From: Corynebacterium auriscanis
Lineage (GTDB): Bacteria; Actinomycetota; Actinomycetes; Mycobacteriales; Mycobacteriaceae
Direction of reading: 5' to 3'
NCBI RefSeq assembly: GCF_030408435.1
Contig: NZ_CP047046.1
Location: forward strand, 62,001 to 126,000
DNA: 64,000 nt
Every line of letters begins with the position of its first letter. The first letter of the stretch is position 1. The notes beneath the pieces were generated by a model. It searched no databases. It saw nothing but the letters and a program-made list of their open reading frames with translations, and had not been told where the DNA came from. Positions 1 to 64,000 of this stretch are shown piece by piece. The position numbers were made by a program, and so were the translations under genes.

Positions 1-6
1 GGTGGC

Positions 7-909
7 ATGACTGATAAAGATGCGACCGATAAAAGGATGGCCGGTAGTGATGTGCCCGGCAGCGGGGCGGCTGGTACCCGGGTGATTGACGGCGGGGCGG
101 CCGAACGTGCGCATGGGCAGCCAGCGGTCACACGTGCGGGGCAACTCAGCGCCGAGGGAATCACCGTTGGATATGGTGGGCCCGCAATTCTGCAGGATGT
201 CAGCCTGACCATTCCCGCGGGGAAAATCACGGCGCTGATCGGTCCGAATGGATGTGGCAAGTCCACTTTGCTGCGCGCCTTGGGTCGGCAACAACCGCTG
301 TCCGCGGGGACGGTGCGGTTGGATGGGGATCCCATTCGCGACCTGTCTGCACGCCAGTTTGCGCGCCGCGTTGCCTTTTTGCCACAGCAACCTGTGACGC
401 CCGAAGGGGTGACCGTACGCGAGGTCGTAGCGTATGGTCGCTATCCATATACGGGGGCATTCGCATCGCTGAGCGCTAAGGATCGTGAGGCCATTGAGCT
501 GGCGGCCGACAAGGCTGGTGTGGATGAGCTGCTGGATTCGCCCGCCACGGAGTTATCCGGTGGCCAGCGCCAACGGGTGTGGGTGGCCATGACCGTGGCG
601 CAGCAGACACCGATCTTGTTACTGGATGAACCCACGACGTACCTGGATCCGGCGCATCAGATTTCCATTTTGGATTTGGTGCGGGATCTCAATGCCGCGG
701 GCCGTACCGTGGTGATGGTGGTGCATGATATGACGCACGCCGCACGCTTTGCCGATCACATCGTGGCGATGCGTGACGGTCAGGTGGTTGCCGCGGGGGA
801 TACCGAAGAGGTGATGTCCGCCGAATTAGTTCAGGCGGTTTTCGGGATTGGGTGCTTGACTGTGAAGGATCCGGAAACCGGCCGCGAATTGCCGGTGCCG
901 TATCGGTGA
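7..909 (+). CDS. Iron-siderophore type ABC transporter ATP-binding protein
   Basis: A 300-aa cytoplasmic ATPase of the FecE/FepC class that would power uptake of an iron-siderophore complex. Walker A (GPNGCGKST) is at residues 79-87, the Q-loop near 127, the signature LSGGQ at 183-187 and Walker B (ILLLDEPT) at 203-210; an H-loop His follows in VVHDMTHAARF. The first 48 residues are a Gly/Ala-rich extension not needed for the fold. The ATG at 7 has GGTGGC just before it, and permease genes probably lie upstream of the window. A siderophore-binding lipoprotein lies 2.6 kb downstream on the other strand and may be its partner. The class is clear; the substrate is inferred. Confidence 0.93.
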   Translation: MTDKDATDKRMAGSDVPGSGAAGTRVIDGGAAERAHGQPAVTRAGQLSAEGITVGYGGPAILQDVSLTIPAGKITALIGPNGCGKSTLLRALGRQQPLSAGTVRLDGDPIRDLSARQFARRVAFLPQQPVTPEGVTVREVVAYGRYPYTGAFASLSAKDREAIELAADKAGVDELLDSPATELSGGQRQRVWVAMTVAQQTPILLLDEPTTYLDPAHQISILDLVRDLNAAGRTVVMVVHDMTHAARFADHIVAMRDGQVVAAGDTEEVMSAELVQAVFGIGCLTVKDPETGRELPVPYR

Positions 910-1251
910 GAATAGAGCGCGGCCTCGCGGCGCCCGCAGGGTTCGTTGGCATACGTGGTGAGTTGTGATTGGGGTGCAAGGGCAGTAGCTGCCCTTGGGG
1001 CAAGAACTCGGACAGGTGGTGCCCCGTCACCGATGTTGTTGGTTGACTTTCTTGCTATCGGGCCAGTGTTTGCTAGCCGGATGGTGTTTTTCGTGGGGGG
1101 TTTGAGCAAGGAAGCTGCTAAACTGCACATATGCTAACCCCTTAGGTAAAGGAAACTATCGCATTCTCTACACTTGTGAAGTGTTTGGTGGCAAAATGAA
1201 GGCCGGACAATTCAGTTAATCTCCACTAATTGAACGGAGTGAGTGACAACC
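910..1251. other. Intergenic stretch without a recognised gene
   Basis: About 340 bases between the ABC ATPase and the CoA-transferase operon. Short open frames here have no recognisable domain. It must hold the promoter of the operon, but I could not pick a convincing -35/-10 pair. Confidence 0.5.
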
Positions 1252-1947
1252 ATGAGCGTGGAATGCACCACGAGCGCCCGCGAACTAGTTGCGGGCATCG
1301 TCGAAGATGGAATGACAATTGCCGTGGGTGGATTTGGACTATGCGGAGTGCCCTACGACCTCATTGAGGGCGTGCGGGATTCAGGCGCCAAGAACCTCAC
1401 GATTGTGAGTAACAACATGGGGGTCGATGGCCAAGGCCTCGGCATCCTATTGGAAAACAAGCAGGTCAGTAAGGCTGTTTCCTCCTACGTAGGAGAAAAC
1501 AAACTATTCGCGGAACTTTACCTGGCTGGCGAGCTAGAGGTGGAATTCAACCCACAGGGAACTCTCGCCGAGCGCCTGCGCGCAGGCGGTGCCGGCATTC
1601 CTGCGTTCTACACCGCCACCGGAGTGGGCACCATGATCGCGGAAGGTAAGCCCGAAGCTGAATTCGACGGCAAGCGCTACATTCAAGAACGCGGAATAGT
1701 TGCGGACCTCGCGCTTGTGCACGCGCACACCGGCGATATCGACGGCAACTTGGTCTACCGTTTGACCGCACAAAACTTCAACCCGCTGTGCGCTGCCAGC
1801 GGAAAGGTCACCATTGCTCAGGTCGAGCACCTCGTGGGCCGCGGCGAGATCGCGCCCGACCGTGTTCAAACCCCCGGAGTGTACGTCGATCACATTATCC
1901 AGGCCCAACAGCGCGAAAAGCCGATTGAAAAGAGGACCACGCGGTAG
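1252..1947 (+). CDS. scoA: 3-oxoacid CoA-transferase subunit A
   Basis: Alpha subunit of a family I CoA-transferase (SCOT, AtoD or PcaI type), which moves CoA between succinyl-CoA and a 3-oxoacid in ketone-body or aromatic degradation. Near the N-terminus the sequence has the family signature GGFGLCGVP. I chose the ATG at 1252 (231 aa) because GGAG lies about 12 bases upstream; a GTG at 1243 is in frame but sits almost on that Shine-Dalgarno. The B subunit starts 67 bases later, so the two form an operon and a heterodimeric enzyme. The family is certain. The acid substrate (acetoacetate or 3-oxoadipate) cannot be read from the sequence. Confidence 0.92.
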   Translation: MSVECTTSARELVAGIVEDGMTIAVGGFGLCGVPYDLIEGVRDSGAKNLTIVSNNMGVDGQGLGILLENKQVSKAVSSYVGENKLFAELYLAGELEVEFNPQGTLAERLRAGGAGIPAFYTATGVGTMIAEGKPEAEFDGKRYIQERGIVADLALVHAHTGDIDGNLVYRLTAQNFNPLCAASGKVTIAQVEHLVGRGEIAPDRVQTPGVYVDHIIQAQQREKPIEKRTTR

Positions 1948-2014
1948 GGGACCAGCGGGGCGTCGGAAATAAAAAGGGTACGTACAGCAAAGCGCATAGA
2001 AAGCGAGTAGAACA

Positions 2015-2653
2015 ATGGCCTGGACCAGAGACGAAATGGCTGCGATGGCGGCGCAAGAACTCAATGACGGCGATTACGTGAACCTGGGTATCGGGATCCC
2101 CACGTTGGTCGCCAATCACCTGCCGGATGGCGTGCGGGTGATTCTGCAAAGCGAAAACGGGATCCTCGGGATGGGGCCGTACCCAACGGAAGAGGAGGTG
2201 GATGCGGACCTCATCAACGCTGGCAAGCAGACTGTAACCCTGCTGCCTGGCGCCGCCACGTTCGATTCCGCCACGAGCTTTGGCATGATCCGAGGTGGAC
2301 ACGTGAAAATGGCAGTGCTAGGTGCAATGCAGGTGAGCGAACGCGGTGACCTCGCCAACTGGATGATCCCCGGCAAGATGATTAAGGGCATGGGCGGTGC
2401 GATGGACCTGGTCTCCGGCACTCCGCGCGTGGTGGTGCTGACGGATCACGTTGCTAAAGATGGCTCCGCCAAGCTCAAGCGCGAATGCGACTTGCCACTG
2501 ACCGGTGTACAGGTGGTCAAGCGGATCATCACTGACCTGGCCAGCTTCGATGTGGCCGAGGATCACTTGGTGCTGCGGCAGCTCGCGCCGGGAGTGACGG
2601 TGGAGGAGGTCGAGGAAAAGACCGAGGCCACGTTCGTAGTGGACCTGGTGTAG
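2015..2653 (+). CDS. scoB: 3-oxoacid CoA-transferase subunit B
   Basis: Beta subunit (212 aa) of the same CoA-transferase. It carries the second family signature, [11 protein letters not shown], around residues 46-56; its Glu is the residue that forms the covalent glutamyl-CoA intermediate in this family. GIGIPT near residue 29 is also typical. It starts with ATG in AGAACAATGGCC after a short spacer from subunit A and ends 18 bases before a convergent gene. Length and motifs match intact family members. With subunit A it should form the active enzyme in the cytoplasm. Confidence 0.93.
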
Positions 2654-2670
2654 CGCAGCCCCGTTGAACC

Positions 2671-3471
2671 CTATTGCTCTAGGTACTTCTCCGGAATGTC
2701 CAACGCGCGCAGGTCGTCGATGGATTTCGTGGATTTGTCCAGCGCGGCCTTCACCACGTGGCGCATCTGCGCTTCGGGGTCGGGAATACGGCGCTGCTCG
2801 CTCATCAACACGGTGAGAATCTCCGGCTGATCCTTGAAGCAGTGCCACACCACGGCGTTGGCCAGCGATTCCAACACCAAACCACGGGGCTGGAGTGCCT
2901 GCTCGGGGCGTTCCGCGCGCTTGCCACCGCCGCGTGGGCGCACGTGCAGATCCTGCTGGCCGATGCCAACAACGGCGCCGTCTTTGTTCTTAACGATCGA
3001 GGTATATGGAACATTGCAGTAGCCATCCTTATCGATGGTCTGCTTGATCCACGCCACCATCTCGTCCGGTACCTCCACCTCGAGGTACGCGCCGTCGCGG
3101 CCCGGCTGCAGGTACTGGAAGGTGCCGGTTCGTGTCCAGGCTTCATAACCGACGCCCATGCGGCGCGCCACCAGCGTGCCGAATAGCACATCGGTCATGG
3201 AATACAACGTGCCACCGAAAGCGGCACCGTGCATGTTCTGGTTCCAAAACCGCAGGTTTAGTTGAATGCGGCCGTAGGACCAATCCTTGGAAACGTGCGT
3301 GAGTTTAATGCCAGAAAACAGCAATGGCGGCCAAGCACTCATCCATTTGCGCAGGCTATCCGGGGAGCTCATCGTGCGCGCGATGAGCTTGGGGAAGGTC
3401 TTTTTCTGCAGCTTCTGAATAGAGCGGAAAGGGCCGGGGACTGTGGAGCGAGGCTGTTGTGAATTCATCAT
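2671..3471 (-). CDS. DUF4442 / hotdog-fold thioesterase-like protein
   Basis: A 266-aa cytoplasmic protein resembling the DUF4442 family, a hotdog-fold group related to acyl-CoA thioesterases. The central block (residues about 75-160) holds the characteristic NQNMHGAAFGGTLYSMTD stretch, equivalent to the N-H-x-G segment of hotdog thioesterases, followed by WTRTGTF. The N-terminus is basic and lacks a signal peptide. The start is ATG at 3471, with a second ATG one codon later. It converges on the CoA-transferase operon. A function on acyl-CoA is inferred from fold class only; no substrate can be given. Confidence 0.75.
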   Translation of the reverse strand: MMNSQQPRSTVPGPFRSIQKLQKKTFPKLIARTMSSPDSLRKWMSAWPPLLFSGIKLTHVSKDWSYGRIQLNLRFWNQNMHGAAFGGTLYSMTDVLFGTLVARRMGVGYEAWTRTGTFQYLQPGRDGAYLEVEVPDEMVAWIKQTIDKDGYCNVPYTSIVKNKDGAVVGIGQQDLHVRPRGGGKRAERPEQALQPRGLVLESLANAVVWHCFKDQPEILTVLMSEQRRIPDPEAQMRHVVKAALDKSTKSIDDLRALDIPEKYLEQ

Positions 3472-3528
3472 TAACTGAATCTACTCCATACCGGCAGCGC
3501 TAGCGACGGAAACCGCCCCGCTGGTCAC

Positions 3529-4641
3529 TTAAGCCGGTGGCGCCAATTCGGGCAGGGGAATCTCGTTTTCATTGAGCGCCTTGAACACTGGGTCGAACTG
3601 CTTGAGGGCCCAGCGCACCGAGAGGGCCGTGGCCATCGAGGTGGCGTTGTTCTCGGCTTCGGTGACCTGCACCGCGCGTCCTTCTTTGACGACCGGCAAC
3701 GTCTTCCACCCTGGGGCTTTGTTGATGTCCCCATCGATGGTCCACATCAGGGTGAGGTCGGAATCCAGCAGATCCACGCGCTCTGGGGAAATGCTCACAC
3801 GGTTTTCTTTCTTCGCGAACTCCCGTAGCTTGGGGTTCACTTCGAATCCCAAGCGGGTGAACATGTCGTTGGAAGGATCGCCGGGATTGGCCACAGCGGA
3901 ATACTGGCCACCGAAGAACATGCCCCACGTGAAGGTTTTTCCCTTGAGATTCGGGTACTTCTTCGCAGTTTCGGCAACCTCGTTGTTCACATCCTCCACC
4001 AGTGTGTTGGCTTCGTCTTCCTTACCGGCAATTTGCCCGGCGATCTTGGTCAGCTGGCGCCAATCATCCACTCCGGTTTCCTTGCCCAGAACCGGCACCG
4101 TGGGGGCAATGTCACTGAGCTTCTTGTAATACGCCTCGTCCGGCACCCAGCCAGCGAGGATTACATCGGGCTTGAGCTCCGCGATCTTTTCCGGCGTGAT
4201 CTCCTGCAGATCGAAGTTGTAGGTAATGGATTGGTTCGCCGCGTTGTCCTGTGCCCATGGAATCTGCTGCTTCGTGTTCGCCGTAGCGGAAACCACTTGG
4301 GCCTCCACCGGTACGTTCAGCGCATTGAATGCATCGGTCCACCCCTGCGCCATCGTCACAATGCGCTTGGGGTTCTTCGGCACCTCGGTCGTGCCCATGG
4401 AGTGCTTGACGGTGATTTTTCCCGACGCCGAACCATCCTGTCCTGCGCTTTCCCCGCCGGTTGTGCTATTACCTCCACCGTTGTCGGAGCAGGCCACGGC
4501 ACCCATGCTCAACGCGACGGCGGATGCAGCGGCCACCACGCCCCGCCGCCATGCCCGGGTACGGAACGAGCCGGCTGTCTGGGGAACGCGTTGCGGGGCA
4601 GCGTGTGGCGTCGAGTTGAAAAAGGCAAGGTAATTTCGCAA
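3529..4641 (-). CDS. Iron-siderophore ABC transporter substrate-binding lipoprotein
   Basis: Periplasmic-binding-protein-like lipoprotein of the FecB/FepB class that captures a ferric siderophore outside the membrane. A twin-arginine stretch (WRRG) and a hydrophobic run lead to a lipobox ending AVAC, followed by a Ser/Gly-rich linker. The mature part has the family's KRIVTMAQGWTDAFNAL and AELKPDVILAGW motifs. No ATG fits upstream of the signal peptide. I prefer the TTG at 4641 (370 aa) because GAAAGG lies about 9 bases upstream; a TTG at 4665 is also possible. TTAGTCTAGCC at about 4705 loosely resembles half of a DtxR iron box, which would suit iron control, but the match is weak. Confidence 0.88.
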   Translation of the reverse strand: MRNYLAFFNSTPHAAPQRVPQTAGSFRTRAWRRGVVAAASAVALSMGAVACSDNGGGNSTTGGESAGQDGSASGKITVKHSMGTTEVPKNPKRIVTMAQGWTDAFNALNVPVEAQVVSATANTKQQIPWAQDNAANQSITYNFDLQEITPEKIAELKPDVILAGWVPDEAYYKKLSDIAPTVPVLGKETGVDDWRQLTKIAGQIAGKEDEANTLVEDVNNEVAETAKKYPNLKGKTFTWGMFFGGQYSAVANPGDPSNDMFTRLGFEVNPKLREFAKKENRVSISPERVDLLDSDLTLMWTIDGDINKAPGWKTLPVVKEGRAVQVTEAENNATSMATALSVRWALKQFDPVFKALNENEIPLPELAPPA

Positions 4642-4760
4642 GACAGTGGGCCTTTCGGGTTCCAAGCCCGCCTGGGAAAAGACGGTGCGGAAGAAATGTC
4701 CGTATTAGTCTAGCCGGTGCCAGGACTGCGGCACGGGGAATTCCCAGTACAGTATTCGGC

Positions 4761-6119
4761 ATGTCCACAACCGATAAGGCGAAAACCGAACGCCCCATTG
4801 ACGACGGAGCTGAAGGGCTCTCCGGCAACGGGATCCGCAACGGCGCGGGCAGCGCGATACCTCAGCAGCCAGGTGTGACAATGACGGGCAGCCCGCTGGC
4901 GCTGCTCAACCGCTGTGGGCCATTACTGGTGCTCATCGGCGCGGCACTGATTGGCATGAACGCATGGTTCTACTGGCACTTCTCGTGGAATCACGGCTTG
5001 ATGGATGCCGGAGTTTTCCGCGATGCCGGTTTCGCGATCACCCATGGCTACCCGCTGTATTCGGACGAGTTCCCCACGCGTAGCGGCTTCCGCTTCCTCT
5101 ACCCCCCGTTTGCAGCCGTATTGTTTGCACCGTTGATGCTGGTCAACGAATGGTTCCAAGATATGGCCTGGACGATCGGCACAATCACTGCGGTGTTCGC
5201 GACCGTGGGAATGTGCGCCCACCGGCTGGGGTTGCGCCCGTGGTGGATGTGGGCCGTGGCGTGCGCGGGGTTCAGCGTGATTCTGGAGCCCCTGCGTTCG
5301 CACTTGGATTATGGGCAGATCAATATCTTCCTGGTCGCTCTCGTCGTGGCCGACGTGTTGGGGTACATTCCGCGCCGGTTCCGCGGCGTGGGTGTGGGTA
5401 TTGCAGCGGGTATCAAGATCACACCGGCGGGTTTTGGGCTGTTGTTCTTGGTGCGCAAGGATTGGGCTAGCGTGGCCCGGTCGATTGGCACGTTTGGGGC
5501 CACGGTGTTGATCGGGTTCCTCGTCCGTGGCGGTGATGCGCTGTATTTCTGGACGGAGGAGTTCTTCGGCTCGGATCGTGCGGGCGCGCCGGGTTACCCC
5601 CGCAATCAGGCGCTGACTGGTTTGTTGACTCGCGCCGGCATGGATCCCGATATGGCCGCGAAGGTGATGCTGCCTGGTTTCTTGATCATCGCGGTGCTGT
5701 GCCTGTGGGGTGCCAACCGCTATGAGAAAGCGGGGTATACCGTGGCAGCTTACCTGCTGATCACGCTGGGCATTTGCCTAGCTAATCCGGTAGCGGTTAC
5801 ACATCACTGGTCGGGCATTGTGGTGGCGTGGGTGCTGGTGATGGCGCCGGTGCGCCGTTGGCTGGTGCTGCCGTTGTTGTTCATGCTGTTTGCCTTTTAC
5901 TTCCGGTGGTACAAAATCTATCCCCAGGTCGAGACCTTTACCTTTAATTTGCGCACGTGGTTGGAGGGCAATCTAGAGGGCATCAGTGGTGTGATCATGT
6001 TTATCTGCCTTCTGGTGGTGGCTGCGCGGGTGAAGGCGCGGGAGGCTGCCCACGAATCCGCAACTCGCGGTGTAGTTACGGCGGGGACTGTGCCGTCCCG
6101 TGGTGCGCCCATGGGTTAG
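4761..6119 (+). CDS. GT87-type polyprenyl-phosphate mannosyltransferase (alpha-1,2)
   Basis: A 452-aa integral membrane glycosyltransferase of the GT-C class (DUF2029/GT87), which in corynebacteria adds alpha-1,2-mannose to lipoglycans using polyprenyl-phospho-mannose on the outer membrane face. About nine to ten hydrophobic segments begin at residue 49. Family motifs are DAGVFRDAG (the acidic catalytic loop), LYPPFAAV, DYGQINIFLVALVVAD and GIKITPAGF. The N-terminal 45 residues are hydrophilic. It starts at an ATG, with the divergent siderophore-binding gene 119 bases away. The acceptor (LM/LAM or similar) is inferred from the family. Confidence 0.88.
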   Translation: MSTTDKAKTERPIDDGAEGLSGNGIRNGAGSAIPQQPGVTMTGSPLALLNRCGPLLVLIGAALIGMNAWFYWHFSWNHGLMDAGVFRDAGFAITHGYPLYSDEFPTRSGFRFLYPPFAAVLFAPLMLVNEWFQDMAWTIGTITAVFATVGMCAHRLGLRPWWMWAVACAGFSVILEPLRSHLDYGQINIFLVALVVADVLGYIPRRFRGVGVGIAAGIKITPAGFGLLFLVRKDWASVARSIGTFGATVLIGFLVRGGDALYFWTEEFFGSDRAGAPGYPRNQALTGLLTRAGMDPDMAAKVMLPGFLIIAVLCLWGANRYEKAGYTVAAYLLITLGICLANPVAVTHHWSGIVVAWVLVMAPVRRWLVLPLLFMLFAFYFRWYKIYPQVETFTFNLRTWLEGNLEGISGVIMFICLLVVAARVKAREAAHESATRGVVTAGTVPSRGAPMG

Positions 6120-6175
6120 TCTGCGCGTTCGATTCCTTTTTCGGGATTGTCGCTGCCCCGGGCTACATTGAGCCC

Positions 6176-7081
6176 ATGCGTACTTCGTCTTCGTCTTCCC
6201 CTGTCCGCCGTCCGCGCTCTGGTCTGGTCGCTGCTGTCGCTGCCGTGGTTATCGCCGGTGCTTCCTTGGCGGGGTGCGCGGTCGATTTTGGCGGGATAGC
6301 TGGTGGCGGGGCTGCCACTTCTGCTTCTTCTATGTCGACGCCCCCCGCTGCCCCTTCTCCCGATTCTCCCCAGGGGGCCGATTCCAGCGGTGGTGGGGAT
6401 GCGGACGGCGGGCGCGAAGACGGCGGGGAGCGTCAAGGAAGCTCGTTCCCAGCACCGCGCCCGGGTGCTGGTGAAGGTGGGGGAGGGGAGAGGCGGGGTG
6501 GCGTCGACCACAAAACCGGCGATGCCGCAGAAGCGGTGCGCCTGCGTGGGTTGCTGGCGACTCTAGAGGTCAAGGGGCGAGCGCCGAAGAATAATTATCG
6601 GCGGGCGGAGTTCGGCCAGCGGTGGAAGGACGTGGACCGGAACGGTTGTGATCAGCGCAATGATGTCTTGACGCGGGACTTGCAGCAGGTGGAGGCGCCG
6701 AAGGGGTGTAAGGTACTGCGCGGGGTGCTCAATGATCCGTACACCGGCCGGGTGATTGAGTTTCAGCGTGGGCAAAGCACTAGTAGTGCGGTGCAGATTG
6801 ATCATGTGGTGGCGCTGGCGGATGCGTGGCAGAAGGGGGCACAGCAGTGGACGGCGGAGCAGCGGGAGGTGTTCGGGAATGATCCGCAGAACCTGTTGGC
6901 GGTGGATGGGCCGGCCAATATGCAAAAGGGCGCAGGTGATGCAGCGACGTGGTTGCCGAAGAATAAGGCGTTCCGGTGCCGGTATGTTTCCATTCAGATT
7001 GAGGTGAAGGCGAAGTACAGGTTGTGGGTGACTCCGGCGGAGCGGGATGCGATGGATCGGGAGTTGGGGCGGTGTGGGTGA
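6176..7081 (+). CDS. Exported HNH endonuclease family lipoprotein (DUF1524)
   Basis: A 301-aa secreted nuclease-like protein. A signal peptide ends in a lipobox (SLAGC), then comes a low-complexity Ser/Pro/Gly-rich linker to about residue 115. The C-terminal half is DUF1524/HNH: IDHVVALADAW supplies the catalytic His, followed by the family's NDPQNLLAVDGPANMQKG and a late CRYVSIQ segment. The frame is open upstream, but the ATG at 6176 directly precedes the signal peptide, so I take that start. Related actinobacterial proteins are believed to be extracellular DNases. Nuclease activity here is inferred from motifs. Confidence 0.85.
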   Translation: MRTSSSSSPVRRPRSGLVAAVAAVVIAGASLAGCAVDFGGIAGGGAATSASSMSTPPAAPSPDSPQGADSSGGGDADGGREDGGERQGSSFPAPRPGAGEGGGGERRGGVDHKTGDAAEAVRLRGLLATLEVKGRAPKNNYRRAEFGQRWKDVDRNGCDQRNDVLTRDLQQVEAPKGCKVLRGVLNDPYTGRVIEFQRGQSTSSAVQIDHVVALADAWQKGAQQWTAEQREVFGNDPQNLLAVDGPANMQKGAGDAATWLPKNKAFRCRYVSIQIEVKAKYRLWVTPAERDAMDRELGRCG

Positions 7082-7265
7082 GGATTTTCCTTGCCTGCTT
7101 AGGGTCACTGGGTGCCTATTGATTCGGAAGGTGGAACCGCGGGAGTGAGAGTGCGGGTCCACCCTGGAGATTTGTGATTTTCTATCGGGTATATGGGCCA
7201 CCTCGTAGATATCCGCGGTCCGTTGCAGAAATCGTGCGCCTGTGCGCCATGAGCCCGTCGAGAGG

Positions 7266-8706
7266 GTGTCAGATGGTTTGTGTGGGGGGTTCCACCACAT
7301 AGTCTGAAGGATGAACCATTATGACAACTATGTCTCCGAAGAAACATCAGAACGCTGATCAGGTTAAGGCTGTTTCCAACAGGATCATGGCGAGCCCGGA
7401 ATTATCGAAACTGATAGGTGAGCTAGCCCAGGCTGCCGATGGCGACATCAACGCGCTTGTCCGCGGGGTGCTGCAGTCATCGATCAACAGCGGCCTGGCC
7501 GCTGAAATGGAGGCGCACCTGGGTTATGAATCCGGTGACCGTACGGCAAAGGCCGCTGCGGGGCAGACAAACCATCGCAATGGTAGTTATTCAAAAACAG
7601 TCGATACGAACTACGGGCCGATCGAGATTGACATTCCCCGTGATCGTGATGGTTCGTTTATCCCGCGAATGGTTCCCAAAGGCGCCCGTCGGATTACAGA
7701 GCTGGATGACATGATCGTGTCCTTGTATGCCGGCGGCATGACGATTAGGGATATCCAGCACCATATTCACACCTCCTATGGGGTGGATATGTCCCATGAG
7801 ACGATCAGCAACGTCACCGATTCGGTGCTGGATGCCGTCATGCAGTGGCAGCACCGCAAGCTGGATGCGTTTTATCCCATCATGTTTTTGGATGCCATCC
7901 GCATCAACGTCCGCGACGGTGGCAGAGTCGTCAACAAAGCGGCCCACATTGCTGTAGGCATTGACCTCGACGGAATCAAACACATCCTCGGCATCTGGGT
8001 TGCCGCCAATGAGGGTGCATCGTTTTGGTCAGGGGTATGCGCAGAACTAGCCAACCGCGGAAGCGAAGACGTCTTCATCGTTGCCTGTGACGGACTTAAA
8101 GGTCTGCCGGAAGCCATTGAAGCAACCTGGCCGCATTCACTCGTGCAGACCTGTGTGGTGCATCTGATCCGTAACGCCAACAAATACGTCGCTTACGGTG
8201 ACCGCAAAGCCGTCTCCGCCGCGCTAAAAGAGGTCTACACGGCAGTCAATGAGACCGAAGCACGCAGCGCGCTTAACCGGTTTGCTGACAGTGAACTCGG
8301 TAAGAAATACCCACAATCTGTCTTGGTATGGGAACGCGCCTGGGAGAGGTTTGTACCGTTTCTGCAGTTCACCCCGCAGGTGCGGAAAATGGTCTACACG
8401 ACCAACGCGATCGAATCACTCAATAGTGAACTGCGTAAAGCCACCCGCAATCGCATCCAGTTCCCCAACGATATCGCTGCAGTAAAAGCACTGTGGTTGA
8501 CGATCTGCACGATCGAAGACAAGCGAGCACTCAAGCGTGCAAAGAAAGCGAAAGGGGCACCGAAACCAGATAAATCAGGACGCATAATCGAAGGGAGAAC
8601 AACCGTCGGCTGGATGGAAGCACTCAACCAAATGATCGTCGCCTACCCCGACCGATTCGCCCCATACATCTAGAAAACAAACCATCACACACAAAAAACT
8701 TGACAC
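7266..8706 (+). mobile_element. IS256-family insertion sequence, complete
   Basis: About 1.44 kb carrying one transposase gene between imperfect inverted ends. The left end reads TGTCAGATGGTTTGTGTG and the right end, on the reverse strand, TGTCAAGTTTTTTGTGTG. The 8 bases outside each end (TCGAGAGG and GCCCGCGG) do not match, so no target duplication remains. This suggests recombination after insertion. The right end abuts an Rhs core fragment and marks the left border of the rearranged Rhs array. Confidence 0.88.
7321..8673 (+). CDS. IS256-family transposase
   Basis: A 450-aa DDE-type 'mutator' transposase that moves its own IS. Recognisable family blocks are the N-terminal GVLQSSINSGLAAEMEAHLGYE, the first-Asp region PIMFLDAIRINVRDGG, the second-Asp block VFIVACDGLKGLPEAI, and VVHLIRNANKYV before VYTTNAIESLNSELRK, which holds the catalytic Glu. 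Length is about normal for IS256 transposases and the frame is intact. ATGs at 7321 and 7330 both fit; the second matches family N-termini better. The element is probably still active in principle. Confidence 0.95.
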   Translation: MTTMSPKKHQNADQVKAVSNRIMASPELSKLIGELAQAADGDINALVRGVLQSSINSGLAAEMEAHLGYESGDRTAKAAAGQTNHRNGSYSKTVDTNYGPIEIDIPRDRDGSFIPRMVPKGARRITELDDMIVSLYAGGMTIRDIQHHIHTSYGVDMSHETISNVTDSVLDAVMQWQHRKLDAFYPIMFLDAIRINVRDGGRVVNKAAHIAVGIDLDGIKHILGIWVAANEGASFWSGVCAELANRGSEDVFIVACDGLKGLPEAIEATWPHSLVQTCVVHLIRNANKYVAYGDRKAVSAALKEVYTAVNETEARSALNRFADSELGKKYPQSVLVWERAWERFVPFLQFTPQVRKMVYTTNAIESLNSELRKATRNRIQFPNDIAAVKALWLTICTIEDKRALKRAKKAKGAPKPDKSGRIIEGRTTVGWMEALNQMIVAYPDRFAPYI

Positions 8707-8762
8707 GCCCGCGGCGGTGGTGACCACGGTGGATACGGGGGATCCTGGGCGGGTGGGGTGTG
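8707..8762 (+). pseudogene. Rhs core fragment cut by the IS256 element
   Basis: A 56-bp piece encoding AAVVTTVDTGDPGRVGCG, nearly identical to the R6 core near 18,850-18,910. Its upstream side is lost at the IS256 right end and its downstream side joins a core fragment running the other way. It is a recombination scar with no function of its own. Confidence 0.8.
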
Positions 8763-9190
8763 GTCAACATACCCCTGCCCAGACGCCACCCGAGGCGCTA
8801 ACCCCAACGGGTCCTGGGCGTTATACGAACCCACAACCGGCTGGTAATACCGAAACCGGTTATACACCCACCCCGACTCCGCATCCTCATACTGACCGGC
8901 AAACAACAACGGACTCGACACCCCACCGCACCAGGTCCGCTTCCCATACAAACTCTGCGCCACCCGGCCTAGCCGAGGTAGTCACCCCACACCCATCACC
9001 AGCAGCAACAGTGTTCTGACCGATCACCTCACCAGTAACCGGATCAACCGACCACACCGAACCACAGCCCACAAGCTGCTGCGCGGTGGCATAGAAACTG
9101 ATGCATCAACGGCTTTTCACCCAACCGCTTACGCGCCGTCTGCACCATCCGACCAGCCGTCTTGGTCTGGAGTAACTCCACCTGATCTAG
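8763..9190 (-). pseudogene. Rhs tip R1: core remnant without toxin
   Basis: Reverse-strand Rhs core debris. Reading leftwards it holds AGRMVQTARKRLGEKPLMHQF, then GCGSVWSVDPVTGEVIGQ, then QSLYGKRTWCGGVSSPLLF through GQGYVDH. The pieces are in different frames and separated by internal deletions compared with R6. The toxin boundary motif is missing because the copy ends in YVDH at the inverted junction at 8762/8763. Its first part is read through from the upstream immunity gene as a chimera. Confidence 0.8.
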
Positions 9191-9871
9191 TGTGGAAACT
9201 GGTAGTAAGGAGTCTGGAAAAAAAGGTTGGGTTAATCCTCGTCTGTGCTTGCCTGTGTGGGTATGGGGGGCATCTAGGCACCAACATCTGAATTGCTCGA
9301 TCCACAGGTCTAGGCTTCTCAATGAAAATACCGTCCACGGAACCAACGGCAAAGTTCGTTCTTCGGCACTGGCCGCGCGAACGGCCATGCCTGACACGAA
9401 CATTTCAATCGACCATTTTTCTCTGTTGAGTGTCACTGTGTGGCCACTTGGACATGTTCCGTCCAAGACTTCTCTCGGAACAAACTGTCGCGTGTTTGGA
9501 TCGTAGATTGCCGCATCACTTAGAATCGCAGTGTTATCTGGATCGAAAGCATAGTCTCCAGTCTGTAGCTGGGCAATTCGCTTAAACGCGCCGTGTTTTC
9601 CCAGAGATGAATGCTGCAGACAGAAGGGCGGAATTATCCATTCATTCTCATCTTTTTTCATGGTAGAAGCTTTCCCGCTGCCCGCAACCCCTAGAATTAA
9701 AAGATTATTAGAAGTCAAGGGTATCCCCATGAGAAAACCAAAACCGGTGTGATACTTCGCCCTCAACAAGAACGCATCGAGATATCCATTTCTTACTTTA
9801 AGGCCAAGGTGGATGTCATTAGATCGACGGACTGATTTGTGTGCGTCTGAAACTACGATTTGATAAGACAT
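9044..9871 (-). CDS. Candidate immunity protein to the GIY-YIG tip R2, fused to Rhs debris
   Basis: The first ~215 residues of this 275-aa frame match the protein at 19,954-20,595 along most of their length, sharing YQIV, EWIIPPF, LPLVPWTVF and LEQFRC/IEQFRC segments. Both lie directly downstream of a GIY-YIG Rhs tip, so the pair is the best immunity candidate for that toxin. In this copy the natural C-terminus is replaced from about residue 230 by Rhs core sequence (AGRMVQTARKRLGEKP, then out-of-frame residues). The fusion comes from the R1 rearrangement and may or may not harm function. No named Pfam family is recognised. It starts at ATG 9871, 21 bases after the toxin stop. Confidence 0.72.
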   Translation of the reverse strand: MSYQIVVSDAHKSVRRSNDIHLGLKVRNGYLDAFLLRAKYHTGFGFLMGIPLTSNNLLILGVAGSGKASTMKKDENEWIIPPFCLQHSSLGKHGAFKRIAQLQTGDYAFDPDNTAILSDAAIYDPNTRQFVPREVLDGTCPSGHTVTLNREKWSIEMFVSGMAVRAASAEERTLPLVPWTVFSLRSLDLWIEQFRCWCLDAPHTHTGKHRRGLTQPFFPDSLLPVSTLDQVELLQTKTAGRMVQTARKRLGEKPLMHQFLCHRAAACGLWFGVVG

Positions 9872-9892
9872 ATTGATCTCCGATATTTAGGC

Positions 9893-10720
9893 CTAAAGAC
9901 CGACAACTTTGACTGCTCCGGTATCAACCATGTGCCGAGCCCACAAGATGGCGCCTTGCCGTAAATGCAGGGGAGCGACTCCCCTTGGCGAAATTTCGTG
10001 TCGAGCATTCAGTAACTGGCTACCATCCTTCTGCATATGTAGCGCATCTATTTCAAGCTCTTCAAGGGATCTCGCTTGGCGTCGGGTCAGCGAATCTGCG
10101 CCCGAGCTGAGCTTGGTCTGATCCATTTTCGCAACCTGCATATCGGTCCCAAAGCGACTACCGTGCTGGCCTGCCCGAGCAAGAGGATTATTAGTCATTC
10201 CAATGTACTGCATCTCGTTGCCGGTTTTGTCCATATAGGAGTAGACATAAGCGTCCGTGTTCCTTCCGTTAAGCCAGGCTTGCACAGCTGATCGGTCTTT
10301 CGCTGGAACTCCAGCAGCTTTAAGCTCATTGAGGCTAACCTCGTGGCACTTCAAACCCAGTACGTCGACCCAGTGTGCTGCGTGGTCAACATACCCCTGC
10401 CCAGACGCCACCCGAGGCGCTAGCCCCAACGGGTCCTGGGCGTTATACGAACCCACAACCGGCTGGTAATACCGAAACCGGTTATACACCCACCCCGACT
10501 CCGCATCCTCATACTGACCGGCAAACAACAACGGACTCGACACCCCACCGCACCAGGTCCGCTTCCCATACAAACTCTGCGTCACCCAGCCTTCTACCTG
10601 TCCGGTGGCCGGATCAATAATCTCCTGCGGAGCACCAGCTACATCAGCCACCAGAGCATAAAACCTCGCATCCACCCGCGCTGGCGACACACCAGATACC
10701 CGCCACACCCTACGGGTCAC
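9893..10720 (-). CDS. Rhs tip R2 with C-terminal GIY-YIG nuclease-like toxin
   Basis: An open frame of 275 aa: a shortened Rhs core (VDARFYALVAD through HAAHWVDVLGL) then a toxin of about 150 residues. The toxin contains YVYSYMDKTGNEMQYIGMTNN followed by RAGQH, matching the two-Tyr, YIG-x-T and downstream Arg/His layout of the GIY-YIG nuclease fold. A basic helical stretch (SLTRRQARSLEELEIDALHM) and NARHEI follow. Compared with R6 the core has lost about 0.8 kb between the TR and ARVDARFY positions. The listed start is arbitrary; as an orphan tip it has no clear promoter or signal peptide. It would cut nucleic acid if joined to a full Rhs. Confidence 0.8.
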   Translation of the reverse strand: MTRRVWRVSGVSPARVDARFYALVADVAGAPQEIIDPATGQVEGWVTQSLYGKRTWCGGVSSPLLFAGQYEDAESGWVYNRFRYYQPVVGSYNAQDPLGLAPRVASGQGYVDHAAHWVDVLGLKCHEVSLNELKAAGVPAKDRSAVQAWLNGRNTDAYVYSYMDKTGNEMQYIGMTNNPLARAGQHGSRFGTDMQVAKMDQTKLSSGADSLTRRQARSLEELEIDALHMQKDGSQLLNARHEISPRGVAPLHLRQGAILWARHMVDTGAVKVVGL

Positions 10721-10790
10721 ATCCGTTGTATGACCTGCAGCCTCACTGGGGTCGATGTTCTTTTACCCGCCGCCTGCAGGCATTGCCTTC

Positions 10791-10842
10791 TTCTATATCG
10801 ACGCCTCGCTTCACCCCTATGAACGCGGCACCGCAAGCCAAC
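10791..10842 (-). repeat. Cassette-boundary repeat, copy 1
   Basis: About 52 bp encoding, on the reverse strand, a frame like CGAAFIGVKRGV. A close copy lies at 26,183-26,235 after tip R8, and a shorter match (GGCGTCG-TATA) precedes core R6 at 18,266-18,293. In all three places it sits between the end of one toxin module and the start of another core or the chromosome. Confidence 0.65.
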
Positions 10843-10979
10843 AACTCAAATACACCCCCTGCCACCACGGAAACAACCACCAACCCCACCGGTGGGCAGC
10901 ACCCGAGCCCCCTCGGTGATGTAGAGAGAGGATGCACCTCCCCTCCCCAACCATTGGGGCAGCGGCACACGGTGGGTGA

Positions 10980-11369
10980 TTAGTTATACAAAATGGCGGT
11001 GGCGTGACCGTTATCAACCGCCGTAGTGTACAACTCAGTCAGGGTCTCTAAATCAGCGTCCGTATCCCCATCAACAGTGGCCCCAGCCAACGCCCGAGCC
11101 AACCCAGCGGTCTGTTCCACCGACGCCACATACAACGCCGGATCCTCACACAACAACCTCACACCAATAACCGCCTGACGCGCATCCCAGTCAGACAACG
11201 CCGCGGCCAACTCATCAGCGGCCTTATCAATATCGGCACCCGGGCCGTTAATTTCGTCTTCCATCCACTCCATCGCCAGATCCACCGCAGTATCCTCATC
11301 CGTCGAAACCAACTCAGCGTACTGATCAGCAGTAATCGGAAAATAATTAGGGATCAACACAACAATCAC
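10980..11369 (-). CDS. Small acidic protein, possible extra immunity factor
   Basis: A 129-aa, strongly acidic protein beginning MIVVLIPNYFPITADQYAEL. The N-terminus loosely recalls the DUF1877/YfbM group (xxNYFxIxxxxL), a family seen among immunity genes, but I cannot confirm this by eye. It lies 31 bases downstream of the R3 immunity gene in the same direction. The homologous R8 module lacks it: there the sequence passes from the immunity-gene tail (TTTTAACGTGAAAGGT) almost straight to the boundary repeat. It therefore looks like a removable third gene. Function unknown. Confidence 0.55.
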   Translation of the reverse strand: MIVVLIPNYFPITADQYAELVSTDEDTAVDLAMEWMEDEINGPGADIDKAADELAAALSDWDARQAVIGVRLLCEDPALYVASVEQTAGLARALAGATVDGDTDADLETLTELYTTAVDNGHATAILYN

Positions 11370-11400
11370 AAACCTTTCACGTTAAAAGCAGGAAGCAGAA

Positions 11401-11985
11401 TCACGAACTTTTCGACATCTTTTCAATGTCTTTTTTAAACCGCGGATCAGTAGCATACGCGGTGTCTGTGACCCACTGGAACTCCGGATGCTCACGAAAC
11501 GCCTTCTTCTTCACCCCGCATGCAATCAGCGTTCCCTGCCACTCATAAAGAATCTCCGGCTCATGGACGCTAGTGGCCTTCAAAAACCGATTAATCTGAT
11601 CGAAATTCTTCGGATGAATGTTGTAAATCATGAGGTTCGTATCAGCCTCAACGATCCTACGGATGGCGCGGCGATCCCCACCAGAGTCGATGTAGAACAA
11701 CATCTCATCCACCGCATGGGTGATATCCAAATCCTTCGCACCCAGATTAATAAGCATGCCCATATACGACCGAGACCACTCATCCAACGGGCGTTCAGCC
11801 TTATGCCGATGCTGGGCAATGAACTGCCGCTTCTGCGCCGGCGTGAACGTCCGTTTTGCCTCCGTAACATCATCAATGATGCTGTCCGGGTCTTGATAAA
11901 AATCCGGTTTGACCTCCCTCAGCTCAGCGATGATCTGCTGTTCAATCGCCGGGTCTTCAGGCTCATATGGGTTGGGGATATCCAT
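11401..11985 (-). CDS. Candidate immunity protein for PD-(D/E)XK tip R3
   Basis: A 194-aa protein starting at ATG 11985 (MDIPNPYEPED), preceded by GGGAGAC and only 13 bases after the toxin stop. Residues 70-110 contain AERPLDEWSRSYMGMLINLG and DEMLFYIDSGGDRRAI. A second copy at 25,564-26,147 lies downstream of the near-identical toxin R8 but is frameshifted. Co-occurrence of the pair in two places supports cognate immunity. No Pfam family is recognised. The frame is intact here, with five Ts at the site where R8 has four. Confidence 0.72.
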   Translation of the reverse strand: MDIPNPYEPEDPAIEQQIIAELREVKPDFYQDPDSIIDDVTEAKRTFTPAQKRQFIAQHRHKAERPLDEWSRSYMGMLINLGAKDLDITHAVDEMLFYIDSGGDRRAIRRIVEADTNLMIYNIHPKNFDQINRFLKATSVHEPEILYEWQGTLIACGVKKKAFREHPEFQWVTDTAYATDPRFKKDIEKMSKSS

Positions 11986-11998
11986 TGTGTCTCCCTTT

Positions 11999-13024
11999 CT
12001 ATAGCGTCGTAATAGTTCGGGCAATCGCAGATTCTGACATGGTGTGATGCACCACTTGTCCCTCCGCGATCGCCGTCTGCAACGGGCCAGACAGCTTCGT
12101 CTCCGGGGCCGTCACCAAATGGTACGCAGCTTCTTTTTCTTGTGCTTGAGCTATGCCATCTTTCAGCTGCGAGGTGAGCCCTTGCTTTTTGACGAACTTC
12201 GCCTCCACAATTGAATCGTCCCAAAGCGTAATGTCAGTGATACGGGTTTTACCGCTGATACCCCTATAGGTGGTCCGCGGATTTCGTTTCATGAAGCTGC
12301 CGTCGAATGTATCCTTCGCGATGGACTCACCCAAAGCACCCTTCTGCTGCGGGGTCAGCGCATCGATCTGGCGTTGCAGCTGCTTATTTTTCACATGGCT
12401 CGCCAACCCCAGTACGTCGACCCAGTGTGCTGCGTGGTCAACATACCCCTGCCCAGACGCCACCCGAGGCGCTAACCCCAACGGGTCCTGGGCGTTATAC
12501 GAACCCACAACCGGCTGGTAATACCGAAACCGGTTATACACCCACCCCGACTCCGCATCCTCATACTGACCGGCAAACAACAACGGACTCGACACCCCAC
12601 CGCACCAGGTCCGCTTCCCATACAAACTCTGCGTCACCCGGCCTTCTACCTGTCCGGTGGCCGGATCAATAATCTCCTGCGGAGCACCAGCTACATCAGC
12701 CACCAGAGCATAAAACCTCGCATCCACCCGCGCCTGGGACCACCCCGATGCCATCGCACCTTCTGGGTGACCTGCCCTGCCGGCCGTGCCTGCCACACCC
12801 AATACCTGCGAACCACCACCAGCAGGTCCCTGGCCGCACCGGGCCTCGAGATACCCACCATCACCAGTAACACCATCACCACACCGGCCAGCACGATGAG
12901 CAGTAGCACGACCAGCAGCCCCACCCCCAGCAGCCACAGTGATCTGACCGATCACCTCACCAGTGGCCGGATCAACCGACCACACCAACCCACACCCCAC
13001 ACGCCCAGCATCGCCCGTATCCAC
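11999..13024 (-). CDS. Rhs tip R3 with PD-(D/E)XK nuclease-like toxin (family A)
   Basis: A 341-residue frame. Residues 1-105 are core with a Gly-rich segment, 106-205 the conserved tip up to HAAHWVDVLGL, and the last ~135 the toxin. The toxin has QQKGALGESIAKDTF, then RITDITL and SIVEAKFVKKQ, giving a D-x(n)-E-x-K arrangement typical of the restriction-endonuclease fold. The stop overlaps the region just upstream of its immunity gene. At its 5' side this copy meets R4 head to head at about 13,024/13,025, so no natural start exists. R8 carries the same toxin with VETKFVKK in place of VEAKFVKK. Confidence 0.8.
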   Translation of the reverse strand: MDTGDAGRVGCGLVWSVDPATGEVIGQITVAAGGGAAGRATAHRAGRCGDGVTGDGGYLEARCGQGPAGGGSQVLGVAGTAGRAGHPEGAMASGWSQARVDARFYALVADVAGAPQEIIDPATGQVEGRVTQSLYGKRTWCGGVSSPLLFAGQYEDAESGWVYNRFRYYQPVVGSYNAQDPLGLAPRVASGQGYVDHAAHWVDVLGLASHVKNKQLQRQIDALTPQQKGALGESIAKDTFDGSFMKRNPRTTYRGISGKTRITDITLWDDSIVEAKFVKKQGLTSQLKDGIAQAQEKEAAYHLVTAPETKLSGPLQTAIAEGQVVHHTMSESAIARTITTL

Positions 13025-13032
13025 CGTGGTCA

Positions 13033-14154
13033 GTGGATCCGGCGACCGGTGAGGTGATCGGTCAGGTCACTCTCACCCCCACCACCACGACTACTACTGC
13101 TGCTGGTGGGTGTGGTGGTGGATCCGCTGCCAGCCCCGCCGCGGCGACTGCTGGTGGTGTGGGTGGTCGGTGTGGGGATGGTGTTACCGGTGATGGGGGT
13201 GTGCTCGAGACCCGGTGTGGTCAACACGACCTGTCTGGTGCGGCTAAGGGTGTGCCCACACCAGCACATACCGCCACCACTACTAGTGCTGCTGGTGGTG
13301 TGGGTGCGGGGTCAGGTGACCAGCCAGGTGATGGCTTAGGTGGTGGCCCTGGTGGTGGCCTTGGTGGTGGTGTGGATGGTCGGTCGGTGTCACAGTGGTC
13401 GCAGGTGGTGGTGGATGCCCGGTTTTATGCGCTGGTGGCTGATTTGGCTGGTGCTCCGCAGGAGATTATTGATCCGACGACGGGTGTGGTTGCCGGCCAG
13501 GTGGTGCAGAGTTTGTATGGCACACGCAAGTGGGTGGGGGCCCAGGCGAGTCCGTTGTTGTTTACAGGCCAGTATGAGGATACGGAATCGGGGTGGGTGT
13601 ATAACCGGTTTAGGTTTTACCAGCCGGTGTTGGGGTCGTATAACGCCCAAGACCCGTTAGGTTTGGCACCTCGGGTGGCGTCTGGGCAGGGGTATGTTGA
13701 CCACGCAGCACACTGGGTAGACGCACTGGGGCTGATGTCCCGTATCCGGGACAACAAGACTACCGGTGAAAGATTCGAACAAACAGCAAAAGAAATGATT
13801 CGTAGAAAAATGGGAAGAGAAAATTGGGCAGACCAGGTCACCACCCGTGTTTATCGCGCGGACGGATCGTGGAAGAATAGCCGAGCTGACTTTATTGTCC
13901 GTGGTAATGATGGGCAATTCCACTTCATCGAGATCAAAAGTGGAAATGCTAAGCTCACCGAAGGGCAACAGCTGGTACGCGATGAACTCGCCAAGGACGG
14001 TGGTGCCGTGGAAATGCGTTCCAGGGGGCCGCGAAAGTTAACTCCGCTCCGTGTCGGCATGTCAGACTTGTTGCAAGGGCAATTTCATACCTTCTATTTA
14101 GATCAGGCCAGCCACGTAGAAATGCTAGGGATTCTACTCGGTAAAATCGCATAG
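13033..14154 (+). CDS. Rhs tip R4 with PD-(D/E)XK nuclease-like toxin (family B)
   Basis: Core from WSVDPATGEVIGQ through Gly/Thr-rich linkers to HAAHWVDALGL, then a ~130-residue toxin. The toxin has SRADFIVRGNDGQFHFIEIKSGNAKLT: an Asp followed by E-x-K, the classic active-site spacing of PD-(D/E)XK nucleases. TGERFEQTAKEMIRRKMG supplies the preceding helix. This core subtype (QSLYGTRKWVGAQ, RFRFYQPVLG) is shared with R5 and differs from the KRTWCGG, RFRYYQPVVG subtype of R2, R3 and R6. The listed GTG start is just where the frame opens at the head-to-head junction with R3. Confidence 0.8.
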   Translation: MDPATGEVIGQVTLTPTTTTTTAAGGCGGGSAASPAAATAGGVGGRCGDGVTGDGGVLETRCGQHDLSGAAKGVPTPAHTATTTSAAGGVGAGSGDQPGDGLGGGPGGGLGGGVDGRSVSQWSQVVVDARFYALVADLAGAPQEIIDPTTGVVAGQVVQSLYGTRKWVGAQASPLLFTGQYEDTESGWVYNRFRFYQPVLGSYNAQDPLGLAPRVASGQGYVDHAAHWVDALGLMSRIRDNKTTGERFEQTAKEMIRRKMGRENWADQVTTRVYRADGSWKNSRADFIVRGNDGQFHFIEIKSGNAKLTEGQQLVRDELAKDGGAVEMRSRGPRKLTPLRVGMSDLLQGQFHTFYLDQASHVEMLGILLGKIA

Positions 14155-14171
14155 GAAAGGAACGGATTCAT

Positions 14172-14840
14172 ATGGCAGCGCCCAAACTCTTTGCTGAAGC
14201 AGACGCGTGGTTTGCCGAGCGAGGATACAGTCGAGAAAAATGCAAAGAACCCACCTGGGTTAAAACTCTCGGACCGGATCTAGAAATCTACTTCGACTGC
14301 GATCCTATTGCGTTGTCTCCAGACATCTTCGATACACGAATTGGCTTTAGCGCGCGTTTTCCAAAACTAGCCAGCTTTCATGCATCCTTGCACCTACCCA
14401 ATTCTAAAAAGGGTAAACCCATTGGAATTGGTAAGGGGGCAGCGTTAACATGCAAAGCCAATAACAATACTTGGCTACCAGATTATGAACCGCTTGAGGC
14501 TTCTGGTGCTGGGCCGTATTGGGATGAGTTTTACGCTATGACGGCACACGCGCTGCCGGGTATTGAGGCCGAGCTGACGGCCGCCACGGATTTCCGGCCC
14601 TCCATTAAGGCCGGTAAGTACTGGCAAGTCGATGGTTTTCCGTTTTCTGACATGCTCATTCTCCTCCATTTGGAACAGTGGGATGAAGCCCAACGTCTTC
14701 TGGAGACCACGGATTGGTATCACAAGCTCAACCCTCAGAATATTCGGGATTACCCGAACAAAACCACGACTGAGGAAGACGTGCAGCACGCGACCCGGAC
14801 ATTGGCCGACTACATTGAGACCCACCGAAAGGATTCTTAA
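14172..14840 (+). CDS. Candidate immunity protein of tip R4
   Basis: A 222-aa acidic protein starting at ATG 14172, 17 bases after the R4 toxin stop, with GGAAAGGAACGG upstream. It opens MAAPKLFAEADAWFAERGYS and has no signal peptide or membrane segment. Position immediately after a nuclease tip, soluble acidic character and co-direction make it the likely cognate inhibitor. No domain is recognised. The next gene follows after 3 bases, so both are probably translated together. Confidence 0.62.
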   Translation: MAAPKLFAEADAWFAERGYSREKCKEPTWVKTLGPDLEIYFDCDPIALSPDIFDTRIGFSARFPKLASFHASLHLPNSKKGKPIGIGKGAALTCKANNNTWLPDYEPLEASGAGPYWDEFYAMTAHALPGIEAELTAATDFRPSIKAGKYWQVDGFPFSDMLILLHLEQWDEAQRLLETTDWYHKLNPQNIRDYPNKTTTEEDVQHATRTLADYIETHRKDS

Positions 14841-14843
14841 CCG

Positions 14844-15242
14844 ATGAGTTACGACATTGTTGTGATCGATCCCGCGACGGTGCCGACTGGTACCCATGAC
14901 GAGTTCATGCAGTGGTTCGACAACACCTCGCAATGGGATCAGTCAAGCAACCATGACAGCACGAATGGTTCTTGCCCGGCTATCGCTGAATGTTACACGC
15001 AGCTGGCATCGACGTTCCCGGATATCAACAGTGATATCGATGAAGATGACGAGGAAGCCGACGACCCCGTCACCGAGTACACTATCGGCACAGATTTCCT
15101 CTACATCGCATTCGACTGGGCTGATGCTGAAGAAGCGATCGAGGCGGTTACCACTATCACCAGCCAACGTGGTTTAGCTTTCGTCGATATCAGCGATACC
15201 ACGACTATCCACTTCCCCGACGGTCGTAAACTTGCCCCTTAA
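14844..15242 (+). CDS. Small acidic protein, second immunity-type gene after R4
   Basis: A 132-aa very acidic protein (DINSDIDEDDEEADD in the middle) beginning MSYDIVVIDP, three bases after the previous stop. The opening MSYDI-V-DP followed by FMQWFD is common in small actinobacterial proteins next to polymorphic toxins. It may protect against a different tip than R4, since such arrays often collect extra immunity genes. Its biochemical role is unknown. Confidence 0.6.
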   Translation: MSYDIVVIDPATVPTGTHDEFMQWFDNTSQWDQSSNHDSTNGSCPAIAECYTQLASTFPDINSDIDEDDEEADDPVTEYTIGTDFLYIAFDWADAEEAIEAVTTITSQRGLAFVDISDTTTIHFPDGRKLAP

Positions 15243-15579
15243 CCACGCCTGTGTCCCCGCCCCGGCGGGGTGTGACGTGGGTTTACGTAGTACCGGCTGG
15301 GGCATCACGACGCGTGCCACCCCTTCGGCGTCGAGGTGTACACCTGCGACACACGAGCACTGCGGCGACGGTGCCGTCGCGGTGTCGATTGGGGATGACC
15401 TCGTTGTTAGAGGGGGCGTGGACGTTTGCCAGCTAGGGTGTTGTCGTACCAGTCCCCGACGGCTTTTGTCGCTGGGATAGCTTCCGTATCCGCAAGCCTG
15501 CTGTTGGATGATGGCGCTGACATGACCGGCGGACTGTGGTCGGAAAGATGCCTGAGACTACAAAGGCCTTTCTATGGCG
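15243..15579. other. Intergenic debris between tip modules R4 and R5
   Basis: About 340 bases without a credible gene. A short GC-rich hairpin (CCCCGCCCCGGCGGGG, near 15,255-15,270) just after the last immunity gene may be a terminator. The rest resembles degraded coding sequence that I cannot assign. Confidence 0.45.
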
Positions 15580-15643
15580 GCAGCTGTAGCGATGGGCTCA
15601 CCGGTGATGGGGGGTGCTCGAGGCCTGGTGTGGCTAGGGCTGG

Positions 15644-16348
15644 TTGGGCTGTGGTGGTTCACGCGTACTGGATGTGGCAGATAGTGCGGGTGTGGTTGCC
15701 GGCCAGGTGGTGCAGAGTTTGTATGGCACACGCAAGTGGGTGGGGGCCCAGGCGAGTCCGTTGTTGTTTACAGGCCAGTATGAGGATACGGAATCGGGGT
15801 GGGTGTATAACCGGTTTAGGTTTTACCAGCCGGTGTTGGGGTCGTATAACGCCCAAGACCCGTTAGGTTTGGCACCTCGGGTGGCGTCTGGGCAGGGGTA
15901 TGTTGACCACGCAGCACACTGGGTAGACGCACTGGGGTTGATGGCGCACAAGCGCACGATTTCCGCAACAGACCGTGGTTACCTACGAGGCGGTCCATAT
16001 GCTCGATTGGAAACTGCGAATCTCCAGGGTGGGGCTGCCGAGCGCCACCATATAATCAGCCAGGAGGCATTAAAAGCGAACGGATTCGATCCGGCCTATG
16101 CGCCAGCGATTCAAATGGAAAAAGGCGCTCACAAGATGACCCTCTCGCATGGTGCCCAAGGTCAGTTTGGTCGTATTTACAGACAATATGAATCGGATAT
16201 GATCGCTAATGATCGCATGGATGACCTAGTGCTCGATGAACTAATTCGTATCGAGCAGATGCCCGACCATATTGGAACCGACAGACCTTTAGAGGCACTC
16301 AATAGCTACCTTGATTGGAAGGAGAATGGATTTGGATTTCTCGCGTGA
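15644..16348 (+). CDS. Rhs tip R5 with HNH/His-Me-like nuclease toxin
   Basis: Core traces start near 15,580 (a degraded DGVTGDGG segment), but the intact frame begins around 15,680 with GVVAGQVVQSLYG and runs to HAAHWVDALGL. The toxin is about 125 residues. It has GGAAERHHIISQEAL, then APAIQMEKGAHKMTLSHG, an H-H pair followed by a downstream His-rich strand as in HNH/ColE7-like toxins. No start codon or signal is associated, as expected for an orphan tip. The final residues overlap the start of the next gene. The exact HNH subfamily cannot be fixed by eye. Confidence 0.75.
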   Translation: MGCGGSRVLDVADSAGVVAGQVVQSLYGTRKWVGAQASPLLFTGQYEDTESGWVYNRFRFYQPVLGSYNAQDPLGLAPRVASGQGYVDHAAHWVDALGLMAHKRTISATDRGYLRGGPYARLETANLQGGAAERHHIISQEALKANGFDPAYAPAIQMEKGAHKMTLSHGAQGQFGRIYRQYESDMIANDRMDDLVLDELIRIEQMPDHIGTDRPLEALNSYLDWKENGFGFLA

Positions 16349-16742
16349 GGGGTTGCGCAGTCTTCCCGTTACCGCAGATTTTGGAGTCTTACGACAACGA
16401 TTAGCTGATGTCATTGACATGTCATCTCCTATCGGAGAAAACATCTCAGGAACACTCTTGCTTGGGCGGTCGCCGCGTCAGGTTTCTATATCTCGTTTAG
16501 CGAGTCAGCCCCACCTCTATAGTGTGACCTTGCTTAGCATCGACGACGATGATTCTTTCGAAAGGGTGAAAATCAAAAATTCGGATGTTCCCGAACTTGA
16601 GAAGCAATTGATGAACATTTCCGATGACTTTCACCTGCATAGCAAGGCTATCGTCTCTGATTCATTAAAACTCTCCGTTAATTTAGACAACGAAGAGGTG
16701 GTTGGGCTTTCTTGGTATCACCCCAACGTCGAAGTCGGCTAG
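16326..16742 (+). CDS. Candidate immunity protein of tip R5
   Basis: A 138-aa protein from ATG 16326 (MDLDFSREGL), overlapping the R5 toxin end by 23 bases, which suggests translational coupling. A TTG at 16311 is an alternative start. The GGAG before the ATG is unusually close. Sequence is mixed beta/alpha with acidic patches (SIDDDDSF, NLDNEEVVG). No family is recognised. Tight coupling to a nuclease tip is the reason for the immunity call. Confidence 0.62.
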   Translation: MDLDFSREGLRSLPVTADFGVLRQRLADVIDMSSPIGENISGTLLLGRSPRQVSISRLASQPHLYSVTLLSIDDDDSFERVKIKNSDVPELEKQLMNISDDFHLHSKAIVSDSLKLSVNLDNEEVVGLSWYHPNVEVG

Positions 16743-18265
16743 ATCATTCATTTTCGTTGATCAGCTCCAAGCCCCCGAACATTCAGAGTAAGTCGGGACC
16801 CCCGCAACCGAACGGTTGTAGACATCAACCTTGGTACCGTTCTGGGAACGTCTACCGCTACTGGCAATCCTTTGACTGAGATTCTGTTTCGTTTGTGTAC
16901 ATGGGGAAATCTGGAGCATGCCCACCAGGTATTATCAGGATGCGAAAGGTTGTGTGGCCCCTTTAATCGAGGATCGCATCCTGAGAGAAAGCGTTTCCCT
17001 CCAAAGGCGCGTACTAGGTGGTCGCACCGAAGCGTGAAATGTCCCACCTTACCGCCCTCCAGTAGGTTCAAAAGGCCCGCCGGCATGGTCTTCCCACTCA
17101 GAATGGGAGTTTCGTCTTCGCCGTGAATGCCACGTTGAGCGGCAAATCTAGGAGCTTTGTGACACGAATTAGTTGTTGAAAGCCGCACCGAGCTTTTCAC
17201 CGTGGAACTCCACCCAAGACGCAATAAATTATCTGGTTCGTTGATGGGCACCGGGATCGTTTCTCTGTTGAGCTCATGCGCCAGACGATGGCCACCCACC
17301 GTGCGGCGGTTTTGTCACTTTTCGTGGTTATCGGCAGTCCAGGCTGCCAGAATCAGCGCGCGGGGTGTAATGCCGTTTTGATCGAGTGCGTCACGGAGAT
17401 TCCCCCACGCAATAACGGTGCTGCTGGTCTCCGTAAGCCGTGGCACGCATTCAAGCGCGAGGGAGTCAGCCTCGGGCGTGAGCACACTGCCCGCTTTTCT
17501 GTGTCTAGTGGGACTCAGCTCAAGGCTACGGGACGATAGCCGGTGACGACGTGGGAAAAGCCCAGCCGGGCGCTGTACGCTCTGATATGGTCAGACGCAG
17601 TTTTCAAGGCTGGCGGGCCAAACTGGTTGGGGGTGGTAGATATCACTTCCGTTCGTACGACTGATGGGTTCGTTGACGGGTGGTTCGTGACGGATGAATC
17701 TTGTTACACGATTGTTGGACGGGCCTTGCCGGATACGATGCGCACCGAAGCCCTGCCGTTGGAGACGCTGAATCAGGCTCTCGTGTTAGCGAGATGAATA
17801 GCTGGTTTCGTGCATCATTCCGACCATTGTTCGAGAGTTAAGTTAGCGTCGCCCATAACGATAGGCTTGCGGATGCGGAAACTGTCTCGTTAACAGAGCC
17901 CATGAGGATTCGTAGGTCAACGCGCTGATCGAAAACGTCGACGACTCCTACCAGAATGCTCTGATCCATACCCGACGATGGGGCGGGGTGGCTGACGTCG
18001 GAATTTCAACTTTTGAGTGGGCGCCATGGTGGAACTAGCCAGGACTCCAAGTCCTTCCTCGGATACGAGAACTCTAGCTGAGGTCGAAGCCTCCTTGTGG
18101 GTCCAAGATCAAATATCAGGAATGTGAACAGGGTAAACCCCTAGAACAAAACTCAGGGCAGGTCAGTAACGGTCGGCAGAAGGGCCATGCCCGGCGAGGC
18201 GAATGAATTTTCCCGTGACGGCGAAGGTGTGTAGTTGTTATTGGCCTAGGGGTGTTGCGTCAGCA
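16743..18265. other. 1.5 kb of degraded or unrecognised sequence
   Basis: Between the R5 immunity gene and core R6. Open frames on both strands, including a 183-codon one on the minus strand, show no domain, no plausible ribosome site and unbiased residue use. The best candidate gene is the short frame at 17,543-17,797. I see no repeats, RNA genes or Rhs core here. Confidence 0.5.
17543..17797 (+). CDS. Short hypothetical frame, possible immunity-gene remnant
   Basis: 84 codons from GTG, with an ordered-looking composition: SRALYALIWSDAVFKAGGPNW, then VVDITSVRTTDGFVDGWF and a hydrophobic C-terminus. It could be the tail of a lost immunity gene. There is no good Shine-Dalgarno and no recognised domain, so it may not be expressed. 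Confidence 0.3.
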   Translation: MTTWEKPSRALYALIWSDAVFKAGGPNWLGVVDITSVRTTDGFVDGWFVTDESCYTIVGRALPDTMRTEALPLETLNQALVLAR

Positions 18266-18293
18266 GGAGTGAGCGTGGCGTCGGTATAAAGAA
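18266..18293 (+). repeat. Cassette-boundary repeat, partial copy before R6
   Basis: A diverged match (AGTGAGCGTGGCGTCGGTAT) to the boundary repeat found reversed at 10,791-10,842 and at 26,183-26,235. Here it lies directly upstream of the longest Rhs core, marking where a module joins. Confidence 0.45.
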
Positions 18294-19946
18294 AATAGAA
18301 CCTTTCCAAGGGGGCGGGTAATGGAACATCTACCCCAGTGATTCTGCAGGCCGTGCGACGGGTGTGACCCGTAGTGTGTTAGGTGATGGGGCTGCCGGTG
18401 GTGGGATCCGTGGTGGGCAGACCAGTGGTGGTGGGGTGTCGGTGGTTGGTTCACGTGGTGTGGTTGGTGGTGTTGATGGGCCCTCGGCGGTGGTGGGGCG
18501 GGAGGAGTATGGGTTGAGCCCGGCTGGTGTGTTGGTTTCGACAGATGATGGGGTTGTGGAGTTTCATCGTCGGTTGCCTACGCGGGTGGGGCGGACGAGT
18601 TTTGTGTACGATGCGGCTGGTCGTGTGGTGCAGACGGTGACGAAGCGGTTGGGTAAAAAGCCGTTGGTGCATCAGTTTTTTTATGCCACGGGGCAACAGC
18701 CTGTGGGGTTTTGTTCTTCCGATGTCCCGGGGGTGGGGTATCGCTATGTGTATGACGGGGTGGGCCGGCGTGTGGCGAAAGAGGTCGTTGATACTGCGAC
18801 GGGTCAGGTGGTGTGTCGGCAGGTGTGTGCTCATACGGGCAATCAGTTAGCGGCGGTGGTGACCACGGTGGATACGGGGGATCCTGGGCGTGTGGGGTGT
18901 GGGTTGGTGTGGTCGGTTGATCCGGCCACTGGTGAGGTGATCGGTCAGATCACTGTGGCTGCTGGGGGTGGGGCTGCTGGTCGTGCTACTGCTCATCGTG
19001 CTGGCCGGTGTGGTGATGGTGTTACTGGTGATGGTGGGTATCTCGAGGCCCGGTGCGGCCAGGGACCTGCTGGTGGTGGTTCGCAGGTATTGGGTGTGGC
19101 AGGCACGGCCGGCAGGGCAGGTCACCCAGAAGGTGCGATGGCATCGGGGTGGTCCCAGGCGCGGGTGGATGCGAGGTTTTATGCCCTGGTGGCTGATGTA
19201 GCTGGTGCTCCGCAGGAGATTATTGATCCGGCAACCGGACAGGTAGAAGGCCGGGTGACGCAGAGTTTGTATGGGAAGCGGACCTGGTGCGGTGGGGTGT
19301 CGAGTCCGTTGTTGTTTGCCGGTCAGTATGAGGATGCGGAGTCGGGGTGGGTGTATAACCGGTTTCGGTATTACCAGCCGGTTGTGGGTTCGTATAACGC
19401 CCAGGACCCGTTGGGGTTAGCGCCTCGGGTGGCGTCTGGGCAGGGGTATGTTGACCACGCAGCACACTGGGTCGACGTACTGGGGTTGAAGTGCCATAGG
19501 TTAGCCTCAATGAGCTTAAGGATGCTGGAGTTCCAGCGAAAGACCGATCAGCTGTGCAAGTCTGGCTTAACGGAAGGAACACGGACGCTTATGTCTACTC
19601 TTATATGGACAAAACCGGCAACGAGATGCAGTACATTGGAATGACTAATAATCTAGACACCCGAGCACTGCAACATGGAAACCGTTTCGGAACGCGTATG
19701 ATGCCCGCGGAACTAAATAAGAAAATGCTGAGTGAGAACGCAGACTCAATGACCCGTCGACAGGCACGGGCTCTCGAAGAACTAGGAATCGACTCGCACG
19801 GCATGGCGAAGGAGGACCGCTTACTCTTGAATGCTCGCCACGAGATAGGAATAAATGGATCAGCGGGAAAGAATGTACGCAATGGGGCGCTGAAATGGGC
19901 GCGATACATGGTAGATTCAGAGGCAATTAGAGTTTACGGAATGTGA
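18288..19946 (+). pseudogene. Rhs tip R6, longest core, GIY-YIG toxin frameshifted
   Basis: The longest core in the window. The frame opens at about 18,288 and includes GTSTPVILQAVRR, FVYDAAGRVVQT, GYRYVYDGVGRRVAKEVVD (YD-repeat like), WSVDPATGEVIGQ and the standard tip to HAAHWVDVLGLKCH. The toxin is a second copy of the R2 GIY-YIG domain (YVYSYMDKTGNEMQYIGMTNN). At 19,494-19,500 R6 reads GCCATAGGTT where R2 reads GCCACGAGGTT, one base fewer. The core therefore runs out of frame to 19,644, while the toxin continues in another frame from 19,554 to 19,946. The toxin cannot be made as a fusion unless recombination or frameshifting repairs it. Confidence 0.82.
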
Positions 19947-19953
19947 GGGACTA

Positions 19954-20595
19954 GTGGCCTACCAGATTGTTTTAGATCCCAACTCTAAAGCCATACGACG
20001 CGCCGATAATCTTCATTTGAGACTGCAGTTGAAACGCGGAAGTGTAGATGCCTACCTTTTACGCAAAGCTTTTCACGTAGGTTTCGGTTGTCTTATTGGT
20101 ATCCCGTTTACAGATAATAATTTGGCCGTTCTAGGAGTAGAGAACACCTCTCTAGTTACACAGTGGAGTGACCTCGGCCAAGAATGGATTATTCCGCCCT
20201 TCACACTACAAAACAGCTTTTTCGGAAAAGGCGGACCATTTGTGAGGATAGGTAAACTAGATCCGACTGCTTACGTGTTCGATCCAGAGGCCACGGCAAT
20301 TCTGGCAGAAGTCGAAGACTACAGTCCGTATCTTCTCGACTTCGTCCCCAGACGAAAGCTTCAGTCAATCACGTTGGGCATCCGTCCTAACGAGTTGGAT
20401 CGCACCGATTGGCGCATCAAGATGCACGAATCTAAAGCTGCGGTACGAGAGCCAACACAGTCAGAACGCAACCTCCCGCTTGTACCTTGGACCGTCTTCG
20501 GCTTAGGGGATCCCGATTTATGGCTCGAACAATTCAGATGTTTATGTCTGGGGCAGCCAATTCCCAGCGTTGTTAAAGGCGCCGACGACTCTTGA
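19954..20595 (+). CDS. Candidate immunity protein of GIY-YIG tip R6
   Basis: A 213-aa intact paralogue of the N-terminal part of 9,044-9,871, with shared YQIV, HVGFGCLIGIPF-like, EWIIPPFTLQ and LPLVPWTVFGLGDPDLWLEQF segments. It starts 7 bases after the toxin frame (GTG at 19,954, after GTGAGGGACTA). Its natural C-terminus is preserved here. The toxin in front is frameshifted, so this gene could still give protection against incoming GIY-YIG tips. No named family is recognised. Confidence 0.7.
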   Translation: MAYQIVLDPNSKAIRRADNLHLRLQLKRGSVDAYLLRKAFHVGFGCLIGIPFTDNNLAVLGVENTSLVTQWSDLGQEWIIPPFTLQNSFFGKGGPFVRIGKLDPTAYVFDPEATAILAEVEDYSPYLLDFVPRRKLQSITLGIRPNELDRTDWRIKMHESKAAVREPTQSERNLPLVPWTVFGLGDPDLWLEQFRCLCLGQPIPSVVKGADDS

Positions 20596-20995
20596 GATTT
20601 CTAAATCTTATCCAGTTCGATTCAGATTTAAAAAGATCCTGAACTGCTACCATTTAATCGTAGAACGCCCCAACTTTGATCAAATTGTCCTCCTCCACGT
20701 AGAAGGTTTATCCCCCATCGTTACGGAAGACAGAAGTCGAGGTGAAGCCCGACTCGATACTAACGGCAAGCCGGGCAATCCATTCTCACGGGATCTATAG
20801 ATCGGAGCATCTGCACCTCCATAACTGTTGCGACGCCACGCCTTGTGAGCTCATTGACACCACCACGGATCCGGGACTCGCTGGATTCTGAACAGATAGT
20901 TTCGTTGAAAATCGATTACAGTTTGACCTGCCGCAGCTGACGGACCACAATGATCATCCCGAAACGACTGCATGCATAAGCTGCTGGCGTTATCT
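20596..20995. other. Unassigned stretch before the ISL3 element
   Basis: About 400 bases. A 76-codon open frame (20,570-20,800) overlaps the immunity gene end and contains VRFRFKKILNCYHLIVERPNF, which could be a remnant, but I cannot support it as a gene. Nothing else is visible. Confidence 0.4.
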
Positions 20996-22449
20996 GGCTC
21001 TTCCGGATCTAGGGTGCGTAGCCGGGATGAGAGAACACACATGAGAGTCGGGACCCACCACACGATATAGGGGCCCCCGGTGCGGAGATGGGTGTTACCA
21101 CACAACCATCTTTCGCCCCGAGGACCTATGCCCGATTCTACGTCTGTTGTCGCTGACACCATCATCCGCACCGTCGAACTCGGCCTGACGATCACAGGTG
21201 CTGCCATTGGCGGAAATCATACGTGGATCACCTGCCGCCCAGTTACCGTGGACCCCTCGTGCACAACCTGCGGGATGGAAGGGGCGGCTGCGTGGTCACC
21301 GGGTCCGGCAGCTCGTCGACCTGCCCGTCGTCGGGCATCCCACCCGGTTACGGATCCGGGTACCACGGTTGACCTGCACCAACACCGCGTGCACGGTGAA
21401 TCTCTTCCAGCAGCAACTGACGTGCGCGAAGCCGAAAGCCAAGCTCACCGCCCGATCGCCACGCGCTGGATCCTCCAGCGTCTGGCGATCGACCGGATGA
21501 GTGTTGCCTCGATCTCGACGTCCCTGGGCATCGGGTGGGATCTGGTCAACCAGGTGGCACTGGATCAGGCCCGTGAGCTGGTCTACTCCGATCCCCCCCG
21601 GGCCGGAGTACGTGTTCTGGGGGTCGATGAGCACAAGTGGAAACACCGCCGCGGCGACGGCACCCCCGGCTTCGTCACCGTCATCGTCGACCTGACCCCG
21701 AATATCGACGGCACCGGGCCTGCCCGGCTGCTGGACATGGTGCCGGGCCGATCGGCTGAGGTCCTGCGCCGCTGGCTCGCCGCCCGGGAGAAGTCCTTCC
21801 GTGACCGGGTGAAAGTCGTGGCGATGGATGGGTTCGCCGGTTACCACACCGCCACCGGCGAGCAGCTGCCCAAAGCGAGGAAGGTGATGGATCCGTTCCC
21901 TGTGGTGCATCTGGCCGCTGATAAGCTCACCTTGACCCGGCAGCGGATCCAGCAGGACACGTGCGGGCATCGCGGCAGGTCAGGAGATCCCCTGTACGGG
22001 GTGCGTCGGATTGTGCTGGATCCGGATGGGTCTGCTGACCGACAAGCAGCAAGCGAAGCTGGACGCGGTGTTCGCCGACGAACAGCACGTGGCTGTGGAC
22101 GTGACTCATTGGACGTATCAGGACATCATTACAGCATATGAGCATCCCGATCGTCGGGTCGGGAAGAAGGGGATGGTCACGGTGATGTGCCGGATCCGGA
22201 AAGATCTCCCGGCCGGGGTCCAGGAGCTGGGGCAGTTGGGTCGGACGATGTGGAAACGCCGGGCGGAGATCCTCGCCTACTTCGACACCGGCGCATCCAC
22301 CGGGCCGGTCGAGGCGATCAACGGCAGGCTCGAGCACCTGCGGGGAATCGCCCTGGGTTTCCGCAACCTCAACCACTACATCTTGCGGTCGCTGATTCAC
22401 TCGGGAGGGCTCCACGCCAAGATCAACGCACTCTAAACCCGGAAGAGCC
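20996..22449 (+). mobile_element. ISL3-family insertion sequence, IS31831/IS1207-like
   Basis: 1,454 bp bounded by matching inverted ends: left GGCTCTTCCGGATCTAGGGT and, on the other strand, right GGCTCTTCCGGGTTTAGAGT. Size and ends agree with what I recall of corynebacterial IS31831 and IS1207. It interrupts Rhs tip R7 just upstream of the NAQDPLGL segment. Flanking 8-mers (CGTTATCT, GTATAACG) are not direct repeats. Confidence 0.88.
21128..22436 (+). pseudogene. ISL3-family transposase, frameshifted
   Basis: From ATG 21128 the frame gives DSTSVVADTIIRTVELGL and a zinc-finger-like CTTCGMEG. It then leaves frame at about 21,280; the proper continuation (LRGHRVRQLVDLPVVGHPTR) is in another frame until about 21,440. 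The original frame resumes with ATRWILQRLAIDRMSV and the DDE-region block VLGVDEHKWKHRRG. A third shift near 22,015 moves the C-terminal part (LLTDKQQAKLDAVFAD to EAINGRLEHLRG) to a third segment. Three frame changes make it inactive unless they are sequencing errors. Confidence 0.85.
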
Positions 22450-22932
22450 GTATAACGCCCAGGACCCGTTGGGGTTAGCGCCTCGGGTGGTGTCTGGGCA
22501 GGGGTATGTTGACCACGCAGCACACTGGGTCGACGTACTGGGGCTAGTAGGTAAGAATGCTCATTGTCGGATAGGTCACTGGGTCTCACGCGACGTACTC
22601 GGGAAGAAAGCTTATAAGAGTGATGTGGGACACTTGTTTGACCCCATCATATACATAAAGGTGAAACCAATATAGATCGAATGGCAAGAGGAATCGCACC
22701 AATTGGGCATGATGGACAGTCACTACAGATCCACCACATTGGCCAAGATGATAAATCCACTTTAGTAGAGTTGACTAAGGCGCAGCATAAAAGCAACCAT
22801 AGAACTCTTCATATTGTTACTGGCTTAAAGACCAGTGAATTCCCAACGGATGTGACTCCTGTAAATCGAAGTGCTGTCAAAGCGTGGAAACGGCAATACT
22901 GGCAAGAAAGGGCTCTAGACTTTAATGATTAA
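22450..22932 (+). pseudogene. Rhs tip R7 with LHH-type HNH toxin, cut by ISL3 and frameshifted
   Basis: The copy starts at the ISL3 right end with YNAQDPLGLAPRVVSGQGYVDH and passes the boundary HWVDVLGL into a toxin. The first toxin part (HWVSRDVLGKKAYKSDVGHLF) is in the core frame, which stops at 22,675. The second part, in another frame, reads ETNIDRMARGIAPIGHDGQS, then QIHHIGQDDKSTLVELTKAQH. A-P-I-G-x-D-G, x-H-H and a later conserved His are the signature of LHH/HNH toxins. A single net frameshift between about 22,610 and 22,665 separates the two parts, so the toxin is inactivated as it stands. Confidence 0.78.
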
Positions 22933-23362
22933 CTTAGAAGATTTCGCGGGATTCGAAGACAGCTACGCATTTGGAAAAGGAAGCCGCTTACGAGAGATCG
23001 AAGCAGGGTTTGCTGAGGCTCCGGCATGGCTACCTGAAGATTTCAAATATCTCTTTACTCAATGTGATCGATGGGCTCTAGTCGGAGTGGAAATGTTTTC
23101 ACCGTTGCCCGTACCCTATTCGCCCGATCGACGTGCGCTTACTCTCAATGCCGAGTTCCACGAAGACTACCCTGGTCATGATGACTTATTCGCTGCTGGC
23201 GAGATGGGTGACAACGATTATCTTGTGCTCCAGTATGTAGAAGACGCCGTGATGTGTGGCTATTTCAATACAGAAGACGAGGAATGGTTCGGGAAAAAAT
23301 TCCCGAGTCTTACAGCGTGGGCGTACGCCTGCCTCAAGGCCAATGGGGATCCGAGTGTCTAA
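22925..23362 (+). CDS. SMI1/KNR4 (SUKH) family immunity protein of tip R7
   Basis: A 145-aa acidic protein overlapping the end of the LHH toxin by 8 bases. It fits the SUKH pattern: an N-terminal helix (GSRLREIEAGFAEAP), W-LPEDFKYLFTQC, an aromatic beta segment and a C-terminal helix (SLTAWAYACLKANG). SUKH proteins are among the most frequent immunity proteins of Rhs and CDI nuclease toxins, binding the toxin active site. Its coupling to an HNH-type tip fits that role. The frame is intact even though the toxin is broken. Confidence 0.78.
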   Translation: MINLEDFAGFEDSYAFGKGSRLREIEAGFAEAPAWLPEDFKYLFTQCDRWALVGVEMFSPLPVPYSPDRRALTLNAEFHEDYPGHDDLFAAGEMGDNDYLVLQYVEDAVMCGYFNTEDEEWFGKKFPSLTAWAYACLKANGDPSV

Positions 23363-24152
23363 CTCGAGGGAGAAGATTCAAGGGCTTCAACGCGGCCTAT
23401 CATTGAACGATAGGTCATTTGATGAAGTGGTTTTCGATAGTGTTTCCTTTGAAAACTGCTCTTTTATTCACACTGCTTTTAACCGTTGCGCTGGGAGGCA
23501 CGTTTCACTGAACGGGTGTCAGGTTTATGACCCGCAGTTCAGCAACTGTGACTCTTGGGATCATGTCAGATTGGTCAACACCAATGTCATAAAAGTGCAG
23601 AAACAGATCGATGTGACTGTTCTTTCTCATGTTGAAGCCAGCACGTTTCAAGACGTGTCGATTTACGGGAAACGATCTCAACCTGTTACTTCTCTCTCGA
23701 TGATGGAAAGCACTATTGTTGGCAAGCTGGCCCATGTCACTATTTTCGAAAACCAGGCCTAGGATCAACTGCTTGGATGCGACTTCAGCAGTTGCTCAAT
23801 GCACGATGTTCGTCTCATGGGAATTCCCGTTGATCGATGCCAGCTCCCTGATTCGATCAGTCCGATCATTATTGAAGATTGGCCAGATGTAGCTAACGAG
23901 GTCTTAGTAAAAGCGTTGTCTATATTCAATGACCCTGGATACACCCCACTAGAAAAGACAGCTGCTTCGGCAATTATTGTTGACATTCAGCTCGATGCCG
24001 GTGCATTCCATTCAGCACGTGGAACACATCGAACCAAGGTTGATGATCTAGGCCTGCCACCTGAAAGAGGTGCGCGCTTGGTTAGTGAGTTGCGGGATAC
24101 CAGCATCCCTCGCCCAGTATTGGATGCAATCCAAGTCATCTACCAACCATAG
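23343..24152 (+). pseudogene. Pentapeptide-repeat-like immunity protein with in-frame stop
   Basis: One reading frame of 270 codons from ATG 23343 (or GTG 23355), overlapping the SUKH gene end. Repeats of the A(D/N)LXX type are visible: DRSFDEVVFDSVSFENCSF, then HVSLNGCQVYDPQFSNCDSW. A TAG at 23,760-23,762 breaks it after FENQA. The same frame continues at once with DQLLGCDFSSCSMHDVRLMG, again pentapeptide-like, followed by a helical C-terminal domain ending IQVIYQP. This continuity shows the stop is a nonsense mutation rather than a gene boundary. Pentapeptide proteins are known as toxin-immunity factors; the role here is inferred. Confidence 0.75.
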
Positions 24153-25081
24153 ATCACTTTCTAGGGCTGCAAAGGGAGCCGTTTGATTATTCCCGTCTAC
24201 CTGGGCAGGATTTCTTAGATTATGCTAACGACGCCGTAGTGTCGACGTCGGCACCGGATCTCGTTCCGTATATATCGATATTGTAGTCTGGTCCACTCTT
24301 ACAGGGCCGACCCAATCCTACTGAAAACTTCATCGTCAACAGTGGAGACGTGTAGTCCTCGAGCGATACCGCAAAAAGCGCGCTGGCTGAGGCAATTAAG
24401 CTACCGCTGACTACGACGGCCATATTCGCTCGATCACTGCGAAGGCGGTAGTTTCTACGATGCAAGCGACCCCAGATGAAGGAATGTGCTAGAAGTTGGA
24501 AGTTTCAAAGCCGTACGGTGGTACCGTGCGGAAGATGCAATCATGTTTTAAGCAAGAATTCGAGTTCGGACAGTCGCGGACACGCCAGTAGAATGGATTG
24601 TCACAAAGTTTACTTGGAATAGTCTTCTCATCCCACATCACTTTAGGGAATCTTGCTCTTCCAGAATTCGAATGTATTCAACCTTCTCCGAACTCTACGG
24701 TGTTCTTAAGCCTGATCGTTCAGTACTGACCCCACCACAATCGAGCGTCAAGAAACGATCCCCAGCTAAGACGAAGAGTGTCGGCTGGGTAAATCTCACT
24801 CGATATACGAATCCTGGGCAGAGGTTTTCCCCTAATTCTGCCCACGTCATTCACGCTAGTGAGTGAACCCTTGCGAGAGTGTGCTTTCCACCGAATGAGA
24901 CCACACTAGCAGATCTGCAATTCGTTCAAGACGCCATCGAAAATTAGCGACTTCGCTGGTCGTGCCGTCGGTTACTCCTGCAACCTTGTTGATACCGGTC
25001 CCGCTAGTTCCTTCCTTTTTCCGAAACTGGTTACTGCCCCCAGCCAACCTAGATATCGCAGGGTTAGACACATTAGTACTC
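24153..25081. other. 0.9 kb without a supportable gene
   Basis: Between the broken pentapeptide gene and tip R8. An 81-codon minus-strand frame (24,220-24,465) has one hydrophobic stretch but no ribosome site. A short plus-strand frame at 24,672-24,866 is unremarkable. Probably degraded module sequence. No repeat to the rest of the array was seen. Confidence 0.45.
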
Positions 25082-25085
25082 GCGG

Positions 25086-25550
25086 GTGGCGTCTGGGCAG
25101 GGGTATGTTGACCACGCAGCACACTGGGTCGACGTACTGGGGTTGGCGAGCCATGTGAAAAATAAGCAGCTGCAACGCCAGATCGATGCGCTGACCCCGC
25201 AGCAGAAGGGTGCTTTGGGTGAGTCCATCGCGAAGGATACATTCGCAGGTCAATTCGATGAGGCGAATCCGCGGAGCTCCTACGCTGCTATCAGCGGTAA
25301 AACCCGTATCACTGACATTACGCTGAATAATCAATCTATTGTTGAGACGAAGTTCGTCAAAAAGCAAGGGCTCACCTCGCAGCTGAAAGATGGCATAGCT
25401 CAAGCGAAAGCAGAAAAAGCTGCGTACCATTTGGTGACGGCCCCAGAGACGAAGCTGTCTGGCCCGTTGCAGACGGCGATCGCGGAGGGACAAGTGGTGC
25501 ATCACACCATGTCAGAATCTGCGATTGCCCGAACTATTACGACGCTATAG
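25086..25550 (+). CDS. Rhs tip R8: minimal core plus PD-(D/E)XK toxin (family A copy)
   Basis: Only the last ~20 core residues remain (ASGQGYVDHAAHWVDVLGL). They are followed by a ~135-residue toxin nearly identical to R3: QQKGALGESIAKDTF, RITDITL, SIVETKFVKKQ and TMSESAIARTITTL. Differences cluster around AGQFDEANPRSSYAA versus DGSFMKRNPRTTYRG. The catalytic D..E-x-K is kept. The core breaks off at RVASGQ with unrelated sequence before it. As the shortest tip it could only act after recombination into a longer Rhs gene. Confidence 0.78.
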   Translation: MASGQGYVDHAAHWVDVLGLASHVKNKQLQRQIDALTPQQKGALGESIAKDTFAGQFDEANPRSSYAAISGKTRITDITLNNQSIVETKFVKKQGLTSQLKDGIAQAKAEKAAYHLVTAPETKLSGPLQTAIAEGQVVHHTMSESAIARTITTL

Positions 25551-25563
25551 AAGGAGACACACA

Positions 25564-26147
25564 ATGGATATCCCCAACCCATATGAGCCTAAAGGCCCGG
25601 CGATTGACGAGCAGATCATCGCTGAGCTGAGGGAGATCAAACCGGATTTTTACCAAGACCCGAACAGCATCATTGATCATGTTACGGAGGCAAAACGAAC
25701 GTTTTCGCCGGCGCAGAAGCGGCAGTTCATTGCCCAGCATCGGCATAAGGCTGAACGCCCGTTGGATGAGTGGTCTCGGTCGTATATGGGCATGCTTATT
25801 AATCTGGGTGCGAAGGATTTGGATATCACCTATGCGGTGGATGAGATGTTGTTCTACATCGACTCTGGTGGGGATCGCCGCGCCATCCGTGCGATCGTTG
25901 AGGCTGATACGAACCTCATGATTTACAATATTCATCCGAAGAATTTTGATCAGTTCAATCGGTTTTGAAAGCCACTAGCGTCAATGAGCCGGAGATTCTT
26001 TATGAGTGGCAGGGAACGCTCATTGCATGCGGGGTGAAGAAGAAGGCGTTTCGTGAGCATCCGGAGTTCCAGTGGGTCACAGACACCGCGTATGCTACTG
26101 ATCCGCGGTTTAAAAAAGACATTGAAAAGATGTCGAAAAGTTCGTGA
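25564..26147 (+). pseudogene. Immunity gene of tip R8, frameshifted in a T run
   Basis: Paralogue of 11,401-11,985, starting at ATG 25564 after GAAGGAGACACACA. At 25,963-25,966 it has four Ts (CGGTTTTGAA) where the intact copy has five (CGGTTTTTGAA). The loss creates TGA at 25,966-25,968 and puts the last 60 residues (KATSVNEPEILYEWQGT onward) in another frame up to 26,147. The encoded fragment lacks the C-terminal third. A homopolymer site like this could be slippage-prone or a sequencing error. Confidence 0.8.
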
Positions 26148-26182
26148 CTCTGCCTCCTGCTTTTAACGTGAAAGGTGTGTGT

Positions 26183-26235
26183 CGTTGGCTTGCGGTGCGG
26201 CGTTCATCGGGGTGAAGCGAGGCGTCATTATAGAA
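26183..26235 (+). repeat. Cassette-boundary repeat, copy after R8
   Basis: Close copy of 10,791-10,842 (reverse strand), about 90% identical by eye over some 50 bp, containing GGCTTGCGGTG and GGGGTGAAGCGAGGCGTC. It is the right-hand border of the Rhs array, 143 bases before eccC. Confidence 0.65.
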
Positions 26236-26377
26236 AAGCCCCAGCCCGGCCGAACGGGAAAGCCTCTTGGCGCGTAGTGGCGCACCCGAAGTTTGCCTCG
26301 TTTACACTCGATGAATAGCTCTCGCAATGTATAGGGTCTGGAGCCCGTAAGTTCGGCAACCGCATCGATAGAGGATC

Positions 26378-27919
26378 ATGTCTACACGCATTGTTCATCG
26401 CCCCGCGCGGACACATCAAAGAATAGCCGCGGAAAAACCGATCCAACTCGCGGCCGTGCCTACCGTGCGATCGAATGGTCAGGGCGCGAACATAATCTCC
26501 TTTATTCTGCCCGTGGTGGGTGGCATGGGAATGGTGTTGATGATGATGTCTTCGGGCAATCCCATTCGCATGGCGGTCGGAGCTGTTATGTTTGTGGTCG
26601 TAATTCTCGGCGCCACCGTCATGTTTATCCGCTCCAAAACAGGCAAGCGGAAAGAAGCGGAAATCGCCCGCGAGAGGTTCCTTGACCATCTTCAGGAAAC
26701 CGAAAGCGAAGTACGTGCCCGCGCGCAGGCGCAGTTGCATCTTTCGCAAGTACGTAATCCTGCCCCGGCGGCCCTTACGGATGCCATTCGTAACCCTTTT
26801 CGTTTGTGGGAACGGCGCCGGACTGACGAAGATGTTTTGGTTATCCGCATCGGCACTGGGGTAGCCGACCTCGCTTGTGGCATAGCGCCTAAAGAGACTG
26901 CTGATCCCATGGCTATTACCGAGCCGATCGCGCAGGCGCACATGGATCGTATGCTCAAGCGCGCTCGAACGATCGAGAACTCCCCGCTGGCCATCCCTGC
27001 GCGCGGCAGTGTTTCCATCGTCGGGCCAGCGGAGCTCACCGCTGAAGCGATTCGGGCTATCATTACTCAGGCAGCTGTGTTCCATTCACCAGATGATTTG
27101 TCCATCCATGTGACGATGCCGCTTTCCGACCCAACTGATAATGGCCGGTGGGCATTGTGGCTCCCACATCTGCTCAGCAAAGATCGGTTCGATGGACCTA
27201 TTGGACGACGCCAAGTCTCCCACGATGAAAACTCCGCCGGAGCCTTAATCACTGAACTACGACGGCGCGCAGAACTATTGCAGGAACGCGCGCGTTACAA
27301 AATGACGGCGCTCGATGAGCCGTTCCTCATGGTCGTGGCGAACATGGATACCCCACACGGGCACGCTATCGCGCAGGAAATCGGCACCATCCCCAGTTTG
27401 GATAAAGCTCGTGTGACTCTTCTGGCGACGACGGCGCATCAGCAAAATGAGCCCTCCCATGTCGATGTGCGTGTCACTCTCAATGAAGACCGTAGTTTTC
27501 AGTCCGAGCTATTGGATCGCGGCGAGATTCGTCAGCCCGAACAGGGGGAGAAGGGCTACGTGGAACGTGCCCTGTACGGGGGATTCTCCGGTCATTTAGA
27601 CCGAGTGGATTGTGCACAGGCCACAGCCATCACGCGGGCACTTGCGCCATTGCGCTTGGTGGAAGATAAAACACCGGATGCTCCGCTGGAACAAACTATT
27701 GGCTTGGACGCGATGCTAGGAATCGAGGATTTCGCCACCTACGATATTGGCCGACAGTGGGAGCCCAAGTCCGCGGCCGATTTCCTCAAGGTCCCGTTCG
27801 GAATTGATGCTGAAGCTCAACCGATCTGCCTAGACATTAAAGAATCTGCGAAAAACGGAATGGGCCCTCACGGCTTGTGTGTGGGCGCAACGGGTTCCGG
27901 TAAATCAGAACAAGGATAG
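26378..27919 (+). pseudogene. eccC: eccC, 5' part, interrupted at Walker A of ATPase domain 1
   Basis: First 508 codons of the T7SS FtsK/SpoIIIE-type motor ATPase EccC, with a few element-derived codons before a stop. ATG 26378 follows GAGGATC. Two membrane helices (residues about 44-62 and 66-88) are followed by the EccC N-terminal region. The frame reaches LCVGATGSGKSE, the Walker A of ATPase 1, then ends EQG-stop inside the inserted element. The rest lies 28.3 kb away at 56,217-58,764. As it stands the product lacks all three ATPase catalytic parts, so the T7SS should be off while the element is integrated. Confidence 0.95.
27885..27919 (+). other. attL junction in eccC
   Basis: Left chromosome-element junction. 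The chromosomal half reads ACGGGTTCCGGTAA (T-G-S-G-K) and continues into element sequence ATCAGAACAAGG. The core shared with attR is GGTAA at 27,899-27,903. The serine recombinase gene starts 34 bases further on. Confidence 0.88.
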
Positions 27920-27936
27920 TGGGTACGATATAGGCC

Positions 27937-29400
27937 ATGACCCTTCGTGCTGCCATTTACGCCCGTATTTCGCTCGACCTTAAAGAAGAAGCCGGTGTGA
28001 AGCGACAAGTTTACTTGGCTACCAAGCAGGCTGAGGCCGACGAGGCGAGCCTAGTCGCCACCTACGTCGACAACAACATTTCAGCTTTCTCCGGTGAGTT
28101 CCGGCCGGAGTATGACAAGCTCATCAAGTCTATTGAGGCCGACGAGCTGGACGTTGTCTACGTGTACGCATTGGATCGGCTCACCCGCCGAACCAAGGAC
28201 ACGTTGGCGCTGTTTGAGCTGTGCGAGCGATACAACGTTCGCGTGCGCGCGAACCGCGGATATGACATCGATCCCTCCGACCCTGCTTCGCGGCTTACCA
28301 TCGTCATCCTGGGGCTGATCGCCGAGCAGGAGAGCATTGACCGTGCTGCCCGTATTCGTGCAGCCTACGAGGACCGAGCACGTACCGGCCGTCCCAAGAC
28401 TGGTGGACGTCGGATGCTTGGTTACGGGGTGGACGGTATGACAGTCATCGACGACGAGGCCCAGGCTATCCGCGATGCTGCGCAGTTGGTTCTGGCTGGC
28501 AAGACACTGCGCGAAATTGTCCGTGAGATCTTCCATGCCCGCGACATCCAGTCCACTTCCGGCCGAGAGATGTCCCCACAGACGCTGCGAGATATCTTGC
28601 TTAACCCTCGCGTACGGGGCATAAGCACCTTCAATCCCACCGACCCTGCGACTGGTTACCGCCTTATTAAGAACAGGCAGATCCTTGGGCCTGGTACGTG
28701 GCCGGCAATTATCGACGAGGCAACTGGCGAAAATCTTGATGTCGTGCTTCGTGATCCGGCGCGCCGAAGTAATCACTCCGGCAATGCACCGACGCGTTAC
28801 CTTGCTTCCGTGCTGACTTGTACCTGCGGTGATCCGATGTATTCACGCAGTCGCGGGCGTAGAGATGGTTCCATGCAGCGCTTCTACACGTGCAAACGCT
28901 CAAACCCAGGCGGTAAGCACGTCTCTATCGGCGCCGAAATTGACGAGTTCATCGAGCGTGTCATCTTAGCCCGCATGGCCGAGCCTGATGCCCTGAGGGT
29001 CATACAGCAGGCTCTTGCCCCGGCTGAGGACGATGCTGCCACTGACGAGCTTCAGCACTTACTTGCTGATCGGAATGCTCTCTTAGCGCGCCGCGAGAGC
29101 ATCGAGGAGTCTGTGATCGCCGGTAATATTGACGTTGATACCTTTGGTCGGCTCGAGAATAAGATCGCTAAACAGGTGGCTACCATTGAGTCTCGGCTCG
29201 CGGAGCTGACAGCGGTGCATGATGCTGATCCGCTCGCTGCTGAACTGGCAGATGCTTCTGACTTTCCCGAGTGGTGGGAGGGAGCCTCGGTTCAGGATAA
29301 GCGGCGGCTCACCCGTCTACTCATGGAAATACATATCCTTCCCGGCAGGGCGGGTGCCAAGCAATTCGACCCGAACCGTGTCCAGGTAACCTGGAAATAA
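27937..29400 (+). CDS. Large serine recombinase (integrase)
   Basis: A 487-aa site-specific recombinase that would integrate and excise the element through attP x attB. The catalytic serine is in YARISLD (S12), followed by RQ (24-25 region) and the family motifs YALDRLTRRTKDT and GLIAEQESIDRAARI in the resolvase domain. Next come a recombinase domain (GRRMLGYG to LNPRVRG) and a zinc ribbon (CTCGDPMY with YTCKRSNPGG). A long C-terminal coiled coil with a basic tail completes it. It starts 34 bases inside attL, the usual place for such integrases. No separate directionality factor is obvious; the HTH protein at the other end is a candidate. Confidence 0.95.
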   Translation: MTLRAAIYARISLDLKEEAGVKRQVYLATKQAEADEASLVATYVDNNISAFSGEFRPEYDKLIKSIEADELDVVYVYALDRLTRRTKDTLALFELCERYNVRVRANRGYDIDPSDPASRLTIVILGLIAEQESIDRAARIRAAYEDRARTGRPKTGGRRMLGYGVDGMTVIDDEAQAIRDAAQLVLAGKTLREIVREIFHARDIQSTSGREMSPQTLRDILLNPRVRGISTFNPTDPATGYRLIKNRQILGPGTWPAIIDEATGENLDVVLRDPARRSNHSGNAPTRYLASVLTCTCGDPMYSRSRGRRDGSMQRFYTCKRSNPGGKHVSIGAEIDEFIERVILARMAEPDALRVIQQALAPAEDDAATDELQHLLADRNALLARRESIEESVIAGNIDVDTFGRLENKIAKQVATIESRLAELTAVHDADPLAAELADASDFPEWWEGASVQDKRRLTRLLMEIHILPGRAGAKQFDPNRVQVTWK

Positions 29401-29479
29401 TCCTGGTCAATCTGTAAATCACTGTTGACTGCCTCGGGGCAGGCTGATTCTCAAGGGTCCGACTGATTGGCGACCGTCA

Positions 29480-30151
29480 TTAATTTGGGACCGCGGTGCT
29501 TTTAGGTTTGTACGTCGTTCCCCACGCTACGTTGATCTTACTTCGGAGCATTTCCTGAAGTTCTCCGGCGACCATTTCGTAATCGTAGAGATTGTCTTTC
29601 ATACGTCCTTCGAATGGTCCCCGGAGTGCCTTTATGTCCGGGATTGCCGTATCGAAAATATTGACGTTCTTTTTCTGGAGTTGGAGGAGGAACTCAGCCT
29701 CAAGGGTAACGGCGCGCCCTATGCGATTGAGTAGTACTGCACAGGGCCCTGCCACTGATTCTACGGTGGCCAGCGTTGGGTGGAAGTCCGCGCTGCTTGG
29801 GAATGCCGGTATAATCACGAAATCTGAGACAGGAGAGAGAATTCGAATGGCTGCGGGGCTGTGCGACGGTGTGTCAATAATCGTCAAATCGTATTGGCTA
29901 GAAGGGTTCAGAATTCGATCGGTTAGCGGGTATGTCTCAGGATGCTTCTGGTAGATCGGAACGTGGTCAACGGGGAACGGTAGAGGACTACCCTCCTTGG
30001 TCGCGTATTTAGCGGTTGATGCGGCATGGCCTTGATAGACGGCATCTACCACCCGGACACTCGCTCCATGCTCACTGGCCACCTGCGCCAGCATCAGTGC
30101 TGTAGTAGTTCTGCCGGAACCACCTTTGAGATTGGCTACGGTTAGAATCAT
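29480..30151 (-). CDS. ParA/Soj-like ATPase with altered Walker A
   Basis: A 223-aa deviant-Walker ATPase like those that segregate plasmids and integrative elements. The N-terminus reads LKGGSGRTTTALM: the signature Lys (KGG) is present, but the canonical P-loop Lys of G-x-GKT is Arg. The Walker A' Asp is in VVDAVYQGHA, where ParA proteins usually have D-x-D-P-Q, and the Walker B-like DLTIIDTPSHS is present. Length is normal for small ParA proteins. No ParB gene is adjacent. ATPase activity may be reduced by the K-to-R change; the role in maintenance is inferred. Confidence 0.85.
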   Translation of the reverse strand: MILTVANLKGGSGRTTTALMLAQVASEHGASVRVVDAVYQGHAASTAKYATKEGSPLPFPVDHVPIYQKHPETYPLTDRILNPSSQYDLTIIDTPSHSPAAIRILSPVSDFVIIPAFPSSADFHPTLATVESVAGPCAVLLNRIGRAVTLEAEFLLQLQKKNVNIFDTAIPDIKALRGPFEGRMKDNLYDYEMVAGELQEMLRSKINVAWGTTYKPKSTAVPN

Positions 30152-30343
30152 GATTGCCTTTTCTGGGGTGAATTTTCAGTGTGTGAGACTCGAGCTTAGT
30201 GACATTAGCCCGAGTGGGGGAGGCTAGGCCCTGCTCGCGTCCTCGGCGTCGGACCGGCGTGTCCGCAATCCCTAATATCACCATTTTGGGGTGCTGTTGC
30301 AAAGTTGGGGCAGTAGAAAGACCGGCGTGAAATAATCAGAGCC

Positions 30344-30805
30344 ATGGGCATCTTCTCCGGTCGGCATTTCCCCCGTGACATCATCCTGTGGGCGGTGCGG
30401 TGGTACTGCCGCTACGGGGTGAGCTACCGCGATCTCGAAGAAATGATGACCGAGCGGGGTGTGCCAGTCGATCACACCACGATCTACCGCTGGGTGCAGA
30501 AATGCGCCCCTGAGCTGGATAAGCAGACTCGCTGGTACCGGCAGGTACCCGACTGGCAGGCCCGGTCCTGGCGGGTGGATGAGACCTATATTCGGGTCGG
30601 CGGCACGTGGTGCTATCTCTACCGGGCTATTACCGCCGGTGGGCAGACCCTGGACTTTTACCTCTCCCCAAAGCGGAACGTGGCCGCAGCGAAGCGTTTC
30701 CTGGCCAAGACCCTACGGTCGAATAAATCGGCAAGCTATCCGCGGGTGATCAGCACCGCGGCAACCGCGATGGCGGCTCTGCGGGGTGTGCTCGGCATGG
30801 ATTAG
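30344..30805 (+). pseudogene. IS6-family transposase, 3'-truncated
   Basis: The left inverted end (GGTGCTGTTGCAAAGTTGGG) is at 30,290. The transposase starts at ATG 30344 with GIFSGRHFPRDIILWAVRWY. The helix-turn-helix and the first catalytic Asp (WRVDETYIRVGG) are intact up to KSASYPRVIS. From about 30,755 it diverges from the full copy at 47,505-48,344 and stops at 30,805. The second Asp and the Glu are lost, so it is inactive. Confidence 0.88.
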
Positions 30806-30948
30806 ATCTCCTTACTCCGGGGCGGTGGGGAAGAAGACAATGTTCTGGTTGTCCCGGAAGACCACAACACCGAGGAAGGTCATCGTGCTGCCCGGTGGGT
30901 GGTCTGCAGCGACTCTGCCCACCTCGGCACTCAACCCTGCTGTGGGGG

Positions 30949-32430
30949 TTACTCGTAGCGAAGCGAGCTGACCATCCCGGTTTCCATGTGATAGGCGTTA
31001 TGGCAGTGAAATGCCCACTCACCGGGGTTGTCAGCGATCAGGTCGGCGATCATGGTTTCACCGTGGCGGAGAAGGACGGTGTCCTTGCGTAGCCCGCCGC
31101 TGCCGGGTAGCGCCCAGGTGTGGCCGTGGATGTGCATGGGATGGGGCATCATGGTCCTGTTGCGCATGACCATCCGCAGGCGCTGGCCCTCCTGCACGGT
31201 CGCGGAGGAGGATTGGCCGTCGGTGAGAATGCTCCATTCATACGGCATCATCTGCCCGCCCAGGTCGATGCTGACTTCTCGGTCTGGTGTGCCCTCGGGC
31301 AGGAGTGCACGGTCTGCTGGCTTCAGGGAGGACAGAAGCAGTCCGGTGGACGACAACTCGGGGAAGTCGACATCGGGGCGGGGGGCCTGGCCGCCGGCGG
31401 TGCGGATGACGGCGAAGGCGCGGTCGTCCTTACCCACCGCCAAAGCCGTGAGCGGGAAGATGCCGTCGCCGAGGATGACCTCGACGTCGACACGCTCGCC
31501 CATCGACAGGTAGATCGATTCGGTCTCCCAGGGCTGGACAGGGAAGCCGTCGGTGTGGGTGACGGTCATGCGGTGGCCACCGAGGGCCACCTTGAAGATG
31601 GTGTCACCGCCGGAGTTGATAAACCGCAGGCGGGCTTTATCCCCCGGTCGGGCATTAAACGTTCGGTGCGCCCGGGGAATGCGTCCGTTGATGAGGTAGT
31701 GCGGATACATCACATCGCCGACATCTCCGCCCAGTACCCGGTCCGGGGTGCCGTGCATCATCTGGCTGTGACCTCCCATTCCCATCCTCCCGTTATGGTC
31801 GTCCGAGCCCATTCCGGTGAGCTTGTCGAGCTCATCGTCGGGAGTGCCATGAATGCCATCGACCCAGTCGTCGAGCACGATGGTCCACTCGACGTCCTGA
31901 TCCTCTGCGTCGTCCGGGTCGCGGATGATCAGTGGGGCGTGGAGGCCGCGATCAAGCTGCAGGCCGGTGTGGGAATGGTAGAAGTAGGTGCCACCGTGGG
32001 GGACTTCAAAAACATAGGAGAAAGACTCGCCAGGTTCAATGGGGTCCTGGGTCATGCCGGGCACACCGTCGGCTGCGTTGTGGAGTGCGATGCCATGCCA
32101 GTGGATGGAGGTGCTCTCAGGCAGTTCATTGGTGATATCGACCTGGAGGACGTCGCCGGCGGTGGCCTCAATGGCCGCATCCCCGGTGTCAGAGACGTAT
32201 CCCCACGTCTTGGCTTCGATGCCGCCGATATCCAGGGAGAGGGGCCGGGCGGTCAGTGTCCGGCGCACCGTCGGCTCACCGAGCGCAGTGGGGGTAGGAG
32301 TGGGGCGAAGGGAGGGACCTGGTGCCGAGGCAGCGGGTCCAGGGTCGCTGGTGCAGGCGGCCAGGGCGCCGGTGCCGGCGAGTACGAGCCCGCCGAGCAG
32401 AACCTGTCGCCGGGAAAAACTACTTGTCAT
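30949..32430 (-). CDS. copO: Multicopper oxidase, exported
   Basis: A 493-aa multicopper oxidase that probably oxidises Cu(I) outside the membrane. A twin-arginine signal (SRRQVLLGG) runs to a lipobox-like ALAAC near residue 26. The four copper-ligand blocks are HWHGIALHN, YFYHSHTGLQ, HPMHIHGHTW and FHCHNAYHMETGM; together they supply the ten His, one Cys and axial Met expected. A Met/His-rich loop (MGMGGHSQMMHG) resembles copper-specific oxidases such as CueO/CopA. In C. glutamicum the orthologue copO lies in the same cluster as copRS. About 140 bases after its stop contain a possible minus-strand remnant (ending VVVFRDNQNIVFFPTAPE). Confidence 0.93.
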   Translation of the reverse strand: MTSSFSRRQVLLGGLVLAGTGALAACTSDPGPAASAPGPSLRPTPTPTALGEPTVRRTLTARPLSLDIGGIEAKTWGYVSDTGDAAIEATAGDVLQVDITNELPESTSIHWHGIALHNAADGVPGMTQDPIEPGESFSYVFEVPHGGTYFYHSHTGLQLDRGLHAPLIIRDPDDAEDQDVEWTIVLDDWVDGIHGTPDDELDKLTGMGSDDHNGRMGMGGHSQMMHGTPDRVLGGDVGDVMYPHYLINGRIPRAHRTFNARPGDKARLRFINSGGDTIFKVALGGHRMTVTHTDGFPVQPWETESIYLSMGERVDVEVILGDGIFPLTALAVGKDDRAFAVIRTAGGQAPRPDVDFPELSSTGLLLSSLKPADRALLPEGTPDREVSIDLGGQMMPYEWSILTDGQSSSATVQEGQRLRMVMRNRTMMPHPMHIHGHTWALPGSGGLRKDTVLLRHGETMIADLIADNPGEWAFHCHNAYHMETGMVSSLRYE

Positions 32431-32500
32431 GGTTAAACCGTCCTTGGTGCAAGTCTGAGTGACACAGGGGAAGGATCAGGGGAAACCCACTGCTGAGGCA

Positions 32501-33076
32501 TCAGGTCAGGCGCAGGTCCGTGACACAGGTGGCCCCGTCCTCGGTGGTGGAGAACTCGGTGACACCGGTGCGCCCCTGATGGGTGATCTCGATGGTGCCG
32601 GTGGCCTCATCGGGAAGCCAGAAGCCGACAAACCCGTTGTCGAAGGTGGTTGTCGCCTCGTCCACCAGCACCTCACCGGTCGCCTCATCGGTGATCGTGA
32701 CCTGGATATCCTCATTGTCGAGTTCCCCCAGGCAGGTCGTGAGGCTGTGGTAGAAGCAGTCGTGGGTGGAGGTGAGATAGGGTGCGATCGAGACATACGT
32801 CTGATTGTCGGGAAGATCGACCACGACTTCCTGGTCATCGCTCGAGAGCAGCAGTTCATCGGCACGCACGGAGGCGATCAGATCCGTGGGACGCTCAGTG
32901 ACCTTCTGCCGGTCGAGGTGATCAATGATCTCCACCGCGTCCATGGCGGCCAGGCCATGGGTAGTCAGGAATGTATCCTGGGACACCGTCCCGTCGGCGG
33001 TAGGTTCCGGGTCGGCGGCCGAACACCCCGTGAGGGCGAGGGCAAGGGCGGCGGCTGCGATCGCTGCTTGTTTCAC
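32501..33076 (-). CDS. CueP-family periplasmic copper-binding lipoprotein
   Basis: A 191-aa exported protein from GTG 33076, chosen because AAGGAG lies 7-12 bases upstream and a signal peptide follows at once, ending LTGC. The mature part matches CueP: ERPTDLIASVRADELLLS, YVSIAPYLTSTHDCFYHSLTTCLGEL (the Cys/His copper site) and TTFDNGFVGFWLP. CueP binds periplasmic copper and supplies it to partner proteins in Salmonella. It lies just upstream of copO in the same direction, matching a secreted-protein gene in the C. glutamicum cop cluster. Confidence 0.88.
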   Translation of the reverse strand: MKQAAIAAAALALALTGCSAADPEPTADGTVSQDTFLTTHGLAAMDAVEIIDHLDRQKVTERPTDLIASVRADELLLSSDDQEVVVDLPDNQTYVSIAPYLTSTHDCFYHSLTTCLGELDNEDIQVTITDEATGEVLVDEATTTFDNGFVGFWLPDEATGTIEITHQGRTGVTEFSTTEDGATCVTDLRLT

Positions 33077-33276
33077 GTCAATCTCCTTGGATCGTGGTAG
33101 GACCGTGAGAAGACACCGCCTCAAGGTCGATGCCATACCTTTATCTAGCACGGGTGCCTGACGGCCCAGAAATCAAAAACCCTGCTCACAGCCTTATGAC
33201 AGGGCGAAAAGGGGGTGACTCCGGTGGGCTGGGTCACCACCGGGACACCACCCCACAGCCGTGGGCGATGTCCTTC

Positions 33277-33291
33277 TACCCGCCCCGGGTA
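33277..33291. promoter_or_regulatory. Perfect palindrome upstream of cueP/copR
   Basis: TACCCG-CCC-CGGGTA in the divergent region between cueP and copR. It could be an operator, since it shares the TACCC/GGGTA arms of the CsoR-type sites in this cluster, but the centre differs. Confidence 0.35.
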
Positions 33292-33401
33292 TGCGGTGCA
33301 GGCAGTGAAATCCCTGGTGGCGCCTGCTGAACTGACCAGGGGAGGCGATGCCGCCGGCCCGGGGTGGGGCACAGGGGTGACGGCGGTCGAAGGGTGATGT
33401 T

Positions 33402-33421
33402 TGAAGATTTGATGAAGGTTT
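33402..33421 (+). promoter_or_regulatory. CopR-binding direct repeat upstream of copR
   Basis: TGAAGATTT-GA-TGAAGGTTT, one mismatch from the published C. glutamicum CopR motif TGAAGATTT-NN-TGAAGATTT (from memory). It lies 60 bases upstream of the copR ATG, between the divergent cueP and copRS genes, and supports autoregulation by CopR. Confidence 0.8.
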
Positions 33422-33480
33422 CCCCGCAGGGCACTGAGCGAGGGTGGTATTCTCCCCTGGCCGGAGCGATACTGGGGTCT

Positions 33481-34203
33481 ATGGCTGACCGCACACCGAC
33501 CACCGCCACGCCCCCGGGGCGGGTGCTGGTCGTCGATGATGAACAACCCCTGGCTCAGATGGTGGCCTCCTACCTCATCCGGGCCGGCTTTGACACCCGC
33601 CAGGCGCACACCGGCACCCAGGCCGTGGACGAGGCCCGTCGCTTTTCCCCCGATGTTGTGGTGCTGGATCTGGGGCTGCCCGAACTCGACGGCCTGGAGG
33701 TGTGCCGACGGATCCGCACCTTCTCGGACTGCTACATCCTCATGCTCACCGCGCGTGGCAGCGAGGACGACAAGATCAGCGGTTTGACCCTGGGGGCGGA
33801 TGACTACATCACCAAACCTTTTAGCATCCGGGAACTGGTGACCCGGGTGCATGCGGTGCTGCGCCGCCCGCGCACCAGCACCACCCCACCGCAGGTGACC
33901 ACCCCCTTGATCGTTGGTGACCTCATCCTTGACCCCGTCGCCCATCAGGTGCGGGTGGGGGAGACGACCGTGGAGCTCACCCGCACGGAGTTCGAGCTGC
34001 TGGTTGCCCTGGCCCTGCGCCCCGGCCAGGTGCTGACCCGACACGACCTGGTCACCGAGGTCTGGGACACCACCTGGGTCGGTGATGAACGCATCGTCGA
34101 TGTCCACATCGGCAACTTGCGTCGCAAGCTCGGCACCGACACCCGGGGCCGGGGGTTTATCGACACCGTGCGTGGCGTGGGCTACCGGGTGGGGCAGCCA
34201 TGA
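33481..34203 (+). CDS. copR: OmpR-family copper response regulator
   Basis: A 240-aa two-component regulator. The receiver domain has the acidic pair in VVDDEQP, the phospho-acceptor Asp in VVLDLGLPELDG, T in MLTARG and K in TKPFS. The C-terminal winged helix ends RGVGYRV. ATG 33481 is chosen over upstream in-frame codons because the receiver starts directly after it. The stop overlaps the next start (ATGA), so it is coupled to the kinase. A CopR box lies just upstream, and neighbours are copper genes, so copper is the likely signal, as for C. glutamicum CopR. Confidence 0.93.
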   Translation: MADRTPTTATPPGRVLVVDDEQPLAQMVASYLIRAGFDTRQAHTGTQAVDEARRFSPDVVVLDLGLPELDGLEVCRRIRTFSDCYILMLTARGSEDDKISGLTLGADDYITKPFSIRELVTRVHAVLRRPRTSTTPPQVTTPLIVGDLILDPVAHQVRVGETTVELTRTEFELLVALALRPGQVLTRHDLVTEVWDTTWVGDERIVDVHIGNLRRKLGTDTRGRGFIDTVRGVGYRVGQP

Positions 34204-35348
34204 ATCACGGACCCGGCCTGACCTTCCGCTTCCTGGCCGCCCAGGTGTTGGTCGTGGTGATTAGCCTGCTGGTTGCCGCGGCCGTGGCCACGGTGGTGGG
34301 CCCGACCCTGTTCCATGATCATATGTTGATGACCGGCCGGGAGGACCCCTCGCTGGAGCTGTTCCATGCCGAGCAGGCCTACCGGGACGCCAACCTGATC
34401 ACCCTGGCCGTCGCCCTGCCCACCGCCTTGATCAGCGCCCTGCTGGCCAGCCTGTGGTTATCGCGTCGCCTGCGCACCCCCCTGCAGGATCTCACCCGCG
34501 CCGCTACCAGCCTGACGGCCGGCAACTACCGTATCCGCGTGCCCGCCGGAGAAGCAGGCCCCGAGGTCACCACCCTGGCGCATGCCTTCAACACCATGGC
34601 CGACCGGCTGGAACACACCGAACAGGTCCGCCGCCAGATGCTCTCTGATCTGGCCCACGAAATGGGCACCCCCTTATCGGTGCTCACGGTCTACCTCGAT
34701 GGTCTCCAGGACGGGGTCGTGGACTGGAATAATGCCACCCACACGATCATGGCTGACCAACTCACCCGCCTGACCCGGTTGATGGAAGACATCGACGATG
34801 TCTCCCGGGCCCAGGAACACCGGATCGATTTGGACCTGGCGGAGGAAGGGCTCGGGGATCTGCTCCATACCGCCGCTGCTGCCGCGGGGGAAGCTTATGC
34901 TGACAAAGGCGTCGATTTACAGGTCGAGACCATTACGGACACAGCCCGGGTGCTCGTGGACCGGCAACGCTTCGGCCAGGTGATGAGCAATCTCCTGTCG
35001 AACGCGCTACGGCACACCCCGGCCGGCGGGCAGGTCCGGATCAGCGTCCACCGACAGGGGGCGTCCACCGCGCTCATCCACGTCGCCGATGACGGCGAGG
35101 GCATCCCACCTGGCCAGCTCGGACACATCTTCGAACGCTTCTACCGGGGGGATGCCGCCCGCAGCCGGGACAACGGCGGGGCCGGTATCGGTCTGACCAT
35201 CTCCAAGGCATTGATCGAGGCCCACGGCGGCACTCTCACCGCCACCTCTCCTGGCCCCGGTGCCGGATCGGTCTTCACCATCCGTCTTCCCCTGCACCAG
35301 GAAAACGTGTCCCTGATGCTCAGTGACCCCCACTCCCGGGGACAATAA
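34200..35348 (+). CDS. copS: Copper sensor histidine kinase
   Basis: A 382-aa membrane kinase: a TM helix near residues 11-31, an extracytoplasmic loop of about 35 residues with HDHMLM, a second TM (about 64-86), HAMP, and a dimerisation helix with the phospho-acceptor His in SDLAHEMGTPLSVL. ATPase boxes follow: N (NLLSNALRHTP), G1 (DDGEGIP), F (FERFYRG), G2 (GAGIGLTI). The short His/Met-containing sensor loop suits copper sensing. Overlaps copR by 4 bases. Partner of CopR. Confidence 0.93.
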   Translation: MNHGPGLTFRFLAAQVLVVVISLLVAAAVATVVGPTLFHDHMLMTGREDPSLELFHAEQAYRDANLITLAVALPTALISALLASLWLSRRLRTPLQDLTRAATSLTAGNYRIRVPAGEAGPEVTTLAHAFNTMADRLEHTEQVRRQMLSDLAHEMGTPLSVLTVYLDGLQDGVVDWNNATHTIMADQLTRLTRLMEDIDDVSRAQEHRIDLDLAEEGLGDLLHTAAAAAGEAYADKGVDLQVETITDTARVLVDRQRFGQVMSNLLSNALRHTPAGGQVRISVHRQGASTALIHVADDGEGIPPGQLGHIFERFYRGDAARSRDNGGAGIGLTISKALIEAHGGTLTATSPGPGAGSVFTIRLPLHQENVSLMLSDPHSRGQ

Positions 35349-35383
35349 TTCTGATGACCTCGGCAGCGATCCGTATCAACCCC

Positions 35384-35411
35384 TGGACAATACCCCATAG
35401 GGGTATATAAT
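35384..35411 (+). promoter_or_regulatory. Promoter with CsoR-type operator for the HMA-copB genes
   Basis: -35 TGGACA (35,384-35,389), 16-base spacer, -10 TATAAT (35,406-35,411). The spacer is filled by the perfect palindrome ATACCCC-ATA-GGGGTAT (35,390-35,406), which resembles actinobacterial CsoR operators. Repressor binding would block the promoter directly. Confidence 0.78.
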
Positions 35412-35458
35412 GGGAGAGGAAACCCCGCCTGATACCCCGATCCCACAGGAGCGATCCG

Positions 35459-35791
35459 ATGACCACCCCGACTTCCCCCTTGCTGCCGCTGGCCTCCGAC
35501 GGTTGTGGATGCTGCGCGCCCTCTACGCCGTCCGCGACCGTCTCCGCCCCGGCCGTGGCCGCGGCAACCGACGCAACACCTGAAGGTCCCACCACCTACC
35601 AGGTCACAGGCATGACCTGCGGACACTGCGCCGGCAACGTCACCGAGGCGGTGAGCGCTCTACCCCAGGTCGACGACGTCCAGGTCGACCTCATCGCCGG
35701 TGGGGTCTCCATCGTCACGGTCACGGGTTCCGTGCCCCTGAAAACCGTCCACCGGGCAATTGAGGAGACCGGCTACACCGTCTTGTCCTGA
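35459..35791 (+). CDS. Heavy-metal-associated (HMA) copper chaperone-like protein
   Basis: 110 aa with a C-terminal HMA domain: GMTCGHCAGNVTEAVSALP contains the copper-binding C-x-x-C, and the fold ends AIEETGYTV. The N-terminal 40 residues hold extra cysteines (DGCGCCAPS) that may add a binding site. It lies behind a CsoR-type promoter, 50 bases before copB, matching the chaperone-copB order in C. glutamicum. It should carry Cu(I) in the cytoplasm and pass it to the ATPase. Confidence 0.88.
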   Translation: MTTPTSPLLPLASDGCGCCAPSTPSATVSAPAVAAATDATPEGPTTYQVTGMTCGHCAGNVTEAVSALPQVDDVQVDLIAGGVSIVTVTGSVPLKTVHRAIEETGYTVLS

Positions 35792-35841
35792 TCGATTCGC
35801 CCATCATCTCGACCCCGACCGGGTTGAGCGAAAGGAACCTC

Positions 35842-38019
35842 ATGAGCACTCCCCACCACCACGGTGATCACCCCGCTCCGGAAACAGACCACACCCACCA
35901 CCCGAATCATGCCGGTCACGAGCACCATGCGGATGCCGCCACCCACGACCAGGCCATGCCGCACGATCATCCGCATTCCACTGTCGATGAAGAACACCAG
36001 GTCCACGATCACGGTGAACACGCCGGCCACAGCGCCGCGATGTTCCGGGACCGCTTCTGGTGGTCGCTGATCCTGTCGGTTCCGGTGGTGTTCTTCAGCC
36101 CGATGTTCGCCGACCTGCTGGGATATAATATTCCGGAGATTCCGGGAGCCTACTTGATTCCTCCGGTCCTGGGCACGATCATCTTCCTCTACGGCGGCAC
36201 CCCCTTCCTCAAGGGCGCAATGACCGAGCTGAAATCCCGCCAACCGGGCATGATGCTCCTGATCGCCATGGCGATCGCCGTGGCGTTTATCGCCTCCTGG
36301 GTCACCACCCTGGGGCTGGGCGGGTTCCACCTAGATTTCTGGTGGGAACTGGCCCTGCTGGTGACCATCATGCTGCTGGGCCACTGGCTGGAGATGCGCG
36401 CTCTTGGTGGAGCCTCCTCCGCGCTTGACGCGCTGGCAGAGCTCCTGCCCGATGAGGCCGAGAAGGTCGTCGACGGGACCACCCGCACCGTAGCGATCTC
36501 AGAGCTAGCCGTCGACGATGTCGTGCTGGTCCGAGCCGGTGCCCGCGTCCCGGCCGACGGGACCATCATCGACGGAGCGGCCGAATTCGATGAGGCCATG
36601 ATCACCGGTGAATCCCGCCCCGTCTTCCGGGATACCGGTGAGACCGTGGTGGCCGGCACCGTGGCCACCGACAACACCGTCCGGGTCCGGGTGGAGGCCA
36701 CCGGTGGGGACACTGCCCTGGCAGGCATCCAGCGCATGGTCGCCGATGCCCAGGCCTCCTCCTCCCGGGCCCAGGCCCTGGCCGATCGAGCCGCAGCCTT
36801 CCTGTTCTGGTTCGCCCTGATCGCGGCCCTGATCACCGCCGTGGTCTGGACCATCATCGGCAGCCCCGATGATGCCGTGGTCCGCGCGGTGACCGTGCTG
36901 ATCATCGCCTGTCCGCACGCCCTGGGCCTGGCCATCCCCCTGGTCATCGCGATCTCCACCGAGCGGGCCGCGAAATCCGGGGTGCTCATCAAGGACCGGT
37001 TGGCCTTGGAGCACATGCGCACCATCGACGTGGTCTTGTTTGATAAGACCGGCACCCTGACCGAAGGCGCACACGCCGTCACCGACATCATGGCTGCCGA
37101 CGGCATTACCGAGGGCGAGCTGCTGTCCCTGGCCGCCGCCGCCGAGGCCGATAGCGAGCATCCCGTGGCCCGGGCGATCGTGGCTGCCGCGGCCGCACAC
37201 CCGGAGGCCTCACGCCGCCCACTGCGCGCAACCGGTTTCACCGCCGCCTCCGGCCGCGGGATCCGGGCCACTGTCGATGGCACCCAAATCCTCGTGGGTG
37301 GGCCGAACATGTTGCGCGAATTCAGTCTGACCATCCCGGGTGAGCTCACCGACATCACCGGTTCCTGGACGCAGCGAGGCGCCGGAGTGCTCCACGTCGT
37401 CCGCGACGGTGAGATCATCGGTGCCGTGGCCGTCGAGGACAAGATCCGCCCCGAATCCCGCGCGGCGGTGCGCGCCCTGCAGGCCCGCGGGGTGAAGGTG
37501 GCGATGATCACCGGTGACGCCACCCAGGTCGCCCAGGCAGTGGGCAAGGATCTGGGGATCGATGAGGTCTTCGCCGAGGTTCTGCCGCAGGACAAGGACA
37601 CCAAGGTCACCCAGCTGCAGGAGCGCGGTCTGAGCGTGGCCATGGTCGGCGACGGTGTCAATGACGCCCCGGCCCTGGCCCGGGCCGAGGTCGGTATTGC
37701 GATTGGCGCGGGTACAGATGTGGCGATGGAGTCCGCCGGGGTGGTCCTGGCCAGTGATGATCCCCGGGCCGTGCTGTCGATGATCGAGCTCTCCCATGCC
37801 AGCTACCGCAAGATGGTCCAGAACCTGGTCTGGGCCTCTGGCTACAACATCCTCGCCGTTCCCCTGGCCGCCGGAGTGCTCGCCCCTATCGGGTTCGTGC
37901 TGTCCCCGGCCGTGGGCGCGATCTTGATGTCCCTGTCCACGATCATCGTCGCCCTCACCGCCCAGCTGCTACGCCGGATCGACCTGGACCCGGCTCACCT
38001 GGCTCCGACCAACGGCTGA
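35842..38019 (+). CDS. copB: Copper-translocating P1B-type ATPase, CopB-like (CPH)
   Basis: A 725-aa exporter ATPase. The N-terminus is His-rich (HHHGDHP, HTHHPNHAGHEHH) instead of an HMA domain, and the ion-binding transmembrane motif is CPH (IIACPHALGLAIP); both mark the CopB subgroup. Phosphorylation motif DKTGTLTEG, TGES in the actuator, GDGVNDAPAL in the hinge. Eight hydrophobic segments fit the class. ATG 35842 has AAAGGAACC upstream. It pumps copper out across the membrane. A strong hairpin terminator follows. Confidence 0.93.
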   Translation: MSTPHHHGDHPAPETDHTHHPNHAGHEHHADAATHDQAMPHDHPHSTVDEEHQVHDHGEHAGHSAAMFRDRFWWSLILSVPVVFFSPMFADLLGYNIPEIPGAYLIPPVLGTIIFLYGGTPFLKGAMTELKSRQPGMMLLIAMAIAVAFIASWVTTLGLGGFHLDFWWELALLVTIMLLGHWLEMRALGGASSALDALAELLPDEAEKVVDGTTRTVAISELAVDDVVLVRAGARVPADGTIIDGAAEFDEAMITGESRPVFRDTGETVVAGTVATDNTVRVRVEATGGDTALAGIQRMVADAQASSSRAQALADRAAAFLFWFALIAALITAVVWTIIGSPDDAVVRAVTVLIIACPHALGLAIPLVIAISTERAAKSGVLIKDRLALEHMRTIDVVLFDKTGTLTEGAHAVTDIMAADGITEGELLSLAAAAEADSEHPVARAIVAAAAAHPEASRRPLRATGFTAASGRGIRATVDGTQILVGGPNMLREFSLTIPGELTDITGSWTQRGAGVLHVVRDGEIIGAVAVEDKIRPESRAAVRALQARGVKVAMITGDATQVAQAVGKDLGIDEVFAEVLPQDKDTKVTQLQERGLSVAMVGDGVNDAPALARAEVGIAIGAGTDVAMESAGVVLASDDPRAVLSMIELSHASYRKMVQNLVWASGYNILAVPLAAGVLAPIGFVLSPAVGAILMSLSTIIVALTAQLLRRIDLDPAHLAPTNG

Positions 38020-38040
38020 TTCCAGCAGGAGACACCCACG

Positions 38041-38083
38041 GCGGTGCCCGACCCAGATCGCTCATGTCCGGGTCGGGCACCGC
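38041..38083 (+). terminator. Strong hairpin after copB
   Basis: A perfect 14-bp stem (GCGGTGCCCGACCC with its complement) and a 15-base loop, starting 21 bases after the copB stop. No T run follows, so it may be a weak or factor-assisted terminator. Confidence 0.7.
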
Positions 38084-38427
38084 TGTATAAGCAGTTGATC
38101 AGGCGCACCGCGCCTTCTCGGAAGGCGTAGTCAGGTGCGTGAGGCTTCCGCGATAGTGCCGATTGTTTCATCCAGGACAGCGTCGAATTCGCGGTCGTCC
38201 TGGGTGACGGTGAGCCCTTCGGTCAGGGCGCGGGAGATTGATCGACATTTTGATTAGCGGCAGATAGTTGTCGCAGGATGATCGAATAGAGATCGCCGAT
38301 GGGCTCGACGCTGGCGAGCCGGTGAAGCAGATCGCCGCGCGTATCGGGAACAGCTACCAGAGTGTGGGGGGTGTCCACTAAACGGGGGTCAGGCCCGTTC
38401 GTTCGCCCGGTTCGGTTGCCGTTGTGG
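38084..38427. other. Gene remnants between copB and csoR
   Basis: Two minus-strand fragments look coding: SRALTEGLTVTQDDREFDAVLDETIG (about 38,140-38,240) and TLVAVPDTRGDLLHRLASVEPIGD (about 38,260-38,380). They are in different frames, have no starts and no recognised family. Probably pieces of a gene disrupted when the cluster was assembled. Confidence 0.4.
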
Positions 38428-38772
38428 TTAGGAGCGGGCGAAGCGGGCGATGGCGTCGGTGACTTCCTGGAACTTCGCATCCGCCTCCTCGCCTCCCAGC
38501 TGGGCGGCGTCGCGCACACAATGCTTCATGTGGTCATCCAGCAGGCCTAGGGCAACGTTGCGCAGCGCGGAGTTGACCGCGGAGACCTGGGTGAGGATGT
38601 CGATGCAGTACTGCTCCTCGTCGACCATGCGGTGAAGACCCCGGACCTGGCCCTCGATGCGCTTGAGGCGGGCGAGGTAGCGGTCCTTGTCGTTGATATA
38701 ACCGTGGGTGGGGTAGCAGGTGCCTGACGCATCGTCGGCGGGAACGGTCTGATCAGGGGTGAGGGCATCCAT
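38428..38772 (-). CDS. csoR: CsoR-family copper-sensing repressor
   Basis: A 114-aa four-helix repressor. KRIEGQVRGLHRMV is the family DNA-contact helix. The copper ligands Cys-His-His/Cys appear as EQYCIDIL and LLDDHMKHCV, the C-H-C pattern of CsoR. An N-terminal 24-residue extension carries an extra Cys. Cu(I) binding should release it from the ATACCCC-type palindromes found upstream of copZ, copA and the HMA-copB genes. It is read away from the YHS gene. Confidence 0.92.
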   Translation of the reverse strand: MDALTPDQTVPADDASGTCYPTHGYINDKDRYLARLKRIEGQVRGLHRMVDEEQYCIDILTQVSAVNSALRNVALGLLDDHMKHCVRDAAQLGGEEADAKFQEVTDAIARFARS

Positions 38773-38858
38773 GATGGTCTCCTTGCTAAAAGGGGTGGGC
38801 CGGTACGTCCTGGGTCAGTGCGCAGTTCGATCAGGAGGACAGGCCCGAGAGTGTGGAA

Positions 38859-38892
38859 CAGGGCGTGGTGACCTGGCGGCCACCACGCCCTG
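38859..38892 (-). terminator. Hairpin after the YHS gene
   Basis: A perfect 12-bp stem (CAGGGCGTGGTG and complement) with a 10-base loop, 32 bases past the YHS-protein stop on the minus strand. Probable terminator of the copA-YHS transcript. Confidence 0.65.
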
Positions 38893-38923
38893 TGACGTTA
38901 TCCTGCTGGATGGTCGGCAGATA

Positions 38924-39196
38924 TCAGCCTGCGTGGGCGTACTGGGCGGGGTTGGCGTCAAACTTCGGGCCGCAGCCGGGGCAGCAGAGCCAGTAACGCT
39001 GGCCCTCGTAGTCACGGTAGAGGCCCTTGGCTTCTGCCTCGGCCTTGATAACCGGGGTGCCGGCCATGACGGGGCATTCGGCCGTCTCGCCGATGGTGCC
39101 CTCGGCGTTTGCCGGGGTAGAGGTGAGGGTCAGGGACTCCGGAGCGGAGGTCTGGGTGTTGTCGGAGTGGCCGCAGCCGCAAGAGGAGTCAGACAT
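38924..39196 (-). CDS. YHS-domain metal-binding protein
   Basis: 90 aa. Begins SDSSCGCGHSD, then the YHS block: ECPVMAGTPV, then YRDYEGQRYWLCCPGCGPKFDANPAQY. The paired Cys motifs (C-x-x-C in CCPGC) suit copper or another soft metal. It follows copA after 36 bases in the same direction, so they are co-transcribed. YHS proteins often accompany or are fused to copper ATPases and are thought to hand metal to the pump. Confidence 0.86.
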   Translation of the reverse strand: MSDSSCGCGHSDNTQTSAPESLTLTSTPANAEGTIGETAECPVMAGTPVIKAEAEAKGLYRDYEGQRYWLCCPGCGPKFDANPAQYAHAG

Positions 39197-39232
39197 GGGG
39201 TGGGTGTCCTTATCGGTAGAAGGGGATGGGGG

Positions 39233-41590
<2,358 letters not shown>

Positions 41591-41674
41591 CAGTTATCAG
41601 TCCTCATTGAGAGCACATCGGTGTTTATTGTCTGGATTAGGCAGCATTCCCCGCCGCCCACTACCGCTAAACCT

Positions 41675-41691
41675 GTACCCCCTACCGGTAT
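41675..41691 (-). promoter_or_regulatory. CsoR-type operator upstream of copA
   Basis: GTACCCC-CTA-CCGGTAT, matching the perfect ATACCCC-ATA-GGGGTAT site at most arm positions. It lies about 85 bases before copA on its own strand and predicts copper-dependent derepression. Confidence 0.65.
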
Positions 41692-41732
41692 GGAACAAGG
41701 GCGGGTGTCCCTTGCAGGGTCGCGAATGGAGA

Positions 41733-41777
41733 AAGGGCCCGATCCCGCTGCCACACAATGCGGGGGGACGGGCCTTA
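41733..41777 (-). terminator. Imperfect hairpin between copZ and copA
   Basis: Arms AAGGGCCCGATCCCGC and GCGGGGGGACGGGCCTT pair with a few mismatches; the stem sits 12 bases after the copZ stop on the minus strand. Likely a partial terminator before copA's own promoter. Confidence 0.55.
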
Positions 41778-41788
41778 TGGGGGAGCGC

Positions 41789-41998
41789 TTAGGGTTTGAC
41801 GGCGTAGCCGGCTTCCTTGACGGCGGCGGCGACATCCTCGTCGGTGAAGTCCTCCCCGGTAACCTCCATGCGGCCGTTGTCGACGGTAGCTTCCACAGAG
41901 TTCACGCCGGCGACCTCGCCGACCTCCTCCTCGACGGAGGCCTTGCAGTGGCCGCAGGTCATGCCTTCGACCATGTAGTTCTTGGTGACGGTTGCCAT
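41789..41998 (-). CDS. copZ: Copper chaperone, HMA domain
   Basis: A 69-aa single HMA domain: VEGMTCGHCKASVEEEVGEV holds the C-x-x-C, and it ends AVKEAGYAVKP. This is the normal size of CopZ. It delivers Cu(I) to CopA's HMA domain. It is the first gene of the copZ-copA-YHS series and has its own CsoR-type site about 85 bases upstream. Confidence 0.92.
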   Translation of the reverse strand: MATVTKNYMVEGMTCGHCKASVEEEVGEVAGVNSVEATVDNGRMEVTGEDFTDEDVAAAVKEAGYAVKP

Positions 41999-42084
41999 TG
42001 TGAATGTCCTTTCGCTGGGAAATGCTTTTGGAGGTGACGAAGTAGCCTCCGAGCGGGGGCGCCCCTTCGGTTAATAGCTACCCT

Positions 42085-42101
42085 ATACCCACAGGGGGTA
42101 T
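42085..42101 (-). promoter_or_regulatory. CsoR-type operator upstream of copZ
   Basis: ATACCC-ACAGG-GGGTAT, with arms extendable to TATACCC/GGGTATA. On the minus strand TTGCTA and TAGGGT flank it at about promoter spacing. The third copy of this palindrome class in the cluster. Confidence 0.7.
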
Positions 42102-42457
42102 ATAGCAAGGGTGTGAGTGATCAGGGCAAGTAGGGAGGGTGCTCACGACCGCCCGGTGCCCTTCAGTGCTGCCTTAACCTCGCCCGAACGGCAGGGCGTT
42201 TGCCGAGCTCGCGTGGTGACCGGCTTTTCTGCCGGGCTTGCACTGGCCGGGGATCCGTCTCTGAGGTGGGGAGACGATAAAAGGGTGGCCGCTCGAGTCC
42301 GGCATGGGCCGATAGCACTCGAAGGGCCACCCCTATTGGACGGTGTCTCAGGTGAGATGTCCTCGTCGGCCACAGCGGACGTACTCAACACCCTGATCTC
42401 GCCCGGGTCGGGCCGGGATGCGGGGCAGGCGTCGCCGGCTAGTGGTCATGGGTCGGG
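42102..42457. other. Intergenic stretch between copZ and the Csp gene
   Basis: About 355 bases; open frames on both strands have no domain or ribosome site. Apart from the promoter of copZ at its left edge I see nothing to annotate. Confidence 0.5.
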
Positions 42458-42880
42458 TTAGGCTAGGGTGGCGAGCAGTTCCGCGCAGGCCTGTTCACAC
42501 CGGCGGCAGGCTTCGGCGCAGACCGTGCAGTGCTCGTGCATCTCAGCGTGGCGGGCGCATTCTTCTCCACAGGCCTGGCAGGCAGTACGACAAGCCTCCA
42601 GGACGGAGCGGATAAGGGTGACATTCCAGTCGGTGGGCCGGGAGAGCATCCGGCCGGTGGCCGTACAGATGTCAGCGCAGTCGAGGTTGAGGCGGATGCA
42701 GGTGGTCAGCTCCGCGACCATGTCCTCACCCAGGCAGGCGCCGGCACAGGCGGTGCAGGTCTGGGCGCACTCGAAGCAGGCGGTGATGCATTCGGCCAGT
42801 TTGTCCTTGTCGATCTGGCCTAGGTCCTTCGGGTGGGTCTCCAGCATGGCGTGTACGTGATGGGTCGTGTCGTGCTCCAT
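42458..42880 (-). CDS. Cys-rich four-helix copper storage protein (Csp/DUF326-like)
   Basis: A 140-aa protein with about 18 cysteines spaced as C-x-x-C and C-x-x-x-C along helices: CITACFECAQTCTACAGAC, CRTACQACGEEC, CTVCAEACRRCEQAC. This is the pattern of Csp proteins, four-helix bundles whose inner Cys side chains store many Cu(I) ions. No signal peptide, so cytosolic (Csp3 type). It is divergent from the YdhK-like gene, with a CopR box between them. Confidence 0.88.
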   Translation of the reverse strand: MEHDTTHHVHAMLETHPKDLGQIDKDKLAECITACFECAQTCTACAGACLGEDMVAELTTCIRLNLDCADICTATGRMLSRPTDWNVTLIRSVLEACRTACQACGEECARHAEMHEHCTVCAEACRRCEQACAELLATLA

Positions 42881-42974
42881 TCTCGATTCGATCCGGAAAG
42901 ACGGGCCGGTCGAGCCGACCGGCCCACACCCTCGACCCTAGAGGCCCGACTGGCCGGAATCCAGGGCTGGACCA

Positions 42975-42994
42975 TGAAGATTTCATGAAGAACC
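42975..42994. promoter_or_regulatory. CopR-binding direct repeat between Csp and ydhK-like genes
   Basis: TGAAGATTT-CA-TGAAGAACC: first half perfect, second half partial, against the CopR motif TGAAGATTT-NN-TGAAGATTT. It lies 95 bases upstream of the Csp gene and 243 before the YdhK-like gene, linking both to the CopRS regulon. Confidence 0.7.
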
Positions 42995-43237
42995 CCAACC
43001 TCCACCTAGTGGCTACCAGCCGCTAGAAACTCCCTAAGTAACGTGGCGAATGCTCGGCCGTAGCTACGCCGAGTGGGTCGGCCACAGGCTCCCAAGAGCC
43101 GGACGCTGCCCTACCCACAGCCTCCACCCAGTGGCACCTATCGAGCAGGAGGAGTGATAAACCACGACGCACTTGAAGCACCATCCCTCGCTGAGTCTCA
43201 GCTCCTGCACCAACCAAGAAACCTAGAAAGCATTATC

Positions 43238-43846
43238 ATGAAGCGCACCATTGCCCTCGCCGCCCTCGCCCTGACCTCCTCCCTGGCCCTGGCCGCCTGC
43301 ACGGACGACACTGCATCCGATGCCCCCGAGACCACGACCACCACAACCTCGGAGACGGCCACACAGTCCTCCGAGGAGACTGGCATGAACCATCAGATGG
43401 GTGCAGAGGGCCATGACCATCCGGCTGATGGTGGGCAACCCCCGGCAGGGATCGCAGCAGAGGAAAATCCCACCTACCCGGTGGACACCGAGGTCGTCCT
43501 CACCGCGGACCACATGCCGGGCATGGAGGGTGCTGAGGCGACGATCGCCGGTGCGTTTGACACCACGACCTACTCGATCAGCTACACCCCCACCGACGGC
43601 GGGGACCCGGTCACCGACCACCGGTGGGTGGTCCACGAGGAGCTTGTCGATCCGGGCCAGGCCCCCCTGCCGGAGGGGTCCGAGGTCGTCTTGGATGCCG
43701 AGCACATGTCGGGAATGAAGGGTGTGGAGGCCACCATCGACTATTCCACGGATGAGACGGTCTACATGGTTGATCTCACCGTCGACGGGATGACCATGAC
43801 CAATCACAAGTGGGTCACCGAAAGCGAGATCGCCCCGGCAGAGTAA
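43238..43846 (+). CDS. YdhK/DUF1541-family copper-associated lipoprotein
   Basis: 202 aa from ATG 43238. Signal peptide with lipobox ALAAC, a Thr/Ser-rich linker, a Met/His stretch (GMNHQMGAEGHDHP), then two repeated domains each with V-L-A-HM-GM-G-EATI (TADHMPGMEGAEATI and DAEHMSGMKGVEATI) and a HRWVVHEEL/HKWVTESEI end. This is the DUF1541 architecture of YdhK proteins, often next to copper genes. The His/Met clusters could bind copper at the outer membrane surface. Exact role unknown. Confidence 0.85.
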   Translation: MKRTIALAALALTSSLALAACTDDTASDAPETTTTTTSETATQSSEETGMNHQMGAEGHDHPADGGQPPAGIAAEENPTYPVDTEVVLTADHMPGMEGAEATIAGAFDTTTYSISYTPTDGGDPVTDHRWVVHEELVDPGQAPLPEGSEVVLDAEHMSGMKGVEATIDYSTDETVYMVDLTVDGMTMTNHKWVTESEIAPAE

Positions 43847-44067
43847 GACCCACCAACCGAGACCGTGTCCAAGAACCTTGGCACAGCCCAGTAGAGCCCT
43901 GCTACTCTGGCACTGCCAGATGGCGCGGACGTTGACTGGTCACGGCTCGAGCGACAGCCGATTGGAAGATGCCGCGACCTTAACCAATCGGCACCCAACC
44001 AGATGGCGTGATGGGAATCGCAGTGGTCCGATCGCGCAGCAGATGACGAAACGGAGGAAGGAAGGCG

Positions 44068-45009
44068 ATGACTGACGGTAACGGCGGTCGCAGCCACGCG
44101 GGGCACCTGCCCTCCAGCGGCGCCGCCCTGACGATTTCGGCGTGGCTGACGGGGATCTACTTCGTCATCGAGTTGGGCATCGGCCTGTGGACGGGATCGG
44201 TGGCGGTGATTTCGGACGCCTTCCACACCTTCTCGGCGGTGGGTGGCGTGCTGGTGGCCATCATCGCCGCCCGACTGGCCCGCCGCCCGGCCGATAAGGA
44301 CCGCAGCTTCGGTTGGTATCGCGCCGAGATCGTGGGCGCCCTGGTCAACGGCGGCTTCTTGCTGGTCATGGCGCTGGTCGTGATTGTGATGGCCGGCATG
44401 CGCATGACCGACCCCGTTGACTTGTCCACTACACCCATGCTGTGGGCGGCGGCCGGTGGCTTGCTCACCGAGTTCATCTCGTTGGGATTGATCTGGAAGC
44501 AAAGCCGCAGCGACCTGAACGTCAGAGGCGCGCTGTGGCACATTCTTCAGACTTTCGTCGGCAGCCTGCTCATCATCGTCACCGCGCTGGTGATCCGCTT
44601 CACCGGGTTCTTGCTGATCGATCCGCTGCTCGGAATGGCCTTCGGCTTCGTCCTGATATGGGCAAGTTGGGGCATCCTGCGCGACGCCGCCCATTTGCTG
44701 ATGGAGGGCACGCCCGCTGAGATTCGCCTGGGTGAGGTGACCGAAGCACTGGAAGCGCTCGACGGCGTTGAAGGCGCCCATCACGTGCACGCTTGGGCAC
44801 TGACCAGTGGACGTTACGTGTTCTCCGGTCACCTGCGCATCGCCGACGGGGCCGATCCACAGGCTGTGCTCCAAGCCGCCTCCAGCATGCTCAAGGATCA
44901 GTACGGCTTCTTCTTCGCCACACTGCAGGTGGAGGCCGCCTACCTCGACGAGTCCGACGCCGAAGCGATCGATGTCATGCGTGAGACGCGCAAGAAGGGA
45001 CAGGCGTGA
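44068..45009 (+). CDS. Cation diffusion facilitator (CDF) metal exporter
   Basis: A 313-aa CzcD/ZitB-type transporter that exports Zn(II), Co(II) or Cd(II) in exchange for protons. Six TM helices are visible. The metal-site motif of TM2, SDAFHTFSAVGG, and the TM5 stretch LLIDPLLGMAFG (D pairs) match the family. A cytoplasmic C-terminal domain (GVEGAHHVHAWALTSGRYVFSGHL) follows. ATG 44068 has GGAAGGAAGGCG upstream. It lies inside the metal island but outside the CsoR/CopR sites, so zinc or cadmium is the likelier substrate. Confidence 0.92.
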   Translation: MTDGNGGRSHAGHLPSSGAALTISAWLTGIYFVIELGIGLWTGSVAVISDAFHTFSAVGGVLVAIIAARLARRPADKDRSFGWYRAEIVGALVNGGFLLVMALVVIVMAGMRMTDPVDLSTTPMLWAAAGGLLTEFISLGLIWKQSRSDLNVRGALWHILQTFVGSLLIIVTALVIRFTGFLLIDPLLGMAFGFVLIWASWGILRDAAHLLMEGTPAEIRLGEVTEALEALDGVEGAHHVHAWALTSGRYVFSGHLRIADGADPQAVLQAASSMLKDQYGFFFATLQVEAAYLDESDAEAIDVMRETRKKGQA

Positions 45010-45317
45010 GAACCCTCCTTCTGCTTGCCTTGATCACGTTCTCCGAGGCGGCCATCAGGGAATGAGAAACTAGGTCTTCGTCGCTCTCCGCCCTGCTTTG
45101 CAACAGCACCGTTTTGATCACCATTGCCAAACTGAAGCAATAAGAAAGATAGGGACTTCCCCTGCGGTGTTTGAGCCCGCCGAGGGTCCGTCTTCCGCGG
45201 CGAGACCATGGACCGGCACCGTTCGATCACCGGCCTCCTGCCCCTGATGCTTGTACCAGCATGCGACGGTGACCAGCTGACCGGTTCCACTATCCTTACC
45301 GCTACTGGCGGCGCTGG
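45010..45317. other. Intergenic stretch with an IS6 end remnant
   Basis: At 45,094-45,111 the sequence CTTTGCAACAGCACC matches the right inverted end of the local IS6 elements, without any transposase beside it. It marks an earlier IS6 event and a join between the CDF part and the cadmium part of the island. Otherwise empty. Confidence 0.55.
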
Positions 45318-45542
45318 TTAGCCCGCCGGCGGGTAGGGATCATTGCCATAGGAATTGGACTCACGGAATTTGCCGTCACGTCCCTGGATTCGATGCTCCA
45401 ACCCCTCCCTCATTGCAGTGCTCCGAGCGTCTGCGATGGCTTCTGCCTGTGTGTCATATCGCTTCGAGATCCGCTCTGCGCCATCTCGGCGATTAGCCCA
45501 CCCATCTCCTGAGCGCACTGTGTTGATATTCCTCTTTGCCAT
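45318..45542 (-). CDS. DUF2188-family small protein
   Basis: 74 aa from ATG 45542, after GGAGGAAAT. Sequence NTVRSGDGWANRRDGAERISKRYDTQAEAIADAR fits the DUF2188 pattern (V...GGWAV...A......F.T..EA...A), a small domain of unknown function in many bacteria. Basic and soluble. It has no evident link to metals and sits between two remnants, so it may be a passenger. Confidence 0.72.
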   Translation of the reverse strand: MAKRNINTVRSGDGWANRRDGAERISKRYDTQAEAIADARSTAMREGLEHRIQGRDGKFRESNSYGNDPYPPAG

Positions 45543-46298
45543 ATTTCCTCCACACGTCACTGATCGCACTCATATTCGAGCATTGACCTGATTATAGAGG
45601 AAAGAGGATCTTAGTTTCCTTGTATAGTTCCCTCCCTGAGGTTCTGAATTGGGACCGAGTGTTCAATCAGGCAGCTCGGCCCTGACCCCGCCACGCTTTC
45701 GGCGAGCGTCTACAGAGTAGCGGGCCCAGGCACCCCGTTTCTCAGACGCTGTAATACGCCCACCTATAGAGGCGGTTACCGATACTGGTCCCACCGGCAA
45801 ACGCGAGGCCCTGTATCTGCACTATGGAAAATGACCGAGAAATCCGACATATCTCCCACTGCCTTGCTGATGATTCTGTTCAACTTCCATCCCTACATGG
45901 CAGTCATATGCCACATGGGTACGCCCCAAAAGGACAGTTTTTAAATTACTGTCAGAGTCAGAAGGCGTTGGCACAGATAGCCCCCCGTGAAGCAGGAGCC
46001 TTCGGCCGCCGAATTAATGCAAAAAGCATATGACAGTCTCGACGCCATGATCGACAAGGCACGATACGACCCGGCGACCGCCCAACACTTGCTCGAGTTA
46101 ATGACGTATCCCCAGGCGACGAGAACGCACGCTAGGATGTTCGCAATTCGTTCGCCCATCTCAGCATCCCACTGGAATTTCTGTCGCCCTAGCGTGGTCG
46201 AGTCCCTGCGGCAGCGGCTTTTCACAACTTCATGGGCGGTTCAGTTGATGCCGGTAAGGAAACCTAGAGAGGCCCTAGCAGCACGGGGGATGAGTTTA
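45543..46298. other. 0.75 kb of remnants between DUF2188 and cadD
   Basis: No intact gene. A plus-strand stretch near 45,987 (KQEPSAAELMQKAYDSLDAMIDKARYDPATAQHLLELMTY, split here for length) looks like the start of a real protein but runs into unrelated sequence. It may be a gene cut by rearrangement; I do not recognise it. Confidence 0.4.
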
Positions 46299-46895
46299 TT
46301 AAAGGCCGAAGGCGCCGCCGCTGACGAGGATGAAGATACCCAGGCCGATCAAGACGATAGGGAACAACACATGCTCCCAGCGTTCGAGAATCTCCGCGAT
46401 GGGCGGACGGGTGGCCACGAACTTCGCCAACAGGACCAGGCCCGCCACCAGAATCAGAAAGACAACGCAGTAGATGATAACGGTGGCGGTATCCACGTTG
46501 AGAAAAACCGGGACATAGACGCCGATATTGTCGCCACCGTTGGCAAAGGTCACCCCGGCGACGGTCAAGACGCTTACGTTCTTTCCGCTGACTTTCGCGT
46601 CATCGTCGTCGTCATTGTCTCCCCGCCAGGCTTGCCAGGCCGCCCACAGCCCCAAGGTCAGGGGGATCAGCCCGAAGTAGGGGATCGCCTCGGTGGGCAG
46701 GAAAGCATCCGCCCCTAGGGTGACCAGAATCGCGGCTGCGAGGATGCCCGCGAAACCAAGGTACTGCCCGGCCAGGATCCGAAGTGTGGTCCCTGCTTGG
46801 CCGGCCCCACGGGCGAAGAACAGCGAGAGCACGATGATGTCGTCGATATTGGTGGCGATAAACAGACCAACCGCCCCCAGGAGACCAGTTACCAC
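46299..46895 (-). CDS. cadD: CadD-family cadmium resistance transporter
   Basis: A 198-aa membrane protein of the CadD family. I prefer GTG 46895 (with AGAGGGG upstream), since the product then starts VVTGLLGAVGLFIATNIDDIIVL as in CadD; an ATG at 46922 adds nine polar residues. Family features are TNIDDI, a polar loop rich in Asp (GDNDDDDDAK) after TM3, and FANGGDNIGVYVPVF. Five to six TM helices. The regulator gene ends at 46,889, so the two overlap slightly and are one operon. Likely exports Cd(II). Confidence 0.9.
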   Translation of the reverse strand: MVTGLLGAVGLFIATNIDDIIVLSLFFARGAGQAGTTLRILAGQYLGFAGILAAAILVTLGADAFLPTEAIPYFGLIPLTLGLWAAWQAWRGDNDDDDDAKVSGKNVSVLTVAGVTFANGGDNIGVYVPVFLNVDTATVIIYCVVFLILVAGLVLLAKFVATRPPIAEILERWEHVLFPIVLIGLGIFILVSGGAFGL

Positions 46896-47254
46896 TTCCT
46901 GTTCCCCTCTCCGGTGGCACACCCGGGCACGTCACATGCCGAGTCAATACACGGGGCATTCTCGTCGGCAGCCAGAGTGGTATCCAGCAGTGAGTTCAAC
47001 GCCTGGACAAGATGGGCGTCGACGATCTCGTAGCGGGTCTTCCGTCCCTGCGGTTCGGCGACCACAATTCCGCAGTCCCGTAGGCAAGTGAGGTGGTTCG
47101 ACACATTTGACCGCGTCAGTTCCAGCTCCCGTGCGAGATCGGCCGGGTAGGCCGGGCCGTCCAGCAGGGCCAGGAGAATACGGGATCGGGAGGGATCGGA
47201 CATCGCCCGGCCCAATCGGTTCATCACGTCCAAGCGTGTAGCAATAGTCAGCAT
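46889..47254 (-). CDS. ArsR/SmtB-family metal-sensing repressor (CmtR/CadC-like)
   Basis: 121 aa from ATG 47254. Winged-helix DNA-binding domain: LGRAMSDPSRSRILLALL, then the recognition helix ELTRSNVSNHLTCLRDCGIV, and a beta-wing with PQGRKTRYEIVD. The C-terminus has CIDSACDVPGC, cysteines placed like the Cd/Pb ligands of CmtR. It overlaps cadD and should repress it until Cd(II) or Pb(II) binds. Its promoter carries a palindrome and appears leaderless. Confidence 0.9.
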   Translation of the reverse strand: MLTIATRLDVMNRLGRAMSDPSRSRILLALLDGPAYPADLARELELTRSNVSNHLTCLRDCGIVVAEPQGRKTRYEIVDAHLVQALNSLLDTTLAADENAPCIDSACDVPGCATGEGNRKW

Positions 47255-47290
47255 GCACTGAACTATACAGCTATTACTGAACTGTCGCAA
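47254..47290 (-). promoter_or_regulatory. Leaderless promoter and operator of the cad operon
   Basis: On the minus strand TTGCGA, 17 bases, TATAGT, then only 7 bases to the ATG, so the transcript should begin at or next to the start codon. CTGAACTATACAG and CTATTACTGAACTG (47,258-47,284) form an imperfect palindrome over the -10 and spacer, a good ArsR-type operator. Confidence 0.72.
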
Positions 47291-47504
47291 CGAGGGTCGA
47301 ACGTCGGCCCGACGGTGATGTGTGGGACACCAGTACCCTTCGGTACTGCCTGTGTCGAAATCGTTCGTTTTTGACACAAAAACCCGGTTTCCGAAATGGT
47401 CCCATACGTAAAGGTGGGTGCGTTACGTTTTTGTATCACAACACAGTGCCGTATTCTATGTGCCCATTCACTGCCCTCCGCACGGGTTCTGATACGTTTT
47501 TGAG

Positions 47505-48344
47505 GGTGCTGTTGCAAAGTTGGGGCAGTAGGAAGAGCGACGTGAAATAATCACAGCCATGGGTATCTTCTCCGGTCGTCATTTCCCCCGTGACATCATT
47601 CTGTGGGCAGTGCGGTGGTACTGCCGCTACGGGGTGAGCTACCGAGACTTGGAGGAATTGATGACTTCAGCGGGGTGTGCCGGTCGATCACACCACGATC
47701 TACCGCTGGGTGCAGAAATACGCCCCTGAGCTGGACAAGCACACTCGGTGGTACCGGCAGGTACCTGATTGGCAGGCTAGTTCCTGGCGGGTGGATGAGA
47801 CCTATATCCGGGTCGGCGGCAGGTGGTGCTACCTCTGATCTGGCGATCACCGCCGGTGGCCAGACCCTGGACTTTTACCTCTCCCCAAAGCGGAACGTGG
47901 CCGCAGCGAAGCGTTTCCTGGCCAAGACGCTGCGAACGAATACGACAGCCGGGTCCCCGCGGGTCATCAACACCGACAAGGCACCAGCTCTGGCCAAGGC
48001 AATATCCGAGCTGAAGGCGGAGGGAATCTGCCCTCAGACGGTGGAGCACCGGCAGGTGAAATACCTGAACAACGTTATCGAGGGAGATCATGGCCGACTT
48101 AAAAGAATCCTGGGGCCGAAGGGAGCGTTCAAAAACCGAATTTCCGCCTACCGGACGTTGAAAGGGATGGAAGCGATGCATTCATTACGGAAAGGCCAGG
48201 GAACGATGTTTGCCTACGGGCACCCGAACCCAGACGCGGTGATCGTCAACCGGATATTCGAGACAGCTTAAGCACCCCGGAGCAAGGACAACTAATGTCT
48301 TGAGGTTGGGCTTTTCGACCCTGGCCCAACTTTGCAACAGCACC
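47505..48344 (+). mobile_element. IS6-family insertion sequence, right copy
   Basis: 840 bp with near-perfect inverted ends (GGTGCTGTTGCAAAGTTGGG on both sides). Same orientation and ends as the truncated copy at 30,290. The flanking 8-mers (TTTTTGAG, GCTACACA) differ. It separates the metal island from the mobilisation module and truncates a group II intron remnant on its right. Confidence 0.9.
47559..48271 (+). pseudogene. IS6-family transposase with two frameshifts
   Basis: Starts GIFSGRHFPRDII at ATG 47559 and is colinear with the copy at 30,344. An extra base near 47,668 (GACTTCAGCGGG versus GACCGAGCGGG) and another near 47,838 (CTCTGATCTGGCG versus CTCTACCGGGC) break the frame. The C-terminal half (AITAGGQTLDFYLSPKRN, VINTDKAPALAKA with the second Asp, VEHRQVKYLNN, EGDHGRLKR with the Glu) is intact but out of frame with the start. 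Confidence 0.87.
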
Positions 48345-48479
48345 GCTACACACCGCACCGGGTGGCGGGTGTTGCTTGACACTTTCTTGGGCTGTGTCCC
48401 GACTGAGGCAACGAAGTCCGAATTCGTCCAGAGTGTCTCAGACCTGGAGGAACCGTTAAGGACATTGGATTATTGCCGA

Positions 48480-48562
48480 TACATTGAAATTAGGAATTGC
48501 CGTATGCGATGAACCGCACGTACGGCGGTGCGAGAGGGCTGCCGGGAAGCCCGGCAGCCTAC
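48480..48562 (+). ncRNA. 3' remnant of a bacterial group II intron (domains V-VI)
   Basis: GCCGTATGCG-ATGAAC-CGCA-CG-TACGGC (48,499-48,526) folds as a domain V hairpin with a two-base CG bulge and closed GCCGTA/TACGGC stem. After GGTGCGAGAG comes domain VI, GGCTGCCGGG-AAG-CCCGGCAGCC (48,537-48,559), followed by TAC, as in 3' ends of bacterial introns. There is no reverse-transcriptase gene upstream; the IS6 end at 48,344 has removed the rest. Confidence 0.75.
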
Positions 48563-48593
48563 TTGATTTTCTTCCAGTTGCGCGGCGGTCTCG

Positions 48594-49547
48594 CTAGTCG
48601 TCGCCCGCTAGCTTCGATGCGACGTAGACCATGGGGCTGACTATCAGGCCGATAGCACCTAACGTGACCGCGAGCCAGCCGACCGTCGAGTACCAGGTCT
48701 CGGCCGCCGCGACGTGTCCCCAGAGCGTGCCCACACCGTCGGGTAGACCCAAGAACTGCATTACCCCCACTCCTAACGCCCCGATAGCTGTGAGTCCCGC
48801 TCCTACCAGCAGGGTCGCGATGATTACCCACAGCGCAAACCTCTTGGTATTTTCCATCCTTTCCGTGTCTTTCTGTATAGCTTCGGCCAGTTTCTGTCGC
48901 TCTGTGGTCACCTTTTCCAGCTCCTTCGACAGACGCGCACGCTCTCGTTCCAGCCGGTTCACGGCTGCGTTGACAGTGCTGTCTAAGCTGTCTTGGACGC
49001 TTTTGAAGGACTCGTTGACCAGTGGCCTCAGGTCAGAACTCAGGCTCGTAGTTAGCTGCCTGGTTAAGCCTCTCGAGACGCTCTTGGCGCTTTCGTCGCT
49101 GAGCTTCACCGGATGCTTCGCGACCTCCAGCGTTGCGCGGTACATCGCCGCGAGGTCGCCGAGTGTTTTCTGGATACTTTTCATCGACGGGCCCATGTCC
49201 GTCAGCATGTTTACCAGACTGCTGATGGTCTCCGCGACCGCCCGCTGCGCCTGGTCGTACTCCTTCGTCCCGACGGTGGTTTGAGCTAAACTTTTCAGCT
49301 GCTCGCCGAGCTTCTGTTGCTGCCCGGATAACCTCAGAAGTTCCTTCTCCGACGCTGCGATGGATTGGATCTTGGTTTCCAACTCGCTCACTGCTTTGAG
49401 CGCTGCTGCTGTCTTGGTTGAGTCCTTCGTACGTTGACTCTGCAAGGTCTCCAGGGCTTCCAAGACGGGGTCCAGACTCTCGTCCAGATATGTCTCTAGG
49501 GTTTGTTGCTGATGCCCGGTCAGTGGTTGATTCACTGTCATTTTCAC
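48594..49547 (-). CDS. MobB-like coiled-coil membrane protein overlapping the relaxase gene
   Basis: 317 aa. Long coiled-coil segments (residues about 20-110 and 195-235) precede two C-terminal TM helices (FALWVIIATLLVGAGLTAIG and a second near WLAVTLGAIGLIV). It shares 515 bases with the 3' part of the relaxase gene in another frame, the same nested arrangement as mobB inside mobA in ColE1-type plasmids, whose MobB is also membrane-anchored. It probably tethers the relaxosome to the transfer apparatus. Family membership is by architecture, not sequence motif. Confidence 0.7.
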   Translation of the reverse strand: MKMTVNQPLTGHQQQTLETYLDESLDPVLEALETLQSQRTKDSTKTAAALKAVSELETKIQSIAASEKELLRLSGQQQKLGEQLKSLAQTTVGTKEYDQAQRAVAETISSLVNMLTDMGPSMKSIQKTLGDLAAMYRATLEVAKHPVKLSDESAKSVSRGLTRQLTTSLSSDLRPLVNESFKSVQDSLDSTVNAAVNRLERERARLSKELEKVTTERQKLAEAIQKDTERMENTKRFALWVIIATLLVGAGLTAIGALGVGVMQFLGLPDGVGTLWGHVAAAETWYSTVGWLAVTLGAIGLIVSPMVYVASKLAGDD

Positions 49548-50532
49548 TTTCTTTGTTGAGGTGTTTAATTCGGTCTATGCGTGTCTGTCGAGCAATGGCT
49601 GCTGCCAGCTGTGCTTGTGCTTCTGCAATACGGTCGCTCAGACCACTGGTGGTGTAGCCAGGGCCGAATTTCGAGCCCGCGTCTGCTGCTTTGCGCTTAC
49701 GGCTCTTACCCTTCGGGGTGCGTGTTGTGTACGTCATGTCCTTGCCGTTGTCATCGACCAGTCCGATGCTGAGTTCGTCGTCCATCATCTTCAGCGACAG
49801 GTTGTAATCGACAGCCAGGTCGTGCGCTTTATCAAGCCCATCCGGGGCGTTGAGGACGCGGTCATCTGCGATTAGTTCATCGACGCGCTTGCGAAGATAA
49901 TCAGCCCAGGTATCGCCCGTCAGGTCGTTGATTCCTAGGCCAGTCGAGTCAATGCTTTTACCGTCTCGGATCGCCATGCGTTCGGCACGCCGGAGCTTGA
50001 CGAAGCCTTCTGGCTCCAATCTCCTCATACCCCAGTCGCGCATCACCTCATCGTTGACTACTTTGACTGCGTGCCAATTGCCGGCGCGTTTAGGCGTGGC
50101 CTTACCAGTACTTAGGTCGTGATTAAGCAGGATTAGGTGGTTGTGCACACAACCGGATTTGCTGTCGGTATGGGTGGCAACGACGAAAGGTGTGTCGGGC
50201 GCCAGCCGCTGCGCTAAATCTGTACCCATCGCGTTGGCTTTCTCGACATGTGACGGATCATCTCGGTTTAGCTCGTCGCGCGACCAGGACTGAACTAGAG
50301 TAATGGCCCTATTACTGCGGTTGCTGTAATTATTCATGATGTCACGGCCAGATTCGATGAACTCGATTCCGGCCCAGCGGCCGTCGCTGTCGTTGTCCAT
50401 TTCACTGCCGCAAACGACTGTCAATGCCGTAGCGCGAACTTGACCACTCTTTGCATTCGTACGGTTGCCATAGACCGCGTATACGACAGGCGAAGACAGA
50501 CTTTTTGATCTATCAACGGTTGTAATTGACAT
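49033..50532 (-). CDS. Mobilisation relaxase
   Basis: A 499-aa DNA relaxase that would nick oriT and pilot the strand in conjugative mobilisation. The metal-binding motif III is GCVHNHLILLN (H-x-H with a following Asn), preceded by FVVATHTDSKSG, with a candidate catalytic Tyr near the N-terminus (VVYAVYGNRT). The C-terminal third is hydrophilic, coiled-coil and Gly/Arg-rich. It overlaps mobC at its start (20 bases) and the mobB-like gene at its end. No type IV secretion genes are in the window, so the element would need a helper. Confidence 0.85.
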   Translation of the reverse strand: MSITTVDRSKSLSSPVVYAVYGNRTNAKSGQVRATALTVVCGSEMDNDSDGRWAGIEFIESGRDIMNNYSNRSNRAITLVQSWSRDELNRDDPSHVEKANAMGTDLAQRLAPDTPFVVATHTDSKSGCVHNHLILLNHDLSTGKATPKRAGNWHAVKVVNDEVMRDWGMRRLEPEGFVKLRRAERMAIRDGKSIDSTGLGINDLTGDTWADYLRKRVDELIADDRVLNAPDGLDKAHDLAVDYNLSLKMMDDELSIGLVDDNGKDMTYTTRTPKGKSRKRKAADAGSKFGPGYTTSGLSDRIAEAQAQLAAAIARQTRIDRIKHLNKESENDSESTTDRASATNPRDISGRESGPRLGSPGDLAESTYEGLNQDSSSAQSSERVGNQDPIHRSVGEGTSEVIRAATEARRAAEKFSSNHRRDEGVRPGAAGGRGDHQQSGKHADGHGPVDEKYPENTRRPRGDVPRNAGGREASGEAQRRKRQERLERLNQAANYEPEF

Positions 50533-50884
50533 AGCTACTGACCGTATCCTTGAGGTGATTAAAGTCTGCCTGAGCCTGGGATATGAGGGCTATCAACCCG
50601 TCGTCGCCAGAGGCGTGCGCCCGCCGTGTGAGCTGGTTGAGATTCACGCCGATACGATTGATCTCTTTCCACAATCGCCTCACGTTGTTCTGAAACTCTT
50701 GCGGTGGGTCATTGATCCGACGCTCCCACCCTCGCGGCAGTCGGTCAGCTAGGGTGTGGATAGCTCCCCGCATGACCTCTGCTGGGGACAGGTTGGCGCG
50801 CTTAGCGACTTCGCTAACGATATGCCACTGTTCGGCATTAAGTCGCAAAGTCAATCGCTTCTCGACAGGTCCGTCTAGTTTCAA
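50513..50884 (-). CDS. MobC-like relaxosome accessory protein
   Basis: A 123-aa protein with an N-terminal ribbon-helix-helix-like part (KRLTLRLNAEQWHIVSEVAKRANLSPAEVMRGAI) and the MobC motif NNVRRLWKEINRIGVNLNQLTR. MobC binds oriT and helps open it for the relaxase. It immediately follows a candidate oriT hairpin and overlaps the relaxase start. Confidence 0.86.
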   Translation of the reverse strand: MKLDGPVEKRLTLRLNAEQWHIVSEVAKRANLSPAEVMRGAIHTLADRLPRGWERRINDPPQEFQNNVRRLWKEINRIGVNLNQLTRRAHASGDDGLIALISQAQADFNHLKDTVSSYVNYNR

Positions 50885-50925
50885 TTCATCGTGTCTTTCT
50901 GTTCGTATATCTTTGCGTTCTGTAA

Positions 50926-50957
50926 ATCTCCCAACTCGCTTACGCGTGCTGGGAGAT
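50926..50957 (-). other. Inverted repeat, candidate oriT
   Basis: ATCTCCCA and TGGGAGAT, a perfect 8-bp inverted repeat with a 16-base spacer, 42 bases upstream of mobC. Mobilisable plasmids usually have oriT with such a repeat just before mobC. A role as a terminator for the upstream operon is the alternative. Confidence 0.55.
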
Positions 50958-51281
50958 AGCCCCTTCTTTCTCCCACGCTTCGAGCTACCTCCGTCTCACT
51001 GATTACTGCGTAATCCGTGAGCACTGGTGGTAGTCGAAGTCGGCTCCAAATAAGGGGCGGCCAGCATCACCTTGAGCACCTTTCGGTGCTCGGTGGCTGG
51101 CAGGGGGCTACTCCCCCTGGCCCCCTCGGTCTGACCAGTCTGGGGACTGCTCAGAATCCCCAGCGGCCGATTGCACGGCCGCTGAATCAGGCACGCCATG
51201 CGGGCTGTCGGGATGGGGAGTAACCACTTCCAACCCGACAGTGGCGAGCAACTCCGCGACCGTGCGGTTGCGGTAGGCAGC

Positions 51282-51446
51282 TCACTCAGAATCCGGCTTC
51301 GCAGCGGCGTCTTCCAGCACGCGACCAAGCTCAAGCAAGAGCTTCTCGTGCTGTTCTCTCTCGCGCCGTTTGGCTTCTTCGCGAGCCTGTTTCTCAGCCT
51401 CGATTCGCTCCAGTGCGATTTCGATTTTCGACTTCTTCGTAGCCAT
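51282..51446 (-). CDS. Small basic coiled-coil protein of the mobilisation region
   Basis: 54 codons, MATKKSKIEIALERIEAEKQ then a Lys/Arg/Glu-rich helix ending AAKPDSE-TGA. It starts right at the stop of the preceding 112-aa gene. After the TGA the same frame stays open for 57 codons with coding-like sequence (NRTVAELLATVGLEVVTPHP, DSPHGVPDSAAVQSAAGDSE) to a TAG at 51,108. So the stop may have split a longer ~112-aa protein, or two small proteins are encoded. Similar small TraD/Mob proteins occur in actinobacterial plasmids. Confidence 0.6.
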   Translation of the reverse strand: MATKKSKIEIALERIEAEKQAREEAKRREREQHEKLLLELGRVLEDAAAKPDSE

Positions 51447-51448
51447 TT

Positions 51449-51787
51449 CTACAACTCCATTCCATCGGATTCTTTAGTCTTTGTACGAGACCCCTGCGGG
51501 GTCCTGATGCGTTGTACTGCACGTCGTTGACGGCGCTGGTTGTCACGCTCCTGGAGGTCTCGCCTGGAGGTCTCGACGACGTCCTTGGCGGAGGCTTGCA
51601 CGTCTTGTTCTGGCGCGGCTGATGGCGGAGCTTCTGCGACCTCGTGCATGTCGGCAGCAGCGTGCTTGGCTTGCTTGGCCAGACGCTGCCAGTCTGCGCT
51701 GAGTATGCCTGAGATGGCGGGCGGCAGAGGTTCTTTTTTCGTCGTTCCCGTCACGCTTTCAGCGATCGTTGAAGACAATTTGCTCAA
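51449..51787 (-). CDS. Hypothetical hydrophilic protein of the element
   Basis: 112 aa, beginning MSKLSSTIAESVTGTTKKEP. Helix-forming and rich in Ala, Gln and Arg (RRDLQERDNQRRQRRAVQRI), so possibly nucleic-acid-binding. It lies in a minus-strand series between the polymerase genes and the small coiled-coil gene. No family is recognised. Confidence 0.55.
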   Translation of the reverse strand: MSKLSSTIAESVTGTTKKEPLPPAISGILSADWQRLAKQAKHAAADMHEVAEAPPSAAPEQDVQASAKDVVETSRRDLQERDNQRRQRRAVQRIRTPQGSRTKTKESDGMEL

Positions 51788-51895
51788 TGTTCTTCTCCTT
51801 TACTTTTTGGCTTGCATTAAAGGTCTTGGCATGGGGCGGGTAATCGCCGTGTCCCTTGCGCTGTGGAGGTCCGCGGGGAACGAGGTGAGACGGCA

Positions 51896-52306
51896 TCATT
51901 TACACCCTGCCCAGGTGGCCTCTGGCCCCGCCGAGTCGGCCAGGACCGGGATGCTTATACCCTCTACACATGGCAGCTGCATCGACTCGAAGGGGCTGAT
52001 GACCGCCTGTTTGACGTCCTCAGCGTGGTCGCGCGGGACTGAGAGAACAACCTCGTCGTGCACGAAGATCCGAATCATTTCTGCGACGTCGTCGGGCAGT
52101 GCAAGCACGCCTTCCAAGAAGAAGTCGCGGGCGGCGCCCTGCCCATACGCGGCGAGAGCATCAGCCGCTTCGCGGGCGAGTCGATCGTAGAGGTCGCCCT
52201 GCTGCTCGGCAGCAGCAGCACGCTTGAGCTTCGCGATGCGGTCGGCGGCACGGCGGTGCTCCTGCTCGATCAGCTCATCGAGATTGGTGGAGATGTTGTT
52301 CGTCAT
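51896..52306 (-). CDS. Orphan C-terminal module of a family A DNA polymerase
   Basis: 136 aa from ATG 52306. After a charged helical start, the last ~85 residues align with the end of the Pol I palm: GQGAARDFFLEGVLAL (Pol I QGTAAD-IIK-AM), IRIFVHDEVVLSVPRDHAEDV (motif C, HDE) and a terminal strand ending TWAGCK. The catalytic motif C Asp and following Glu are present. Motif A, the O-helix and the whole finger domain are missing, so it cannot polymerise alone. It ends up 16 bases after the family B polymerase gene and is co-directional. It may be an accessory subunit or a decayed fragment kept under selection. Confidence 0.7.
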   Translation of the reverse strand: MTNNISTNLDELIEQEHRRAADRIAKLKRAAAAEQQGDLYDRLAREAADALAAYGQGAARDFFLEGVLALPDDVAEMIRIFVHDEVVLSVPRDHAEDVKQAVISPFESMQLPCVEGISIPVLADSAGPEATWAGCK

Positions 52307-52322
52307 GGTCAGTTCCTTCCAG

Positions 52323-55091
52323 TCAGTACGGCAGCCGGTCGGCGTCCGAGGGGTGGTCACCGGAGGCCATTGCCACCATCCGGTCGAGGTAGGGGGAGAG
52401 CGCGTCGGTGGGGAGCATCTGAGCGGCGCGCTCGGGGCGTCGAGCGTTGTCCCAGTCGCCGCGAGAAACGGTGCCCATCCCCCACTCAGCAAGCCACACA
52501 AGGCGCTCGGTAATGCTCAGAGAGCGGTCGGCCAATGTCGGGATCGTGATCACGCCCTGCCGGTGTGCCATGACGATGGACATCAGCACCGTGCGTTGCG
52601 GAGTAATGATCCGGCGACCCTTGCCGTGGGTGTATCGCACGTCCCAGTCACGCCATTCGGCGACGGTGCGAAGGCATCCTGTCCGTGCCATCTCGCGAGC
52701 GATCTGCCGGGCGCGCACGCAGTCCTCGATTCGTTCCCACGGTTCGGTGGGGAATGTCGCCATCTCCTTGGATGAGCCATCCGGAAGAGGCACCATCTCT
52801 GGGGTCATGGAGGACATGACGGGCTTGCGCTTGAGGTCATAGTCCATGCTCACGGAGCGCTCGACACGGGAGGGAAGAAAGTCCTTGCGGTCTTCGGTAC
52901 GAGACAGCTCCTGGAACGACGGGAACCTGGTGTACCCGTTCGGAACGCGACCCTCACGGGTCACGACCGAAACCAGGAGCAACTCGCGGTCTTCAAGGCT
53001 GTCAGGGAGGACGCCCTTTGGTGCCTTGAGCCCGTTGTGAGCACACACCCCACGGAGGTCGAGGGAGACGTTGCCGCGCGTGGTGAAGTTCACCAGGTCG
53101 CGCTGCGCATGCTTGGCCTCCCAGATCGACGGGTCGCCGGTCAGAGCAATGCGCGCATCGCCGAGCACCTCCTTCAGCCCGTAGAGGTCCAGGGCGGCGA
53201 CCTCATCCACGGTGGCGTCGGTGATGAAGCCATCCGTCGTCACCGAGTAGACCTTCCGTCCGTGATCGGTGAGTTGATTCATCGTCGCCAGCAGCTGAGC
53301 ACGCACCAACGAGGTCGTGGTGGCAGCGTGATATGGGCTGGACACGGCCGAGCCGCTGTCGTTGTCTATTTCCTGTGCCCGAGCGTCCCAGGACCGATGC
53401 TCAGCGACATCCTGAGCAGTTTTGCCGTACACCGAGTTCACGCAGGTCTTGAGCGTCTGCTCCTCCAGCGACCCCTTGCCGTACAGCGCCTTAGCGGCGT
53501 TGCGGTCGTCGATCAGCTGCTTCACCCCATGACGCAACGACAGGCTCGGCTCACCATCGAGCTTGAGGACGCGTCCGAGGTAACCGATCTGGCAGTAGAC
53601 TTTCGCGCCCACCACGAGAGCGAGCCACAGCTCAGGACCGCACACCCAGGTCCCAGCGACGCCCTCTGAGGTCCGCGGGTAGATGAGCGTCCCGTCAGCG
53701 ACGATGGGCAGGCAAGGATGCAGCACATTGCCCGGGAACTCGAAGGAGACGAATCCTACGAACGGTGTCGTCGCCGAGGGCACCTCGTCCAGGGTGAGAG
53801 TCCTTTCGTGAACAACATCCTCGATGGCACCGGCCTCCCAGTCGAGGTCGCGCACCAACGCCATCGCGGTGGGATAGGCATTCTGAGCGTCGATGTCCAC
53901 GGTCGGGATCGGGTAGTAACCAGGCATCGGGCAGCTGTTGAGACCGCCGTGATACGCGCGAGCGAATGCCTTAGTCAGCTGTGCAGCGGCACCGTCCAGA
54001 GGATTGCGGCCACGCTTGGCGTAGAAGCTCAGCCGGTCGCCTTCCTCGACGGCTTCGACGCCTTCGTCCTCATCCACCAGCCCGGCGAACTTCCGCCGAA
54101 ACTCTGCCGGTGATGACGCCCCGAGGTAGGTACTGCCCGAATCTACAAGGGCGGCAGCCGCGCCACCGCTGAGAGTGATCGGAGGAACGACGCCATCGCC
54201 CCAGAGGCGGGCGAGGTACTCGACAACGATCACGGCGTCGTTGACGCCGTACTCCAGGAATGCCTGCAAATGCTCACACCGGTAGTCGGACATGCGCGAG
54301 ATCCACCCATCCGGCACGTCCAGCTTCGCGACACCGCACGCCTCGCCGAGCACCACCAGCGACTTCTTCCCAGCAGGGGCCTGTGACATCGTGTCACGCA
54401 CGGTCACCGACAAGCTCTGCCACCAGTGCCCGTTCTCGTTGCCCCGCTGCGAGCGGAACGGCAACAGCGTGACCAGCCCGCCACCAGCCGACGTCAGTCG
54501 GACGAGGCTGTCCAGCTCACGCGACTGGCCACCAGTGCGGAACGTCGTGAGGTCGGCGGAACCGTAATGACAGGCGAGCACGATGGGCACGCGCAGCTTC
54601 GCCAGCGCCTCGCGGCGCTTCTCCCAATCCTCGGACCAGAACGAGCCGCGAGAAACACCACGGGGACCTACCTCGTCAGGCACCAGAGGTGAGCGCCACA
54701 ACTCAGCGGCAGTAACCACGGTCCACAGCGCCCGGTGCAGCGAGATGCGAGAGGTCGATCCCAGCGGAGGCAGGATGATGACCTCGACCATCACCGACGG
54801 ATCGACCGGGTCCGGCACCGCGAACTGATAGCTGTCGATGACCCGAGCGCCACCACTGGTCGTGAACTCTGTGTCGAACCCGACGATGATGCCGGCGCGG
54901 CCCGTGCCCATCGCCCTCACCGACGGAAGGTCACCGAACGACCTCGTGGCGGCGCGGTCAGACGGTTGTAACGCGGGGCTCCCGCTCACCGCGGTCCGAG
55001 GGCGTCGCCGCACGAGCACCTCGAAGACGACGCCGTGCCGGGCGCCGTCGGTGATCTCCTGGCGCGTCCAGCCATACGCCGTGGCGCTCAT
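52323..55091 (-). CDS. Family B DNA polymerase with 3'-5' exonuclease, candidate piPolB
   Basis: 922 aa. Exonuclease domain: Exo I FDTEF (D73, E75), Exo II around D180 (HYGSADLTTF), Exo III YGVND (Y281, D285). Polymerase: motif A VDIDAQNAYP (D399-Y406), motif B KTCVNSVYG (548-556), motif C VTTDGF (D620). The TTDG in place of the usual DTDS recalls primer-independent PolBs of pipolins, as far as I remember that family. No terminal-protein gene or linear-replicon feature is visible. It probably replicates the excised circle or takes part in repair. Overlaps the HTH gene by 4 bases (ATGA). Confidence 0.82.
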   Translation of the reverse strand: MSATAYGWTRQEITDGARHGVVFEVLVRRRPRTAVSGSPALQPSDRAATRSFGDLPSVRAMGTGRAGIIVGFDTEFTTSGGARVIDSYQFAVPDPVDPSVMVEVIILPPLGSTSRISLHRALWTVVTAAELWRSPLVPDEVGPRGVSRGSFWSEDWEKRREALAKLRVPIVLACHYGSADLTTFRTGGQSRELDSLVRLTSAGGGLVTLLPFRSQRGNENGHWWQSLSVTVRDTMSQAPAGKKSLVVLGEACGVAKLDVPDGWISRMSDYRCEHLQAFLEYGVNDAVIVVEYLARLWGDGVVPPITLSGGAAAALVDSGSTYLGASSPAEFRRKFAGLVDEDEGVEAVEEGDRLSFYAKRGRNPLDGAAAQLTKAFARAYHGGLNSCPMPGYYPIPTVDIDAQNAYPTAMALVRDLDWEAGAIEDVVHERTLTLDEVPSATTPFVGFVSFEFPGNVLHPCLPIVADGTLIYPRTSEGVAGTWVCGPELWLALVVGAKVYCQIGYLGRVLKLDGEPSLSLRHGVKQLIDDRNAAKALYGKGSLEEQTLKTCVNSVYGKTAQDVAEHRSWDARAQEIDNDSGSAVSSPYHAATTTSLVRAQLLATMNQLTDHGRKVYSVTTDGFITDATVDEVAALDLYGLKEVLGDARIALTGDPSIWEAKHAQRDLVNFTTRGNVSLDLRGVCAHNGLKAPKGVLPDSLEDRELLLVSVVTREGRVPNGYTRFPSFQELSRTEDRKDFLPSRVERSVSMDYDLKRKPVMSSMTPEMVPLPDGSSKEMATFPTEPWERIEDCVRARQIAREMARTGCLRTVAEWRDWDVRYTHGKGRRIITPQRTVLMSIVMAHRQGVITIPTLADRSLSITERLVWLAEWGMGTVSRGDWDNARRPERAAQMLPTDALSPYLDRMVAMASGDHPSDADRLPY

Positions 55092-55396
55092 GCCGCACCG
55101 CCTAACAGCGCAAACAGACGCTGCACCTGCTCATCGGTCAGCGGGGGAGCGGTGGCGACGATGTGCTTGACCGCGTCCTCGATGTCCTCGAAGGGGGCTG
55201 GCCGCTCCGGTACCGCGCGAACCTCAAGGTCGCTTGACCGCACCATCAGCCGGTTGCCGATCTTGACCGCGGGCAGGAGGCCCGCTTTGATGTCGCGTCT
55301 GAGGGTTGAATAGCCGCCGTATCCGAGAGCGGCGGCGCGCTTGAGTGAGATGAGTGGTTCAGGGGACGTGGTTATCGGAGTCGTAGCAAGACTCAT
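55088..55396 (-). CDS. Helix-turn-helix (excisionase/AlpA-like) protein
   Basis: 102 aa from ATG 55396 (after GAGGAAAC), a better start than upstream codons. It has a MerR/AlpA-type HTH: LISLKRAAALGYGGYSTLRRDIKAG, then LPAVKIGNRLMVRSSDLE, the wing typical of excisionases. A C-terminal helix (LTDEQVQRLFALLGG) follows. Its gene ends in the polymerase start. It could be the recombination directionality factor for the serine integrase or regulate the polymerase operon. Confidence 0.72.
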   Translation of the reverse strand: MSLATTPITTSPEPLISLKRAAALGYGGYSTLRRDIKAGLLPAVKIGNRLMVRSSDLEVRAVPERPAPFEDIEDAVKHIVATAPPLTDEQVQRLFALLGGAA

Positions 55397-55686
55397 CGTG
55401 GTAGTTTCCTCGCAGGAGTAATCCTCCGGCGTGGAGTGCATTGCCGGCTGCTACGGGGATTCACGGATAACTACATCCCACACCACATCAGTGCTCGTTT
55501 ATCGCTGATCAAGCGTCTCGGGCTACTTGACTCCGTGGAGCTGCTAGACCGCCGGATAACCGGTCGAGGGGATCTGCCGCGCTCCTAAGACCATGATCGG
55601 AGCTTGGCTCGGCTACGATCATAGCAGGATCAAACACGATTTGGTGTCTCTGGTGCGCTACGTGACGCCAGTGCTGTCCTGAATGT

Positions 55687-55773
55687 GGTGACCTTCCGTC
55701 GGTGAGCGGGGGCACTTTCGTGCACGGCGACGCCTGGATCGGTTGCTTCGCCTGCTGCAACGAATGAGGGGGC
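55687..55773 (+). repeat. 87-bp direct repeat, copy 1
   Basis: Begins GGTGACCTTCCGTCGGTGAG and ends AATGAGGGGGC. Identical over all 87 bases to 55,949-56,035, with starts 262 bp apart. Confidence 0.95.
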
Positions 55774-55800
55774 AGCGGGGTCTCGACGTCTGGTTGCTGA

Positions 55801-55830
55801 GTGTGACAGTTCGGAACTGTCACACTTTTT
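55801..55830. promoter_or_regulatory. 25-bp perfect palindrome followed by T run
   Basis: GTGTGACAGTTC-G-GAACTGTCACAC (55,801-55,825) then TTTTT. It lies between the two 87-bp repeats. It can act as a rho-independent terminator on the plus strand, or as an operator/origin site for a dimeric protein such as the HTH product. Confidence 0.75.
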
Positions 55831-55948
55831 CGACCCCTCCGAGACCGACGTTTCCCTTGGTCAGGAGACGTATGGTCGGGTACGGTCATTGGCCCCTATG
55901 GGGAGCCCCGCGTTAGGACCGTCTGACCGCGCCGCCGCGAGGTTGTTC

Positions 55949-56035
55949 GGTGACCTTCCGTCGGTGAGCGGGGGCACTTTCGTGCACGGCGACGCCTGGA
56001 TCGGTTGCTTCGCCTGCTGCAACGAATGAGGGGGC
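55949..56035 (+). repeat. 87-bp direct repeat, copy 2
   Basis: Exact copy of 55,687-55,773. It lies 177 bases before the attR core. Confidence 0.95.
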
Positions 56036-56048
56036 GGAAGGGTGCAAG

Positions 56049-56174
56049 GGGGGATACGGGAGGCTGTTTCCGGCCCCTTTCATAAAATATTTACAAAACG
56101 TGTTAATTGGTACATTCCCATTAATACGTTTTCTTTTTTCTAGGCTTAGGGTTAAAACAGCCCCCGTATCCCCC
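56049..56174. repeat. Nested inverted repeats next to attR
   Basis: Outer pair: GGGGGATACGGGAGGCTGTTT (56,049-56,069, one position differs) faces AAACAGCCCCCGTATCCCCC (56,155-56,174). Inner pair: AAAACGTGTTAAT (56,095-56,107) faces ATTAATACGTTTT (56,120-56,132), 12 of 13 matching. The inner loop is AT-rich, unlike its surroundings. Could be an origin, an attP arm or a transcript end. Confidence 0.75.
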
Positions 56175-56199
56175 TGGTGCGTACCCTCTTCGTAGCAAC

Positions 56200-56225
56200 A
56201 ACCCGTGTTCGGGTAAGTCTGAGGT
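56200..56225 (+). other. attR junction in eccC
   Basis: Element sequence AACCCGTGTTCG runs into GGTAA (56,212-56,216) and then chromosomal GTCTGAGGTGCTG. TTC-GGTAA-TC positions are shared with attL, and the 5-bp GGTAA is the identical core. Confidence 0.88.
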
Positions 56226-58764
56226 GCTGCGCACTATCGTGTTGGCCCAAGTCGTCAACCATTCGCCGGAACAATTATCCCTTGTGCTCGTGGACTTCAA
56301 GGGTGGCGCTACCTTCGCTGGCCTAGAACCACTGCCGCATACAGCAGCGCTAGTGGATAACTTGGGCGACGGCGCTGGATTGGTCGACCGTTTGCATGAT
56401 TCGATTGTGGGGGAAATTCAGCGTCGACAACACGTCCTACAGCAAGCCGGCAACCTAGCCAACGTTGGTGAATATAACAAGATTCGCGATGAAAAAATAG
56501 CGGCAGCGCAGCGAGGAGAGCGTCCTGAGTCGGAAATTCCGGAGCCTTTGCCAGTCCTTTTTGTCGTTATCGATGAGTTTGGTGAGTTGCTAGCTGCCAA
56601 ACCTGAGTTCATCGAACTGTTCGTGCAAATCGGTCGTATTGGCCGCTCGATTGGTGTGCACTTGCTGCTTGCCTCCCAGCGGTTGGAGGAAGGCCGGCTC
56701 CGTGGATTGGAAACCTATCTGTCTTACCGCATTGGATTGCGCACCTTCTCTGCGTCGGAATCCCGCACCGCCTTGGGCACCACAGCTGCACACGAGCTAC
56801 CTCCTATCCCCGGATCGGGATACCTCAAAGTTGATCCCGATATTTTCGAGAGATTCAAAGCCGCTTACGTTTCTGGGCCGTACGAATCCTCCGCATCTCA
56901 ACAAGAAAATGTGCTGCCGCCTGTGCCGATGCCACTCGACCTTCACAACTCCACTGAAAGTTGGCTGGCTCAGCGCGAAGAGGCCTTCCGTGTGCAACTC
57001 GATAACAATCGTGATCGCGGAGAGGTTCCTGTGGACGACAGAACCACATTGGAGTTGGTGGTGTCTCGACTCGCCCCCGCCGCAGAAACCACGCGCCAGA
57101 TCTGGTTGCCGCCACTACCGGAACAAACTGGACTAGAGGCAGCTGTAGGCAGAGTCGAACCAACCTCCACCCGTGGTCTCATGGGCGAAAAACCTGGCAT
57201 GTTGAAACTTCCGATCGGACTGAAAGACAAGCCGTTAGAGCAGTGGCAAGGGCCTATGGTTATCGATCTCGCTGGCTCCCAGGGAAACGTTGCAGTGCTC
57301 GGAGCTCCGCAGTCGGGAAAAACCACCACTCTCAAGACACTGATACTGTCGCTGGCGCTGACCCACACACCCGCAGAGGCTGCCGTGTACATCGTCGATC
57401 TCAACGGCAGTGCTTTTACAGATTTTCAGATCTTGCCCCACGTAGGTGACGTTGCCACCCGGTTCGAAGAAAATAAACTTCGCCGAACATTCTCCGAAAT
57501 GGTGCAGTTTCTCAATGAGCGGGAGCAGATTTTTGCAGCCCACCGCATTTCCTCCGTGGAGCAGATGCGAGATATGCATTCTAAGGGTCAGTTACCGGAA
57601 CTCCGAAACGCGGATGTTTTCCTTGTCATTGACGGTTGGAACCGCTTGAAAAAGGATTACGACGAACTCGCCGAAGTGGTTCTCTCACTAGCAGAACGCG
57701 GCCTTGGTTACGGCATCCACGTTATCTTCGCCACCGGCCGATGGGCAGATTTCAAGCTGCAACTGCAGTCGGTCATCGGCACACGCATCGAGCATCGTCT
57801 GAACGATCCTTTAGACTCGAGCGTGGGCAAGAAGCCTCAAGAGGCGCTGGCGAAACAGGCCGTCGGTCGTGCCATGGCGAATGATGCTCTGTTCGCCCAA
57901 ATCTGTATGCCTTACCTCAAACAACCTGATGTGGTACGCACGCAGGATACACATTCGCTGATTACCGCTATCGCTGATGCCCACCAGGGTACGGAAGCCG
58001 CACCAATTCGTATGCTTCCGGCCAAGGTGGAATATGACGAGCTGGTTGCCACCTCGGCAGGTGCGGAGCCAGCATTGATCGGTCTGGGAGAAACAACACT
58101 TCAGCCGGTGCGGTTTGATTTCGATCGGGGCCAGCGCCATCTATTGATCGTCGGTGATTCCGAATCGGGTAAGACTTCCACGATGCGCACACTTCTGGCA
58201 GAAGCGATCCGTGGTAAAAAACCCGGCCAAGTCATGTTCGGTGTTTTCGACCCACGTCGCACATTGTTGGGAGAATGCCCCGAAGAATTCCTCGGAGAAT
58301 ATGCGGGTACTCGTCCAAGTGCGGAAATCTTAGCAAAGGGAATTGCTAAGGAATTGGAACGTCGCTTGCCTCCGGCCTCTATCACGCCAGAACAATTAAG
58401 GAGTAAATCCTGGTGGCAGGGGCCAGAAATCTATTTGCTCATCGACGATGTTGAGCAATTTGAAGGGAACCAGAACCCCCTGCGGCCCATCGTCCCTTAT
58501 CTATCGCATGCAGCGGATATCGGTTTGCATGTTTGGGTAGCTCGACGCTCGGCGGGTGTCTCCCGCTCAGCCTATGATCCACTCATTCAAGGCATTCGCG
58601 AAAACGGAGCAAGCGGCTTGTTGCTCTCGGGTGAAAAGCAAGAGGGCGCTATCTGGCCAAAAATCTACTTGGAACCATTGCCAGCAGGCCGTGGTCGTTG
58701 GGTGCGAAGCTCCGGCCGCACTGAATTGGTCCAGGTAGCCTACACACCACCGACTTCTTTCTGA
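56217..58764 (+). pseudogene. eccC: eccC, 3' part, separated by the element
   Basis: The remaining 849 codons of EccC, resuming inside codon 509 (Walker A Lys) with SEVLRTIVLAQ. ATPase 1 continues with Walker B-type LVLVDFKGGATFAGLEPLPH and LFVVIDEFGELLA. ATPase 2 has Walker A GAPQSGKTTTLKTL and DVFLVIDGWNRL. ATPase 3 has GDSESGKTSTMRTLL and IYLLIDDVEQ. The frame is open to the TGA. Without excision there is no proper start; a GTG at 56,224 is possible but lacks a ribosome site. Joined to 26,378-27,903 it makes a 1,357-aa protein, normal for EccC. Confidence 0.95.
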
Positions 58765-58792
58765 TTAGTTGTTGCTGCGCGCGGATAGCACC

Positions 58793-58904
58793 ATCGTTAA
58801 ACTCTGGTAGCGAAGGTAGTAGCGATCCAACCGAATATCGTTCGGATCCATGCCACCTAGGGCAATGGTCATCGTTACACTCTGATAACGAAGGAAGTAG
58901 CGAT
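58793..58904 (+). repeat. Pair of 34-bp imperfect direct repeats after eccC
   Basis: Copies at 58,793-58,826 and 58,871-58,904 (ATCGTTA-ACTCTG-TA-CGAAGG-AGTAGCGAT) match at 30 of 34 positions, with starts 78 bp apart. They occupy the gap between eccC and the next T7SS gene and may be a duplicated regulatory site. Confidence 0.75.
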
Positions 58905-58956
58905 TTCGGTGATTCGGGTTTTGGTTGTGCAAGCCCGTGGCAGGAAAGAGGACAGT

Positions 58957-59772
58957 GTGAGCGACAAAACAGAATTAACTAAAATCCAATTCCACCCTGA
59001 TGCCCCTCGTCCCCGCTTTATGTGGCAGGCAGACCTGCCTACCACGTGGGTCTACCTCGATACTCATCCAGAAGCTTCGGTGCGGCAGGCAGAAATCATT
59101 GCCGAAAACTATATTCCTGGGCATCGATTTAAGCGAGCAGAGCAGAAGCTCATTATTCGCCAGCTGGAAAGCGCAATTATTGCAGCCCGTAAAGCCAAGG
59201 CATTGCTAACTCTGATTTTGCCGGGCGTCAATGAAGCAGGAGAGCCAAGCGCTGCGACGTTGATCTTGCGTTGGTACGACAGCTCACCAGACATGTCTAG
59301 CATGGCGACAATTAAACGGGCCTTCGAAAAAAAGTCAGCCGTCATGGAGGAAGCCACCACTACTAAGGGCAGCGCATATGTAATGACGGCTGAAACCACA
59401 AAAACAGGGCCTCTGGATAACCGTCGCGATGCATATCACCGTCAAGCTTTTATACCTCTAGCAGGGACAACTTGGACATTGGTGGCCTCCGGCACTACTC
59501 CCGATCCGGATTCTGATGCCGTGATGAAGGATGCCATTTCTCGCTTAGTTAACAGCATTAAAGCCTATCCGGAGTCTTACGGGGAAAGGCTGCCCGATGT
59601 GGAGACTCTGGGCGAAGATGAGCAGACCGTGCAAACCGAATCGGTTGGAGAGCAAGTGGTGGAAGCGCAGAACCACGAAACGCAGACTGACTCTGTGGCG
59701 AAGACATCCGTGAATGACACGGATTACACTTTCCTAGCAAATGTCGACGGAGGGGAACTAACACGCGAATAG
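58957..59772 (+). CDS. T7SS-locus hypothetical protein
   Basis: 271 aa from GTG 58957 (GGAAAGAGGA upstream; an in-frame codon at 58,909 would add a less plausible N-terminus). A globular mixed alpha/beta body of about 210 residues contains PTTWVYLDTHPEA, TLILRWYDSSPD and PLAGTTWTLVASGTTPDPDSDA. An acidic, Gln/Glu-rich disordered tail follows. No signal peptide. Position between eccC and the MinD-like genes suggests a cytosolic T7SS helper (in the place of EspG-like chaperones), but the family is not recognised. Confidence 0.6.
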   Translation: MSDKTELTKIQFHPDAPRPRFMWQADLPTTWVYLDTHPEASVRQAEIIAENYIPGHRFKRAEQKLIIRQLESAIIAARKAKALLTLILPGVNEAGEPSAATLILRWYDSSPDMSSMATIKRAFEKKSAVMEEATTTKGSAYVMTAETTKTGPLDNRRDAYHRQAFIPLAGTTWTLVASGTTPDPDSDAVMKDAISRLVNSIKAYPESYGERLPDVETLGEDEQTVQTESVGEQVVEAQNHETQTDSVAKTSVNDTDYTFLANVDGGELTRE

Positions 59773-59855
59773 TGAATTCGGAATAGACAGGACTGCCGAC
59801 TAGCGAGCCAGAGGAGAATGCTAGGCCCTACCGATCAAATCTGAGTTTTAATGCG

Positions 59856-60638
59856 TTAGAAAATTCTTGCCAGTAGTCGGTGATACATGGAAATGTCCTC
59901 TGGGTTAGTGGACGGTGTTAAACGTGTTCGAGACGTGGAGAGTAGGTTTAATGGGGGAAGAGAAACGGTATCGCTCGGCAAATTGCTCAGAGATCCGCCC
60001 ACGGAGACTACCGTCACTCGCCCTTCTTGGGCCGCGCGAGTGAGATGGTGGCCTTCTTGGTACAGCCAGCCGTGATCCAAATGGTGCCGATCCGCCACTA
60101 GAAGGACATGTTTCGCCATTGCCGTCCCTGCCGCAATTGTGGCGGGGTTCAGTGTGTAGGGCAGGTCCATCACCACGGTGGGCCACCGGTGTTGTACGCG
60201 GGGTATCAGTGTATTCAGATGGAATGGTTCCAACTGATCGGTTGTCCCCGGCTGAGCTGCTACTACTGGGACTGAACCGGAATGATCTGCATAGCGTTCA
60301 ATGTGAACGCGTTTCAACCCTCGAGATGGATTGGTCAAGAGACCGAAGAGGTCGCCGCTGGCCATCGCGCCTAGCGGGCCTCGCAGCGGTTGAGCTACGG
60401 TATCGCCATCGATCAACGCTACGGGGAGCTCGGAGACCTCATTGATGAGAATTCCAACGAGCGCGGACACCGGGGTAGTGAGCATCCTGTTATCCAGCGC
60501 AGCCACGGCAATGAGAGTGGGGCGGGATGTGTCGAGAACTGAACTGCGGCGCGCTTGAGCTACTCGATTTGCCCACACAACACGATGGAAGGCGCTCCAC
60601 TTGCTAGTTCGGGGCTTCGTGGGGGAAGTGGAATTCAC
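59856..60638 (-). CDS. MinD/ParA-like protein lacking the P-loop
   Basis: 260 aa from GTG 60638 (a TTG at 60,692 is in frame). The fold pattern is that of MinD-like ATPases: LIAVAALD at the first strand, PVALIDGDT where MinD has the D-x-D strand, VVMDLPYTL at Walker B, and HVLLVADRHHLDHGW. The Walker A loop (KGG-x-GKT) is replaced by ALDNRMLTTPVSA, so nucleotide binding is unlikely. It is divergent from the intact MinD-like gene. It may pair with that protein or be a structural pseudo-ATPase. Confidence 0.7.
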   Translation of the reverse strand: MNSTSPTKPRTSKWSAFHRVVWANRVAQARRSSVLDTSRPTLIAVAALDNRMLTTPVSALVGILINEVSELPVALIDGDTVAQPLRGPLGAMASGDLFGLLTNPSRGLKRVHIERYADHSGSVPVVAAQPGTTDQLEPFHLNTLIPRVQHRWPTVVMDLPYTLNPATIAAGTAMAKHVLLVADRHHLDHGWLYQEGHHLTRAAQEGRVTVVSVGGSLSNLPSDTVSLPPLNLLSTSRTRLTPSTNPEDISMYHRLLARIF

Positions 60639-60749
60639 GACTGTCTTCGATCTCCGTCTTATTTCTCTGGCGCATGATAAATGCGCTTTCAACCATTACT
60701 ATAGGTATGCGTTTTATCCTGCACTCGATAGCCACATTTCAGGAGCATC

Positions 60750-62378
60750 ATGTCGAACGACAGTAACTTGCCGGACGGGATCCCCTCTTGGTTGCGGATG
60801 ACCAACGAAAACCCTATCGCGGCTCCGGCGGCAGTACCACAAGCTCCTCGGAATAATGCGCACCCTAATAGCCCAGCAGACGAGTTGAAGGGTGGTCAGC
60901 AAGGGAAACTGAAATCGGACAGCGACGATCCTCATGCTCAGAGCTCGCAACGGTCTGATGCAGAGACGCAATTGCAGGCGCCGTCTCGTGCGAATACCCA
61001 ACCGGCCACGACCGACGAGTCTTACGCAAACGCTGGCCAAGACCCATCGGCTCAGCCACAGTCGCACACCCAGCAGGGGCAATCGGCTCAGCCACAGTCG
61101 CACACCCAGCAGGGGCAACCGGCTCAGCCGCAGGCACATACCCATCCGGAACCATCAGCGCAGTTTCACCACCCGGATGAGCGAAGTCAGCAACAACAAA
61201 CCCAGGGACAATTCAACTTCAACGCCCCACCACAGGCGCCGGGAGCCATAGGAATGGCGCGGCCCGCACAGCCGGCGCAGCCTTCTGAAAATCCATCGAG
61301 CGTGCCGCACGGGGCGTCAAACCCAGTAAACCCCTACACAGTAGCGCCCCAAACCCCCAGGCAAGCACCCTCGGGTTCTGAAATTCAAGCCCCACCGGTC
61401 CCCAAGACCGGTAAGCACCATGCGCAAATGGAGTACGACCTCAAGCCGCCACCGGCACTGGATCAATCCAACTTGGTAAACCCCGTTAAACGTGCACCTC
61501 GCCGTGGTTGGCGAAAGATGCTGTACAGCGTGACGGGTGGGCATGTCAACGTCGGCGATTCGCCCCAGGAGCTGCAACAGGATGCGCTCATGGAGCAGAT
61601 CCGCAAGCCTCTGCGCGGTGATTACCGTATTGCGGTGATGTCGTTGAAGGGCGGGGTAGGAAAAACGACCACCACGGTAACTTTGGGCGGAGTTTTCGCT
61701 TCTGTACGCCATGACCGTGTGATCGCGATCGATGCTAACCCTGACCTGGGTACCTTGGCACAGCGAGTGGCCGCGCCGGGTCCCGCTACAATCCGTGATC
61801 TGCTCGCCGCCGAAGATACCTCTCGGTATGCCTCGATCCGTCAATACACCACCCAAGCAAAATCTCGTTTAGAAGTTATAGGATCCGAGCGTGATCCGGC
61901 GGTTTCCGAGGCCTTTAGTGAGTCCGACTACCGTCATGCCATTGACATCCTGCAGCACCATTACAACGTCATTCTGACAGACTGCGGAACTGGATTGATG
62001 CACTCTGCCATGGCCGGGGTGCTTGACTTGGCGAACACTTTGGTGTTGGTAACTTCACCGGCGCTTGATGGTGCGCAATCAGCCTCCGCGACCTTGGACT
62101 GGCTCAATCTGCATGGTTACGAGCAGCTAGCGGCGAATGCTGTGGTCGTTGTATCTGCGGCCCATCCAGGAAACGCCACCATCGATATGGAACAGCTATT
62201 GGCGCATTTTCGATCCAGAACGAGGGCAGTGCATGTAATCCCATTCGACCGGCACCTTTCAGAAGGCGCAATCATCGACCTGGAACGCATCGGCAAAGAC
62301 ACGCTGCGGTCTTATCACGAGCTAGCGGCAATCGTGGCGGAGGATTTCGATTCATGGCACAGGCACGCTCAGGGTTAA
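60750..62378 (+). CDS. MinD/ParA-like ATPase with long Pro/Gln-rich N-terminus
   Basis: 542 aa. Residues 1-250 are Pro/Gln/His-rich and disordered, with a 12-residue repeat (SAQPQSHTQQGQ). The C-terminal ~250 residues are a ParA/MinD ATPase: IAVMSLKGGVGKTTTTVTLG (complete Walker A), VIAIDANPDLGTLAQRV and VILTDCGTGL. This architecture is that of the mycobacterial EspI-type MinD-like proteins in ESX loci. ATG 60750. It overlaps the next gene by 25 bases. Role in T7SS regulation or assembly is inferred from the family. Confidence 0.85.
   Translation: MSNDSNLPDGIPSWLRMTNENPIAAPAAVPQAPRNNAHPNSPADELKGGQQGKLKSDSDDPHAQSSQRSDAETQLQAPSRANTQPATTDESYANAGQDPSAQPQSHTQQGQSAQPQSHTQQGQPAQPQAHTHPEPSAQFHHPDERSQQQQTQGQFNFNAPPQAPGAIGMARPAQPAQPSENPSSVPHGASNPVNPYTVAPQTPRQAPSGSEIQAPPVPKTGKHHAQMEYDLKPPPALDQSNLVNPVKRAPRRGWRKMLYSVTGGHVNVGDSPQELQQDALMEQIRKPLRGDYRIAVMSLKGGVGKTTTTVTLGGVFASVRHDRVIAIDANPDLGTLAQRVAAPGPATIRDLLAAEDTSRYASIRQYTTQAKSRLEVIGSERDPAVSEAFSESDYRHAIDILQHHYNVILTDCGTGLMHSAMAGVLDLANTLVLVTSPALDGAQSASATLDWLNLHGYEQLAANAVVVVSAAHPGNATIDMEQLLAHFRSRTRAVHVIPFDRHLSEGAIIDLERIGKDTLRSYHELAAIVAEDFDSWHRHAQG
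61047..61142 (+). repeat. 36-bp in-frame tandem repeat in the MinD-like gene
   Basis: Units at 61,047-61,082 and 61,083-61,118 are identical (TCGGCTCAGCCACAGTCGCA start), and a diverged third follows. Each encodes 12 residues, so unit loss or gain keeps the frame. Confidence 0.88.
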
Positions 62379-63019
62379 ATTTCGTAGTTGTAGCGACTGT
62401 AGCCTCGCTGGTCCTTGGTACTACGGGCTGTGCTGATAGGTTGGAGCCCCCCGTACCTGAGCGGCATCCGCAGATCGAATCTATGTCCGAGTGGGCGCAA
62501 ACTCGAGCTAAACCCTACGGGATTCCGCAGCGCCAGCTGGAAGCTTATGCCTATGCTGCGCACAAGGTTGGTAAGGATTCCGGTTGCGCTATCGGTTGGC
62601 CGACCATTGCGGCCCTCGGATCGGTGCTCAGTAACCATGGCCGAGCACGCGGTGCGAAAGTCGCTCCCGATGGGGTCACGACGGTAAAGCTTCGCGGTCT
62701 GACGGCTGCTGCCGGAGGTAAGAAACAGGTTACGGATACCGACGCTGGGGAAATCGACGGCGATTCCAAACGAGATGTGCCGGTAGGGCCGATGCAGATC
62801 ATGCCTTCCCGATGGAAAGAGTCCGGCACTGCAGTGGAGCCCGGAACGATGGCAAACCCCGATAGTATCGATGACGCTGCTCTAACCACTGCCCTGATGC
62901 TGTGTAATTCCGGAGATGTGAGCTCACCCGACGGCTGGGCAGAAGCGATTGCGAAAATAAACCCAAGCAAAAAGTTCCTCAAGACTGTTCACGCGAAAGC
63001 GAAAGATTACAGCCGATGA
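62354..63019 (+). CDS. SLT-like lipoprotein lacking the catalytic glutamate
   Basis: 221 aa. Signal peptide with lipobox (VLGTTGC, Cys26). Residues 60-210 follow the lysozyme-like SLT fold of actinobacterial transglycosylases: CAIGWPTIAALGSVLSNHGR, VGPMQIMPSRW, then DDAALTTALMLC. Active enzymes have GxxES-HG, with Glu as acid/base; here the position is Leu (residue 92) in GSVLSNHG. It may bind peptidoglycan without cleaving it, making room for the T7SS. Overlaps the upstream gene by 25 bases and the next by 4. Confidence 0.8.
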   Translation: MAQARSGLNFVVVATVASLVLGTTGCADRLEPPVPERHPQIESMSEWAQTRAKPYGIPQRQLEAYAYAAHKVGKDSGCAIGWPTIAALGSVLSNHGRARGAKVAPDGVTTVKLRGLTAAAGGKKQVTDTDAGEIDGDSKRDVPVGPMQIMPSRWKESGTAVEPGTMANPDSIDDAALTTALMLCNSGDVSSPDGWAEAIAKINPSKKFLKTVHAKAKDYSR

Positions 63020-63411
63020 TCGCGAAGAAACCAAGTGTGGTGTTGTCCACCGTCAAGCGCTACAAGCTGCTTGGCGCTGTAGTATTCAGTGCACTGTGTT
63101 TGGTGGGGTGCGAGGCGCCTGGATCGGCCAAACCGCAGCAGGTCGACAGTCAGGTTCCCCCGCTCGGTGTACTACCGGATCTGCCGGAAAAAGTGACGGC
63201 TAAACCTACCCCGAGGCAAACACCTACGGCGCCAGTCGCCCCGTCCCCGGTTCCCGCACCGTCTGCACCTCCAGCCGTAACTGTCACTAAATTAAGGCCA
63301 CCGCGTCCACAACCGGCTCCCCGGCGACCGGCCCCAGCGCCAGCGCCTGCGCCGAAGGATGATTCTGAGATCAGGATTCATGTCCCACCGGAGTTGCGTA
63401 ACCTGCTTTAG
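63016..63411 (+). CDS. Proline-rich lipoprotein of the T7SS locus
   Basis: 131 aa. Signal peptide with lipobox LCLVGC, then a Pro/Ala-rich stretch (PTPRQTPTAPVAPSPVPAPS, RRPAPAPAPAPK) and a short C-terminus EIRIHVPPELRNLL. The start overlaps the SLT-like gene stop (ATGA), so translation is coupled. Likely a cell-envelope spacer or anchor. No catalytic domain. Confidence 0.7.
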   Translation: MIAKKPSVVLSTVKRYKLLGAVVFSALCLVGCEAPGSAKPQQVDSQVPPLGVLPDLPEKVTAKPTPRQTPTAPVAPSPVPAPSAPPAVTVTKLRPPRPQPAPRRPAPAPAPAPKDDSEIRIHVPPELRNLL

Positions 63412-63498
63412 CAAAACCGGCGGAAAAGCTATCCCGGATGCAGGCAAGAAATGCAGTTTCGGAATGTGCAGATAATTCATGGAAACGAGGTTTGAGCA

Positions 63499-63765
63499 AT
63501 GACGATGCCCAATGTCGAACGTCCTCAGCCGAAAACCGGTCCTAATCGGGTAGAGGTTGTTTCACCTCGTCGAAAGAAGGATCATCGCGCCACTGTTCAG
63601 GCACAAAAACTGCGTGTGTCTTTGGCAACGGAAGCAATTTCTCATGGGGAAGTCGTTCCCTCCAGTGGGAAACGCACCTACAAGGTTCTGCTTGGTTCTG
63701 CGGCCCTAGCCGCGATCATCCTCGTCATCACCATCGGAGCGGCCACTGTAATTCAGATGCTCTAG
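63499..63765 (+). CDS. Small single-TM membrane protein of the T7SS locus
   Basis: 88 aa with a basic, hydrophilic N-terminal part (SPRRKKDHRATVQAQKLR) and one C-terminal TM helix (LLGSAALAAIILVITIGAAT). The ATG at 63499 follows GAGGTTTGAGCA. It is probably tail-anchored in the cytoplasmic membrane. No family is recognised. Confidence 0.65.
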   Translation: MTMPNVERPQPKTGPNRVEVVSPRRKKDHRATVQAQKLRVSLATEAISHGEVVPSSGKRTYKVLLGSAALAAIILVITIGAATVIQML

Positions 63766-63948
63766 CGCCACGGTGTACAGTATCCGGGTCTCCACGCTAT
63801 AGACCGATCGGTATGGTTGAAATAGACCATTCGGTACGGAACGCGGGAATAACCCCAGCGCCACCATCGTTGCCCCGATTGGAAACGAAATGATGCCGTA
63901 CAACGGCACCCGCGGAAAACTCCCTGTAGACCCAGAAAAGAGGACACC

Positions 63949-64000
63949 ATGACCACCAGCATGAGGCCGGACCCGGACCGGCGCGTGGCGTCGGATAAAG
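63949..64000 (+). CDS. Start of a further gene, cut by the window end
   Basis: ATG 63949, preceded by AAAAGAGGACACC, opens MTTSMRPDPDRRVASDK and runs off the window. In this position a T7SS membrane component such as EccD would be expected, but 17 residues do not allow a call. Confidence 0.5.
   Translation, partial: MTTSMRPDPDRRVASDK

Follow-up and report, generated by a model that had tools for sequence, protein, structure and literature searches.

The eccC gene is split at its Walker A lysine codon

The window, i.e., the whole stretch of 64,000 nucleotides of Corynebacterium auriscanis DNA that we analyzed (NZ_CP047046.1, positions 62,001 to 126,000), contains a copy of the type VII secretion system (T7SS) motor gene eccC that is split by a 28.3-kb element at codon 509, the codon of the Walker A lysine. 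The 5′ part (26378..27903, + strand) extends from the N terminus through bases 1 and 2 of codon 509 and matches positions 5-465 of the T7SS_EccC_a model, while its open reading frame continues into the element (26378-27919) and ends with the residues GATGSGKSEQG before a stop. The 3′ part (56217..58764, + strand) starts with base 3 of codon 509 and extends to the stop, with 848 codons from Ser510, reads SEVLRTIV from position 56218, and matches T7SS_EccC_a 466-673 and T7SS_EccC_b 2-564 of 564 (NCBIfam). The lengths of the two parts, 1,526 and 2,548 nt, add up to 4,074 nt (3 × 1,358), i.e., one unchanged frame across the join, and not the different frame that the sequence-only reading of this DNA had named as grounds for doubting its boundary. 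An uninterrupted EccC homologue of 1,351 aa (G081) aligned in the same order without a gap at the join, its residues 1-511 corresponding to 26378-27910 and 507-1351 to 56209-58755; the net length difference on the 3′ side was 4 residues, located away from the join. Since this homologue aligns across both sides, no residue is missing at the eccC join. The split point, coordinates, and frame of the sequence-only reading were thus borne out, as were the two sequence ends that it had named (GATGSGKSE and SEVLRTIV). Its statement that integration removes the P-loop was not supported in the window: The element DNA gives the third base of the AAA codon, and the 5′ fragment therefore retains GSGKSE, although it lacks the remainder of the first ATPase domain and all of the second and third. 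A consensus scan found no promoter for the 3′ fragment near the right junction, attR.

The inserted element encodes a serine integrase, mobilization proteins, and predicted metal efflux

Comparison of the left and right junctions (attL and attR), together with the uninterrupted G081 homologue, placed the integrated element at 27904..56216 (28,313 bp). Just inside attL lies a large serine integrase of 487 aa (27937..29400, + strand), as had been read from the letters, with PF00239 (3e-25) and PF07508 (2e-10) above cut-off and the zinc ribbon PF13408 at 19.4 bits, under its cut-off of 25.3. It is followed by a ParA-like ATPase (29480..30151, − strand; PHROG 164, 9e-23; PF13614 and PF01656 above cut-off) and a transposase-like remnant (30344..30805, + strand; PHROG 157, 2e-17), and a second such remnant lies further along (47603..48271, + strand; PHROG 157, 3e-6; PHROG 25058, 1e-33). 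Between these remnants is the cargo, predicted from its domains to serve metal efflux: an OmpR/PhoB-type response regulator (33364..34203, + strand; cztR_silR_copR, 6e-48, the matches listed all being below cut-off), a sensor histidine kinase (34200..35348, + strand; HATPase_c, HAMP, HisKA), a copper/heavy-metal P-type ATPase (35824..38019, + strand; TIGR01511, 575 bits, above cut-off), a second heavy-metal P-type ATPase with an HMA domain (39233..41590, − strand; TIGR01525, 600 bits, above cut-off; PF00403), and a cation diffusion facilitator (44068..45009, + strand; TIGR01297, 209 bits, above cut-off).

Toward attR, we found a MobA/VirD2-type relaxase (49033..50532, − strand; PF03432, 1.4e-11, above cut-off), which is only 22-35% identical to its plasmid relatives, and a MobC-like mobilization accessory protein (50513..50884, − strand; PF05713, 1.8e-6, above cut-off). 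Two further assignments are putative, given their weak matches. The first is a polymerase-like protein of 922 aa, likely for replication (52323..55091, − strand), with a PHROG DNA polymerase match at 3e-7, 27-29% identity to two annotated plasmid DNA polymerases, and no Pfam match; the second is a small HTH protein (55088..55441, − strand; PHROG excisionase, 5e-4; PF12728 below cut-off), a candidate excisionase or recombination directionality factor that would direct excision. With an integrase and its own relaxase and MobC, the 28.3-kb insert is probably an integrative mobilizable element (IME). The relaxase and MobC would permit transfer given a helper; VirB4/VirD4/TraB-like matches numbered zero among 30 ORFs in PHROGs and the subsets of ORFs scanned in Pfam/NCBIfam.

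The integrase family adjoins the same codon across Corynebacterium

Surveying 242 Corynebacterium genomes (denoted by G numbers, with individual loci as L numbers), we observed an integrase match at E ≤ 1e-20 in 30, of which 14, the window included, were close relatives (≥60% identity). All 14 of these close integrases adjoin an eccC 5′ half that ends at codon 509, the 13 relatives (60-98% identical to the window integrase) showing the same left junction as the window, which is more than chance. The eccC Walker A codon target is thus a property of the integrase family, in line with the outcome that the sequence-only reading had proposed to look for. The same codon is also cut in G147, with a diverged integrase, and in G034, with a decayed insert, which brings the count to at least 16 of 242 genomes, beyond which further decayed inserts of the G034 type could exist. 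At E ≤ 1e-60, the integrase was found in 9 of 401 genomes of the bacterial family, all within Corynebacterium, one genus of 31. The eccC genes entered are of at least three types: the window type, the type to which the second EccC of the C. auriscanis genome belongs (74% in G119), and the common type of the genus. An eccC 5′ half was matched in at least 234 of the 242 genomes. Frameshifts were seen in nonsplit eccC genes as well (G212 and G073).

Among the more distant integrases (<60%), we inspected 16 loci (L026-L041) with ~1.5 kb of flank, leaving out five weaker matches without loci. Here, eccC was seen only at L030 (G147) and L034 (G068), with G104 added from a wider stretch; in G068 and G104, the insertion lies in the N-terminal segment of eccC. 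The 57% relative in G012, a fragment of 164 residues, does not adjoin eccC; the gene is uninterrupted in this genome.

The modules of the elements are shuffled, and across the 16 genomes, the integrase alone is common to all except the decayed G034. A relaxase was recognized in some but not all elements of the integrase family, the window type occurring in the element ORFs of 5 of the 16 genomes, with a partial match in G136, and ORFs related to the candidate excisionase form a cluster present in 8 of 16. A 586-aa protein clusters in six other genomes and is without a Pfam match in G031. Cargo differs by element, others carrying modules for ribonucleotide reductase and methylase; for nine G031 proteins, PADLOC returned a methylase, a specificity, and a polymerase-like match, from which we assigned no defense system. 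In G086, G136, and G156, contig ends interrupt the elements, and the absence of a module there therefore means little. We found no description of an eccC Walker A insertion in the open-license PMC literature, although one may be in print elsewhere; the excerpts of PMC8092301, PMC7478629, and PMC12632848 describe no eccC insertion.

A palindromic attP and a codon-constrained attB share the dinucleotide AA

In the window, the crossover dinucleotide AA lies at 27902..27903 (+ strand) in attL, as bases 1-2 of the Lys codon, and at 56215..56216 (+ strand) in attR. The GGTAA that the sequence-only reading had taken as the core is indeed common to both junctions of the window, but over the 13 related insertions with both junctions, the AA of the Lys AAR codon is the sole sequence common to every attL/attR pair (13 of 13). 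Beyond AA, attL and attR share three further bases in G000 and one further base each in G004 and G025. The AA sits at the center of a palindromic attP, whose arms were palindromic at 14-21 of 25 positions in 14 genomes (the 13 and G147), as compared to a mean of 6.6 (SD 2.2, maximum 16) in 7,000 shuffles. The attB was palindromic at only 3-11 of 24 positions, and in the 13 reconstructed sites, its invariant bases all correspond to codon position 1 or 2.

The integrase would thus join its palindromic attP to an attB that is degenerate, in which the fixed bases appear to be those held constant by the protein motif HGLC-GATGSGKSE, and strand exchange would occur at AA. With fixed bases of this kind, a single enzyme could enter a large number of species and also diverged copies of eccC, and the broad host range that had been expected from the conserved codon finds support in these codon positions and in the at least three diverged eccC types. 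The product would be a 5′ fragment in which the lysine is usually changed to asparagine (AAT in 12 of the 14 integrase-family members) and a 3′ fragment without the Walker A of domain 1.

Insertion appears to have occurred repeatedly. In the sister species G031 and G156, the eccC 3′ halves are 99.1% and the integrases 88.7% identical in DNA, which points to separate insertions, and the G000/G003 pair, with integrases at 98% and eccC at 64%, points to recent spread. The integrases of G125 and G136 are identical, and these two may go back to one event. Integrase and eccC identities correlated weakly (Mantel r = 0.42, p = 0.029), so that the integrases may in part have descended together with their hosts.

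Element insertion at a conserved codon is the preferred reading

Taken together, we favor, with a probability of about 0.86, the reading that the serine integrase of an IME-like 28.3-kb element inserted this element into eccC and split the gene at the codon of the Walker A lysine, that 13 close relatives of the integrase abut the same codon elsewhere in Corynebacterium, and that such insertions would disable the EccC copies entered. Presumably, the host can afford eccC as a target since the gene, though conserved, is dispensable.

Does the insertion act as a reversible switch, the element being excised under some condition so that eccC is rejoined and secretion turned on, as in systems of the comK, hlb, or skin type? 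The exact restoration of the frame is consistent with this, as are the open halves: Of the 15 loci that we measured (all except G125), 13 had both halves open, namely, those of 11 among the 14 genomes with a close integrase and those of G034 and G147, their 3′ parts comprising 761-870 codons, and excerpts of PMC4701971 discuss on-demand excision for integrative and conjugative elements (ICEs) with serine integrases. Open halves are, however, equally expected under recent insertion, and additional lesions occur in 3 of 16 split genes (G003, G122, and G125). Moreover, the C. auriscanis genome carries a second, uninterrupted eccC (1,069 aa) in an ESX-4-like cluster at 2.16 Mb, and no eccD or WXG100 genes were detectable in the cluster of the split gene. 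Of the two findings that the sequence-only reading had paired as speaking against a switch, the second eccC is therefore present; as to the circle, a pattern search of the 242 assemblies, which rarely keep circles, found no attP-like junction, circle, or tandem copy, with a pattern that fits 11 of 13 family attPs (G124, G025, and the G147 type fall outside). We thus consider a T7SS switch in the C. auriscanis strain unlikely, and reversible switching as an explanation of the split improbable. In the other 13 close-integrase genomes, the split eccC is the only eccC detected (E ≤ 1e-20), and the switch idea therefore remains testable there. Its widest form, in which the element family reads the DNA of the Walker A lysine codon as a docking site and as an on/off lock on the T7SS, with ESX-4 disarmed during residence and re-armed by exact excision, we hold to be rather improbable. 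If it were true, the element would decide when its host secretes or mates, and, for as long as it is resident, the host would lose iron import through ESX-4 and perhaps also its receptivity to foreign DNA.

Loss of ESX-4 might instead itself be selected, helping the element or the host, e.g., via lower metal import. In favor of this, eccC is the target of several integrase lineages: besides the window family, that of G147 uses the same codon, and those of G068/G104 enter the N-terminal segment. The cargo in the window is predicted to serve metal efflux, and, in the excerpts of PMC12607788, the T7SS of C. glutamicum is an ESX-4 homologue serving Fur-regulated iron import, with a delta-eccC mutant that is sensitive to H2O2; work on smegmatis (PMC9040860) likewise counts in its favor. 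By gene content, that C. glutamicum locus is probably homologous to the usual target of the element family, and the same excerpts describe no mobile element there. Yet, the cargo is not constant across elements, and sequence conservation alone could produce the convergence, which leaves a selected knock-out quite unlikely.

The comparison to comK had also suggested a prophage. Phages commonly carry large serine integrases (110 phage records match at E ≤ 1e-20), and an IMG/VR contig filed as viral (L107) contains a G119-type attL. Against this, all 110 phage integrase matches are less than 60% identical (28-32% among the 20 matches listed), and a PHROGs scan of 30 chosen element ORFs found no capsid/head, terminase, or portal genes, the tail matches being weak (2e-4 and 3e-3) and confined to one ORF overlapping the relaxase gene. 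A nucleotide search found no close phage relatives of the element, and a single-query search found no integrase in viral contigs; integrase alignment against viral contigs gave seven loci, L107 at 60% identity and six more at 27-31%. With relaxase and MobC present and no phage structural genes among the 30 ORFs, we rejected the prophage reading as highly improbable, and the phage analogy is not supported as to the kind of element. An assembly artefact or chance coincidence has negligible probability, as the host genome is a single contig (99.9% complete) and the recurrence of the left junction in 13 other genomes already refutes it.

Relation to known systems and significance

The IME-like element resembles streptococcal ICEs, which, in the excerpts of PMC4701971, have serine integrases and very short direct repeats and disrupt protein-coding genes, most of them widespread and nonessential: rumA for single integrases (repeats of 2-21 bp) and hsdM, mutT, or traG for integrase triplets (2-8 bp). 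Unlike these, it has no recognized conjugation module among the 30 ORFs, targets the catalytic-lysine codon of a secretion ATPase, and resides in Corynebacterium. With Listeria phage A118 at comK (PMC3556126, in part), it shares a serine integrase, a 2-bp core, a palindromic attP, and a poorly symmetric attB within a coding gene that precise excision would rejoin; it differs in not being a phage and in its core (AA versus GG in A118), and its excision and gene restoration are predicted from sequence only. Likewise, phiSa3int splits hlb, a host gene restorable by excision, but is a phage whose regulation has been studied (excerpts of PMC6597384).

These findings describe site-specific integrases tied to a codon with very little room for change under selection, that of the ATP-binding lysine of the T7SS motor. 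Such a codon would offer one enzyme targets in nearly every species of the genus, as well as in diverged gene copies. The insertions amount to naturally occurring, presumed knock-outs of the T7SS in no fewer than 16 species, and the 13 reconstructed attP/attB pairs, with their degenerate, codon-constrained attB, could become tools for Corynebacterium genomes. They also make a question testable, namely, whether disarming ESX-4 benefits the elements or whether they gain solely by its being conserved.

Results

The 5′ ORF of eccC ends at position 27919 with the C-terminal residues GATGSGKSEQG, and the 3′ part starts with SEVLRTIV beyond a 28,313-bp insert (27904..56216), so that both sequences placed at the split by an earlier sequence-only reading (GATGSGKSE and SEVLRTIV) stand at the junctions. 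Its claim of a single restored frame of 4,074 nt is likewise borne out: The lengths of the parts sum to this value (1,526 + 2,548 nt), the NCBIfam EccC models continue across the split (EccC_a 5–465 in the 5′ part and 466–673 in the 3′ part, no gap), and an uninterrupted homologue in genome G081 (open frame of 1,357; 1,351 aa counted from its ATG) aligns to both parts with zero residues missing at the join, where its DNA reads GGTTCGGGTAAGTCTGAGG. Among the matches listed, 20 window-type eccC genes elsewhere spanned the whole 1–509 query at 52–65% identity and two more had 43% identity; all have open frames of at least 1,111 aa, versus 515 in the window genome (G000; one contig, 2.6 Mb).

The serine integrase of the insert (27937..29400) belongs to a family for which the Walker A codon is the integration site. 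A genus-wide search (E ≤ 1e-20) matched it in 30 of 242 Corynebacterium genomes, with at least 60% identity in 14, the window genome included; named relatives are found in C. alimapuense VA37-3 (98%) and Corynebacterium sp. 122RC1 (67%). All 14 close integrases adjoin an eccC 5′ half that terminates at codon 509. The next-best match, a 164-residue fragment in G012 (57%), lies away from eccC, which is uninterrupted there. The survey of Walker A sites across the genus that the sequence-only reading had proposed, in which the eccC 5′ half was matched in 234 of 242 genomes, found this same codon cut in at least 16 of the 242 and eccC cut upstream of it in two more (G068 and G104).

Both junctions were legible in 13 of the 14 close-integrase genomes, the exception being G125, where the right side has decayed. 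Only AA, with which the Lys AAR codon opens, is common to attL and attR in every pair. The reconstructed attP is a near-palindrome (representative form GTACCCACAACCCATGTTCGTTT-AA-TCCAGAATGTGGCTTTGGGGTAC), in contrast to attB, the empty eccC site, which has barely any symmetry. The left arm of attB reads GG..TgTG.aT.GG.GC.AC.GG....GG. (capitals, invariant in 13/13), and all attB bases invariant in 13/13 occupy codon positions 1 or 2, at which the protein motif can hold a base constant. In 12 of 14 genomes, insertion changes the Lys codon to AAT in the 5′ fragment; Lys is kept only in G000 and G025.

More distant elements enter the same gene. In G147, a 9.6-kb element (locus L097, 7668-17255) carries an integrase only ~37% identical to that of the window. 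Its gene lies at the other end of the element, next to attR, and is inverted relative to the window arrangement, yet the element enters at the identical AA within the Walker A Lys codon. A decayed 5-kb insert in G034 (L102, 5783-10838) also sits at this codon with its attR arm still recognizable; no integrase was found in it, its ORFs read as transposase-like, and it carries a cation-efflux gene 29% identical to that of the window. A third integrase lineage, in G104 (L099, 3200-3340 and 12560-12680) and G068 (L098, 6000-6110), adjoins eccC frames that start within the codons for the N-terminal membrane segment; the N-terminal codons absent from the G104 frame were found beyond the insert, on its other side. 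The membrane-segment codons are apparently a second integration site within eccC. Separately, the eccC frames of G212 (L103, 4155-6427) and G073 (L104, 4495-6775) are broken by apparent frameshifts, not insertions.

The eccC 3′ halves of the sister species G031 and G156 have 99.1% DNA identity, against only 88.7% for their integrases, an indication that each species was hit separately. Conversely, the integrases of G000 and G003 are 98% identical and their eccC genes (200 codons past the site) 64%, so near-identical integrases occur in distant hosts and differing eccC types. Among the types targeted are that of the window, the common genus type, and that to which the second EccC of G000 belongs (74% in G119). 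Full independence of the insertions is countered by the identical integrases of G125 and G136 and by a weak correlation between integrase and eccC identities (Mantel r 0.42, p 0.029).

The window element is probably an integrative mobilizable element, judging from its mobility genes: the integrase, a relaxase (PF03432), and MobC (PF05713). PHROGs gave no capsid, terminase, or portal among 30 chosen ORFs. The element also encodes a ParA-like protein, transposase remnants, a 922-aa polymerase-like protein, a small HTH protein with weak similarity to excisionases, and, as cargo, a two-component pair, two heavy-metal P-type ATPases, and a CDF transporter. Upon ORF clustering of 16 genomes (three elements broken by contig ends), the integrase was the only gene common to all except the decayed G034. 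Other clusters comprised a ~1,400-aa protein in nine genomes (split in G074; 1,088 aa in G086), with a family-A DNA polymerase domain in G031; a 920-1,076-aa protein in four; a small protein in ten, a resolvase in G031; methylase/specificity genes in six; and window-type relaxases in only five. In G031, genes for an N6-methylase, a type I-like specificity subunit, and a small resolvase form a cassette beside the integrase (L079, 4029-7842), with no restriction subunit among nine G031 proteins scanned. The G031 cargo includes large and small ribonucleotide reductase subunit genes (L079, 11493-14816), which clustering also placed in the G106 and G156 elements.

The proposal that excision would switch the T7SS back on is unlikely to hold for the window strain. 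A second cluster at 2.155-2.165 Mb contains an uninterrupted 1,069-aa EccC, an eccD-like gene, two WXG100 genes, and an eccB above the family cut-off; its neighbors read as putative mycP, truA, and rpoA, and from its gene content we infer that it is ESX-4-like. No eccD or WXG100 genes were detected in G000 outside it. The window-type clusters of G081 and G108 do have WXG100 genes and eccD-like genes, the latter below cut-off. The split copy is thus part of a reduced cluster, and a complete system would hardly result from excision of the element. An ISL3-like transposase gene (21080-22141; 158 bits, cut-off 180) lies upstream of the split eccC, on the flank that carries eccD in relatives. In the other 13 genomes with a close integrase, no eccC but the split one was detected, so the element would silence the sole detected copy there. 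Both halves are open in 13 of 15 measured loci (broken in G003 and G122), which fits recent insertion or preserved function alike; the eccC of G125 has decayed. No attP-like junction was present in the 242 assemblies.

Discussion

The nearest kinds to the window element are streptococcal serine-integrase ICEs, which disrupt rumA, hsdM, mutT, or traG with repeats of 2-21 bp (PMC4701971), and phage A118, which inserts in comK (PMC3556126); the A118 core is GG, whereas that of the eccC-insertion family is AA. The T7SS of C. glutamicum, which is homologous to ESX-4, reportedly imports iron, and a ΔeccC mutant is sensitive to H2O2 (PMC12607788); PMC9040860 links mycobacterial conjugal transfer to ESX-4 expression in recipients. 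These reports indicate what T7SS loss might cost or bring.

We found no published account of eccC insertions in the open-licence PMC literature. What is new here, relative to that literature, is the target (the catalytic-lysine codon of a secretion motor), the use of this codon by at least two integrase lineages, and the recurrence of the insertions across a genus.
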